Shown piece after piece: positions 1-64,000 of a stretch of 64,000 nucleotides of DNA. How positions within the stretch are numbered: the first letter of the stretch is position 1; every line of letters begins with the position of its first letter. Origin of the DNA: Cephalotus follicularis. Taxonomy: Eukaryota > Streptophyta > Magnoliopsida > Oxalidales > Cephalotaceae. The stretch spans positions 1 to 64,000 of the forward strand of contig BDDD01005093.1 in the NCBI GenBank assembly GCA_001972305.1, read 5' to 3'. A program made the translations under genes and the position numbers. The notes below the pieces were generated by a model, which was not told where the DNA came from, ran no database searches, and worked only from the letters and a program-made list of their open reading frames with translations.

Positions 1-2
1 GG

Positions 3-1972
3 CGGTTTGTGGAAGGCTTTTCCTCTATAGCCTTACCACTAACTCAGCTTATGAGAAAATGAGCTAAGTTTGAATGGAATGAGGAGCGAGAAGCAAGCTT
101 CGAGAAACTGAATAATGGTCTTGTGTCAGCACCGATTCTTCGTTTACCATCTGGGTCGGGTGGATACCAGATTTACAGCGATGCTTCTAAGAAAGGTTTG
201 GGGTGTGTTCTGATGCAACACGGTCATGTGATAGCTTATGCTTCGAGACAATTGAAGCCTTATGAAGTGAATTATCCTACACATGATCTCGAGTTGGCAG
301 CAGTAGTGTTTGCATTGAAGATCTGGAGGCACTACTTGTACGGAGAAACTTGTGACGTCTTTACCGATCATAAGAGCCTCAAGTATATCTTTACGCAGAA
401 AGAGTTGAACATGCGTCAGAGAAGGTGGTTAGAACTTCTGAAAGACTATGATCTGAACATTCAAAACCATCATGGTAAAGCAAATGTGGTAGCTGATGCT
501 CTTAGTCGGAAGAGTTCTGGGAGTGTAGCGGCTTTGCTTGCTCAGCCGCAGTTGATAGCCGATATGGAGCGGATGGATTTGCATTTGTATGTTCGGGGTT
601 CCGAAGGTTGTGTTGCTGCAATGAATGTTGAGCCTACTCTTATATCTCGGATTAAGACAGCTCAGAGTGATGATGGCGAACTTTGGGCCTTAGTCCAGAA
701 TGTTGAAAAGGGTAAGCAATCAGAGTTCCGTGTGGATCAGCATGGCGTGATATGGCTGGGTAATCGGTTGTGTGTTCCGGCAGATTCTTCTATCAGAGAT
801 GTTGTTTTGTCAGAAGCACACAGCTCTCCATTTTCTATACATCCGGGTTCTACGAAAATGTATAGGGACTTGAAGAAGAACTTCTGGTGGAATGGAATGA
901 AAAGAGATGTTGCGGAGTACGTTGGGAAGTGTTTGATCTGTCAGCAAGTAAAGATTGAACACCAGCGTGCTAGTGGTTTGTTACAACCCTTGGAAGTTCC
1001 GGTATGGAAATGGGAATGTATAGCGATGGACTTTGTGACGGGTTTACCAAGAACTTTCAGAAGGAACGATACTATCTGGGTAGTAGTGGATCGATTGACT
1101 AAATCGGCTCACTTCTTAGCTATCCGAGAGGACTTTTCTGTTGATCGTTTGGCTGAAGTGTTTCAGCAGGAGATAGTGAGACTACATGGGACTCCAGTAT
1201 CCATTGTTTCGGATAGGGATCCTCGTTTCACTTCGCGGTTTTGGAAAGGGTTCCAGAAAGCTCGGGGTACTAGGCTCAGTTACAGTACAGCTTTCCATCC
1301 ACAGACAGATGGGCAGACTGAGAGAACCATTCAGACCTTGGAGGATATCTTGAGGTCTTGTGCTTTGGAGTGGATTGGGAGCTGGGATGAGTATTTGAGC
1401 TTGGTGGAGTTTGCCTATAATAACAGTTGGCATGCTAGTATCGGTATGGCTCCGTTTGAAGCTCTTTATGGGAGGAAGTGTCGTGCTCTGACATGTTGGG
1501 ATGAGGTTGGAGAGCGTGTTATCGAGGGACCCGAGCTAGTACAGATCACTACGAAGAAAGTGGCAATAGCAAGGGAGAGATTGAAAGCAGCTCAATCTCG
1601 ACAGAAAAGTTATGCGGATAGACATCGGAGGGATTTGGAATTCAAGGTGGGTGAACATGTGTTCTTGAAAGTTTCACCTTGGAAAGGAGTCCGACGATTT
1701 GGACTGAAGGGAAAGTTGAGTCCGCGGTTTATCGGGCCTTTCGAAGTTCTGGAGAAGATAGGCGCGGTTGCTTATCGTTTAGCTTTGCCTCCGCAGTTAG
1801 CACATGTCCATAACGTGTTCCACGTGTCCTTGCTGAGAGGTTATCAGTATCATCCCCCTACATGTGGTTCACTATCCGTTGGACAGTATTCGGGAGGAAT
1901 CATCCCGAACGTGAGGCTACTTGGGAGCCTGAGGAGCATATTCGGGAGCGATATCCGCACTTGTTTGTTTGA
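3..1972 (+). pseudogene. pol: Chromovirus A pol, 3' part: RT tail, RNase H, integrase, broken chromodomain
   Basis: This is the C-terminal half of a Ty3/gypsy polyprotein that starts outside the window. The frame opens with the RT/RH connection (RRFVEGFS), meets an in-frame TGA at 60-62, then runs open to 1991. RNase H shows [20 protein letters not shown] and ADALSRK. Integrase shows the HHCC zinc region ([10 protein letters not shown] ... CLICQQ), then the DDE residues in AMDF, SDRDPRF and DGQTERT, and a GPF module ([16 protein letters not shown]). After FHVSLLRGY the frame is lost: the middle of the chromodomain is missing, and its end ([17 protein letters not shown]) lies in another frame, stopping at 1970-1972. 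The Tekay/Del chromovirus assignment rests on domain order and on the GPF-plus-chromodomain tail. It is probably dead because of the stop and the chromodomain deletion. Confidence 0.93.
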
Positions 1973-2014
1973 GGTATGTTTATGCTTATGATTTCGGGAC
2001 AAAATCTTCTTTTT

Positions 2015-2026
2015 AGGGGGGGTGGA
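2015..2026 (+). other. Polypurine tract of element A
   Basis: A G-rich purine run (AGGGGGGGTGGA) abuts the TGTAATACCC start of the LTR, as expected for the plus-strand primer of reverse transcription. Confidence 0.85.
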
Positions 2027-3164
2027 TGTAATACCCTGCTTGTTCGTATGTGTTTTACGGACCTTTTATGTGTGTTTTCGGGCTTTTTAAATTGGTTGAT
2101 TTTAAAGTCCAGTTGCCCTATGTTTTGGGTTTATGTGATTTGGGCTGACTGATACCAGTCCAATTTTGGATATGTTATGCTATGTTGGGTTTGGAGTTTT
2201 TATTTTATTTAATCAAAATTTTATTTTAATAAAACAATTCATTTCTATTTTATAAATCCTTTTAGTTCATTTAATTTATTAATTTTAATTAAATTTTCCT
2301 TCTTTTATTCCTTTATTCTTTTCTTTCCTATTTTCTTCTTTCTTTCCTATTCCTTCTTCCTCCTTTCACCCGAATTCTCTCCCTCCCTCATTACTCTCAC
2401 AAGTTTTCAATCTTTCCTTTCCTTATTCAGCCGATTCTTGTTCCTTCTTCTTCCTTTTTTTGGGCAGATTTTGTCCTCTCTTTTCCTTTTGGAGAGTGAC
2501 AATACCATCATATATGTGTCTTCATCTTTTATGCAAAGCCACTGCCGAATTCTGCATTGTGGACTTTGTTTGATCTATTGTGGAGTCGTTTCAGTAAATT
2601 TGAAGAGGTAATCTCAGTCCTTTTGTTGTTCTTATGAGTTGAATTCTTTTGGTTTGCTAAGCATCTCCTTGTTTTGGTTTCCTTTTGTCCCTGTGTGCAG
2701 CCGATTGTGATAGTGTTGTAGTGGTATTCTTACTGTTTTTCTGTGTTCTTTATACCATTACAGGTCAGTTAATTCGTTCCTTTCTGCTATGGTTTTGCTG
2801 CAATGTTGTAATTTGAGTTTTATGTTCCTACTGTCTATTGGTTTTGATCTCCTGTGTATATAGATATTATGTCATGATGTTAGTAAGTGTCAGCATGTTT
2901 TGTATACCTATACTTGTCACAAACTGGTTTTAAAAGTCTGCAAATTACACTGGATAGAAATCTGGACATATATGTATGCATTGTCTTCTTGCTTCCTTTT
3001 GAAAGTTAAGTCACTGTCCAGATAATTCTATTTCAATCATGTGTTTCTATGTCACCTAAATGTCATATATGGTCATATAATTGTGTCCTTGTGTCACTGG
3101 ATTAGTTTTGTGCTTATTAGAACTCGTTTCTGTATTGAATTGTCTAGTTTCCTACTGTTCTGTC

Positions 3165-3362
3165 GTCCAGAACAGTCGGCTGGATTGGATGAACAGTCGA
3201 CTGCCATATGAACACAGTCGACTATCTTGGCTTGAGTAGTCGACTGGATCTATGAACCAGTCGACTGTCTGCATGCTGGTTTGAGTAGTCGACTGGCCCT
3301 TGTGATTAGTCGACTGCCAAGATTCCCCAGTCGACTGGTGCTCTGTAATAGTCGATTGTTTT
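3165..3362 (+). repeat. Array of CAGTCGACTG-type palindromes in LTR A
   Basis: About nine copies of a TCGA-centred palindrome, mostly CAGTCGACTG or TAGTCGACTG, are spaced roughly 20-30 bp apart in unrelated linker sequence. The array lies 1.14-1.33 kb from the LTR start. The equivalent array in LTR A2 is at 60055-60270. Confidence 0.9.
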
Positions 3363-5084
3363 GCCCAGAAATGTACTGTTTTCAACTGTTTTGCTTCGTT
3401 TGTTCTCCGAATCAATCCGAGTCTTTTCCAAACACTGTTATGGGTCTGTTTAATGTTTCTGATGTGTTTTAGACTATTATACGATGGTTTTGGGTATCTT
3501 TTAGATTGTTGTGCATCAAGTGGAGTTGTTTTAAATCACATATCCGTAAGTGCATTGTGAACGCATACGGTACGGATACTTCGTTCCTTGATACACTCTT
3601 ATGATCTTATCAAATAAAATCAGTTTTGCTTTATGCTATGTTTCTTCGTTTATGAAATTGATAATGTTTTATGGTTTTGAAATTTTTTTAAATGATTCCG
3701 ACATTATGCATATGATATGAAATGATACGATATGTAACGATCACCTCTTGATAGTGGAGTATAAATGTCACACCCCGTTTCAGGAGAAACACAACATTAA
3801 AGCGGTAAAGGCAATTAACATAAAATACAGCTCATGTAAAAACCATAAAAATTAAAACCTTTCCAAGAATAACAGTTGCGGAAGCATAACAAGTTCATAA
3901 GCTGTAAACACGTAACGTGCGTCCCATACCGCACGCTACTCAAATACAAGTCACCAGAGTTAATCGCCCATAAAACGGAGCGTGAATTACAGTACAATAT
4001 AAAATTCCTTCTGAAACAATATCATAACAATGGCACATCCGGAACCATAATCCACATGGGTTTAATACAAACAGGAAGATAAAAAAAATCAAGATTATAA
4101 CAGCTTGATCTTCGTCCATGCCGACCCAACAGTCCATTGCATCAATCTGTAAAGTAGGGGGTTAGCCTTTGTCCGCACTCGGCTAAGTCATAACAGTAAA
4201 TCGGGATCAACATAATGCATGTCATGATGTGAATGCATAATGATGCAGTACAGTGGAGACCCAGTTTATACATATATGAAAATATATATACGTATAACAG
4301 TACAGTAAAATATCAGTGTTACATATATAAGGAATATGTGTATACAGTAACAGTACAGTAGTAACCCGGCCAGGGCTACGGCAACAATCACAGTGATGTC
4401 CGTACAGGACCAGTAAACAGTACAGTACAGTATGTCCACATAGGATCACAACAACAGTCAGTATGTCCACATAGGACCACAACAACAGTATGTATAGCGT
4501 CGCCAACTCTTGGCCCCACGCCATACTCCCACTCCGGTCCCCACTTCGGGCAACCGAGCGAGGCAACAGTATAGTGAGTCACCTAGCCATGCTCCTGGCC
4601 CCTAGGTACAACCCTACCACTAGTCGGCGCTGGCAACCTCCGCCATGCAACTAGTAGCTCAAACACAAACACATAGCAATTCACAGAGCAAATAGTGAAT
4701 TCAACAGTAACAGTGCAGTAAACAGTAATGATCGATTTGATCGACAACAGGCAGTTGTTTTCCAAAATACTTCCAAAATGACAACATTTGAAAATAGGTA
4801 TTTTCAGTAGAAAATATCAGTAACAGTTTCAGTGGTGTAAATTGTTTATCCGTTCGGTCGAAAATACGTTATTCAATCAATACATATTTTCATACTCAAA
4901 ATATCTTATTCCGAGTTCATATATGCATTTCTAAATATCAATACTTTAGAAATCGTAAACAATACACAAACAGTACACAGTCAGGCAGTAAACAGTGCAT
5001 ATGCAATGTATACATATGCTCAAATGCCCTAACAGGAATCGGGATCGTTTCGTATCATTAGATGAAGAAAACCCTAAACAGTAA

Positions 5085-5430
5085 AAAAGACGTCAATGTC
5101 TTTCCAAAAGGCGTCGATGCCTTTCACGTCAGGCGTCAATGTCCAAGTCTCAGTGTCAGCGCGTTCTTCTACAGAAGGCGTTGATGTCCATTTCTTACGC
5201 GTCGACGCTCAAGGTCTAGAACCTTCAAACGACAGTGTATTGTTGATGGCGTCGACGCGTTAAGGTAGGAACCTTAGGCGTCGGCGTCTTTCACATCAAA
5301 ATCCAGGTAGGTAGCCTAGGGCGTCGATGTCTTTCCATAGACGTCGATCCCTTTCAATTAGTAACAAGGCAAAACTAAAAAGAAGTAGATGTTTATTTAA
5401 AAGACGTCGATGTCTTTTCCAACAGTAGTC
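5085..5430 (-). repeat. TCGA-palindrome array 2 in solo LTR D
   Basis: About ten GCGTCGACGC-like units (many decayed to GTCGATG or GTCAATG forms) lie 1.08-1.42 kb from the LTR 5' end, which is at 6508. Confidence 0.85.
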
Positions 5431-6179
5431 GTCTTCTTCCTCGCGACTTAACAAACAGTGGTCTTAACAACCTATAATCATGCATAATAATAGGTAATCG
5501 AGGCAAGAAACCAACATGCAGATACTCAAAACATATCTAGCATATTATGGCATCAATCCAGTAACAATATCATTTCAAGAATCATGCATTTTATACATCC
5601 AAAATCACAGACCATGCATGAATATCAAACTCGAAATTACAGTATGGCTTTCCCCTACCTTATTGTTCCAAGTTAGGAACTGGAAAGTCCACCTCTTTGA
5701 GTTCCCAAGTTCTGGCCACCAACAGCTCCAAGATCCCCTTAGCAGCTGCTACCCACGAGCTCTAATCTCTTGCTCAATCCAGGCACAACAATGGTGGCTC
5801 TCACACTCACTGTTTCCTTTCTTCTTTTCCCTTTGGTATTTTAAAAACGAGAGAGAGAAGTGGGGAGGGTTATTCTTATGCAGATGGCTCCCCCCCAACA
5901 GCCTTCTTCTGACATTTAACAGGCCACCCTCGTGCTCTCTCCCACCTTCCAGGTTTCTGCCCTTTTCTTTTTGTTTTCTTTAACCATTTTCCTTTCGCAG
6001 GTTGCATGTAAGGATGGCATAACTCCTTGCATGTTCCATGTGAGGGCATGTTTGGAGCATGCCAGGCAACATCCCATTATGATCCATTCGTCACCATGCA
6101 CTTGTAAAGGCATCTGGTAAAGTCCTCAAAGATCCCCTTGCATGTTACTCTGCCAGCGAAGAACGTGACAGACATTCTT

Positions 6180-6335
6180 TACAAAGGCGTCGACGTCTTT
6201 ACTTAGACGTCGATGTCTTTTCCATTTTTGTAAGAAGGTGTCGATGCCTTCTCCCAATGTCGACGTGCATGCCCATGCATTCACGTGTACCTCAATCCTC
6301 ATAGACGTCGACGTCTTTCCAAAGACATCGATGTC
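6180..6335 (-). repeat. TCGA-palindrome array 1 in solo LTR D
   Basis: Six units such as GGCGTCGACGTC and GACGTCGATGTC lie 0.17-0.33 kb from the LTR 5' end. Confidence 0.85.
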
Positions 6336-7512
6336 TTTATCCCAGAACAACGCTGTTTCAAGCTTCTACATACACATTCCATTTCCAAGACCATAATTAG
6401 GGGTTGCAAGCATCCTTTGAGTTCAAAAACTCATCATTCTCATAAAATCAAGTTTAAGATTACATCAAAAATCGAAATATTACATTCAGGAAAATACTGG
6501 GCGTTACAATAAATGAGTTGATGATTTGGGTTATAAAATGTATGTTATGATACCGTTGTGAGCGGTTGTCTGATATGTTTTGTGAAAGCGTATTTTATGC
6601 AGTTTTAAATTGATTTTGATAAATCAATGTTTTCTAAATGATTAAATACTGAGTATTGTACCCACCTATGGGGCGTACCATAGGCACGTCGTGGGCCTGG
6701 CACGGGGACGTGACACTTCTGTAGCAGTGTGATTAGTCTACGACGTCTCTGAGTGTATGAATAAATCCCATGAGGTGGATTTATGGATCCGCTATGTATG
6801 ATAGAGGCGTATGAATCGATTCTAGTTTATGTGATCTGAGGTGTGATCAGATATGTGTTATGTGAGAATTGACTTGTGTAGTGTCATACACTTCAATTCT
6901 AGTGGGCATGTGGAATTAGCGCCTCCCTTGCCAAATTTATGTTATGTGATATGTATGTGGCTCAATATGATTCTGTGAATTATGAAATGATGATTTGAAA
7001 TGTTTCGTAAATGTTTCGAAAGATATGAAATTGGTATTTGGATATGATTAAACTGTTTTAACTGTTTAAGATTTCCGTTACGAAGTTTATTGAAATATTA
7101 CTGTTTTTAAATTATCGTTTACTGTTTTTATTTCCCTTATCCATACTGAGGTTTGCTCAGCCGCGTTTTTGTTTCCATGCGGCAGGTTATCGGGAGCAGC
7201 GGGGGAATGTGTGAAAGAGAGATGACCACCATATGTGTTTGGATCCCTAGGAGTGTGATCCCTATGTTATGTCTAGTGGTCATAAACACTGATAATTATG
7301 TTATTATGTTTTAAATTTTAGAACTGGAATATGTTTTGAGTTTTTCGCAAATGTTTAATATGCTAAATTGTTAAGTTTTTAATGTTTCAGATATGATAAG
7401 ACCGCCACGTTTTTGGCTAATAAAGTAATGATAAGTTATGTTATGTTATGATATGCTTTGATAAGTTCTGTTTTGTGTCCTGCGACGACTCCCGCCGTCC
7501 GGGGGTGTTACA

Positions 7513-8592
7513 GTTATCGTATTTTCAAACATCTTTGGAAAGTGAATTCCACTACTGAAACTGTTTAAAAGTATTTTTTACTGAAAATGCATATTTCAAT
7601 GTTGTCACTTTTGGAAACATTTTGGAAACAAACTGCCTGTTGTGGATCTAAACGATCACTACTGCACTGTTTACTGAACTGTTACTGCTTGGATTTACTG
7701 TTTGCTCTGTGAATTGTACTGTATTTGTTCTTGAGCCACTGGTTGCATGGCAGAGACTGCCAGCGCCGGCTAGTGGTACGGTTGACCTAGGGGCCAGGAG
7801 TTGGCTGGGTGACTCACTGTACTGTACTGTTGCCTCTCTCAGTTGCCTGAAGTAGGGACCGTAGTGGGAGTGTAGCGTGGGGCCAGGAGTTGGCGGCGTT
7901 ACATATACTGCCTGACTGTTGTGGTCCTCTTACGGACATACTGTACTACCTGTTGGTCCTTTTCGGACATTACTGTGATTGTGGATGTGGTCCTGGCCGG
8001 ATTACTACTGTACTGTTGTTCCATACATATATTTTCATATAAATATATGCCCCCACTGATATTTTACTGTACTGTTAAACATATATATTTTCATATATAT
8101 ATAAACTGGGATTTCTACTGCACTGCATCATCTATGCATTCATATCTTGACATGCTTTTAATGTTAATCCCGAACTACTTTTATGACTTAGCCGAGTGAG
8201 CACAAAGGCTAACCCCCTACTTTACAGATTGATGCAACTGACTGGTGGGATAGCATGGACGAAGAGCTAGTCTTAACTTATTGTTGTTGGCTTCATGATT
8301 CTTTCGCTTTGTAATAAACTGTTGGGTTAAGATTCTAATGTACCGTTCTGTTGGTTTTGATAATACTGGGTTTTCTTTAATGTACTCCGTTTATGGGCTT
8401 TTAACAATGGCTTGTAATTGGGTAGCCTGCAGTATGGGATGCACGTTACGTATTTTCAGCTTATGAATCATATGCTTCCGCAACTGATATCTTGTTTATG
8501 AGTTTAAATTTTATGGTAATTGCATGAGCTGAATTTATGTGTTAATTGTCTTTACCGCTTTAATGTTGTCTTACCGAAACGAGGGCGTGACA
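7513..8592 (+). repeat. Right-hand part of a B-family LTR (B0)
   Basis: This matches the last about 1.08 kb of the LTRs of element B (compare 39711-40802) and ends GAGGGCGTGACA. Its left part must lie beyond element A, outside the window. The hairpin arms at 7736-7745 and 7767-7776 and at 7870-7876 and 7898-7904 are retained with G.U pairs. The sequence to its right is the interior of LTR C1, so B0 was inserted into element C. Confidence 0.88.
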
Positions 8593-11500
8593 TCAGCCCT
8601 CAGAACTACAACTAAACCAATATCATATCATTCTCATGCCTCAAATGATAGGCCTCTCCCTGTTTAATACATCAACACATATATCATAAGCACTGCCACA
8701 TGTCGGTAGGTCGATAGGTTAAATAAAACATCTCTTATGCATCTTTAGATTTGTCTCTTTACATAACGAGTCTTATATATTAGTACAATTCAACTATAAA
8801 CAGAAGGCCCATTTTTATACAACTCTTTATAAGCAAACCCATATCCATTACCATAAGTAAAATCATATACAATATGGCAAACCAAATATGCTACAGATAA
8901 TCCATTTATCTTAGCCTGTCTCATCTAGAACAATTCATATAAGTATCTCCATAACATAATCATAACGAAACCATATACAATAACAACACAATCCCAACAC
9001 CACTACTATCCAAGATCCAGCTTAAGTATCCATCCATCTCGATCCATTTCACTGTGATCCATCACCTGGGCCTGAGCCTAACCCATTCCGCACACAGGGG
9101 AAATGGGTCACCGACATAACGTCGTGTAGGGTATACTATGTGCTATGTATGCAACAGTTATAACAGTAGCAATGTATGCATCAATACAGTAGTGTGACAG
9201 TGTAACAGTATGCAGTGTAACAGTAAGTGCACCATGAACAGTAACAGTGCATTGCAGAATATCAGTGTGCAGTGAACAGTAACGGTGTACAGTGCAGTGG
9301 CAGTATCAGTGCAGTACAGTATATCAGTGTACAATTGCGGACAGGTTCGATATACCAACCGTCCCTAAGCGGGGTATATCTAGCTGGTCCTAATCACATC
9401 CAAGGCCATAGGCCTGCAGACACTCAGTAATCAGTCAGTAATGATACATAGGGACAAACAATTCATAGGTCCATCCCACTATCTACGCACTCTCTGAGTC
9501 GTAGATGAGTAGGGTTGAGATAACATTGACCACACAGTGTTTATAGTACGGCTTGTCCTCTATGGTCCCTACCTATATTATTCTGACCGTCCACTATGGT
9601 CCCAGCCTATATTGTTTCGGTCGTCCACTACGGTCCCGGCCTATATGATGTGGTCTAACATTCATAACCATCATGACGGAAACGAAGAGTATGAATGGGT
9701 TATCTCGTTTGGTCTCAACAGTATCAGTCATGACAGTAATCATACAGTAGTCGCACCCAGTAACTGTAACAGTAAATAGTAGAAATGATAGGGACCTAAA
9801 GGATCAACGTAAGATCCACATCCGTCGAAACAGTTGTAAAACAGTTTTCAGTACAGTTTCAGTACAGTATCAGTGACAATATCAGTTTCAGTAACAGTAG
9901 CAGTTTGTTGGTCCCTATCAAAGTTTGTAAAACAATGGAGAGGAAGTCCAAAATGATATCCGGGCCCAGATGTCCAAAAGGAGCTATCCTAATCATTCTT
10001 GAAAATCGTTTGTATAAAACTCTTTTGTTGCACTTTCTTCAAGAATCACTTAGAAAACTTGAGTCAAAGCTTTAACAGTGTTAAAAGACGATTCATATAG
10101 GATACAAGGCCTTAGGGAGGCTTCCTATGGAATCAATGTAAAGAAGAAACAGTTTGAAATTGAAGACAGCGACAAACAATGCCATTTCGCAAAACAGAGC
10201 ACTAAGCATCGACTAGTTTAGTTTAAAAACATAAAATATCGAATATTCAGTTTAACACACAAAAGGGTCGATGGTTTTAGAAAGCATAAGTATAAAACAT
10301 CGACTACTCAGTTTAGAGGCATGAAAGCGTCGACGGGTCAGTTTTGAAAGAAGTAAAGTGTCGACGGTTTCATCAGAAACAGCAGTTCGCAATTCAATGG
10401 AATTAAGTCCAAAATCCATGAAATCCGTTTCAGTTTAGTATAAACAGTTTGTAAATCCATACCCAGTTCCCATTCGGTGGAACAACCAGTAATCGCAGTC
10501 AAACAGTAACAGTTCACACAGTAACTATAGCAGTCAATCAATACTCAGTGACAGTAGTACAATAACAATCTACACAATTCATTGAAATGCATGAATGCAG
10601 TGCAAATAGTATAGCCTACCAGTTGAAGCAGTAACAACAGTTGTGCTTGCTATTCCAGGGATTCTCTAGCATAACCGACGAAACGTCAGCTCCTCCAAGC
10701 TTGAACCGGCTATCGAATCGCCATCGGTTGGGAACCTCCTATCCTTGATCACTTCATTCATACTGCATAAACAACACATTTCTGTTACACTCTAGGCACA
10801 GAAACCAAGCACAGCCGCCATCGGAGCTTCGGCCAGTTTTCGGCCAACTAACTTAGCTCCAGCGACACCCATAAACAGACTCCACATTGGTCGATCAATT
10901 CATATCTGCCGAGGAACCGCCGTGAAGCGTGCTGTCACGGCCGACAGTGAGTTCGACTCACTGAGTCAACTCGCCGAACTTTAACAATTCCGGTCAACGC
11001 TCAAAAATTCCATAACCGACATCAAAATCCTTCAATCAGTCCATTGGCGCCGTGACTCACCGCAGAACGCGCTGTGACGATAGACAGTGAGTTCGACTCA
11101 CTGAGTCAACTCACCGGTCATCCACAACTTCGGTCACCACCCGAAAATGTCACACAATCATCATATCAACACATCTATGCCCTTAACTCGCCGAGACTCG
11201 GCGCCAAAAGCCCGGTCAAAGGTGACAGTGGCTCAACTCGCTGAGTCGACTCGTCAGTTCAAATCCGGCCGAATGGCGCCTCAACAGTGGTCAAAACGGG
11301 CAGAGCTAGCCTTCTAGAGGAAGACCCGCTCCATCCGCGACGGTTACCGGCGGTGGAACGAACGGCAGTGATGGCGACAGTGACGGGGAGAAGAAGGAAA
11401 AGAAAAGAGAAGAAAGGGGAATGAGGTTACCAGCCATGGAGAAGCAGCAGGGGAGCTCGCCGTCACTTTTCCCGGTCGCCAACATCTCTCCCTTCCTCTG

Positions 11501-11674
11501 GCATCATCTCTCTCCCACTCTCTCTCGCGTTCTCTCCCACGCTCTGAGTCCTCTCTTTCTCATTCTCTTGCTTGAAGTGCCTGGCGTTAAAACTCCAGGC
11601 GCTTTTCTTTTTTTTTTCTCTTATATATATATATATAAATGCCTATATAATATACATATATTCGTGGCACTACA
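8593..11674 (-). repeat. 3' LTR of element C (C1), truncated at left by B0
   Basis: It aligns with 13686-16847 of the other C LTR and ends CACTACA next to the C polypurine tract. About 300 bp present at the start of C2 are absent here because B0 was inserted. Within it are CAGT-rich sequence (about 9150-9345), a 34 bp minisatellite (about 9555-9660, three units), and two palindrome arrays (10205-10375, 10940-11255). There is no coding potential. Confidence 0.9.
10205..11255 (-). repeat. Two palindrome arrays in LTR C1
   Basis: At 10205-10375 units such as GCATCGACTA and GTGTCGACGG are spaced 30-45 bp apart. At 10940-11255 the units are GTGAGTTCGACTCAC, TGAGTCAACTCA and GAGTCGACTC. These again have a TCGA centre, here with GAG/CTC arms. 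Confidence 0.8.
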
Positions 11675-11686
11675 TCCTCCCCTCCT
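11675..11686 (-). other. Polypurine tract of element C
   Basis: On the minus strand AGGAGGGGAGGA abuts the TGTAGTGCCC start of LTR C1. This fixes the orientation of C. Confidence 0.85.
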
Positions 11687-13369
11687 TAGAGAAATCTCGT
11701 CCCGAGATTCCCTAGGTCAAAACAAGTGAGGGTACAATGCCTTCATTTCTTCCTAACGTCCCTTGTGGCTTTCTCAAGCCCATGACATTGTCATAACACT
11801 TCAACAAATGAAATGTCCTTGTTCCTTAACCATTTGATCCATAGTCATTCGATCCATGACCATACGGTCTATAACCATATCACCCATTCCATCGTCAGTC
11901 AGCGTCCATATCATTCCAAAACCATCTCTGAATATATATGAGTTACCTTCAAGCTTGTATCCATCCTTAACTCTAACAGCTCATATGGTACCACGTGAGA
12001 AGGACCTGGATAATACATTATGAACATTGAGACATGGACACATCATGTAATACATGACCTCTCACTGGGAATTCTACTAACGGCAGATGTTCACCCCAAC
12101 TGCCACCTCAATCCATCGTACTTTTGCTGTGCTACTCTGATTCATGGTCTACACTCCACGTTACAGGGTAGGTTCCGTTCCCATAGATTAGGTGGTAAGG
12201 CAACTGCACCCACACTGTCTTCATGTCATTCCACAAATTTGAGTTCAGATCTCGGCACATCTTGCTAATCGCCGGATGTACTGAGAAACTGGAGCGATAG
12301 GACTGTGATCACAGCTCGTCCTTCGGCTCTTCATTGTAAAGGATACAAATCTACTCTTCTGAAGGCGTCGATCCCACAGAATGTTTGCCTTGATCTCTTA
12401 TCGCATGAGAAGGTGAACTAGTACCAGGGTGGTCCTGATATAGCTGCCCGAAATCACGGCTTGGCTGATAGCTGATACTCTGGTCTTGATGATAATCTCC
12501 TAGAGATTGACCAATACCTTGTCCTTGCTGACTCCAGAACCATACTGTTCATAAGGGCACTCTCTAACCACGTGATCCAAAACTCCACGATCCACATACT
12601 TGCCAACTTTCCATCAATAGTCATCAGAGGTATAATTTGCGCATTGGCAATGCATGCACAGGTCAAAGGGAATTTGACTACCGCTACTGGCAAGTCTAGA
12701 GTGACCTCCCAGAGCTGCCATCCACCAATCTCGGTATCCACTCCCTGCTATCCGTTACATACGCCAGGAAACCACTGTAACCCTATCTCATAAGCCTATG
12801 TGCATGTAGGGCTGCTATCATCGGAACTGGCTGATGATCTAAGGTCTCAATAACTCAAATGGAGACCGTCCTGGCATACTGAAGATCATGACCTTCCCGT
12901 AACAGTCCACGTGAGCATAAGGTGATGTTAACCAATCCATTCCATAGTGATCCGTTCCATAACCATAGAAAGGTTAACTAAATACACATACTGTCCATAC
13001 CAGCATATATAAGTATTTGGCCATATACCATCATTTCACTTTACCATTCCGTAACCATACCATCAGTCCATATCATAAAACCACGAGGCTAAGGCTCCCC
13101 TCCTTTTACCTTCCATATCCATGTTATATAAGAGACAAAAGAATCAACTATCGATTTCCATAATCCAAGACAATTACATTATCACAATTCATCAGTGTCA
13201 CTCAATTCCATTAAGGGAAAACTTGTCCATATCACTTAATCCCTAAGAACTCAACATAACACTTATTATTATTCCGCATAAACCATTAACTCCAAATAGC
13301 ACTTTATTCAATTAATCACTTTCAATTCCAACAGCCTAAGATCCTATCCTGATGTATCTAGGATAGACT
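11687..13369 (-). pseudogene. Remnant internal region of chromovirus C: gag zinc knuckles, integrase scraps
   Basis: Only 1.7 kb separates the LTRs of C. Reading the minus strand across frames, I see a double zinc-knuckle remnant at about 12550-12690 (CMHCQCANYTSDDY, then DHVVRECPYEQYG). This resembles the knuckles of element L at 63790-63905. Next is an integrase zinc-region scrap at about 12205-12300 (SVHPAISKMCRDL), then a pre-chromodomain scrap at about 11960-12065 (VHVSMFIMYYPGPSHVV). Protease, RT and RNase H are absent. It is therefore a Tekay-like element that lost the middle of pol, and every frame is heavily interrupted. The stretch next to the primer site (about 12800-13369) shows no recognisable coding sequence. 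Confidence 0.75.
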
Positions 13370-13382
13370 GGCTCTGATACCA
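13370..13382 (-). other. Primer binding site of element C (initiator-Met type)
   Basis: The reverse complement reads TGGTATCAGAGCC, three bases from the LTR C2 border. Confidence 0.93.
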
Positions 13383-13385
13383 AGC

Positions 13386-16300
13386 TATCACGCCCTGAAC
13401 CGCGAAGGCGAACCCCCCATGATCTGACGCGTGATGTATACCATTCCTTAAGTCATTCATCATTATATTCATACACCAAAAGTGCTATACACATATAAAG
13501 CTTTAAATAAAAGTCACACAACATTAGCTGAATAATAATTCCAAATAAAAACTAACTCTTAAAATCTCCCAAAAATCGGGCATGATGTATTCGTTTATCG
13601 AACTTAACCCCCTGTAAAGAAAAACACATTTTTATATATTCATACTTCCAAACGAGGAATCAATAGTTTATATACATATATGGGCTCAGCCCTCAGAACC
13701 ACAACTAAACCAGTATCATATCATTCTAATGCCTCAAATGATGCGTCTGTCCCTGTTTAATACATCAACACATATATCATAAGCACTGTAACATGTCGGC
13801 AGGTCGATAGCTGAAATAAAACATCTCTTATGAATCTTTAGATTTGTCTCTTTACATAACGAGTACTATATATTAGTACAATTCAACTATAAACAGAAGG
13901 CCCCTTTTTATACAACTCTTTATAAGCAAACCCATATCCATTACCATAGGTAAAATCATATACAATATGGCAAACCAAAATATTCTACAGATCATCCATT
14001 TATCTTAGCCTGTCTCATCTAGAACAATTCATATAAGTAACTCCATAACATAATCATAACGAAACCATATACAATAACAACACAATCCCAACACCACTAC
14101 TATCCAAGATCCAGCTTAAGTATCCATCCATCTCGATCCATTTCACTGTGATCCATCACCTGGGCCTGAGCCTGACCCATTCCGCACACAGGGGAAATGG
14201 GTCAGCGACATAACGCCGTGTAGGGTATACTATGTGCTATGTATGCAACAGTTATAATAGTATGCAATGTATGCATCAATACAGTAGTGTGACAGTGTAA
14301 CAATATGCAGTGTAACAATAAGTGCACCATGAACAGTAACGATGTACAGTAACTGTGCATTGCAGAATATCAGTGTGCAGTGAACAGTGATGATGTACAA
14401 TGCAGTGGCAGTAACGGTGCAGTACAGTATATCAGTGTACAATTGCGGACAGCTTTGATATACCAACCATCCCTAAGCAGGGTATATCTAGCAGGTCCTA
14501 ATCACATCCAAGGCCATAGGACTGCTGACACTCAGTAATCAGTCAGTAATCATACATAGGGACAAACAATTCATAGGTCCATCCCACTATCTACGCACTC
14601 TCTGAGTCATAGATGAGTAGGGTTGAGATAACATTGACCAAACATTGTTTACAGTACGGCTTGTCCTCTATGGTCCCAGCCTATATTATTCCGACTGTCC
14701 ACTATGGTCCCAGCCTATATTGTTTCGGTTGTCCACTATGGTCCCAGTCTATATCGTCTCGACCGTCCACAACAGTCCCAGCCTATATGATGTGGTCTAA
14801 CATTCATAACCTTCATGACGGAAACGAAGAGTATGAATGGGTTATCTCGTTTGGTCTCAACATTATCAGTGATGACAGTAATCATACAGTAGTCGCACCA
14901 GTAACAGTAACAGTAAATAGTAGAAATGATAAAGACCTAAAGGATCAACGTAAGATCCACATCCGTCGAAACAGTTGTAAAACAGTTTTCAGTACAGTAT
15001 CAGTGACAATATCAGTTTCAGTAACAGTAGCAGTTTGTTGGTCCCTATCGAAGTTTGTAAAACAATGGAGAGGAAGTCCAATTGGATATCCGAGCCCAGA
15101 TGTCCAAAAGGAGCTATCCTAATCATTCTTGAAAATCATTTGTATAAAACTCTTTTGTTGCACTTTCTTCAAGAATCACTTAGAAAACTTGAGTCAAAGC
15201 TTTAACAGTGTTAAAAGATTATTCACATAGGATACAATGCCTTAGGGAGGCTTCCTATAGAATCAATGTATAGAAGAAATAGTTTGAAATTGAAGACAGT
15301 GAGAAACTGTGCCATTTCGTAAAACAGGGCACTAAGCATCGACTAGTTTAGTTTAAAAATGTAAAATGTTGACTATTCAGTTTAACACACAAAAGAGTCG
15401 ATGGTTTTAGAAAGCATAAGTATAAAACATCGACTACTCAGTTTAAAGGCATGAAAGCATCGACGGGTCAGTTTTGAAAGCAGTAAAGTGTCGACGGTTT
15501 CATCAGAAATAGCTATTCGCAAAGCAGTTCACAATTCAATGGAACTAAGTCCAAAATCCATGAAATCCGTTTCAGTTTAGTATAAACAGTTTGTAAATCC
15601 ATACCCAGTTCCCAGTCGGTGCAACAACCAGTAATCGCATTCAAACAGTAACAGTTCACACAGTAACTATAGCAGTCAATCAACACTCAGTGACAGTAGT
15701 ATAGTAACAATCCACACAATTCATTGAAATGCATGAATGCAGTGCAAATAGTATAACCTACAAGTTGAAGTAGTAACAACAGTTGCGCTTGCTATTCCAG
15801 GGATTCTGTAGCAGAACCGATGAACGTCATCTCCTCCAAGCTTGAACCGGCTATCGAATCGCCATCGCTTGGGAACCTCCTATCCTTGATCACTTCATTC
15901 ACACTACATAAACAACACGTTTCTGATACACTCTATGCACAGAAACCAAGCACAGCCGCCATCGGAGCTTCGGCCAGTTTTCGCCAACTCACTTAGCTCC
16001 AGCGACACCCATAAACAGACTCCACATTGGTCGATCAATTTATATCTGCCGAGGAACCGCCGTGAAACGTGCTGTCACGGTCGGCAGTGAGTTCGACTTA
16101 CTGAGTCAACTAGCTGGACTTCAACAGTTCCAGTCAATACTCAAAAACACCATAACCGACATGAAAATCCTTCAATCAGTCCATTGGCGACTGAGACTCG
16201 CCGTGACTCGCCGCAGAACGCGCTGTCACGGCCGGCAGTGAGTTCGACTCACTGAGTCAACTCACCGCTCGTCCACAACTTCGGTCACCACCCGAAAACA

Positions 16301-16847
16301 TCACACAATCATTATGTCAACACATCTATGCCCTTAACTCGCTGAGACTCAGCGTCAAAAGTACGGTCAAAGGCGACTCGCTGAGTCAACTCGTCAGTTC
16401 GAATCTGACCATTTTTGGCCGAATGGCGCCTCAACAGTGGTCAAAACGGGCAGAGCTAGCCTTCTAGAGGACCGCTTCATCCGCGATGGTTACCGGCGGT
16501 GGAACGCACGACAGTGATGGCGATAGTGGCGACAGTGATGGCGAGAAGAAGGAAAAGAAAAGAGAAGAAAGGGGAAGGAGGTTACCAGCCATGGAGAAGC
16601 AGCAGGGGAGCTCGCCGTCACTTTTTTCGGTCGCCGGCGTCTCTCCCTTCCTCTGGTGTCATCTCTCTCCCGCTATCTCTCACGTTCTCTCCCACGCTCT
16701 GAGTCCTCTCTTTCTCATTCTCTTGCTTGATGTGCCTGGTGTTAAAACGCCAGACGCTTTTCTTTTTTCTTTTTTTTCTCTTATATATATATTCTCTCTC
16801 TTTATAAATATATGCATATATAATATACATATATTCGGGGCACTACA
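13386..16847 (-). repeat. 5' LTR of element C (C2), complete
   Basis: It runs TATCACGCCC ... CACTACA on the plus strand (3462 bp); the expected TG at one end is mutated to TA. It is followed by ATGTA, a candidate target duplication whose partner is outside the window. It holds the 34 bp minisatellite with four units (about 14660-14795), a CAGT-rich tract (about 14250-14430), palindrome arrays (15335-15500 and 16080-16400), and a 9 bp stem TGACCCATT paired with AATGGGTCA near 14175-14206. Confidence 0.92.
15335..16400 (-). repeat. Two palindrome arrays in LTR C2
   Basis: 15335-15500 (1.35-1.51 kb from the LTR 5' end at 16847) has TCGACTA/TCGACGG-type units. 16080-16400 (0.45-0.77 kb) has GAGTTCGACTC, TGAGTCAACTCA and related units. 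The arrangement matches C1. Confidence 0.8.
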
Positions 16848-16852
16848 ATGTA

Positions 16853-17747
16853 TGATTGTAATAACATACCTATGAATGAGACTAGCAGCTTGTTTGAGAG
16901 TCAAACAAGTTGCAGTAGTAAAAGTCCATAACCTGCCATTACATTATCGTATGTATGTGATGCATGTCTAAATTTTGTTTATGAGGTTCCAACGGCCTCC
17001 CCCTTAAAGGTTCCAACGGCATCTCCATATTATGCCATGTACCTATTATTTGATTAATAAAGGTTTGGCTAATAATAATAATGATAATGAGATTTATATT
17101 ATTATTCCTCAATTATACCATAATATCAAGTTAAAGCGAAATGGGCACAAGTGAGTGTTCGGTCATTGCCTTCTGCCATTACAACTTATATAGATGCTTT
17201 TTGAAATTGTAAGTGTTTTGGCCCCCGTCAAGGCTTACCTTTTCTAGGAACATCTATATGAGTTGAACGTGAGATGTACATACGAATGAATTGTGAAATT
17301 GAATATTTTGGCCCCCGTCAAGATTCACATTCATTGATTCATTCTATGTTGGATGATAGGTTACACTTGACTAGAATGCATAAGGCGTTTTGGCCTCCAT
17401 CAAGGTCATGTGTAGACTAGAGGCAAAAGCGATGATCGAGAATCATGCTATTGTATGGTTGGCAAGAGTTTGCCTAACTACAAGATTCAGTATAGCATTT
17501 TGGCCCCAGTCAAGGTTATACTGAATACGTTGTAGGACACTGATCCCCACTCGGAAATGAGATCAATGAGACCTGGGTTGTTGTTTGTCGTCTCCCATAA
17601 TATTTGAGGGTTACGGGATTCGCGTAAAACTGTGGGAGCCTGAGAGGAAAAACACTTAAAAGATTAAAGACGAATTATTTATGGTTATAAACATTTAAAT
17701 TGAATGTATCTGAATATTGTCTTTATTTTATATCTGCAGAAATCGCA
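16853..17747 (+). other. Leader of copia E with constant-loop hairpins
   Basis: This is noncoding sequence between the C insertion and the gag start of copia E. Four copies of TTTTGGCCCCCGTCAAGG (variants at 17216, 17306, 17388, 17497) are each flanked by different inverted repeats. The clearest is ATTCAGTATA (17485-17494) with TATACTGAAT (17517-17526). Another pairs 17183-17196 with 17251-17264 (13 of 14 plus one G.U). Further inverted repeats (TGATC...GATCA, CTCCCA...TGGGAG) follow to about 17640. The 5' LTR and primer site of E are not in the window. Confidence 0.75.
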
Positions 17748-18615
17748 ATGACAAACCCCCTCACTGTAATTCTTGAGAAGAATCAGTTGACATGTCCAAA
17801 AATATGTCGATTGGCTATGGAATGTCAAAATAGTTTTGAATTCTGAGGACATAGATTATGTCTTAGAGGCCCCTATGCCAACACTACCTACTGAAGATGC
17901 CTCAACCGAAGATCATGCCATTTATAAGAAATGGGTGACTAATGAAAAGAAAGTCAGAAGCTGCCTAATGGCATCGATGAGCAATGCCCTACAAGTCCAG
18001 CGTGAATCGATGTGAGACTCTAGGGAAATTCTCCTACATCTCCGCGAGTTATATGGAGAGACTAGTAGGAATGCTCGGTTCTAGCTCACTGCTGAGCTGT
18101 ATGGCACTAAAATGGTTGAAGGATCTTCTATTAATGATCATGTGGTTAAGATGATCAATGCAATTGAGCATCTTACTGCTCTTGGCATCATTCAGGATGC
18201 TGAATTAAGCACATATCTGATCCTTCATTCTTTTCCACCTTCCTTCTCTGGTTTCATCACCAATTTAACATGAATAGGATATCAGCTAATCTGCTTGATC
18301 TTCTAAACATGCTAAGGGAAGCTGAAGTGAACATGAATAAGGGCAAGGCGCCAGTCATGATGGTAGAATCGTCCCATAGGCCCAAGGGGAAGGGCAAGTC
18401 CAACCTTGAAAAGGGAAAGACTAAAAGTGGGGAAATACCACCACGATTGGCGTCTTTCAAACCAGCGAAAGCCAGACCACATAATCAGACAAACTAGCAA
18501 GTTGTTGTTGTGCCGGACACTGTCGCAAGAGTTTCACCTACTGAGGAGTCAGCCTCAGAAGCTCCTGCTAAGGGACCGTGCTTCCACTGTGAGAAGCCAG
18601 GACATTGGACAATGA
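17748..18615 (+). pseudogene. gag: Copia E gag, degenerate
   Basis: A start at 17748 (MTNPLTVILEKNQL) opens a Ty1/copia Gag whose reading jumps frame several times. Recognisable pieces are a nucleocapsid-like region with LREAEVNMNKGKAPVMMVE, and a zinc knuckle CFHCEKPGHW at about 18579-18610 whose last cysteine is lost. In-frame stops include TGA near 18015 and TAG near 18085. Gag would form the capsid and package the RNA; this copy cannot. Confidence 0.8.
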
Positions 18616-21600
18616 ACTTTGTGACATTCCTTATATCAATTGGCAAAGTTATGCCCGATTTGTTTTATATAGAGGTGAATATGAATATTTCTGATTCATC
18701 TTCTTGGATTTTAGACAGTGGATGTGGTACTTACATATGTTCTAATTTACAGGCCCTCGCGGACAGAAGAAACATTGAGAAGGGTGAGGGAGATCTACAG
18801 CTTGCAGATGGTTCCGTCGTTGATGCCATAGCTATAGGATCAGTTTATATTTTGTTCCCTTCGGGCAAAAGTTTAGAATTCAAACACTGTGTTTATTCGC
18901 CTCACATTTTCCGTAATATTATTTCTATTCCAGCATTAGATGCTGAAGGTTTTCATATTATTTTTAAAGACAAGTGTTGTTCTATTTCATTTAACAATAT
19001 GATTTATGCAAAATGTTTCCTTCATGATGGATTATATATATTGAGTAAACATGAGACTGTTTTCAATATGTAAAAAGACAATAAAAGAAAGAGAGATGAA
19101 GTTAACCAATCATACCTATGGCATTGCAAACTTTGTCATATAAGTGAGAAAAGAGTCCGCAGGTTGATCTCGGATGTATATTTTGATTTTTCAATTTATC
19201 AATCGCTTCCAACTTGTGAACCCTGTCTTAAAGGTAAAATGACCAAATCTCCCTTCACAGGGAAATGGGAAAGGACCGCAAAACTGCTAGGTCTAGTACA
19301 TATTGATGTATGTGGACCAATGACAGTTGATGCCTGAGGTGGATATTCCTACTTCATAACCTTTACAGATGATCATTCTAGTTGTGGTTATTTGTTCCTG
19401 ATGCGGCACAAATCTGAAGCCTTTGAAAAATTCAAAGAATTCAGACATGAAGTAGAGAAATAGACTGGTAAAAGTTTGAAAACTCTTCGATCAGATCAAG
19501 GTGGTGAGTATCTCTCCACCGAGTTTTTAACTTATCTCAAAGATAATGTGATTATCTCTCAGTGGACGCCTACGGGAACACCACAGCATAATGGTGTGTC
19601 TGAAAGGAGGAATCGCACTTTGCTTGACATGGTGTGTAGCATGATGAGTAATGATGGACTGCCACTGTCTTTCTGGGGTTATGCTTTAGAGACTGATGTT
19701 CTCTTATTGAATAGGACTCCAACGAAATCTGCTCCCAACACCCCATATATGATATGGAACGGGAAGAAACCCAATCTTAGTTACCTAAGGATATGGGGCT
19801 GCCCTGCATATGTTAAGCAGGCCGCAACAGATAAATTGGAATCAAGGTCCATCAAATGTAAACTTGTGGGATATCCTAAAGAAACACGGGGATATTTTTT
19901 CTATTATCCACCTGACAACAAAGTGTTTGCAGCCAGGCATGCTACTTTTCTTGAGAAGGACTTCCTGTTGGAAGACAGTGGTATGAGTATGATAGAATTA
20001 GATGAACGATCTAAAGAACCACAAATTGAGGGACAATCCAATCCTGTTCAAATTGATGTTCATGAAATGTCAGCTACCACAGATACACAACATTTGCGTA
20101 GAACTACACGATTACCTAGGGAACCTGAGAGATACTATTATAGCTTTCTCATTGAAGGTACCCAAGAGGTAAATTTCATGAATGATGATCCGGTAAGCAA
20201 CAAAGAAGCCATATGCGATGTGGACTCGGAGAAATGGCTCAAAGCCTTGAATTCTGAAATGGAATCCATGTACTGCAATCAAGTTTGGAATCTAGTGGAT
20301 GCACCCGAAGGGGTTAAACCCTTAGGTTGCAAATGGATTTTCAAAATGAAGCTTGGATATGATGGATAGGTGAAGACCTTTAAAGCTAGGCTCGTAGCCA
20401 AAGGTTACATCCAAGGGGAGGGAATTGATTATGAGGAAAGTTTCTCTCCCGTAGCCATGCTTAAATCCATTTGGATTTTACTTGCTAGAGCTGCACATTT
20501 CAACTATGAGATATGGCAAATGGATATGAAAACTTCTTTTCTCAATTGAAACATTGATGAAGACATATATATGACTCAACCTGAGGGTTTCATATCCACT
20601 GGTGAGGACCAGAAAGTGTGCAAACTTCAAAAGTCCATTTATGGACTGAAGCAAGCATCGAGAAGTTGGAACATCCGATTCGACGAGACAATCAAAGAGT
20701 TTGACTTCATTAAGAATCAAGATGAACCATGTGTGTATAAAAAGGTCTGTGGGAGCTCCGTTACTTTCCTAGTCCTCTACGTTGATGACATACTCCTTAT
20801 AGGAAATGATGTGATCATGTTGTCATTTGTAAAGGCTTGGTAATCTACAGTTTTCTCCATGAAAGATTTGGCAGAAGCTTCCTATATCCTGGGAATAAAG
20901 GTCTATAGAGATAGATCAAAAAGGATGATATGGTTATCCTAGTCTTTGTACATTGACATAGTGCTTAAGCGATTTAGCATGGAAAATTCCAAGAGAGGTT
21001 ATCTACCTCTATGTCATGGGATTTCACTTTCTAAGTAGATGTCTCCCAAGACAGCTGAAGCAAGACAGAGGATGATGCACATTCCATATGCTTCAGCAAT
21101 TAGAAGCGTCATGTATGCCATGCTTTGCACTAGACCAGATATCGCCTATGCTGTAAGTGTTACAAGCAGATATTAGTCAGATCCAGGTGAGAGTCACTGG
21201 AAGGCTGTCAAAGATACCCTCAAGTACCTTAACAGGACTAAGTATATGTTCTCAATGTATGGAGTAAAAGGTTTGAAAATTTAGGGTTTTACTTACTCTA
21301 ATTTTCTGATAGATGTGGATGATTCAAAATCAACATAGGGGTTTGTGTTCACCTTGAATGGTGGAGCAGTGAGCTGGAAGAGTTCCAAGCAGCCTACCAT
21401 TGCGGATTCAGTGACTGAAGCTGAATACATTACGGCATCGGAAGCTACCAAGGAAGGTGTATGGATGAAGAAGTTCATCGAAGATTTGGGTATAGTTCCT
21501 GACATTGAAGATCCAGTATCTTTATACTGTGATAACAATGGAGCGACAGCGCAATCTAAGGAGCCTAGATCGCACTCAAAGTCTAAGCACATTCACAGGC

Positions 21601-21764
21601 GCTTTCACCTTATACGTCAGATCATTGATCATGGAGATATAAAAGTTGAACGAGTTCCAAGTGAAGGCAATATTGTAGACCCGCTTACTAAGGCGCTACC
21701 AAAAGCGGTCTTCGACAGACACCTTGATGCTATGGGTGTAAGACACTATGGCAACTGGCTTTAG
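18616..21764 (+). pseudogene. pol: Copia E pol: protease, integrase, RT, RNase H with about nine stops
   Basis: Domains are in Ty1/copia order (integrase before RT). Protease has WILDSGCGTYIC with the DSG active site. Integrase has WHCKLCH, CEPCLKGK, HIDVCGP, DQGGEY and NGVSERRNR. RT has the C-terminal dyad LYVDDILLIGND at about 20775-20810. RNase H has ADSVTEAEY, YCDNNGA and SKHIHRRFHLIR, ending at YGNWL-stop. Stops fall at about 19337, 19461, 20367, 20547, 20940, 21037, 21176, 21281 and 21336. Several sit where glutamine (CAG) is usual in the family, suggesting C-to-T decay. The order of the domains makes this certain copia; I do not assign a lineage. Confidence 0.92.
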
Positions 21765-21769
21765 CACTT

Positions 21770-21778
21770 AGTGGGAGA
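21770..21778 (+). other. Polypurine tract of copia E
   Basis: AGTGGGAGA lies just before the TGTTAGAGATG start of the 3' LTR and six bases after the pol stop, as is usual in plant copia elements. Confidence 0.85.
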
Positions 21779-21779
21779 T

Positions 21780-23580
21780 TGTTAGAGATGAAGTGTTGTA
21801 AGCCAGTGTCGAGCTTATATTTACTTTATCTTCTATAAACGTTTTATAAATTCAATAAAGATGTTTATGTTTTATCAATGGCTATGAGTTCGTTTCATTA
21901 ATACATGCTTTATTAATTGTAAATGGATGTCCTGGAATAAAGTTAGAGAACCAAGTTCATGATGAGATCATGATATGAGAGTTGGAATCTCGGTATACTT
22001 TATTTCGAATCTTCCTGGTCATAGGATTGACACTCAGGGCAAGATCAATCCGGACAGACCAGCACGTACTGTCAGATTGGTAAGCAGAGGGTGACTGATC
22101 TCACACTCACTCACATGGACGATGCTATGACAACTACGTGGGTGCTCATTTAATGAGTTCACTAAAGGTGACTTTTGATAAAATACCTGTATGGAGTTTT
22201 ACTTACATGTCAGACAGAATTCTAGTTTTACAACAGTGCATGTGGTCCTTGGACATAAGTCATCATTGGATCTCTTGTGCATAAGGTGCTGTGTTTTGAT
22301 GATGCTTAAATACATATTCTATGAAGTGTATACATGCATTAGTTGGACATAGTACGCTTATGTATGGAGGTATGTGAACTGGCAACAATGAATCCATTGC
22401 TTCTAGCAAAAGAAGATTATTCTCAGGATTATTTTCGTTAGCGATTAAACGCCTGGCCAGGCTAGCCATGATATCAAGAGTGCGATATCATTGGTTAAAT
22501 ATTAGAAGGGAACTTCTAATATTATTTAGGCTATTGAAAGATAGTCACGAGCCTAAAGATTAAATTATTGGGGTCTAACATGATCCGTGCCCTAGATTTA
22601 ACTAGAGCATTGTCAATCGAGGGACTAAACATGCATGTACCTGTAAATAGTGGTTTGCAAATTATTCATATTACTTGAGGGTCGTTATGCATTGCTAGAT
22701 GTCGATGTTGACCAGTAGGATGCCCCAGATTAAATTGATAAATTAATTTTGGAAGAAAAAGAATTTAAAGAGTTTAAATTCGATATATTCAAGAAAATAT
22801 TTTTTATGTGATAATAAATATTTAATTGGATAATTGTGAGCGTCACAATATTAATCCTACGGCCAGCGTAATAGTGAACCCATATGGTCACACACAATAC
22901 GGGCTAATATTTCCAACACGTGATGAGAGAAAAATAATAGGGATGTTATTTTCTAATTATATTTAATGAGATTAAATATATAAATATATTTAATGAGATT
23001 AATTATCCTTAATGAAATTATGGAAAGTAGAAGTCAAAAAGGAGAGAAAGACTATCTAAGGAAGAATCTTGAATGCATTAGGAAACCCTAAGCATGATAG
23101 GATAAGAGTTTGTGTTCTAATATGATTGTCTAGCAGCAAGTATATATAGAACACACACCCCTTCCTATTAAGAGTTGTTGTTGTTGTTGGACATTTTTGT
23201 GCTCTCTCTTGGTGTCTTCTCTCCCCTCTCTCATATACAATCAAGAGTTGAAGGTTTGGGAAACCTGGTGTTGGAGATTGAAGTTTGGTATGGATACCTT
23301 GGAGGCTTTCTATACTTGGAAGCTAGAACCGTTTAATGCGTTCAACAAGTAGCTGTGCTTTTGAAAGCAAGAAGACTCATTGGAAGAAGGAAGGAGCCGC
23401 TCCATTCATGTGAGTAATTCCGCTTGCTCCTCCCTATTGATTTATATCTAACTACATATGTATGCTTAAAAGAACCTAGAAACGAACCATATGGCTTGAT
23501 ATTCATGAGATGATAACACAATATATGTTTTAGGGTTTTATGCATCTAGATATTTTATTGCCTAAATCGCCATAAGGTTC
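21780..23580 (+). repeat. 3' LTR of copia E (right end approximate)
   Basis: It starts TGTTAGAGATGAAG. The right end is placed between about 23560 and 23590, where the sequence passes into a minus-strand gypsy gag. No clean CA end or target duplication could be proved. The stretch holds no gene. A GTT microsatellite (about 23172-23188) and a CT-rich run (about 23200-23230) lie near the right end. Confidence 0.7.
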
Positions 23581-24278
23581 CAACGGGAGGCCCTTCACGA
23601 ACCTCCGAATCTTCTTCTCTTCATCTGCCACAAGATAAGCTGAGTGTGTGGCTAACTCCACAAACCTTGCCTGATATTCATCCACTGTCATCTCACCTTG
23701 ACGTAACTCCAAGAGTTCCTTCTCCCTTCCTTCATGCTCAATCTGTGACACATAAGCCTCAAGAAACTCCTCTTGAAACCTCTCCCATGTACTAGCAAGA
23801 CTAGTAGACTCCCATTTTTCTTTGACCATCTCCCACCAATGAGTGGCCTAGCCCCATAACTGGTACATAGCAAATTTCAATTTCTGGTGATCAGTGCAAT
23901 CCATAACATCAAAGATCTTCTCTAGATCTTGTAACCACCTCTCCGCAAAAGTTGCGTCAAGTTACCTCTGAAGGCTGGAGGGTTTTGCCTCTTGAATCTC
24001 TCGATATTCCTTCCAAACTTATTACCATCATAACGTGCACCGCGGCTAGGGGCCACGTGCCGAGGCAGTGCTTGGGCGTACAACCGCCTCATTTCCTCCA
24101 AGTTAGCTACATTGACAGCCATCTGCTGCTGGAAGTAGTCAGTAATATGATCCATCGGATCTCTCCCTTCATTCACCCCTCGGGGAACATTACCCATCGA
24201 GTCTCCCCCAACATTTGCTTCCTGAGGAACATCTTAATCAACAGTTCGAGCCCTTCCACGTCTCCTTCTGCCATCCAT
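23581..24278 (-). pseudogene. gag: Truncated gag of Tekay-like element F
   Basis: It starts at 24278 (MDGRRRGRARTVD, then a TAA stop) and continues DPMDHITDYFQQQMAVNVANLEEMRRLYAQ. After a frameshift it reads WWEMVKEKWES ... ELRQGEMTVDEYQARFVELATHSAYLVADEEKKIRRFVKGL. The pieces parallel the gag of element B (33566-34370). It breaks off at about 23590, where copia E begins; zinc knuckles and pol are missing. The likely cause is insertion of E into F. Confidence 0.85.
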
Positions 24279-24373
24279 TTCGTTTCCTATAAGGAAGATG
24301 TGATTAGTCATCTCTAGGAAAGAATAGTTAATTGACAAGAAACTTATCCAAGCTAAGCATATGATATCATATA

Positions 24374-24386
24374 TGCTCTGATACCA
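24374..24386 (-). other. Primer binding site of element F
   Basis: The minus strand reads TGGTATCAGAGCA, four bases from the LTR border at 24391. Confidence 0.92.
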
Positions 24387-25594
24387 CTATTGTCACACCC
24401 CATTACCATAAATAACTCTTAGGTCATGGCAATCAACATATATTTAGCTTATATAAAAATACGAAAAATTTAAAACTTTCCATACATATATTATCAGTGC
24501 GGAAGCATTAAACATAAGATGAATTGAAATGTAACATGCATCCCATACTACATGTTACAACAATAAACATCATCATAGTTAACTGCCCTCAACGGATCGC
24601 GAACAATATTCAACAGCACATAAATCTCCTAATACAGCAATCCAATTTAATATTCCTCAAAAGAAATACAACTTCATCTTCACTTCGTTTCCCCCATGCT
24701 TCAACGACATCAAGTCCACTGCATCAATCTGAAATTGATTGGGTTAGTCGAATCCACTGGCTAAGTAGGAAAAATATAAAGATACTTTGGGGATAGTGAT
24801 AACATATGTCATGAAATGAATGCATTCATGATGCAATACATGATATATATACATATATACCTATATATATGTATCTATCAATAGGCAACAACCATGCCAA
24901 GTAGCTAAAACCACATAATCCATCAGTCATGTCACGAAGGACCAGACCAATCACATGTTTCGAGGTTAACCGGCACCAAGCTAGGAAATCTTGACCACTC
25001 AATGATGTTAACTGACCAAGACTATGAAGGCACACAGGCTGACCATCCAAGGCTAGGAATAACATCCCACAATCCAATAATGCTAACTGACGCCGAGCTA
25101 GAAAAGTTAACATGCTAACCGTCCCGTGGTGCTAGGAACAATCCATAAATCCACTTTCATGAAGTTTATATGTAATAACGCTTGAAATACCACATTATTC
25201 AAAATGTATAATCAATAATTCAAATCCATTTCCAAGTAGTTTATGTGTAATAAACGCTTGAAATTCTCATATATTTTAAATATATGTAACAAATCCTTTT
25301 CAAATCCAAGTAAATTATGTACCATAAAATACTTGTCATAACATATTTATTCGAAACATGTAACAGTCTTTTGAAACCTCGTTTTAATCCATTAAAATAT
25401 AATATTTAATATCAAGTAATGATTTATAGTAAAATCATTGTATACACTTTTCCAAAATGATAAAAAAAATTTAGAAACCATTTATACAGTTCAATCCATA
25501 CATATATTGATGCTAACCGGCACAAGGCTAGTTAAGCCCGATCAAATCACAGGAATATGCAAGCAAACATATGCTCAGAATGCAGACAGACCCT

Positions 25595-25990
25595 TTTGGC
25601 GTCAACACCTAACTCTAGGCGTTAACGTGTACGACACCTTTTTCTCCAAAATGTTATCAGTCTCTTTTGGCATCGACGTATACCCTATACGCGTCAACGT
25701 GTAAAGTAGTTCTCTTAGGCGTCAATGTCTTCTCTAGGCGTCAATGTGCATGGCCTCAAGCGCCAATATTCGCTCTAGGAGTCAATACAAGCTCTAGGCA
25801 TCAACGTTAACAGCACACCATGTCTATGACAGACACTTAGGTGTCAACGTTTTTCCTCTTGGCGTTGACGCTCCAAGGTAAGGAACCTTAGGCGTTAACA
25901 CGTCGTGCATCCTTTTCTCTCTTATAACAGACCAAGGCGTCGACAAGCACTCGAGGCATCAACGTATGTGAGACCGTAATAGCATCACTT
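25595..25990 (-). repeat. TCGA-palindrome array 2 in LTR F
   Basis: Units such as GGCGTCAACG, GGCGTTGACGC and GGCGTCGACA, mostly C-to-T or G-to-A decayed, lie 1.03-1.43 kb from the LTR 5' end. Confidence 0.75.
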
Positions 25991-26654
25991 CCATTGTAAC
26001 GCACAACCATGTCACCAAGCAATGGATCCAAGCAAAACAACACATGCAATACTTAGTCCATACTCATCCTAACAAGATATCATAATAGTTTATCACTTAG
26101 GCAAACACAGCATTCACTCAATCCATAACCCACCATTCATGCATTACATCAAACAACGCTTATTATAACTAAACTAAAAATACAGTTATATGATCCCTAC
26201 CTCTTATTCCAAGTTAGGAATCAAAGTCCACCTCTTCAAGGTTTACCGACCAGTAGCTTTCGAGCTCCAAGGGTCAGCGTAGTAGCTCCAAGTTCGAGCT
26301 TCCAACTCCAAAGCTTCAAGCTTTCCAAGCTTTCGTGTAGCTCAATGATGGGGGATATGATTCCCTCTCTCTTTCCTCACTGTTTTCCTTCACTTTCTCT
26401 TATGGGGTAGGTAGAAGAAGGTGAAGGTGAGAGATGTGCTTTATGGAGGAGCTTCTCTCTCTCTCCCTTTCACCCGCATGCAAGGCACCACATGCCTCTC
26501 TCTCTCTCTCCTTCTTCTCTTTGCAGACATGACACCCCTCAGTCACTTCTTTCTTCCTTTATGTCATTGCAGAGCATGGGGAAGAGATAAAGTGTCTTAG
26601 ACTTCTCCTTCACGCATCTTCTGTCAGTGTTTTAACTTATTCTAGCAACAATTT

Positions 26655-26870
26655 TAGGTGTCGATGTCCACACTAGGCGTTGACGCATTGACCTTCTTCC
26701 TTAGCGCTAAAAGGTTCCCCAAATCACGTGAACGCCTACCCTTTTTGTTCCCCATCGACAGACGCTGATGCCATCACTCAGGGTCAACGCCCTTAGGCAA
26801 GAAACCTTAAGCATGCCTCATTGTTCCTTGGCGTTGATGCTATAGTTTGGCGTCGACGCTCAAGCGCCTT
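26655..26870 (-). repeat. TCGA-palindrome array 1 in LTR F
   Basis: Units GGTGTCGATG, GGCGTTGACGC and GGCGTCGACGC lie 0.15-0.37 kb from the LTR 5' end. Confidence 0.75.
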
Positions 26871-27021
26871 TTCCTTTTGCATTTTCCAATTCAATACCAC
26901 ACTCTTTAACAGATCCATTCAAAATTCAACATTAGGCTGAGAATTCATAATTCCTATTAATTCAGCATTTAAATTAGAATAAGAAATACAAAATACATAA
27001 ATGGAAATTCAGGGCGTTAAA

Positions 27022-27967
27022 GGATTTATGATCATCCATGTCATAATCGAAACTAGAGTCAACCTAACTCTTATGTTTCAATTCACTATCTTCTCCATAT
27101 GTCAAGAGATAATCTTGAGCCTTTCAAACGTATTATATCCTCTTGACAATGTCTCAGTGTCTCTTCACATGGATTGGACTGAAATCGACAAGCCAGACCC
27201 TTAGGCATATGCGACATTAGGCCCAGTACAAAGCATGGCATACATGATGGAACTTTCAGTTGAAGCTTGATGGTGCCAATTCATGCGTGTCCTCTACTCA
27301 TAAGTCTTGGAAGACATCCTCTTGGAAAGGTGAATTCCTTGGAAAATAGGCAGTAAGCCACATATGGAATTCGTTTTCATACCATTTCAGTATCCTGCTG
27401 ATGTGCTAGCTTTGGGAAAGTTCGAACAAGCTACTTGATCTACTCTTAAGTTCTCCATTCTCTCAAAATGTAGGAAGCCTTTTCAAAATCCTTTACGGAG
27501 AAGTTCTTGGTTGACTGTATTTAAACAAACCTACAACATCCTCTATGTGTAGTATCTCATCAATATAGAGTGCCAAAATATGTGATATATGGGTTACCCT
27601 ATTTCCAATAGACATAAGGTTTATCCATATCTTTGATGAAATTAAAATGGATATTTCAGCTACAGGATGCTTGCCTAAGGTCGAAGACCTTAGGAGATTG
27701 CATCTGCCATGCAAATCCTCCTTGGATGTAAACCAATTGGGAGGAAACTCCCTCTGGTTTGGGACATTTAGTTGTCCTCTTCAAGATAGTCCTTCACTAA
27801 GGGTGTCTCGATATCCATTTGCCATAACTCATTTCCACAATGACTGGCAATAGCAAGCATAATCCGAATTGACTTAAGCATTTGCAATTGGAAAGAAAGT
27901 TTCGGTATAGTCGACCTCTTATCTTAATCTATACCCTTTCACCACCAATTGTGCTTTAAAGGTTTTA
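27022..27967 (-). pseudogene. pol: Copia G pol: RT core to RNase H, heavily degenerate
   Basis: Reading right to left, the frames give FKAQLVVKGYRLR, then VDYTETF, a weak ALYIDEILHIED (the RT catalytic loop, with the second Asp of the usual DD replaced by Glu), and finally SSFDYDMDDHKS, the start of the copia RNase H. F is inserted just after this. Several frameshifts and stops are present. The upstream continuation lies beyond element H at 29091. Confidence 0.8.
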
Positions 27968-28362
27968 TGACACGCCCTGTTCCCGAGCACCTCCGTCCGA
28001 GGATGGCTGTGCCAGGTGGAAGGATCCCTCACCTGGATCCCTAACCAAACCCCAATCACAACAAAGGCTAACGCTAAGGCCAGGGCAGGAGTTAAAAGGC
28101 GTTGCCGAGGAGAGCCGCGCTCCGCAGGCCAAACGTACCCAAGGCATAAAAACAAGGAAGGCCCGAGAGAGAAGGAGGAAAGAAGGAAGGGTAAAACAGC
28201 AAAAGAACCCTTACTTAAACTATCCCCAAATCTCACCGTTTAACTAAAGGGAACAAACGCAAAACCCACTTAGCAAACGCACCGTTTAACTAAAGTGAAT
28301 GCGCACCACACCCACTGCCCAACGCATCGTTCCACTAAAGGAACATGCCAGGGAAGGAACAT
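27968..28362 (+). repeat. Left inverted arm of element H
   Basis: It pairs with 28692-29085 with scattered mismatches; by eye roughly nine in ten bases agree. Confidence 0.85.
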
Positions 28363-28691
28363 ACTGTGGCAGCAACCAACTGGACTGTCTTTGGAGATAT
28401 GGTGGAATCTTCCAAGAGGGTTGAGCAGAGCATCATGGACTAGAGGAACCGCCAGGAAAGGGGACAAAAGAGAGATGGACAGCAATCTGCTTAAGGGGAG
28501 GGTTCTTCCCGAGGACAAGGGAAACGAAGAAAATGGTACTCCAACCAGCAAGTTGACGGTGGAAACCGGGGACCGGCCAGAACTAATGGCCAGGGGAAGT
28601 TTTCTTCGTAGCGGGCGAGTCCTCCCACATCCAGTGGTGCACAGCAGAGTAGGCACCAGAGTTCATCAGTTTTTCAATAGTCAGTGGTGGC

Positions 28692-29085
28692 ATGTTCCTT
28701 CCCTGGCATGTTCCTTTAGTGGAACGGTGCATTGGCCAGTGGGTGTGGTGCGCGTTCCCTTTAGTTAAACGGTGCGTTTGCTAAGTGGGTGTTGCGTTTG
28801 TTCCCTTTAGTTAAACGGTGAGCTTTGGGGATAGTTTAAGTAAGGGTTCTTTTGTTGTTTTACCCTTCCTTCTTTCCTCCTTCCTGCTCAGGCATTCCTT
28901 GTTTTTATGCCTTGGGTGCGTTTGGCCTGGGGAGCGCAGCTCTCCTTCGCAGCGCATTTTAACGCCTGCCCTGACCTTAGCGTTAGCCTTTGTTGTTGTT
29001 GGGGTTTGGTTAGGGATCCAAGTGAGGGATTCATCCACCTGGCACGACCGTCCTCGGGCGGGGTGGTCGGGTATGGGGCGTGTCA
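28692..29085 (-). repeat. Right inverted arm of element H
   Basis: Reverse complement of the left arm, including the tandem CACCGTTTAACTAAAG units. Confidence 0.85.
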
Positions 29086-29090
29086 TTTTA

Positions 29091-30852
29091 ACCTTTTCCA
29101 TTAATGCCAATCTTAGTCCTAAACATTTGTGAGCATCCGATAGGATTTTATGCCTGCGGTTGCTTATATCAGGTCCCTCACTTGGTATGCATATATGGAG
29201 TCTTTTTCTAATTTCATGGTATCTCACCACAACCTAGAATCAATGCCATTCACTGTTTCTGCAGAGCTGACAGGCTCGTCATCACCGCTGACGTTAGGTT
29301 CGTCAATGCCATTATTTAGAAAACCTTATTTCTCAGGCGGTGTCGAAAACCTTTGCTTGATCTCCTCAAGAGGAGTGCCATACTGAGACTTTATCTTAGG
29401 TTCGGATCACTTCCCAAATATGTCTCTAGAGGGTTAAACCTCTAATTCCTTATCGTCATGTGGGTTTCTACCTGGAGTAAACTCTCTTTGTTTCACCTAA
29501 CTCCCACTGCTTCTTGGAATTAGGTATTCCTTCTCTAGGAGTTTTGCAGTACGCGAAACAAACATCTTTTGTTCGCTAAAATGGTAGAAATAATATCCTA
29601 AGCTTCTATTAGGACATACCACAAAACCAGCAACATCTCAATCGTGCTTCCGGCTTAGAAGGTTTTCACCTTCTTACATAAGCTAGACAACCCTTAACCC
29701 AATATTGGTTTAAGTTGGGTTTCCTCTATTTCAATGTTTCGCTAGATATTGAGGGGATGGATTTCAAAGGAATCCGGATTAGGATATGCTCTACCAACTG
29801 CGGTGCATTACCTAGAATAAAAGTGGAAGATATATAAAAGACATAATGGACCATACCATTATCATAGTCTTTTGGTAGTAGTTCCTTGAATTGCTATGGA
29901 AGTTGTATAAGGCATTGATCTCTTTCGATCCGTGTCTTGTATAATACATCATAAATGCCAATAACACCGATGTGAATCCTCAATTGAACATCATGGCACC
30001 AGTTTATAGGTTTACCAGCTCTCTTAGTTGTCTAGAGTCTTTTAGCCTCTATAATGAGACACCAATGTTAGCCTCAAAACCTGAGCCCATAACTCAAGTT
30101 GAACTTTCATTGTAAGCTACATAAAGTATATGGAAATACCCAACACGAGGCTTTTCCTGCTTTGGACTTAGGAAAAATACTATGTCTCTTCCATTGCCCT
30201 TGCTTCCCACAATGGAAGTAGGCACACTCCTTATAAAACTTTTAGATCCTTTTCTAGGATGGAGTTCCCTTTGTAATAACTTCCTCTTCACCCTTGGAAT
30301 TATATTCACCTTATCAATCTCCCTTTGAGATTATTCAATTAGGAAATCAAGGCATTATAGACGATCTCGAACAGTCCTCGACTAGGTGCCTTACAACTCC
30401 TTGAGTTGTGTAAACATGGCACACAAGGTCTGTGAGTGAATAACCGGTATATGCGATTGTGGTGGCATGCCAACAATTACTACGTTATGAGCTCGATAAT
30501 TGTCGACCCATCGCTTAGCCCAACTGGCTTTGTGATGGTCGGCTATATCGTTGACTAACTCAGGGTTGTCTCAGTCATAACATGAGCGACTCACATGCTC
30601 GTGAGAACGTTACGCCAAACGCGTTTCCATTCATGTGAAAAAAAGGATATTAAAGCTTTGGAGTTTCTTTTGTGTTTAAGTTGTTTTTGATATCTACCAT
30701 TTGAGTAATATATATTGAGTATGTAAAAATCTAGCAACCTATATGAGGAAACAGAGAGAGAATTTTAACTGATCGTTCCATTTATGTTATCACCATAATC
30801 CTTGGTTTTTTGTAATTATGGCTCCTCCCACTATTCTAACCATATCCCACAC
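29091..30852 (-). pseudogene. Copia G: RT start, integrase and gag remnants
   Basis: The minus strand shows weak but ordered copia pieces. Around 29091-29230 lies the sequence before RT. At about 29560-29725 the integrase end reads KPNLNQYWVKGCLAYVRR followed by KPSKPEAR. Around 30190-30225 a zinc-knuckle relic reads FHCGKQGQWKRH, and 30230-30330 parallels the gag tail. The integrase catalytic core is largely missing, so the element was internally deleted as well as mutated. Its leader probably continues at 40803, across element B. Confidence 0.65.
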
Positions 30853-31039
30853 TGTAACGCCCAGGATTTTCGTTATTGTAATATTTCAATTTGAAATGTA
30901 ACCTTATTGTGGAATTAATAAGGATAATGAAATTGCCAATTTTTATGATGTTTTCCAAACTCTAATGATGCTGATTTTGGAGTAGAAATGTAAAAGAATG
31001 TTAAAAGTGCAATTTGAAGGCAAAACGGTGCAGTACTGC

Positions 31040-31200
31040 GATAAAAGCGTCGACGCCATAGATAATGCGTTGACGCCCACGAAGACAAAAGGCCCACGTA
31101 AACCATGCACATACACGTCAACGCTTGTTGATGACGTCGATGCCCTTTAGGCAAAACGCTATAAGCCTTGACGCCTCCATGTAAACGTCGACGCTTTGCG
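31040..31200 (+). repeat. TCGA-palindrome array 1 in 5' LTR B
   Basis: Units GCGTCGACGCC, GCGTTGACGCC, ACGTCAACGC, ACGTCGATGCC and ACGTCGACGCT lie 0.19-0.35 kb from the LTR start. Confidence 0.88.
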
Positions 31201-31970
31201 TCGTGGTTCTGGTATACATAAACAAAAGATAGACGTGGCGCACGGAAGGATATTCATGCCACTCTTCAAGCGCCCTCTCATACGTTTCATGACGTGTTGA
31301 TCATGTATTGAGATTCCCTCACTTACCTGGACTTGAAAGGCACTGAAGAGAGAAAGAATCTCTTAGTGCATGGCCTGTGAGGAGGAAGAATGCAACACTT
31401 GTTGCGTCAGGCTTGCATGAAGGAGATAGACTTGAACTGGTGGCATATGCAGATGAAACAAAGACGAAATCTGCATAAAAGTTGACCCTCTCACTTGTCT
31501 CTCAGTTCTTACTGATAGAAGAAGAAACCAGAGTCTGAGAGAGAGACAGGGAGTTAAAGAGAGCAGAAAAATTAGAGAGAGAGAAGCTCAAACTCCATTG
31601 TTGAGCAAGGGAGAACTTGGAGCTTGGACAACGACTGTGGAGCGAACCAGAGAGCTTTCAGGACGAACCTGGGGACTCAAATTGATTGATTGGATACTAA
31701 AAGAAGTGGACTTTCGGCTTCTAACTTGAGGACAGAGGTAGGGGAAGCCATAACTGTATTTTGTGTTCGATAATTGGTGTTTGTTCAGTGATGTTTATGC
31801 ATTGATTTCATGGCCTGTTGAAATGTTTTTTATCACTGAAATGATGCTATGTTATACTGGATGCGTAATATGATGTTGCATGTCGGTTTTCTGGGCTTTA
31901 TACATGTTGGATTGCATGTTATTATGGTGAAATATTTACTGGTTCGTCATATAGCGAGGAAGAAGACGAC

Positions 31971-32175
31971 TGACGCTCGAAAACGTCGACGCCTTTGGTA
32001 AGCGTTGACGCTTTGTACTATGAACTGTGTTTTATTTACTGAATGCGTTTTAAATGTCGACGCCTATGGGAGGAGACATCGACGCCTAAGCACTGGAAGC
32101 ATTGATGCTAAAGGATTGAACGTCGACGCTTAAAGGACATAAGCGTCGACACCTAAGTAAAAACGTCGACGCTTT
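31971..32175 (+). repeat. TCGA-palindrome array 2 in 5' LTR B
   Basis: About eight units spaced near 20-40 bp. Several form 14-16 bp palindromes such as TAAGCGTCGACGCTTA with minor variations. Distance 1.12-1.32 kb from the LTR start. Confidence 0.9.
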
Positions 32176-33457
32176 AGGGTCCTGTTTGGACAATTTTTAC
32201 GATTTTGACACCCGACAACCTCGATTTCACTTATGATACATTCGAGCATTTGTATGCATTGCATATGTACTGTTTACTGCCTGTTTATTGAATGTTTATA
32301 AATTGATTTTGATCTCTAAGTATTGTTATATTTGAAATGCATATACGAGTTGAAAGCTAATATGTTGAGTATGAAAATATAAAATTAGTATTATTATATT
32401 TTCAAACATATAAAGTATTTCTATCTACTGGAAATACATTTTTCAAATGTAATCACTTTCAAAAATGGTTTGAAATAATCTGCCTGTTGTTGATCTAACG
32501 ATCATTACTGTACTGTTTACTGTGACTATTTGCTATTTACTCTGTGGATTTTATGTGGTTATGCTTGAGCCACTAGTCGCATGGCAGAGACTACCAGTGC
32601 CGACTAGTGGCAGGGTTGACCTAGGAGTCAGGAGTTGGCTGGGTAACTCACTGTGTTGTACTGTTGTCTTGCTTGGTTGCCTAGAGTAGGGACCGAAGTG
32701 GGGGTGTAACGTGGGGCCAGGAGTTGGCGATGTTACACATACTGCCTGCCTGTTTGTGGTTTCTTTGTGGACTTACTGTACTGCCTGCTAGTCCTTCTCG
32801 GACATTACTGTTCCTGTTGATGTAGCCCTGGCCGGCCTACTACTGTACTGTTATTGCATACATATGTTTTCACATATATGTCCCTACTGTTACTTTACTG
32901 TACTGCTAACTTATATATATATATATATTTCCATATATATAAACTGGTATTTTCTACTGCACTGCATCATCTGCGCATACATTTCATGACATGCATGCAA
33001 GGTTGATCCCAAAGTACTCTTATGACTTAGCCGAGTGAGGACAAAGGCTAACCCCCTACTTTACAGATTGATGCAGTGGACCGGTTGGACTAGCTTGGAC
33101 AAAGAACAAGCCTTTATGTTATTGTTGTTGGTTTTATATTCTTCTGGATTGTAATAAACTGGTTTTGTTTTAAGGACTACTAATGTACCGTACTTTTGGC
33201 TTTGTTTACCGATGGGTTTTAATAATGTATTATGAATCACGCTCCGTTTACGAGCTTTTAACAATGACAAACTTGTATTGAGTAGCGTTCAGTATGGGAT
33301 GCACGTTACGTGTTTCAGCTTATGAGTTTAATGCTTTCGCAACTGATATTTTTATTTGAATAGTTTAATTTTTATGGTATTTACATAAGCTGAATCTTAA
33401 TGTTATTTGCCTTTACCACTTTATGTGTGTCTACCTAAAACCGGGGCATGACAGACA

Positions 33458-33470
33458 TGGTATCAGAGCA
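33458..33470 (+). other. Primer binding site of element B
   Basis: TGGTATCAGAGCA, complementary to initiator-Met tRNA, lies four bases after the 5' LTR. Confidence 0.95.
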
Positions 33471-33565
33471 TATTCCATATATGCTTAGCTAGGATATTTT
33501 CCTTGGCAATTAATGAATTGTTTTCCTAAAGTTATGACTAATAGTCATCCTTCTTATAGGAACCA

Positions 33566-34640
33566 ATGGACCGAAGGAGAACACGTGCTAGTGCTAGAGC
33601 TGTTGGAGCCAATGCCCCTGAAAAAGCGAATGTTTCGCAAGGGATGAATGTCCCCCCAGGATGAGAGAGATCCGATGACCCGAATTGCGGATTATTTTCA
33701 GCAACATATGGCCTTTAATATGGCTAATGCGGAGGAGATGCGCCAGTACTACACGCAAGCTCGGCCGCAACATAAAGCTTCTGACCACTGCCCGTGAGAG
33801 GATGGTAACCAGTTTGGGAGGGACATTGAAAGGTTCATGAGGCAGAATCTACCCAGTTTCTGGGGGGAACTTGATGCCACCGTTGCCGAGAGATGGCTGT
33901 AGGATTTGGAGAAAATCTTTGAAGTAATGGACTATACTGACAATCAAAAACTGAAGTTTGCTGTATACCGTATGTGGGGTGAGGCCACTCATTGGTGGGA
34001 GATGGTCAAAACAAAGTGGGAATCCCAAAGGCTTGACAGCACTTGGGGAAGATTCCGGACAGAGTTCTTGGAGACCTATTTTCCACAGATTGAACAAGAG
34101 TGACAGGAGATGGAGCTCTTGGAGTTGAGACAGGGGGAGATGACGGTGACAGAATATCTAGCAATGTTCATGGAGCTAGCCAGATATTCACCCTATATGG
34201 TAGCTGATGAAGTGAAGAAGATACGGAGATTCTTGAGAGGCCTGCGGCCGGATCTTCGATCAAGAATTAGAGCTATGGAACTGGGAACTTTTGTGGAAGT
34301 TGCTCAGAAAGGGAGACCACTGGAGAGTATATCCAGTGAAGACCGGGCTGAGAGAGCTCGCGCACAATAGAATAAATAGAGTCCTACACAATCCAGACCA
34401 GCATCGTCGAAATGGCAAGATGGTGGCTCTTCGACAAAGTCATCCAAGAGCAAATCTCAGCAGACAGCTTCACAGGGTTCTCCCAGCCAAGGTAGTAATG
34501 CTAGATCCGGGGGTTGTTACTATTGGGGTCGCATGGGACACCAACAGAAAGATTGCTGGAGGTTTAATAGCTGGTGCTGGAGGTGCGGGGCACCTGGTCA
34601 TTCGGTGAAAGACTGTCCAAAGAGTTCAGCTACAGCGCCT
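33566..34640 (+). pseudogene. gag: Element B gag
   Basis: The start at 33566 (MDRRRTRASARAVGAN) is followed by a frameshift near 33655. Further pieces are DYFQQHMAFNMANAEEMRQYY, then the capsid region (WWEMVKTKWESQRLDSTWGRF; LELRQGEMTVTEYLAMFMEL; KKIRRFLRGLRPDLRSRI). Two zinc knuckles lie at about 34516-34617: the first is damaged (CYYWGRMGHQQKDC, Cys to Trp), the second intact ([14 protein letters not shown]). Stops include TAG at about 33901 and TGA at about 34102, both consistent with C-to-T change. Pol is in another frame. Confidence 0.9.
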
Positions 34641-37600
34641 ACTGGGCAGGAAGTAGTAATGGTGCGGCAGCAGGACCGTCACAGAGGAAGGACACCGGTA
34701 AGGGCGTCGCAAAAGGTAGAGTTTTTGTACTTGCTCAGACAAAGGTTCTAGAGTCGACTTCCATTGTTGGAGGTACTCTGTATATATATGGTTTTTCTGC
34801 TAGAGTGTTGATCGATTCTAGAGCATCGCATTCTTTTATATCTGCACATTTTGCATCTTGTTTAGATGTCACCCCTAACTGCATGTCATATATGCTTGAT
34901 GTGAGTACACCGACTGGGACTTCTATGTACACTGACTCGATATATAGGAGTTGTGAGATGACCATGGAAGGCATTTCTTTGTGTGTAGATTTGATAGTAC
35001 TGCCTATCTGTGACTTCGATGTTATACTGGGGATAGATTGGCTATCAGCACACCGTGCTTGCGTGGATTGTTATAATAAAATTGTGGATTTTTGTCTACC
35101 CTTCGGAACGACATTCCAGTTCCAGGGAGACAAAGGGTTCTCAACACCGATCGTATCCTTTATTCAAGCATCGAAGTATTTAGAGAAGGGATGCAAGGGA
35201 TACCTGGCTTATGTAATTGATCGAAGGAAAGAAAAAGGTTTGAGCATGGAGGAGATTCTGGTTGTGTGTGAATTTTCGGACGTGTTTCCTGATGACTTGG
35301 GGCCTTTACCACCGAGGAGGAGTATGGAGTTCGTTATTGATCTTGTTCCTGGAACGGCTCCTATCTCTAAATCACCTTATCGGATGGCTCCTGCCGAGTT
35401 GCGAGAGCTGAAATTACAGTTACAAGACCTGGTTGATAAGGGTTTTGTTAGACCTAGTGTTTCTCTGTGGGGTGCGCCGGTGTTATTTTTCAAGAAGAAA
35501 GATGGGTCGATGAGGCTTTGTATCAACTACAGAATGTTGAACAAGGCAACTATCAAGAACAAGTATCCTTTACCCCACATCGAGGATTTGTTTGACCAGT
35601 TTCAAGGGTCAAGGGTGTTTTCCAAGCTCGATTTGAGATCGGGTTATCACCAATTGAGAGTAAGGGAGGGAGGCATTGAGAAGACTACCTTCCGGACACG
35701 GTATGGTCAGTACGAATTCTTGGTGAAGCCATTTGGTGTTACCAATGCACCAGCAACTTTCATGTCATTGATGAATGACGTATTCCGGCCATACCTGGAC
35801 CAGTTCATCATAGTGTTTATTGATGACATACTAGTATATTCAAGGAGTGAGGAGGACCACACTCATCATCTGAGGCTGGTATTGCAGGTTCTGAAACAGC
35901 ATCAGTTGTACGCCAAGTTCGGCAAGTGTGAGTTCTGGCTTGATCATGTGATCTTTCTCGGTCACATCGTATCTGGGGAAGGCTTGATGGTGGATTCGTC
36001 AAAGACTGAAGTGGTGCGAGACTGGCCACAACCGAAGAATGTGACAGAGGTACGTAGTTTTCTTGGCTTGGTGGGCTATTACAGGAGGTTTATCCAGAAC
36101 TTTTCAAGGATAGTCGTGCCCTTGACTAGACTAACCCAGAAGAAGACCTTATTTGTCTGGGACGAAGATTGTGAAGCTAGTTTCCGTGAACTGAAGGATC
36201 GGTTAGTTTCCGCTCCTATCTTGGCATTACCTGATGGTAATGAGGGCTTCGCAGTCTACAGTGATGCATCAGGTAAGGGCTTGGGCTGCGTGCTGATGCA
36301 GCAAGGAAGAGTGATCGCTTATGCTTCCAGGAAGCTAAAGCTGTATGAAGAAAACTACCCGACACATGACCTTGAACTTGCAGCTATTATCTTTTCCCTT
36401 CAGAAGTGGAGGCACTATCTTTATGCGGCGCAGTTTGAGATCTTTATAGATCATAAGAGTTTGAGGTACCTGTTTTGTCAAGATACACTGAACATGATGC
36501 AACGAATATGGGTAGAATTCTTTAACGATTATGATTGCAGTGTTGAGTACCACCCGGGGAAAGCGAATGTGGTCGCTGATGCCTTGAGTCGCAAGGTTAT
36601 GTTTGCCAGTGCGATGGTGTCGCAATGGAAGATGTTAGAAGATTTCCAAGAGTGGTTTCCGTTTAATCAGTCACCTGGAGTCTTTATGGCTAGCATGAGA
36701 GTACAGCCAGTTATGCTTGACGAAATAAATAACGCTCAAGCACACGATCCTGAATTGCAAAAGATTCGAGACAATTTGGACTCGGAGTCTGGTTGTCGGG
36801 TACATGCCGATGCTGTCTAAAGATTTCGGGGACGGGTATGTCTTCCAAATGAGCATGGGTTGAAGAATAAGTTGCTTTACGGGGCTCATAGATCTCAGTA
36901 TAGCATTCACCCTGGTAGCACAAAAATGTACCAAGACATGAAGAGGGATTACTGGTGGCCTCGCATGAAACGAGAGATCACCGAGGATGTGGCAAGGTGT
37001 TTAACTTGCCAGACAGTCAAGGCCAAGCACCAGAGACCGGCAGGGTTGCTACAGCCTTTACCAATTCTAGAGTGGAAGTGGGAGCATGTTACGATGGATT
37101 TTGTTTCCGATTTTCCTCTAACTCAGAAACGTCACAACGCCGTGTGGGTTGTCGTGGATAGACTCACCAAATCAGCGCACTTTCTTCCTACACTCGTTAC
37201 TGATTCTGCGAGCAAGCTAGCTCGTTTGTATGTGAAGGAGATAGTGAGGCTACACGGTGTTCCCGTCAGTATTGTATGTGATAAAGATGCCATCTTCACT
37301 TCCAACTTTTGGAAGAGATTTTAGACAGCTTTCGGGACAAAGCTGAACCTGAGTACTGCCTTTCACCCTCAGACCGATGGGCAGTCTGAGCATACCATCC
37401 AGACCTTGGAGGATATGTTATGGCTTGCATTATTGACTTTGCTGGTACATGGGAGGATCACATTCCTTTGATAGAGTTCTCTTATAATAACAACTATCAT
37501 TCCAGTATCGGCATGGCACCGTTTGAAGCACTGTATGGGAGGAAGTGCAGATCTCCTGTTTGTTGGGATGAGGTCGGGGAGCGACCTTTACTCGGGACTG

Positions 37601-38133
37601 AGTTAGTGGAGGAAACTTCAGAAAAGATTAGGATGATTAAAGGGAAGCTGCTTGCTGCTCAGAGCCGGCAGAAGAGCTATGTGGACAGTGTCAAGAGGAG
37701 GCCTTTGACCTTCAATGTTGGTGATCATGTTTTCTTAAAGGTTTCACCATGGAAGGGCGTGCAAAGGTTTGGGAAAAAGGGCAAATTAGCTCCACGCTAT
37801 ATTGGTCCTTTTGAGATTTTGGAGAGAGTTGGGGAGGTAGCCTACCAGCTTGCCTTACCTCCTGCACTGTCAAACGTACATGATGTCTTTCATGTGTCTA
37901 TGCTGAGGAGATATATCCCGGACCCGTCACATGTCCTGGATTATTAGGCTGTTCCTGTACGAGATGACATATCTTGTGAGGAGTTGCGTGTACAGATTCT
38001 AGACTGGAAGACGCAGATTTTGAGGAACCGAACCATCTCCATGGTCAAGGTTCAATAGCAGTTCCACCGATCGGATGAAGCCACTTGGGAACGTGAGGAT
38101 GATATCCGAGAATGTTACCCACATTTATTTTAG
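34641..38133 (+). pseudogene. pol: Element B pol: protease, RT, RNase H, integrase, chromodomain
   Basis: Open to 36820, then broken. Protease reads [13 protein letters not shown]: the DSG triad has become DSR, so it is expected to be inactive. RT has [10 protein letters not shown] and an intact FIDDILVYS dyad. RNase H has [22 protein letters not shown] and ADALSRK. Integrase has [37 protein letters not shown] and DGQSEHTIQ. A TAG stop near 37322, a frameshift near 37410, a GPF module, a TAG near 37946, and a chromodomain (RSDEATWEREDDIRE) with another stop near 38056 follow. The frame ends at 38131-38133. Tekay lineage by similarity to element A. Confidence 0.93.
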
Positions 38134-38164
38134 TGTTGTTTTAATTTCGAGGATGAAATTTCTC

Positions 38165-38178
38165 GAAGGAGGGGTGGA
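38165..38178 (+). other. Polypurine tract of element B
   Basis: GAAGGAGGGGTGGA abuts the 3' LTR start. Confidence 0.9.
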
Positions 38179-38370
38179 TATAACACCCGAGATTTTCGTC
38201 TTGTAATATTTCAATTTGAAATGTAACCTTATCGTGGAATTAATAAGGATAATGAAATTCCCGATTTTGATGATGTTTTCCGAACTCTAATGATGTTGAT
38301 TTTGGAGTAGAAATGCAAAAGAATGTTAAAAGTGCAATTTGGAGGCAAAATGGCACAATACTGGGATAAA

Positions 38371-38525
38371 AACGTCGACGCCTTAGATAAAGCATCGACG
38401 CCTACGAAGACAAAGGGCGCACATAAACCATGCACATGTACGTCGATGCTTGTTGATGGCGTCGACGCCCTTTAGGCAAAAAGCTATAAGCGTCGACGCC
38501 TGTATGTAAACGTCGACGCTTTGCG
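38371..38525 (+). repeat. TCGA-palindrome array 1 in 3' LTR B
   Basis: ACGTCGACGCC, GCATCGACGCC, ACGTCGATGC, GCGTCGACGCC and related units, 0.19-0.35 kb from the LTR start. Confidence 0.88.
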
Positions 38526-39294
38526 TCGTGGTTCTGGCATACATAAACAGCAGATAGACGTGGAGCACGAAAGCTTATTAATGCCACTCTTCAAGCACCC
38601 TCACATGCGTTTCATGACGTGTTGATCATGCAATGAGATTCCCTGACTTACCAGGACTTGAAAGGCAATGAAGAGAGAAAGAAACACTGAGTGCATGGCC
38701 TGTGAGGAGGAAGAATGCTACACCTGTTGCGTCAGGCTTGCATGAAGGAGAGAGACTTTAACTTGTGGCATATGCAGATGAAACAAAGATGAAATCTGCA
38801 TAAAATTTGACCCCCTCACCTTCCTCTCAGTTGTTACTGATAGAGAAGAAACTAGAGTCTGACAGAGAGACAGAGAGTGAAAGAGAGCAGAAAAATTAGA
38901 GAGAGAGAAGCTCAAACTCCATTGTTGAGAAAGGGAGAACTTGGAGCTTGGACAACGACTGTGGAGCGAACCAGAGAGCTTTCAGGCCAAGCCTGGGAAC
39001 TCAAAGTGACTGATTGGATACTAAAAGAAGTGGACTTTTGGCTTCTAACTTGAGGCCAGAGGTAGGGGAAGCCATAATTGTATTTTGTGTTCAATAATTG
39101 GTGTTTGTTCAGTGATGTTTATGCATGGATTTCATGGCCTGTTGAACTGATTTTGATCACTGAAATGATTCTGTGTTATACTGGATGTGTAATATGATGT
39201 TGCATGTCGGTTTTCTGGGCTTTAAACATGTTGGATTGCATGTTATTGTGGTGAAATTGTTATTGGTTTGTCATATCGAGAGGAAGAAGACGAC

Positions 39295-39500
39295 TGACGC
39301 TCGAAAATGTCGACGCCTTTGGTAAGCATCGATGCTTTGTACTGTGAACTGCGTTTTATTCACTGAATGCGTTTTAAATGTCGATGCCTATGGGAGGAGA
39401 CATCGACGCCTAAGCACTGGAATCGCTGACGCTAAAGGACTGAACGTCGACGCTTAGAGGACATAAGCGTCGACGCCTAAGTAAAAACGTCGACGCTTTA
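39295..39500 (+). repeat. TCGA-palindrome array 2 in 3' LTR B
   Basis: About eight units, 1.12-1.32 kb from the LTR start, unit for unit matching 31971-32175 with transitions at CG positions. Confidence 0.9.
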
Positions 39501-40271
39501 GGGTCCTGTTTGGACAGTTTTTACGATTTTGACACCCGACAACCCCGATTTCGCTTAGGATACATTCGAGATTTGTATGCATTGCATATGTACTGTTTAC
39601 TGCATGTTTATAGACTGTTTATAAATTGATTTGATCTCTAAGTATTGTTATATTAGAAATGCATATACGAGTTGAAAACTAATATGTTGAGTACGAAAAT
39701 ATAAAATGAGTATTATTATATTTTCAAACATCTTGGGAAAGCGATTTCCACTACTGAACTGTTTAAAGTATTTCTATCTACTGGAAATACATATTTCAAA
39801 TGTAATCACTTTCGAAAATGGTTTGAAATAAACAGCCTGTTGTTGATCTAACGATCATTATTGTACTGTTTACTGCCCTTTTTACTGTGACTATTCGCTG
39901 TTTTCTCTGTGGATTTTATGTGGTTGAGCTTGAGCCACTAGTCGCATGGCGGAGACTACCAGTGCCGATTAGTGGCAGGGTTGACCTAGGAGCCAAGAGT
40001 TGGCTGGGTAACTCACTGTACTGTACTGTTGTCTTGCTTGGTTGCTTGGAGTAGAGACTGAAGTGGGGGTGTAACGTGGGGCCAGGAGTTGGCGGCGTTA
40101 CACATACTGCCTGCCTGTTTGTGGTCTCTTTGTGGGCTTACTGTACTGCCTGCAAGTCTTTCTCGAACATTACTGTTCCTGTTGATGTAGCCCTGGCTGG
40201 GCTACTACTGTACTGTTATTGCATACATATATTTTAACATATATGTCCCTACTGTTACTTTACTGTATATA

Positions 40272-40302
<31 letters not shown>

Positions 40303-40802
40303 AACTGGTATTTTCTACTGTACTGCATCATCTACGCATACATTTCATGACATGCATGCAAGGTTGATCCCAAAGTACTCTTATGACTTAGTCAAGTGAG
40401 GACAAAGGCTAACCCCCTATTTTACAGATTGATGCAGTGGACCGGTTGGACTAGCTTGGACGAAGAACAATCCTTTATGTTATTGTTGTTCGTTTTATAT
40501 TCTTCTGGATTGTAATAATATGGTTTTGTTTTAAGGACTACTGATGTGCCGTACTTTTGGCTTTGTTTAACGATGGGTTTATCAATCACGCTCATTTTAT
40601 GGGCTTTTAACAATGACAGACTTGTATTGAGTAGCGTGCAGTATGGGATGTACGTTACGTGCTTCAGCTTATGAGTTTAATGCTTCCGCAACTGATATTT
40701 TTATTTGAAAATTTTAATTTTTATGGTATTTACAGAAGATGAATCTTAATGTTATTTGTCTTTACCACTTTATGTGTGTCTACCTGAAACCGGGGCGTGA
40801 CA

Positions 40803-41184
40803 CACACCGCTATGTGGAACTCAGGAAGCCTATTGCTTCCTATTGGGTATCGGAATATATCTCTCTGTATCATGGTCTCAGCTGTTGGCATGAACCACCA
40901 CAATATCAAGATAGGTAGACACGAGTGTCAATTTACATAAAGACATCTTGTCCTTCATGTAAGATCCGATACTATATTCGGCCTGTCGGCCCTTATGGCC
41001 TCAGCTGTGGGCATGACTACAGCCATAAGATCTTGATATAAGTCAGACCCATAATCCTTAAAGAAATTAACCCGTTTTGATCCCCACAACTGAGCTTGTC
41101 AGAGTACCAAAACATGGTCATTTCCTTCCAGTGCACCTCACACTGAAATTGAATAGAAATGGTCATACGGAAGACCTCTACTGT
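40803..41184 (-). other. Probable leader of copia G with constant-loop hairpins
   Basis: Two copies of a loop motif (sense, minus strand: TCATGCCCACAGCTGAGG and a variant) each sit between different inverted repeats. One pairs CTTATGGC with GCCATAAG (arms 40992-40999, 41032-41039). The other pairs TATTGTGG with CCATGATA (arms 40898-40905, 40868-40875) using two G.U pairs that exist only on the minus strand. No coding sequence is seen. Assignment to copia G rests on position and orientation. Confidence 0.55.
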
Positions 41185-44100
41185 TGTAACACCCCCGATT
41201 CGGAACCGGAATCACTCCCGATTCGGGATCGGTGTGTCACACAAAACTGAACTAAAACATATCAAAGATCTTAATCTTAATCATCATCAATACGTGGTGG
41301 TTCTAAAAATCTGAAAACATGTATAATCATGAAACATAAACTGAATCTGAAACATAATCTGAAAACTTTATCATAAACCAAAATGTCATAATCCAAAAAT
41401 CACAATACTGTTTAGATAACTGGCCTATACACGACCATAACACTACTAAAAATATAAGTAGATCAAACTCCTAGATGATCCTCTGACATAGGGTAACTCT
41501 CTCATCACACTTACCCATGCTGTCCCTGAAAACCTGCCGCATGGAAAACAAAACGCGACTGAGCAAACCTCAGTACGGATATAGAATCATAAAACAGTTT
41601 ACGAACAATTTATGAATCAAATCAGTTACGAAACAACATAATTGCGAATCAAAACAGATACGAATCAAAACAGAACGATTTACGAACAAAACAATACGTA
41701 ATAAAACCGTATTCGAAACAATGCAGTTTACAAAAACGAAACAGTATTTGAAATAAAACAATATCATGCATAATACAGTATCTGAAACAAACACTATACG
41801 ATACAAAATATTTTACGAAATGAAACACTTGACGAAAGAGAACAAATCCATAACTTTCATAAAAACGATAAACGATAATTTGAAAGCAGTAAGATTTCAA
41901 AGTTAACTCCAAACAGAAATCTTAAGCAATATATCAGTTTAAACATTCTTTGAAATCACATATGAACTTTCATAAAAACCAAATCCATAACTTTCAAGAT
42001 GTATGACAAACCTTTCAAAACATAAGTTCCATACTAAGTCACATAACATATCACATATCAGAACACATATAGCAAGGGAGTAGCTAATTCCACATGTCAA
42101 GTAGAATTGAAGTGTACGGCACTACACATATCAATTCTCATAACATATCATATCATATCACACATCATATACTAGAATCAATTCATACGCCTCTATCACA
42201 TAGCGGATCCATAAATCCACCTCATGGGATTTATTCATAACATTCAGAGACACTGTAGACTAATCACACCGCTACGGAAGTGTCATGTCCCCGTGCCAGG
42301 CCTACGACATGCCTATGGTACGCCCCATAGGTGGGTACAATACTCAGTATTCAATCATTTCGAAAACATTGATTTATCAAAATCACTTTAAAAACACATA
42401 GATATGCTTTCACAAAACATATTTGCAAATCATTCACCAACGATATCATAACATACATTTATAGTCAAAATATCAACTCATTTATTTTTCGTGATAAAGA
42501 GATGATCATTTCATAACTTATCATAACATATCGTAGCATAAAAAATAAAGTCAGGAACATTTAAATTCATAAAATGTAAAAAACCGACTTTATTTTCGAA
42601 ACATATCGAAACCATAAAACATGACCGAGTTCATAAACCGAAAGAACATAGCATAAAAACAAAGCTGATCTTCGTTCAATAAAATCAGATAGCCCAATAG
42701 TGGTAGTGTTCATACATATCCATCAGGCAATAAAACAAGTTTTATTCAATCAAAACCGATCGATGATAACCAAGAAAGGGGATCCATACCAAATACAGAA
42801 TCTGAAATTATCTCAAATAAAATCAGAAAGATAGCAAAGAAAGAAGGACATCCGTACTTCATTTACTAAAACAAAACCGAATTTATCTCAACAATACCGA
42901 AAGAGATATCAAGGAAAGAGAATCCGTGCTTTATTCATAAAAGTAAAAGTAACTTTTTACTCTAATAAAAGCAATAGGAGGGTATCAAGGAATGAAACAT
43001 CCGTACATAACGAAAGAGAAAGCTGAAATTTATTCTTTAACAAACCAGTAGGAGGATATCAAAGAAAGAGTTATCCATACATAATCATTAAACAGTAAAA
43101 TTGACTTTATTCAAATAAAATCGATGGGAGTATCCAAGAATGAAAGAATAATCCATACATTAATCATAAAAGTGAAACTGGATTGTTTCAATAAAATCAG
43201 ATAGCCAAAGAACGATAGAATCCGTACATTAATCATAAAAGTGAAACTGGATTGTTTCAATAAAATCAGATAGCCAAAGAACGATAGAATCAGTACCTCA
43301 TGCGATTACCAAAACAACCTCAATAATATATATCGAGACTTCTCTAGACCACTCATCGGTTGTTGCAAATATCTAACAGAAATAAAATCGTTCTCAGAAG
43401 GACTTGAAATAAAATTAGACCTTGACTCATGAGTCATTATACACTGATCATAACCATATAAGATAATAATAGGTTTAATACGTCCAATTTGCAGAAACCA
43501 CATCTAAACATAATTTCGAATTCACTAAGGTAAGTCCAAGTTGTCCAATTCATCCAATTTCGAATCATAATACTAGTTCAGCTCATAATATCGTAAAACG
43601 ATTACAGAAATACATAATTCAACAGAAAACAGAATTTAACGGAGTAGGGTTCAGAGTTTACCGAAAGCAGACGGAACGGATAACAGAGCCATAATCATGC
43701 CGCGGAATCGGAGTGGATCACATATCTGTCACGCGCGGTCAGCCAGTAGCATTGAGGGTCCGATCTGGAGCGTTTGAGGCCGAGGATCACAAATCCACGG
43801 CGCCGCCTCATTTGGCAGGAACAGACGCATTTGACCGTAGTTGACTTTATCGCTGATCTGCTTTTCCGGCATCGCCAAGGGTCGGGGCTTGTCGGGTTCG
43901 CTTCATCTCGACGCCATGATGTCGAATATGTGATTGTCTTATTGTGATGATCACCGGAGACGGAGCTATGGCGTTCGACAGTGGTGGGGAGAGAAGACGT
44001 CACGCACGCACCAGGGGCCGTTGTCCGGCGCAGGGGTTGGGTCCGGTGGACTTAGGAGCTCGTGGGGGTTTGACCGGTGCCTTCGCCGGCGCCATATCAG

Positions 44101-44445
44101 CACCGACGCCGGTGACAGGAGCTGAGTGGGGAGAGAGAACGGGAGAGAGGGTGGCGGGAGAGAAAGTGTGGGAGAGAGAAAGAGAAATTTAATATAAAAT
44201 AGGGTTTTTGAAAGTTTTAAATGCTGAAATGGGTTTTAACACATAAATAAAAAGCCAAAAATTATTTTATTTATTCATTGACTTAATATCAAAACCCACT
44301 AGGCTTAGGCCAAAACCCGCTTAGCCTAGCCAAAAGCAAAACAAACCGAAAAATGGGCAGTCCACAAACCGAAAAAAAAATCGACAGCCCACACGAAACA
44401 AATCGAAAAGCCCGAAAATTCTATACGGAAAAACGGGATATTACA
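41185..44445 (-). mobile_element. Solo LTR I (A-type), minus strand
   Basis: The plus strand reads TGTAACACCCCCGATTCGG ... GGGATATTACA, 3261 bp, between perfect ACTGT duplications (41180-41184, 44446-44450). It shares the hairpin-rich domain of LTR A (about 42100-42335). It lacks a clear TCGA array; the equivalent position carries degenerate tandem repeats (42650-43295). A GC-rich block (43690-44140) lies near the LTR 5' side. ORFs there are not supported as genes. Confidence 0.94.
42650..43295 (-). repeat. Degenerate 60-70 bp tandem repeats in solo LTR I
   Basis: Repeating blocks of AAAATCAGATAGCC / ATCCGTAC / AAAGTGAAACTGG. The last two copies form a 69 bp direct tandem duplication (43158-43226 and 43227-43295) that is essentially exact. 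LTR A has about one copy of the underlying sequence. Confidence 0.85.
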
Positions 44446-44450
44446 ACTGT

Positions 44451-45779
44451 GGTAGTGCTATCCCCAATATGTCCACACCATTCAACAAAGGTCATGGAAG
44501 GCCAACGACGGGACAACCTTATGTCCCACCTCTTATGGACTTCTTGTTTCACAAGTTGGAGGTATTTTGGTCTCATCAAATTTTATTTATTACCATAGCT
44601 GTTTTAGATAATTTAATTATCTTCCAATCCATTTGGACTGCTGATCATGTTTGACGTGTTTGGATTGTTTGCAAAAAGAAAAACATCCATCTTATGCAAC
44701 CTGTAAAAAATGGTATGACTTGGGACTTTAACTATTATAGTGATCACGTTAGCCAAACGTGACCACTCGCTCTCCTAGGTGATCATTATTTAATAACTAC
44801 TTTATTATAGTATTCATACCATGCTTACATGGCCTTCACTTGATCTTGCATTCTTCTTGATCTACTCTTTAAGCACCATTGCTTCTCTTCTTAAAATTAT
44901 ATCTCTAGTATTATAAAAGAATAACAAAACAATGTCGAGGGAGAAGAGACATTTCTACTCTAAGAAATAAACGATAAGAAAAATAATAGCGCGTGCATGC
45001 AGCCTTATTACAAACCAAACAAATACCAAAGTAATAAAGAAATTAAACAACTTCCACGAAAGAAAACCGAAAACTAGGTCGAGTCCCAAGTCTACAAGCA
45101 TGCACAAGAAATTCATAAAAATATATTCAACTAATATATTTAATCAATAAACACGTAAATTTAATATTTAATGGGTTGTCAATTGGTTTACCAGCCAAAA
45201 GTAAATGCCACTCCCACTAGATAAATTAAAATTCAGTCACCCTATATGTAGTTCCACACTACATAAACACATAGATCCCGTTTGAGTGAAAACAACGCAA
45301 ATATATTAGAATAAACTAATATTAATATTCCCCTTGAATAAATTGCACTATTTAATGAACTATGTGCATAAGTGAATTGAATGTCTATCAGAACACCCTA
45401 GTATGAACCTATGAGTAGTAACTGCCAGAAAGTCTACACTCATATAGTGCAGAAAATCTGAATAGAAACTAATGCTCACAACCAGTTTTCTAACAGAAAT
45501 TCGAGACACTTTTAAACACCCTGTTTAATAACTTTTTAAGGCATGTTCGAGATCCTAAATCATACGTACGGATGTTGGAATACCCCATGCATCATCAACA
45601 CTCAATGTATTAATATTTGCATCATCAAACTATCCAAAATTTAGTCATCTACACTAGTTCAATTCATTGAAAAAAAATCAATGTGAAAACACACATTGCA
45701 ATTGACCTAAATTTGCCAACTTTCACTCTAGGGTTTGGGAGTCAAAATTTCGGCTTAGGGTAAAACACACCAAAGCAAT
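44451..45779. other. Host stretch between solo LTRs I and J, no gene seen
   Basis: AT-rich sequence without a supportable ORF. By position it should be the continuation of copia G (leader or 5' LTR, minus strand), but I see no motif that proves this. Confidence 0.4.
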
Positions 45780-47169
45780 CCACTTGTAAAACCCCCGACG
45801 GTGGGAATGCTTACAGGTACAATAATCAGAACATATAACATAAACATAACAAAACATAAAACTGAGCTTTATTCAAAACTGTGGTGGTCTGAAAAAAAAT
45901 CCTTTAACATATCATAGTCTGAATCAAAATCTGAAAATCATAATCAAAAACATATTCCGAAAATCATAATATTGTTCATAAAATAGGCCCTAATATGATC
46001 ATATGACAACAAAAAACACAAACAGATCAATCTCCTATATGATCCTCAGATAAAGGTGGATAACTCTCATCACACATTCTCCCGATGCTCCTGATAACCT
46101 GCCACATGGAAACAAAAATGTGGCTGAGCAAACCTCAGTACAGATAAGTTAAGTAAAATAGTAAACAGTAAACAATTATCTGAACTTCAAAATCGGAAAA
46201 TAATGTAGTTAAATATTCTTTAAAATGTAAAACAGAATATTTAAATAAAATAGTTATAAAATCTTCATAACCTTCCGAATAGCATAATATCAAAATTTTC
46301 CGAATAACATAGATTCATAAATCACAACTTTATATGATTTCATAATTCCATAACAGAGATCCGATGTACATACATATAAATGCAAGGGGCTCCACATGCC
46401 AAACGGAAAGACGTGTACGGCACTACACAATCAATCCCAAAATTCGAATCCGATAATAACTAGAGTTGACTCATACACCTCAAATGGATCCATATCCTAC
46501 CCTCGGGATATATATAAAAAGAGACGTCGTAGACCAATCACACCACCACGGTAGGTGTCATGTCCTCCGTGCCAAAGAACATGCCTATGATACCTCATAG
46601 GCAAGTTTTTCTCTGTATGTGATTATGCCAAAATATTGTTTTATTCTAAAACAATTTAAAACATAAATAGATTTTCCAAACAATTTCTGAACATATCCGA
46701 AAACATTAATCATATCCGTATCCAAAAATTAACATACTTCCTAAAGTGAAACTCATGTTCATTTAATCAAAATTAGCATACTTCCGAAGGTGAAAGTCAT
46801 GTTCGTTTAATCAAAATTAGCATTCTTCCGAAGGTGAAAGTCATACTTTAATTATAAAATCAGTAATATTAAACTTTATTCTCAAAGTAATAAAACAGAC
46901 TTTATAAAACCGAAATCAATATCCGATAACGAAAATCCGTACATAAAAGCATTATTGAATCCATTTGAATAAAATCAGAGAATAGCCAAGAAACGAGAAA
47001 TATTCGTACCTTAGCCATTCGTAAACTAAACAAACCAAAAACGAATCACAATCACGAAAAGAATCACCTTAACCGTCACAACTGTCACAACAGGTGTAGG
47101 AAACCTAACATACCAACCGAAAGCAGATTACCACTAAACAATACGCAAACAGGCGCTAAACAATTACAG

Positions 47170-47370
47170 TGGAGGAAGGCGTCGACTAAAACATAGCATA
47201 ACACAGTGGAAAGCGTCGACGCTCAAGGAAAGGCGTCTATGGTTTAGGCATAAGTGTCGACGGGTAACAAAACATTCGACGTTTATGACCCCATACACAA
47301 CAATAAAATGGTTTACAATGCACAGGCATCAACGCTCACGGTATAGGCGTTGATGCTTAACGTCAAAAAC
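47170..47370 (-). repeat. TCGA-palindrome array 2 in solo LTR J
   Basis: GGCGTCGACT, AGCGTCGACGC, AGTGTCGACGG, GGCATCAACGC and GGCGTTGATGC, 1.03-1.23 kb from the LTR 5' end at 48402. Confidence 0.85.
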
Positions 47371-48119
47371 ATGAATCCCGGTTTTTATATTAGTTCAAAA
47401 CCATGCACAAAACCCCAATTTCTTAAACACGAGTTATAAACAACAATATGCAGGCTATGAAATATGGCTTATAAGTTTGTAAACGTCAGTATATACATAT
47501 ATCAATGCATGATCATATACAATATATATTAACAACTTTTAGAAAATATATTTTTCTGATACATAGTAGTTTGCATGAATCATGAACTACAATATGATTT
47601 TCTTTGCATAAATCATAAAACAGTGGTATGTACAAGTTTTATAACATGGTTTCCTTGCTTGAAATATTAGTATAACAAATTAAACTTGTATGTACATGGA
47701 TAAAAGATTGGAACCTAACAGCATAAATTTTCTTTCAATACAGGTTCTAAAATCATGATCAAAAAAATTCTTAGCATGTTTTAGTTTAAACTAATGTTTG
47801 ATAGTAAAACTACATAGTGAAAACTACAAGTTTCATTTAGAAAGTACCTTCAAAAGACGCCAAAGCGATGAGGAACAAAGTGTCAAAGTTGCTGCTCTGG
47901 TTTTGACAAAAATATGCATATGGTTTCTAAAGAATGCAGTGATCAGTTTTAAAAACAAGGAAAACGTGTAAAACTAATAACAAAATCGTGTGACTAAATG
48001 ACTTTCCTTTCATGCAGATACGAGTCCAATCAAAGAAGGAAAATCGGATAAACAAAAATGGCAAGAATGCTTTCAAAAATTCATGCCACCGTCCAAAACA
48101 GATAAGGAAGAAAGGCTTT

Positions 48120-48280
48120 AAGCGTAGACGTTATAACAAAGCGTTGACACTTAATCCCTTTTCACAAAGCGTCGACATCAAAACAAGGCGTCGACGTTTT
48201 CAATACTGTGAACAAAACGACAAAACTACAACGCTAAGGTGTCGACCCTTAGAACAAAGGCGTCGGCGCTTAATGCCCAG
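48120..48280 (-). repeat. TCGA-palindrome array 1 in solo LTR J
   Basis: AGCGTAGACG, AGCGTTGACAC, AGCGTCGACA, GGCGTCGACG, GGTGTCGACC and GGCGTCGGCGC, 0.12-0.28 kb from the LTR 5' end. Confidence 0.85.
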
Positions 48281-48413
48281 AACAAAACAAAAGCAAGGAA
48301 TTTTCAAAATAAATCCAACGGTCAAAATAACATAGCATATAACAAAAGACATAAACACAACATATAACGATAAACACGTAAGCATAGAAACGGGATATTA
48401 CACCACTAGACAT

Positions 48414-48612
48414 TGTTCACGAATTTTGAATGTTTTAAATTTATACCACAAGTACACGGTTGTCCAGTAATGGGTCGAACGCTAGGAAACAAGCTAAATC
48501 AATTTTAATTTATCCAACCTATGCGAAGTATGCAAAATTGAGGGCTATTATAAAAAACTACTCTAAAACATGCAAAAATAAACTAATTATTAAAACAGTA
48601 GACAAAGGCTCA
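48414..48612 (-). repeat. Residual 3' LTR of element K (199 bp)
   Basis: It matches 56855-57054 closely and then switches straight to pol sequence. The junction carries GGCTCATGTAGGTC, which recurs at 48650, suggesting a deletion through short homology. The missing part would include most of the LTR, the polypurine tract and any env-like region. Confidence 0.85.
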
Positions 48613-48627
48613 TGTAGGTCTAAGCGA

Positions 48628-50278
48628 TCAAGGTGGCTCAAAATAGAGAGGCTCATGTAGGTCCATGGCCTCTTCCATCGATGCGGCCGTAAACTCGACA
48701 AACCTCTTCAACCGCTGCCCGTTCACCTTGAAAGCATCTTCAATTCCTGGCTTACAAATCTCAAAAACACCATGTGAGTAAACAGTTTTAACAATATAGG
48801 GAACATCCCAACAAGATCTCAGTTTTTCAGGAAACACGTGTAAACGGGAATTATACAAAAGCACTTTGTCTCCTACTTTGAAATTTTTCCTTAGAATATG
48901 CGCATCATGAAAGGCTTTGGTCTTTTCTTTTGAAATATTAGTATTGTCGTATGCATCATTCTAGATCTCTTCCAACTCAAATAATTGGAGAGAACGATGA
49001 CTACCCACAGTGGAACGATCAAAATTAAATTGCTTAATGGCCCAAAGGCCTGATGTTCCAATTCCACTGGAAGATGACGCGCTTTACCGTACACAAGCTA
49101 GTAAGGAGATTGACCAAGGTCAGTCTTGAAGGCTGTCCAATAAGCCCAAAGAGCATCCACAAGTCGAGTGGACCAATCCTTTCTACTGGGGTTGACTATT
49201 TTTTTTTTAGAATTTGCTTAATTTGGTGATTGGATACCTCCACTTGCCGGCTAGTTTGAGGATCGTATGGTGTAGCGAGTTTGTGAGTGATCCCATATCT
49301 TTTCATAAGGGCTTCAAAGGAACGATTGTAAAAATGGGTACCATTATCACTAATGATGGCACGTGGGGTGCCAAACCAAGAAAAGATATGTTCCTTGAGC
49401 AACTTGACAACCACAGAATTGTCATTAGTTCGATAAGGAATCGCCTCAATCCACTTTGAAACATAGTCAACAGCCAACAAGATGTATAAATTCCCAAACA
49501 AGCTGGGAAACGGACCCATGAAATCGATTTCCCAAACATCAAAAATCTCAACTATCAAAATCGGAGTTAATGGCATCATATTCCTCTTAGTCACATGGCC
49601 TAATGATTAACAAGACGCACAAGTTTGACAGTACTGAAAAGCATCTTTGAAAATTGTCGACCAATAAAAACCACATTGTAAAACTTTGGCTGCTGTCTTT
49701 GCTGGGACAAAACGGCCACCACATGTGTGATCATGGCAAAACGAAAGAATAGAATGACATTCATGATCCGGAACGCACCTTCGCATAATTTGGTCGGGAC
49801 ACGCTTTGAAAAGATAATGGTCATCCCAGTAAAAGTGTTTGACTTGCGCAAGAAACATACGCTTATCTTGAGCAGACCACTTCAACGGTATGATCCCCGT
49901 AACAAGATAATTAACTATGTCCGCATACCTTGGTTCGCTCTCGACATGCATAATCTGCTCATCAAGAAAATTCTCATTAATAGGACCCCTGATCTCTGGC
50001 ATATTAGGGAGATAGGATAAATGATCAGCCGATAAATTCTCAGTCCCTTTCTTATCTCTAATTTCCACGTCAAACTCTTAAAGTAGCAAAACCCAACGGA
50101 TGAGACGTGCTTTTGTATCATTTTTGCTCACTATGTATTGAATCACAGCATGATCAGTATAAACAATGACGTGGGATCCTAGTAAGTACGCCCGAAATTT
50201 TTCAAGTGCAAAGACCATAGCTAAAAACTACTTCTCAGTGGTCATGTAATTTAATTACGCATCGGAAAGAGTCCTACT
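48628..50278 (-). pseudogene. pol: Element K pol, downstream part: RNase H end and integrase
   Basis: From right to left: the RNase H end with [10 protein letters not shown] near 50140-50160; the linker RDKKGTENLSADHLSYLP; the integrase zinc region (HTCGGRF ... CQTCASC); the core (WEIDFMGPFP, ISDNGTHFYNRSFEALMKRY, PQTSRQVEVSNHQIK), with the DDE residues recognisable; and a C-terminal domain (LLYNSRLHVFPEKLRSCW, FKVNGQRLKRF) ending at the stop at 48628-48630. Stops lie at about 50080 and 49608, and a frameshift in the 48890-49200 stretch. The PQTS.QVEVSN motif is typical of Athila. Confidence 0.9.
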
Positions 50279-51440
50279 TGTAGCGCCCCCGACCCGAGTC
50301 CACTTTATGCTCAAAGTGAGCTCCCAAGATCGGTGCATTACGTGGGGGCAACCTTTGACCGTCAAATCATTTAACCATTTAACGATCCATTTCATATCAT
50401 TTAATCTTAGCTTAGATTTAAAACCTAACATTATTACTCAATAACTCACAGGATCGCATACGCTTACATCTTTGAACACCAATTTCAAAATGTCATATTC
50501 TCATTATCATGATCGTTTCTAATACCTTTGCATTTGTACATTACTTAACATGTAACCTTACACAGCGGAAAAACATAATCTTATCACATCATAAAACAAT
50601 CATATACTAGCCTTTACCATTAACATCTCATACACTCAAGTATGTTCACTAACTTTTGATATCATCATCTTACATAAAAACATCATAACCTTTAGCATTC
50701 ATTACCTTGCTTTAACATCTATACATCGTTTATCATAAAATATTACACAGCGGAAAATATAAACATATGACATTAAAACATAACTTCATAGCATATCATA
50801 CTTTCTTTCCTTACTCTTCTTTCGCGAACTTCCACTAAAGCTCACAACTTCTCGTTCAACGTTTCCTGGAAGATTTATTTGAAAAACAAGACATTGAAAG
50901 GAGTGAGCTTTAAAGAACTAAGTAAGAAACATAGTCATAAAACGTTATCAAAATCTGTTATTTTTGATAATCTTTATCAAAACGTTTCCAGTTCATACAT
51001 TTCAAACATCGTTGAAAAACTTCTTCTAGTTTTTCAAAACCAGAGCATTGTACTATCGAAATCAATTTTTTTGGATAACTTTCATAAAATCGGAACATTT
51101 CTAAAATCATGCATTTTCTGGTGTATAACACTGGCATACTTGAAAACAATCAAAAACGTTTTCCAATCATACTTTCTTTTGGCTTGTATCACAGCCATAC
51201 TTGAAAACATCAGTAAAATCATTTTCTTCACATTCATAAACAAAACATCTTTAAAACTCTTTCTCTGTTCATATCTCAAGAAACAGAACATTTCATAAAA
51301 CTTAATGGCCGTGAACCTCTAATGAACCCTTTCACACCGCTTCACCGGGGCATTGTGCACTCCCCGATTACTATCCTTACATCACATGCATGTCCGTGAG
51401 CACGCTCGGCTCCATTAACTTTGAGCATCTCACTCCATTT

Positions 51441-51792
51441 CCCTTGGATCGTAATCCAAGGGTGGTTCATTCATTAATCTTTTAATAGATTAATCCTCAC
51501 TGGATCGCAATCCAGTAGTTGTTCATTCATTTCATAAAACATTTCTTATACTTTGAGTGATTAACTCAAATGCATTCATAAAACATTTCTCTTCATTTGA
51601 GTACTTAACTCAAATGCATTCATAAAACATTTCATAAAATCTTTCTTAATACCTTGAGTGATCAGCTCAAAGCATTCATAAAACATCATTATAAAACATT
51701 TTTTGAAACTGGTTTTCCATATAAAAACCTTCATTTCATTTCCTTTCACAATTCATAAAACATTTCTCATCACTTTGAGTAATTAACTCAAA
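51441..51792 (-). repeat. Array of short perfect hairpins in solo LTR M
   Basis: Seven inverted repeats with different stems and 4-7 nt spacers: CCCTTGGAT (51441), ATTAATCT (51473), ACTGGAT (51499), TTTGAGT (51552), ATTTGAGT (51595), TTGAG (51654) and TTTGAGT (51774), each followed by its complement. They are separated by CATTCATAAAACATTTC-like sequence. Confidence 0.88.
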
Positions 51793-52544
51793 AATCTTTA
51801 GAAAACAGTTTTGTATAACTTTTCTAAAATAGATATTTCGTATAGAAATAATCACTGTCAAAGAAAACTTAAAACATAAAAGTTAAAGTAGACATCTCAA
51901 TGAATCTATCGAGATAAAAATCATAAAATTTCATTGAGAAACGAAGCTGGGATGAATTTTTAAAGTTGCAGTTTCCTTTTGAAAATAGGACCTGAGCAGT
52001 GGAAGAAAACATGGCCTTTCATCAAGAATTCGATAGAATTTTGAGATTCATAAAACATGATAGTTAAAGTACACATCTTGAAGTTTTCAAAACATTAAAC
52101 CATTCAAGATTTCATAAAGAAATGAGCATGATATCAATAAAACTATCTGCTGCATAATTTGGAAGTAAAACAGATGAAACTTTGGTGAAAATGGGTATAG
52201 AATCTCCTTACCTCACTTGATCTCCTTCTCTTCTTCTCTCCCAAGCATCCTCCTCTCTAATCTCAGTAGAAAACCAACCCTTCATCAGCTGAATTTGCAC
52301 ATACATATATAGGAGAGGCAAACTTGGCGGTCAAGCTTGCATGGTGTCATCCATGACCTCACCCATGTGAGCTTGCCTCCTTAGCAGCCCATGTGATGGA
52401 ATTCCATCCAATCCAATGATGCCACCTGCCCTTTTCCAGCAGAAAAACATAAGTCTTCCATCCCTTGCTTGACACATGTCCTAGAATCCATTTAAATCCT
52501 CCGAAACGGGATAAAAAGCTAGAATTCTGCACCTGACACAGGGC

Positions 52545-52770
52545 AAATCGTCGACTCTTTATCACTAAGCGTCGCCGGTCACGGGCTTATACTAAGTTCT
52601 CCAACTTCTATCATGACTAAAGTGCTGACGCTTTCCTACAAAGCATCGCCGCTTTAAGTCTCCTCCAGGTCAACCTCAATACTTGATTTCAAAGCGTCGA
52701 AGCTTACATTTGGAGCGTCGCCGATTGCCTCCAAAGCGTTGACTCTTTACCTGGAACCATCGGCGCTTTA
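52545..52770 (-). repeat. GTCG-type motif array in solo LTR M
   Basis: TCGTCGACTC, AGCGTCGCCGG, GTGCTGACGC, GCATCGCCGC, GCGTCGAAGC, GCGTCGCCG, GCGTTGACTC and CATCGGCGC, 0.23-0.46 kb from the LTR 5' end. Less palindromic than the other arrays. Confidence 0.75.
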
Positions 52771-52814
52771 GACATTTCCAGCACAAAGCAATAACCAATT
52801 TCCATTTTCTTCCG

Positions 52815-52910
52815 GGGGTGCTGCCCCTGAGCCCCTTCCCGCTGTCCGGGCAGCGGGACCCCCTGTCCGCTCACCGGGGAGCGGAACCCCCGAACCCCCC
52901 GAGCGTAGGG
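52815..52910 (-). repeat. GC-rich double hairpin in solo LTR M
   Basis: CCCGCTG (52838-52844) pairs with CAGCGGG (52851-52857), and TCCGCTC (52866-52872) with GAGCGGA (52879-52885), each with a 6 nt loop. G runs on the minus strand could also form a quadruplex. Confidence 0.8.
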
Positions 52911-53008
52911 TCATACTACGGGTCCCTTGAAATATTTGCCAATTATACAATAGCAAATATCTTTCCATAATTAATATCTTTAATGGAAATTTGGGTCATT
53001 ACACTACT

Positions 53009-55093
53009 TGCATAGTAAATGACATGAGATAATTTATTCAGCCTTCGCCCGAGAACATCTCCTGTCGTACTATCAGATGCATCGCACACAATCTCAAATA
53101 GCTCAGTCCAGATGGATGCCTGAACGATAGGAGCAGAGGTGAGCACTTTATTTAAGTGATCAAAAGCATATCCGCACTAGTAAGAGAAAACAAATTCTTG
53201 ATCTTTTGCTAGGAGCAATGTCAAGGGTCGTGCCACCTTGATAAAATCCTTGATGAACCTTCGATAAAAACCAGCATGTCCGAGGAATGCTCGAATGTCT
53301 TTCACATTTTGAGGTGGAGGAAAATGTTTGATGACTTCGATTTCAGCCTTATCGACTTGAATTCCCTCTTTTGACACTACATGTTTGAGAATGATCCCCT
53401 TCTTCACCAAGAAATTGCACTTCTCCCAATTAATCCCCAAATTCTTCTCCCTACTTCTTTTGAGTACTAATTTCAGATGATGAAAGCATTTAGAGAACGT
53501 GGAACCATGCATAGAGAATTCATCCATAATCACCTCAAGGAAGTCCTCCATAATATCAGAGAAAATACTCATCATACACCTTCAGAAAGTCGCGGGGGCA
53601 TTGCAAAGGCCAAATGGCATGCGTCGATGAGCAAATGTTCCAAAAGGGCATATGAAATTAGTTTTCTCTTGATCTTTCAGAGCGATGGGAATTTGATTAT
53701 ACCCGGAGTACCCATCAAGAAAGTAGTAATATTCGTGGCCAGCCAATTTATCCAACATTTGATCGATAAACGGTAGAGGAAAACGATCGTTCCAGGTGGC
53801 TGTATTCAACTTGCGATAGTCGATGCATACCCTACATCCAATTTGTACCTTAGTCATAATCAAGTCATTGGTGGACGATTACACTACCGTCACTCCGGAT
53901 TTCTTCAGAACTACGTGGGCTAGACTAACCTATTGACTATCCGATATGGGATAAATGATCCCATTGTCCAACCACTTCAAAATTTCTTTTTGTATGGCTT
54001 CTTTCATCACAGGATTGGCCTTTATTTGAGGTTCTCTAGAAGGTTTGGATCCTTCTATGAGATTTATATGATGCTCGCAAGTAGAAGGGTTGATTCCCTT
54101 GATGTTAGCCATAGTCCAACCAATTGCCTCTCTATTTTCTTTGAGTAGGTGAATAACCTCCTCTTCCTGACGGGGAGTAAGATCAGATGAGAGAATAACA
54201 GGATGAGTTTTGTTTTCACCTAAGAATGAATATTTCAGAGTAGAGGGAAATTCCTTTAATTGATGTTTTGGAGGTTCTTCTATTGATGGCTTAGGTAAAG
54301 ATGTAGACAAGGGGCCCACTGGTTTTAAGGTTTGCATACTAAACACATCAAAGAAATCTCCTCCTTCTACATCCTCTAATTTCTGCATACACTCACTAAA
54401 ATTTCCATCAAAATCAATGTCAAAGACCGTATCAATGTGGTCAGGAATTGAATGGATTGTGTTCGCTTCATGAAAATCAGCGGAATGCTTACCTATGCGG
54501 AAGACGTTAAAATTCACTAACGTGTTTCCGAAACTCAACTTCATCAGACCATTGCAAAAATTGATTAAAGCATTACTCATCACTATGAATGGTCTCCCAA
54601 GGATAACTGGGATTTGATCATTGATATTTGCAACAGGCTCGGTATCCAATATGACAAAGTCGGCAGGAAAGAAAAACTCACTAATCTTGATTAAAACATC
54701 CTAAATTTTTCCTCGTGGCACTTTCACAGACCTATCCGCTAATTCCAAAGTCATCGTGGTCGGGCTCAACTCTCCTAAACCAAGCTTTTCGTAAACCGAT
54801 GATGGAAACACATTCACACTTGCTCCAAAATCGAGCAGAGCGTGTTCTATTTTTGTGTTGCCAATGACACAATGGAATTTTGATTTGGACTTGTTTAAAT
54901 GTTTCAATAATCTTTTCAGTTGTTGGGGTTTTCTTATTTTTCTCCAATCTCTTTGGAAAAGGAACTGGCTGATCATATGAACGCGCGAGTACCGCCGCTG
55001 GTAGTTCCTTCTTCTCATCCTCTTCTTCTTTCCTAGATTCTTTGTGTGCGCTTGAATTTGTTGGTTATGAAAAGGAGTCAACCAAATGCTCAT
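53009..55093 (-). pseudogene. pol: Element K protease, RT and start of RNase H
   Basis: Right to left: protease with LLDFGASVNVFPSSVYEKLG at about 54780-54840, where the usual DSG/DLG triad is DFG; the linker ILGRPFIVMSNALINF; RT with RVCIDYRKLNTAT, DGYSGYNQI and MPFGLCNAPATF; then VIMDEFSMHG at about 53505-53535, where the usual DD dyad has become DE. RNase H opens with VCDASD and is cut at 53009 by solo LTR M. Stops and frame changes near 53577, 53866-53929 and 54700 disable it. Confidence 0.9.
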
Positions 55094-56580
55094 TTAAATT
55101 TTCTTGTGTCAAGGACTCATCCAAATGCTCGCTCACATTTTCTATTTGATCCACTGGTTGGTACTCATTTCCACTCCTTAGGACAAAAACCTGTTTAGAT
55201 GGGCCCGAGGAGGAATAAGAAACTTGCGAATTAGATGTCGGTTGGTTATGAGCGGATGGTTCATGGCCGACCTTGGATTCGGGTCTGGCTGGGAAGGCAT
55301 TTTGCCTTTCTCACTTTCATGTATAGCTGAGGCAAGCTGTGAGATATTCTTCTCCATGTTATGTTGACTAGTCATCACACTGCTCATGAGAAGCTCCATG
55401 CTCTTTTCTAGCGAGGAAATCCTAGAAGTGTTTTCCCTTTGGTTCAACGATCCAGGTGATTTTTTATTTTGAAACTGGTTTTGCGGTAGGAAGGATGGTC
55501 GGACATTGTTTGAATTTGGGGGAAACAGGAAACCTTTGGAAGGTCTGCTGAGGTACAGACTGGCTAGTGAAGCTAGAAGGCTGCCTATAAAATTTACAGG
55601 TCCTCTTTGATTTTGCCCTTGACTCCATGAGAAGTTTGGATGATTTTGCCAACTTGGATTGTAAGTGTTACTATACGGGTTGTATTGATTCATTGCAGAC
55701 ACATTCTTAGGAGAATACTGATTGTCTTAATAATTCGGGCATTCTTTAAAAACATGACTTGGTGACTGGTATAAAGAACACATAGGGGTGCTTTGATCGA
55801 TGTGATTTACTTGGGCGAAACCCCTAACTATAGACTCCAATCTCATGGGGAGGCTGTCTAACTGTGCCTCCTTAGCCACTACCCCTTTTATGGCGTACCC
55901 CTTACTCGGTAAAGCTCTTCCATAAACTTGAGTGGACTCCCACTCGCTAGTTCACTCACCCAAATCTAAAAGGAAATTCCAAGCCTCATTTTCATCTGTA
56001 TACAAGGTGAACCCATCAGAACACATGGACTCGACTAATTGCTTGGTCTGGTAGTCGATGCCTTCATAGATGATTTGGCATAAATGCCAAGTGTTCAAAC
56101 CATGATGCGGACACTCTAAGGGGAGGTCTTTAAAATGTTCCATACATCGAGAGCATGATTCATTGCGTCTTTGGCGAAACTGAAAAATGTCGCTCCTAAG
56201 CTTATTGGTTTTATGAAGTGGAAAGAATTTCTTTAGGAATGAAACAGTGAAATGATCCCATGTAGAAATGGAACCATTGGGAAAACTATAGAGCCACTTC
56301 TTAGCTCCATCTTTCAGAGAAAAGTTTATGAATCACAACTTAATAACATCATCAGACAATTGCTGGAGTTTCATGAGGGCACATACCTCCTTGAACTCAT
56401 GAAGGAAGAGATATGCATCCTCATTGGGTAATCCGTGAAAGTGTGGCAGCATGCTAATAAATTTGGATTTCAACTCAAAATTGTTCCTTTGAGGTGCAGG
56501 CAACAGGATACAGGATGGTTGCGCTGTCTTGCAGGATAGAATCTATCGCGCAGAGTTTGTATGGGTTGTCTGTCCGCCAT
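55094..56580 (-). pseudogene. gag: Element K gag (Athila-like)
   Basis: The start at 56580 gives MADRQPIQTLRDRFYPARQR. After a frameshift come FHGLPNEDAYLFLHEFKEVC, WLYSFPNGSISTWDHF and the Athila signature ECPHHGLNTWHLCQIIYEG (about 56070-56125). A zinc-knuckle relic CSLYQSPSHVFKEC (about 55740-55785) has its second Cys replaced by Tyr, and the region MNQYNPYSNTYNPSWQNHPN opens at 55700. Gag would assemble the particle; several stops prevent it here. Confidence 0.88.
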
Positions 56581-56830
56581 TGGTGCTTGTTGATGGTTAA
56601 TTCTTTCGAGACAATGGTTTGGACCACGCACCCAATCAGTCATAAACTAACAGCAAGGCAAACCACTAATGAACGTAAAGCACACACTAAACAGAAGACA
56701 CTAAGTTAAATATGATTATCACAAATTAAAGGAAAAGAACACAAAATATTATTATTTTTAAATTAATTAATTAAACTAAACTAAATACTACGAATCAGTT
56801 GAATAAATTAAAACTAATCTAAAAAGTTGC

Positions 56831-56848
56831 TTCCCCGACAACGGCGCC
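56831..56848 (-). other. Primer binding site of element K (Asp-tRNA type)
   Basis: The minus strand reads TGGCGCCGTTGTCGGGGA, one base off the usual Athila primer site, six bases from the LTR border. Confidence 0.93.
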
Positions 56849-57049
56849 AAAAACATGTTCCCGAATTCTGAATGTTTTAAATTTATACCGAAAGTGCACG
56901 GTTGTGTAGTAACGGGTCGAATGCTAGGAAACAAGCTAAATCAATTTTAATTTATCCAACCTAGGCGAAGTATGCAAAATTGAGGGCTATTATAAAAAAA
57001 ACTACTCTAAAACATGCAAAAATAAACTAATTATTAAAACAGCAGACAA

Positions 57050-57155
57050 AGGCATCGACGTGAATAATTGAAAGCACAGAAAGCGTTGACAGAAGGCATC
57101 GATGAAAATTGATGAAAACACTTAAAGCGTCGACGCTTACAGGGTAGGCGTCGAC
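57050..57155 (-). repeat. TCGA-palindrome array 2 in LTR K
   Basis: GGCATCGACG, AGCGTTGACA, GGCATCGATG, AGCGTCGACGC and GGCGTCGACGG, about 1.24-1.34 kb from the proposed LTR 5' end. Confidence 0.85.
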
Positions 57156-57884
57156 GGTTACGGGTACTGGTGCAAAACTTAACAAAAATAAAACATGCAA
57201 ATCAAAGCAGAGAATAAACTGAATAAAGTATGCAAATTAAAATCGGTTTTAGGGTATAGAAACTCACCATAGATTATATTGAATAACTCACATATTTTAT
57301 TGCTCAAACCTCGGTAACCAACGAGAGCTAGGTCAATACAGAGTGTGACTGTGATGACAAATCATATGAGTAGTCATGCTAGGTCTATACGAAGTGTGGC
57401 AGTGGTGACAAATCGTATGAGTGGACATGCTAGGTCAATACAGAGTGTGTACGGCGTGACAAACCGTATGAGTAGACTCCATTGATTGCATTAAAAACCA
57501 TTCACTCAACAACATTCTTATTCACCGACAAAGTGTTTGTGGATTTTAATCAGACAGACAAAGTGTTTATGAAGGCATAAAATTGAAGAACAAATCAAAG
57601 GTTCAAGGATTTTATTAATTGAGTTGTATCAATACAATCTAATGCCCTGTTCTAGCCCTAAAAACCTTAAAAAGTTAGCTACAAAACATTGAAAAAACTG
57701 CTAGAGAAAGAAAAGAGAAAACAGCTGGGAAATTATACTCCTATTTTTGTTGTCTCTCTCTTCCTTTTATACTTACAATCATGGATAAAAATGGAAATAA
57801 AACTTAACCTAATTAATCTACAAAAGGAAAATTATTACAATCCAAAGAAAACATTAAAAACTTTCCAATTTTCCTACCAGGCCC

Positions 57885-58190
57885 ATCGTAGGCGTCGACT
57901 CTGATCTTCTGGGCATCGACGGTTTGATATGCAAAAGATCTGAGATGCGCGATTTTCAGTGTTATGTGTCGACTTGAATATTTAGCAAAGTAGCGTTAAG
58001 CGTCGACGCTATCGATCAAGGAGTCGACGGTTTTGATAAAGCGCTGACACTGTATTTAAAGACGTCGACGCTTAAAGTGTGTAATTCAATTGTTAAACTC
58101 TGTACCAAAGCCTTGACGCTTTTATATTAACTGTTGGAGCTTTGCGTCAAGGCGTCGACGCTAATGTTGAAGGCATCGACGCTTTGCTCT
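57885..58190 (-). repeat. TCGA-palindrome array 1 in LTR K
   Basis: About ten units: GGCGTCGACT, GGCATCGACGG, GTGTCGACTT, AGCGTCGACGC, GGAGTCGACGG, AGCGCTGACAC, GACGTCGACGC, GCCTTGACGC, GGCGTCGACGC and GGCATCGACGC, about 0.2-0.5 kb from the proposed LTR 5' end. Confidence 0.88.
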
Positions 58191-58424
58191 GTTTTCTGTA
58201 AAAATTTGTCAACTCTTCAAGCTTTGATCTTCTTGTCTTCAATTCATGCCAATTTGACTAGTATTTATGCACTTTGATCATTTTGGCTTTGTACCTGAAA
58301 ATTAATGCAACACAACCAAAGTAGTATATTCCAAGCATAAAAACATAATAAATAAATCATTAAAAACAACACATTTTTATGCTGAACATACATCAAAAAC
58401 AGGTCCAATTGAGCCTAATCAGGA

Positions 58425-58437
58425 GGCTCTGATACCA
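58425..58437 (-). other. Initiator-Met primer site, possibly that of copia G
   Basis: The minus strand reads TGGTATCAGAGCC, an exact primer site. It could be the primer site of copia G, whose 5' end should lie to the right, but no matching LTR has been shown. Confidence 0.5.
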
Positions 58438-58449
58438 CTTGGTTTCCCA

Positions 58450-58562
58450 GCATGCCGAGTAGACCTATTTATGAGGTCGCTGAGCATGGCTAGTCCACGC
58501 ATGCCGAGCAGACCAGTCCACATGGTCGCTGAGCATACTAGCCCATGCATCATGAGCAGACC
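58450..58562. repeat. Tandem repeat of about 48 bp
   Basis: GCATGCCGAG(T/C)AGACC ... GGTCGCTGAGCAT occurs about 2.4 times. Confidence 0.85.
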
Positions 58563-58579
58563 GTTCCTTCAAGGCGTAG

Positions 58580-58658
58580 AGAAAAGAAACAACAAATTGT
58601 ATAGCGCCTAAAGAGCGTCAAGCAGACCACCCTCTTCGCCTGATATATATATATATAT

Positions 58659-58703
<45 letters not shown>

Positions 58704-58772
58704 AAACAACAAATTGTATAGCGCCTAAAGAGCGTCGAGCAGACCACCTTCTTCGCCTGATATATATATATA
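58580..58772. repeat. Direct duplication flanking a GA microsatellite
   Basis: A 75 bp segment (58580-58656) recurs at 58699-58772 with a few changes, separated by TA and GA simple repeats (GA run about 58661-58699). ORFs here come from the microsatellite and are spurious. Confidence 0.9.
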
Positions 58773-58794
58773 GACTTGTTAGCAACGTCCTATA

Positions 58795-58900
58795 GCAGGT
58801 GAACTTAAGTAGTGAATTCTGCATAATGACTGTCCCTTAGCAGGTGAGCCCAAAAAGGGGTGAATTCTGCCAGAGCAGGTGAACCTAAAGGGTGAATTCC
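58795..58900 (+). repeat. AGGTGAACCTAA...GTGAATTC minisatellite, left part
   Basis: Three units of about 30-40 bp containing GCAGGTGAACC and GTGAATTC. The array is cut by solo LTR A2 and resumes at 61685. Confidence 0.88.
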
Positions 58901-61684
58901 TGTAATACCCTGCTCGTTCGTAAATATATTTTACGGATTTTATGTTCGTGTTCGGGCTTTTAATTGTGTTTAATTTTAAAAGTCCGGTTGCCCTGTGTTT
59001 TTGGGCTTCTGTGATTTGGGTTGTTTGAAACAGCCTAAATATTTGGGTATGTTATGCTTTGTTGGGTTGGGCTTTTAAATTATTTTCTTATTATCCAAAT
59101 TATTTTATTAAAAACAAATCACTTTTATTTTATTTTTAAAATCCCTTAATTCCTTATTTTTCCCTTTTTCCTTTATTTTTCTTCCTTTTCTCTTCTTTCC
59201 TTTTTTCTTTCTTCTTCCTATTTCTTTCTCCTTCATCACCCGAAGTCACACTCTCCTTCATTATTTTCCACACGGAAAATCTCCTTCTTCCTTTTCTATT
59301 CCCCACAAATCCTCTCCTTTTCCTTATGTGGGCAGATTTGGTCTCCACTTTTTCCTTTTGTTGTGCCATTGCCATTCTATAATTGCCTCTTTCTTTTTTT
59401 TCTGCCTTATGCACTGCCGAATTCTGCTTGTTAGTGTGTAACAATCTGCTGTGTAATTCGTTCTTCAAAATTCGAAGAGGTAATCTCGATCCTTAGTTGT
59501 TTCTTTTGGGTTGAATTCACTTAGTTTGTCATGCATGTCTAAGCATGTTCTTGTTTTGTATTCTTCTTCCTCTGTTTTTGTTCACAGCCGAATTGTGAGT
59601 GTGTGCTAGTGTTTCTTCTACTGTTTTTGTGTTCTGGGAATCATTAAAGGTTAGTAAATTCATTTCCCCTAGTGATGGTTTTGTTTCAATGGCATACATT
59701 GAGTTTTTATGCTCTTTATGTCCTTTGGGTCTTGATTCATGCCTATTCATGTTGTCATTGTGTTAGTAATATTGTAAACACGTTTTATGCACATAGATAT
59801 GTCACAAACTGGGTTTATAACAACTAAAACTAATAAAAGACAAAATCTGGACATGTACATATGCATTGTCTTCTTGCTTCCTTTTATAAATTAACCCACT
59901 GTCAAGTTGTTTTCTTGTCAATTCTGTGTTTTTATGTCACCTACAAGTCATATATGATCATATGTTTATGTCCATATGTCTCTGGTTTAATGTAGAAACC
60001 ATTTGAATCATTTTCAGTAGTGAATTGACATGTTTCCAACTGTTCTGTCGCCCAGAACAGTCGGCTGTCTCTGTGGACAGTCGGCTGGAATGAATGAGTA
60101 GCCGACTGCCACATGAATGCAGTCGACTGCTTTAGGTTGAGTAGTCAACTGGAGGTATGAACACAGTCGACCTTCAGCACTTTTATTTGAGTAGTCGACT
60201 GGACCATTTGAATAGTCGACTGTCTTGCTTCCCCAGTCGACTGGAGCCCTGTTTTAGTCGACTGTTTTGCCCAGAAATGTACTGTTTTCAACTGTTTTAA
60301 TTCGTTTGATCCTCGAATCAATCCGAATCTTTTCCAAACACTGTTAACAGTCTGTTTAATACTTCTGGTGTGTTTTAGACTCTTACACGTATGTTTTTGA
60401 ATGCCTTTTAGATTGTTGTGCTTCAAGTGGATTCCGTTTAAATTGTCTATTTGTAAGTACTTTGTGAGCGCATAAGGTACGGATTTTCTGTTCCTTGGCT
60501 ATCTGATATTCGAACTGAAAACTGTTTTGCTAAGCATCTTCGTTTATGAAATCAATGATGTTTTTGACTTTGACATGTTTCGAATTTAAAGTTGGTTTAT
60601 GATTCTGACTTTATTCATACGATATGTTATGATACGATGTGTTATGATACGATATGTTATGATACGATATGTTATGATACCGTTGTGAGCGGTTTTTGAA
60701 TATGTTATGTGAAAACATATGTTATGTGATTTTAAATTGATTTTGATAAATCAATTATTTTTGAAATAAATACTGAGTATTGTACCCACCTATGGGGCGT
60801 ACCATAGGCACGTCCTAGGCCTGGCACGGGGACGTGAGACTTCCGTAGCGGTGTGATTAGACTACGGCGTCTCTGAGTGTATGAACAAATCCCATGAGGT
60901 GGATTTGTGGATCCGCTATGTATGATAGAGGCGTATGAATCGATTCTAGTTTATGTGGTCTGAGGTGAATTCAGATATGTGATTTGAGGTGAATTCAGAT
61001 ATGTGATCCGAGGTGTGATCGGATATGTGAGAATTGACTTGTGTAGTGCCGTACACTTCAATTCTAGTGGGCATGTGGAATTAGCACCTCCCTTGCCAAA
61101 TTTATGATATGTGATATGTATATGACTCAGTATGTTTTATGAACTATGATTTATAATGTTTTGTAATGTTCCGAAATTGTTTCGAAAGATATGCAATTGT
61201 TATTTGAATATGATTAAACTGTTTTATCTGTTAAAGATTTCTGTTACGTTAACATTGAAATATTAATGTTTTTAAATTACCGTTTACTGTTTTAATTCCC
61301 TTATCCGTACTGAGGTTTGCTCAGCCGCGTTTTTGTTTCTATGCGGCAGGTTTACAGGAGCTGCGGGGGAAAGTGTGATTGAGTGATGACCACCCTATGT
61401 GTTGGATCCTTAGGAGAGTGATCCTTATGTTATGTTTAGTGGTCAGAAACATGGATTATTATGTTTTATGTTTTTAAATTGGAACTGAATTATGTTTTGA
61501 GTTTTTTGCAACTACTTAATATGTTAAATGGTTAAGTTTTAATGTTTTGATAAGACTGCCACGTTTTGGCTGTTATTGGATAATAAAGCAAACTTATGAT
61601 TTGATAAATAATGTATATGCTCAGATAAGTAATGTTATGTATGATATGACCCTATGACGACTCCCGCCATCCGGAGGTGTTACA
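58901..61684 (+). mobile_element. Solo LTR A2 (same family as LTR A)
   Basis: TGTAATACCCTGCTCG ... GGAGGTGTTACA, 2784 bp, with ATTCC before and ATTCT after (four of five match). It is inserted in the minisatellite. It contains a TCGA array (60055-60270), a 16 bp tandem repeat GATACGATATGTTAT (about 60618-60682), a repeat of GAGGTGAATTCAGATATGTG (about 60960-61025), and the A-type hairpin domain (60788-61064). Confidence 0.93.
60055..60270 (+). repeat. CAGTCGACTG palindrome array in solo LTR A2
   Basis: About ten units (CAGTCGGCTG, GTAGCCGACTG, CAGTCGACTG, TAGTCAACTGG and others), 1.16-1.37 kb from the LTR start, the same place as in LTR A. Confidence 0.9.
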
Positions 61685-62490
61685 ATTCTGCATGGCAGGT
61701 GAACCTCGGGCGAATCCCGCTGAATAGGTGAACCTAAGGATGAATTTCTCCAGAGAAGGTGAACCTAAGAGTGAATTCCGCAAGAACAGGTGAACCTACA
61801 GGGTGAATTCCGAATGGCAGGTGAACCCGATGGTGAATTCCACAGGGCAGGTGAATCTAAAGGTGAACCTCCTATAGAAATTAGACCAATACATATAAGA
61901 TATACCAATTTAGGTGAACCTAAGGGTGAACCTTACATTGTAGTTGGACCAGCTCCTCTGCCTTATACATACATGATGAATTTTGAAGTCTGCAATGAGT
62001 AGAGTAGTGCGAGGAAATGATAGGCACCTAAATATATATATTGAGATGTTGCATACATGAACCTGGATGGTATATTAAATGGCATGCATGCAGTTCTCTG
62101 TTTATATTATATCTCCTCTGCTTATGCATATAGTAGCCTACATAACCATGGGTTGCTGACGCATTCTCTAAGTGGGTCAAGTTCAAGTACATGTGGAGCA
62201 TCTCAGTAACTCAAAGGATAAAGACCGGTGCAAGTCCCTCTCCTCGGCAGTGCAGTTTTGAAGACCAGTTTAGCAAGTAAGGATTATGCATTTATATGAC
62301 CTGCTGGCGTTTGGTAGAGTCAAATGAATAATATATATATACTGATCCACGTGATTTTAATTGGAAATTTATATCCGCATAATAGATTGTGATTTAAAGT
62401 TTTAAATTTTATGGTAATTGGATAGTAGTTATTTGTACGGTATGCCACGTGTTGGGCCGTGGGGACCATCCCACGGTTCGAGGTGTGACA
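61685..62490 (+). repeat. Right part of the 5' LTR of element L, with minisatellite
   Basis: It begins with six further minisatellite units (to about 61880) and ends GGTTCGAGGTGTGACA, a Tekay-like LTR end, six bases before a primer-site relic. The LTR start, somewhere left of 58900, was not found. No gene is present; the 70-codon ORF at 61790 is made of the minisatellite. Confidence 0.75.
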
Positions 62491-62495
62491 ATTTT

Positions 62496-62508
62496 TTGTA
62501 TCAGAGCC
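62496..62508 (+). other. Primer binding site of element L, one mismatch
   Basis: TTGTATCAGAGCC differs by one base from the initiator-Met primer site. Confidence 0.85.
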
Positions 62509-62617
62509 GTACTATGCTAGATATGCTAGGACAGAGTCCCTAGAAAATGGAGTTAAGATTTGATTACGGATATCAAATGTGGATATTGACCCATTCCTTT
62601 TATGCAATAAGAAAAGT

Positions 62618-64000
62618 ATGGAAGGACATCAAAGTAGAACTACACGAGAAGCGAGAGTCGGGCCGTCGACTAGACGTACTTGAGCGAATAGAGATATAGA
62701 GGAACAAGAAGAAGTAAATGTGGCTCAAGAAGCAGAAGCTGCTGCTCCTGCTCGAGCAGAATCTAGAGGTTTTATTAGAAGGATGCATGCTATGATAAAT
62801 CAGTTGAGTGAGTTTATGCAATGGCATGCGGCTGAAGTAGAACAACCACCTGTTGCACGACCAGGTAGTCGTGCAGCAGAATCCATAGAATAGACGTCAG
62901 CGGCGAGGCCAGCTAGATGGGCTGAAGTAGCAAGAAGATCCATTGATCAGCAAACAAGACAAGAGGACACCTTAACCAGATTCTTGAAGTTGAACCCTCC
63001 AACTTTTACAGGGGATCCTAATGCCATTTCAGCTGAGAGATGGCTAATGCCGCTAGAGAAGATTTTTTGAGTTTTGGAATGCTTAGATTCACAGAAAGTT
63101 ATTTTTGCAACGTATATGTTACAGGGTGAAGCGGAGCGTTGGTGGAAAATGATTGAATCTTCTTGGGAAGCCTCCGGGATAGCATATTCTTGGAAAACAT
63201 TTAAAACATAATTTAATGAAATATTCTATCCCAAAGTTGAAGTCGATAAGAGAGAGGCCGAATTCCTAGGCCTAACCCAAGGAGATATGTCAATGGCCTA
63301 ATATGAGGCCAAGTTTATCGAATTATCGAGGATAGCTCTGTATATGGTTAACACTGAATCAAGGAAAGCTAAGAAGTTTCTTATTAGACTTCATCCTGAA
63401 ATTAGGGGGAAGCTAGTGCCCATACATTTGAGATCCTTCTTTGATTTGGAAAATAGGGCTCGAGAGGTTGAAGCTCTAGCTCAACAGTTTCAGAATTTGG
63501 AGATCCAAACAGGCAGCCGGAGACCTGCTCCCTCCAGTGAATATTCGGGGAGAATTTCAAGGAGTAGTAATAAATCCAAAAAGTTTGGATATAATGGCAG
63601 CTCTAGGTAGGGTGAATCTCCCTGTAGCGTCTGTAGTCTTGCAGGACCCTCAAGATTTGGAGGGCAATCTCATGGTTCTCAGCAAAGGAGCCAGAGTCGT
63701 TATTCACGATGGAAGCAACAGAGAAGGATGACATCAAATGGAGGTTCTTCTAGACCTACCAGTGATAGTGGCCTAGATTTTATTGAGCCCTGTGTGCATT
63801 GTAGCCGTACTAGCCATGCTTCAGACAAATGTTGGTGGAACAATAGTGGGTGCAGGAATTGTGGAGCCATGGATCATATGGTGGCTGAATGTCCCCATAA
63901 AAGATTTAATCTAGGAGACCAGACAGGGCAAGGATCGACCCGATCGTAAGGAAGTTTCCAGCAAGGTCACCCTAGCACCAGCTCACGAGGAGATCGTGGC
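62618..64000 (+). pseudogene. gag: Element L gag, one frame with seven stops, runs off the window
   Basis: Starting at 62618 (MEGHQSRTTREARVGPSTRR) a single frame runs to about 63949 without any frameshift. The capsid region has FTGDPNAISAERWL, MLQGEAERWWKMIE and KFLIRLHPEIRGKLVP. Two zinc knuckles are seen at about 63790-63905: CVHCSRTSHASDKC and CRNCGAMDHMVAEC, both with all metal ligands. In-frame stops are at 62681, 62891, 63068, 63209, 63299, 63608 and 63947. Pol would follow to the right. It is Tekay-like by its primer site and Gag, and closest in the window to the zinc-knuckle relic of element C. Confidence 0.9.

Follow-up and report, generated by a model that had tools for sequence, protein, structure and literature searches.

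Clustered palindromic GTCGAC sites in LTRs of gypsy- and copia-type retrotransposons of Cephalotus follicularis: candidate binding sites for a dimeric protein

The window, by which we mean the whole 64,000-bp stretch of contig BDDD01005093.1 of Cephalotus follicularis, holds a series of LTR retrotransposon copies whose LTRs carry arrays of a short palindrome (Table 1). The carriers are chromovirus-type Ty3/gypsy elements (A and B), a distant Athila-like element (K) and, outside the window, a Ty1/copia family, F0. A, B and K are all gypsy-type and so are not Sireviruses; F0 is copia. The best named homologues of the A pol come mostly from Asteraceae, plus Apium and others.

Table 1 LTRs and palindrome arrays in the 64,000-bp window.
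Feature	Position	Strand	Basis or context
LTR A, second-position array, CA class, 8 sites	3172..3338	+	
Solo LTR D, nested in LTR A	3767..6508	-	
D array 1, AC class, 4 tolerant sites plus exact palindrome at 6321-6338	6186..6338	-	
D array 2, AC and GC classes, 7 sites	5110..5414	-	
Element C, one LTR, single array, 3 sites	10264..10368	-	orientation from primer site 13382, minus
Element C, other LTR, single array, 3 sites	15394..15498	-	primer site 13382, minus
LTR F, decayed array 1, 4 sites	26657..26860	-	orientation from primer site 24386, minus
LTR F, array 2 remnant, two single sites (25669, 25861)	25669..25872	-	
Element B, 5' LTR	30853..33452	+	primer site 33458
B 5' LTR array 1, mainly GC class, 5 sites	31046..31195	+	
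B 5' LTR array 2, mainly GC class, 7 sites	31982..32173	+	
B 3' LTR	38179..40802	+	
B 3' LTR array 1, 6 sites	38371..38520	+	
B 3' LTR array 2, 5 sites	39306..39497	+	
Solo LTR J, array 1, GC class, 6 sites	48121..48270	-	
Solo LTR J, array 2, GC class, 2 tolerant sites	47212..47264	-	
Decayed array inside K, 5 tolerant sites in two groups	52547..52746	-	between RT-like and integrase-like parts
Athila-like element K, 5' LTR	56853..58395	-	start from single LTR copy
K LTR array 1, GC class, 7 sites	57891..58183	-	
K LTR array 2, 3 sites	57051..57158	-	
LTR A2	58901..61683	+	
LTR A2, second-position array, CA class, 8 sites	60057..60265	+	

The unit of these arrays is a dyad-symmetric site with a constant core, GTCGAC; a first-pass annotation had correctly called the site palindromic, but gave it the shorter core TCGA. 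The core occurs in three main flank classes (GC-, CA- and AC-GTCGAC-), and the arrays of A and A2 differ from the others in flank class, being of the CA class, CAGTCGACTG. Symmetric 2-bp flanks were found at 32 of 101 non-redundant sites, compared to 14.9 after shuffling (maximum 26 over 5,000 shuffles). The window contains 93 tolerant sites, compared to a mean of 14.2 and a maximum of 26 over 200 dinucleotide shuffles, and 14 arrays of at least three sites, compared to 0 in 200 such shuffles. This indicates that the recurring palindrome arrays first proposed for these LTRs are real, and more extensive than had been stated. We see 84 of the 93 sites inside approximate LTR intervals, which make up 28,158 of the 64,000 bp. 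Among the 64 palindromic hexamers, GTCGAC is the most over-represented both in the window (59 vs 6.3) and in a 200-kb tract of contig C1 that was chosen for containing one match of a GC-class pattern search (96 vs 15.1).

Loci elsewhere in the genome were sampled using the GC-class pattern, and thus do not constitute a census of families. Five overlapping loci were removed before arrays were counted. Four of the 83 arrays then counted are duplicates from overlapping stretches (L002 lies within the C1 tract, L009 and L010 overlap and contribute two, and L019 and L020 overlap), so that there are 79 distinct arrays, of which F0 accounts for 26; the raw spacing list and the spacer-identity set still contain the four duplicates. 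On viral contigs, 58 stretches carried a AGTCGACT pair and were taken as chance, L057 being exceptional among them with five such pairs.

For the gypsy LTRs of the window, re-measurement bears out the suggestion that arrays occupy two fixed positions. Counted from the LTR 5' end, they lie at 194-343 and 1130-1321 in B, at 194-323 and 1095-1399 in D, and, with LTR starts taken from a single copy, at 133-282 and 1139-1191 in J and at 213-505 and 1238-1345 in K. A and A2 have only the second array, as first described, at 1146-1312 from an LTR start at 2027 and at about 1157-1365, respectively. The arrays reported for C and F are also present, with array 1 absent in C, which has one array per LTR, and with those of F decayed. 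Site numbers per element are 8 in A2, 8 in J, 10 in K, 11 in D and 12 in B, the last figure omitting one outlying match at 2221. An equal distance from the LTR 5' end across all lineages is refuted by the copia family F0, which has array 1 at 1.29 kb and array 2 past the primer site. The inter-array distance (0.9-1.3 kb) is steadier, and array pairs 0.95-1.38 kb apart account for 10 of 59 neighbours vs 1.24 expected. In B, D and K, array 1 is upstream and array 2 downstream of a TATA-like string at 621-628, one picked from several such strings per LTR. Donor-like strings, and acceptor-like strings read by eye, suggest that array 2 may fall in a 5' untranslated or intron-like part.

Within arrays, for which spacers of 20-45 bp were initially given, the preferred distance is 20-22 bp core to core (76 of 104 sampled pairs), with 27-28 bp spacings also occurring. 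Across the 1.58-Gb genome there are 166,339 GTCGAC core pairs at 20-22 bp, compared to 146 for ACCGGT; pairs at 35-37 bp are scarce (964), and 17,231 are found at 46-48 bp. A Rayleigh test on 129 non-redundant spacings gave a best period of 10.25-10.5 bp (p 2.8e-8 and 4.5e-8) that rests mainly on the 21-bp peak; for spacings above 26 bp the p value was about 0.002, and a period of 21 bp fits these better (p 1.1e-5). Strict same-face helical phasing was dropped, as the dominance of the 21-bp peak and the 27-28 bp and 46-48 bp spacings are at odds with it. We retain the 20-22 bp preference and the scarcity at 35-37 bp.

Cores outlast spacers in the comparisons A2/A, A2/C1:158856 and B5/D, whichever sequence serves as reference. 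Cores and spacers are equally kept between the B 5' and 3' LTRs; the core-versus-spacer bootstrap interval includes 0 for B5/L021, and does so in one direction for B5/L011, L010/L024 and L010/C1b. Conservation of sites above that of spacers is clear in family A and in B vs D, and weak elsewhere. Spacer identity is 0.42 within an array vs 0.34 between families. When folded, arrays are more stable than full shuffles (mean z -4.57, n=10), but no stability beyond the palindromes was seen when sites were kept in the shuffles (mean z -0.56, n=10). The first of these two folding results would suit a role of the palindrome-rich stretches as hot spots that form hairpins and supply small-RNA silencing, a role proposed for maize Sireviruses; the palindromes would then persist because silencing tempers the element. 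Palindrome-rich LTR regions are small-RNA mapping hot spots in the part of the maize study cited here (PMC5311732). However, the sites alone explain nearly all of the fold stability, and a hairpin role predicts neither a preferred spacing nor diverged spacers, so we consider this explanation unlikely.

An identical core and a similar layout in otherwise unrelated LTRs of the window could also mean that a single ancestral array module moved between lineages, through recombination or a template switch, before diverging. J and A2, which have LTR 3' parts in common but differ in array class, would agree with such a history. Against it, representative LTRs of K, B, A2 and F0 have only 30-87 bp stretches in common, the sites fall into three symmetric classes, and spacers of different families show the low identity given above. 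The single recent recombination tract between K and B that had been named as a possible refutation was not found, the two having only a 37-bp stretch in common, inside the arrays. Transfer is compatible with these data if the exchange was old and spacers have turned over since, and we regard it as improbable.

Array-class switches hit the two arrays of an element together, although D shows exceptions. This recalls the VANC motif YAGTATTAY of VANDAL DNA transposons, which is directional, read by an element-encoded protein and, in the portion of the source used here, also found in family-specific non-coding arrays that change in step (PMC5735166). A comparable anti-silencing DNA-binding protein, encoded by an element, might read the present arrays and open the elements. 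However, the internal part of B contains no ORF of at least 150 aa besides pol pieces (shorter or broken genes being outside this scope), so that no factor encoded by this copy is apparent; the C1 copia copy runs from gag to pre-integrase only, and three lineages would depend on one family's protein. Such a reader seems to us quite doubtful. The palindromes could instead act at the RNA level, for instance when genomic transcripts dimerise or are packaged, since the sites are self-complementary as RNA and array 2 is probably in the leader (past the primer site in copia), but in gypsy LTRs the probable promoter is downstream of array 1 and structure beyond the sites was not seen (n=10), which makes this role very unlikely. 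Neutral minisatellites arising from slippage would give tandem order and a dominant 21-bp period, but are scarcely credible with within-array spacers that are nearly unrelated, cores retained in part of the comparisons, and the same core in three lineages.

Of the explanations raised in the first-pass annotation (exchange of modules, convergence on a factor of the host, and a shared function in RNA or chromatin), convergence, here on a DNA-binding factor, is the best fit; neither a recent recombination tract between K and B nor RNA structure beyond that of the palindromes (n=10) was seen. We give an even chance to the proposal that the arrays are putative site clusters for one or a few dimeric, sequence-specific DNA-binding proteins, that they flank the promoter, and that they are kept by convergence. 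The binder would be one dimeric protein or a few paralogues, with half-site preferences corresponding to the GC, CA and AC flank classes; the existence of three such classes weakens the case for a lone protein. Cluster 1 would lie upstream of the probable LTR promoter and cluster 2 0.9-1.3 kb further on, and the bound protein may serve as a promoter-flanking enhancer or hold the promoter open. Separate lineages would each have gained clusters, and would retain them because one factor, probably the host's, is available to all. A bolder version, which we offer tentatively and would not expect to hold in full, is that one host DNA-binding protein family forms a common control point, for which promoter-flanking arrays arose separately in copia, chromovirus-type and Athila-like elements, with subfamilies switching class in both arrays as paralogues diverged; array triplets would number on the order of a hundred thousand. 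Should a host protein indeed read the arrays, a large share of the transposons in the 1.58-Gb genome would have a switch in common.

In the one literature collection searched, we found no account of gypsy LTRs with GTCGAC arrays, and an exact-motif search gave no transposon title among the matches listed. The BII boxes of Tnt1 and the heat elements of ONSEN are repeated, factor-binding enhancer boxes in single LTR families. The arrays described here are likewise repeated boxes in LTRs, for which factor binding is putative, but differ from these in having one core across two superfamilies and a very high copy number. Tandem arrays of Retand are located between pol and the 3' LTR, according to the section cited (PMC11963269). 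With VANC-VANDAL arrays, as covered by the portion cited above, the present ones have in common that they are short-motif, non-coding and family-specific and change in step; unlike the VANC motif, the site is palindromic and common to several lineages, and an element-encoded reader was not found in B.

The closest precedent is provided by the RM boxes of Sireviruses (Ty1/copia), and the earlier view that no description of such a module was known is therefore too strong. In the sections of Bousios et al. 2010 that inform this comparison (PMC2829016), RM boxes are palindromic and of high copy number (at least 8 per element), with diverged flanks. They cluster 200-400 bp into the LTR, ahead of the TATA, with more boxes upstream of env, and the clusters border CpG islands. 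A CGG-CCG core is present in all but Tnd-1 of the 13 listed, and the boxes are reported as Sirevirus-specific and without a known binder; the Vitis box, CGGTCGACCG, includes GTCGAC. The arrays in A2, J, K, D and B resemble RM boxes, so described, in being dyad-symmetric repeats with at least 8 copies per element and diverged flanks. Unlike the CGG-CCG of RM boxes, the flanks of GTCGAC are here mainly GC, CA and AC, and the present arrays further differ in having gypsy as well as copia carriers, a second, downstream array, and a 20-22 bp spacing. In short, palindromic LTR boxes, once a Sirevirus feature as far as those sections go, are seen here with one core in both LTR superfamilies, and this, together with the symmetry and partial conservation of the sites, makes the reader of such boxes directly testable.

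The first-pass annotation had claimed arrays of TCGA-centred palindromes at two fixed LTR positions in unrelated lineages of the window, which is plant nuclear DNA made up largely of nested LTR retrotransposons. The palindromes themselves are real. There are 55 exact TCGA-centred palindromes of at least 8 bp, and a tolerant site definition (GTCGAC core with at most one mismatch, plus a 12-mer fitting one of three class strings at nine or more places) gave 93 sites, compared to a mean of 14.2 and a maximum of 26 in 200 dinucleotide shuffles. These form 14 arrays of at least three sites with gaps of at most 95 bp; every one of the 200 shuffles had none. A 200-kb tract of contig C1 (1.2-1.4 Mb), chosen for containing one match of a genome-wide GC-class pair scan, has 199 sites (mean 34.4, maximum 51 in 60 shuffles) and 25 arrays (mean 0.02, maximum 1). 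The class strings were picked after the sites had been seen, so a ranking of palindromic hexamers, which is free of that choice, carries more weight: GTCGAC is the most over-represented of all 64 in both the window (59 versus 6.3) and the tract (96 versus 15.1).

Counts across the assembly of 1,577,397,061 bases, which for pairs are weighted heavily by abundant families, show 101,716 GTCGAC triplets with 10-40 bp between neighbours, against 478 for the reversed pattern CAGCTG. Core-to-core pair counts (control in brackets) were 166,339 (1,742) at 20-22 bp, 5,964 (241) at 25-27 bp, 7,931 (146) at 30-32 bp, 964 (153) at 35-37 bp and, taking in next-but-one neighbours, 75,674 (702) at 41-43 bp and 17,231 (291) at 46-48 bp. 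ACCGGT, a palindrome of equal base composition with a central CpG, reaches 146 pairs at 20-22 bp. Of 104 neighbouring pairs sampled, 76 are 20-22 bp and 14 are 27-29 bp apart; CA-class arrays of several families, including the one at window 3172-3338, repeatedly show a gap of 27-29 bp amid gaps of 21 bp (21-28-21). For the GC-class pair AAGCGTCGACGCTT followed 5-35 bp on by GCGTCGACGC, one strand has 1,335 occurrences and the other 1,352 (control: 2 on each). Five AGTCGACT pairs stand inside 400 bp of a public viral contig (L057, 476-848).

Flanks tend to be symmetric. The 155 GTCGAC sites of window and tract fell to 101 once those with similar flanks were removed, and 32 of these have symmetric 2-bp flanks, compared to 14.9 with right flanks shuffled (maximum 26 in 5,000 shuffles). 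GC/GC (16), CA/TG (8) and AC/GT (5) are the most frequent symmetric flanks, and AC/GC (8) the most frequent asymmetric one. In the copia alignment, both LTRs of one C1 element have AAAGACGTCGATGTCTTT-like sites where other copies have AAAGCGTCGACGCCTTT-like ones, the left and right flanks changing jointly. Two-array elements mostly keep one class throughout both arrays; the exceptions are array 2 of the solo LTR D, which mixes AC and GC, and B and the Ty1/copia family F0, with single AC-type matches among GC ones.

Positions of arrays from the LTR 5' end, with the TATA-like string lying between them (one among several such strings per LTR)
LTR	Array 1	Array 2	TATA-like string
B	194-343	1130-1321	621
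D	194-323	1095-1399	628
J (solo)	133-282	1139-1191	
K	213-505	1238-1345	625
A2	none	about 1157-1365	
F0 (outside the window)	1289-1463	2550-2679	

The proposed common distance from the LTR start stands for B, D, J and K, and for the single array of A2, but it is not general, since F0 differs: its LTR is about 2.23 kb, judged by where the alignment of many copies starts and by the primer site, and its second array lies about 0.3 kb past the end of the LTR. The C1 copia copy has array 2 after the first LTR and not after the last. Spacing between arrays is steadier than distance from the LTR start. Among 59 neighbour distances from 60 array clusters of the genome-wide triplet scan, most supplied by few families, 10 fall at 0.95-1.38 kb (1.24 expected under uniform placement; at most 7 across 20,000 trials), and the range 0.3-0.9 kb is empty. 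B, D, F0 and L109 have donor-like strings between their arrays, and A2 has them upstream of its single array, with none found in K, J or the internally deleted element C using these strings; acceptor-like strings in B and A lie further along, nearer the LTR end (by eye). In some elements, array 2 could thus be part of an intron.

The A2 LTR is bounded by short-unit repeat runs with 'gaattc' and 'ggtgaacc' (58795-58900, 61684-61960), and the near match of its 5-bp flanks, attcc and attct, suggests that it is a solo LTR bordered by a target-site duplication. On both sides of a GA run (58578-58772) stands a 78-bp repeat whose copies are 97% identical, and an inverted repeat at 27993-29061 (370-nt arms, 92% complementary, 329 nt apart) overlaps a 164-aa open frame (28274-28768).

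B matches protease, RT, RNaseH and integrase zinc-binding domains and A matches RNaseH and integrase, the two sharing 51-58% protein identity. We infer that A is chromovirus-type, since about 20 of the 120 homologues listed for its pol (8,000 scored) have a chromodomain; the domain search matched none in A's own frame. K is 33.7% identical to B over its RT-like region and 25.7% identical to A over its integrase-like region. We take its primer site to be of the tRNA-Asp type and K to be Athila or a relative, which would fit that primer site and the distance from A and B. K's RT-like and integrase-like regions are separated by about 2.7 kb (50300-53000) containing a decayed GTCGAC array and a tandem repeat of about 100 bp near 51528-51828. 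The largest array family, F0, lies outside the window (29 of 83 arrays, which fall into 14 flank families; 26 of 79 without duplicates) and has a copia-type gag (Retrotran_gag_2 3.3e-22, gag_pre-integrs 2.7e-12) and primer site TGGTATCAGAGC. In the C1 copia copy (L035, 5118-6713), a 531-aa frame matching gag, zinc knuckle and pre-integrase is enclosed by LTRs about 2.6 kb apart, so this copy is internally deleted.

Cores and spacers were compared in pairwise alignments, with one site and its spacer as the unit and sites defined from each sequence in turn. The bootstrap interval for the difference excludes 0 for A2/A (core 0.97, 0.91; spacer 0.72, 0.70), A2/C1:158856 (0.96, 0.94; 0.76, 0.75) and B5/D (0.65, 0.71; 0.49, 0.49), B5 being the 5' LTR of B. 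For B5/L011 (0.86, 0.69; 0.60, 0.57) the second interval includes 0, for B5/L021 (0.67, 0.61; 0.53, 0.52) both do, and in each of the copia pairs L010/L024 and L010/C1b, where core and spacer differ by 0.07 to 0.12, 0 falls within one of the two intervals. The sites are therefore preserved during element multiplication, most clearly in family A. No protection after insertion is seen between the two LTRs of B (cores 0.87, 0.88; spacers 0.90, 0.90). This pattern would be expected of selection on the moving element.

The dyad sites, symmetric class differences, preferred spacing close to two turns of the helix and position about a probable promoter suggest that the reader would be a dimeric DNA-binding protein. 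Because the arrays recur in three lineages that share only short stretches, these may have converged on one factor usable by all, and such a factor is probably a host protein. Lower probability is given to small-RNA silencing, to old module exchange between lineages and to an element-borne anti-silencing protein; apart from pol pieces, the interior of B contains no ORF of at least 150 aa. Recent slippage and an RNA fold both explain the arrays poorly, as spacers within one array are nearly unrelated (identity 0.42 versus 0.34 between families) and folding lends no support to spacer structure.

The first-pass annotation knew of no description of such a module, but palindromic repeated motifs have been described in Sirevirus LTRs (Bousios et al. 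2010, PMC2829016), with later work on small-RNA hot spots (as cited in PMC5311732). In that 2010 study, the motifs are located ahead of the TATA, from 200-400 bp after the LTR start onwards, have diverged flanks and a binder given as unknown, and are missing from the classic copia elements examined there. The Vitis motif CGGTCGACCG includes the GTCGAC core. Two defining features given there, the CGG-CCG core and a Sirevirus carrier, are lacking in the present arrays, which are best classed as a variant of the Sirevirus-type motifs; what is apparently new is their occurrence in gypsy elements, a second array further downstream, the core common to superfamilies, the spacing and the scale.
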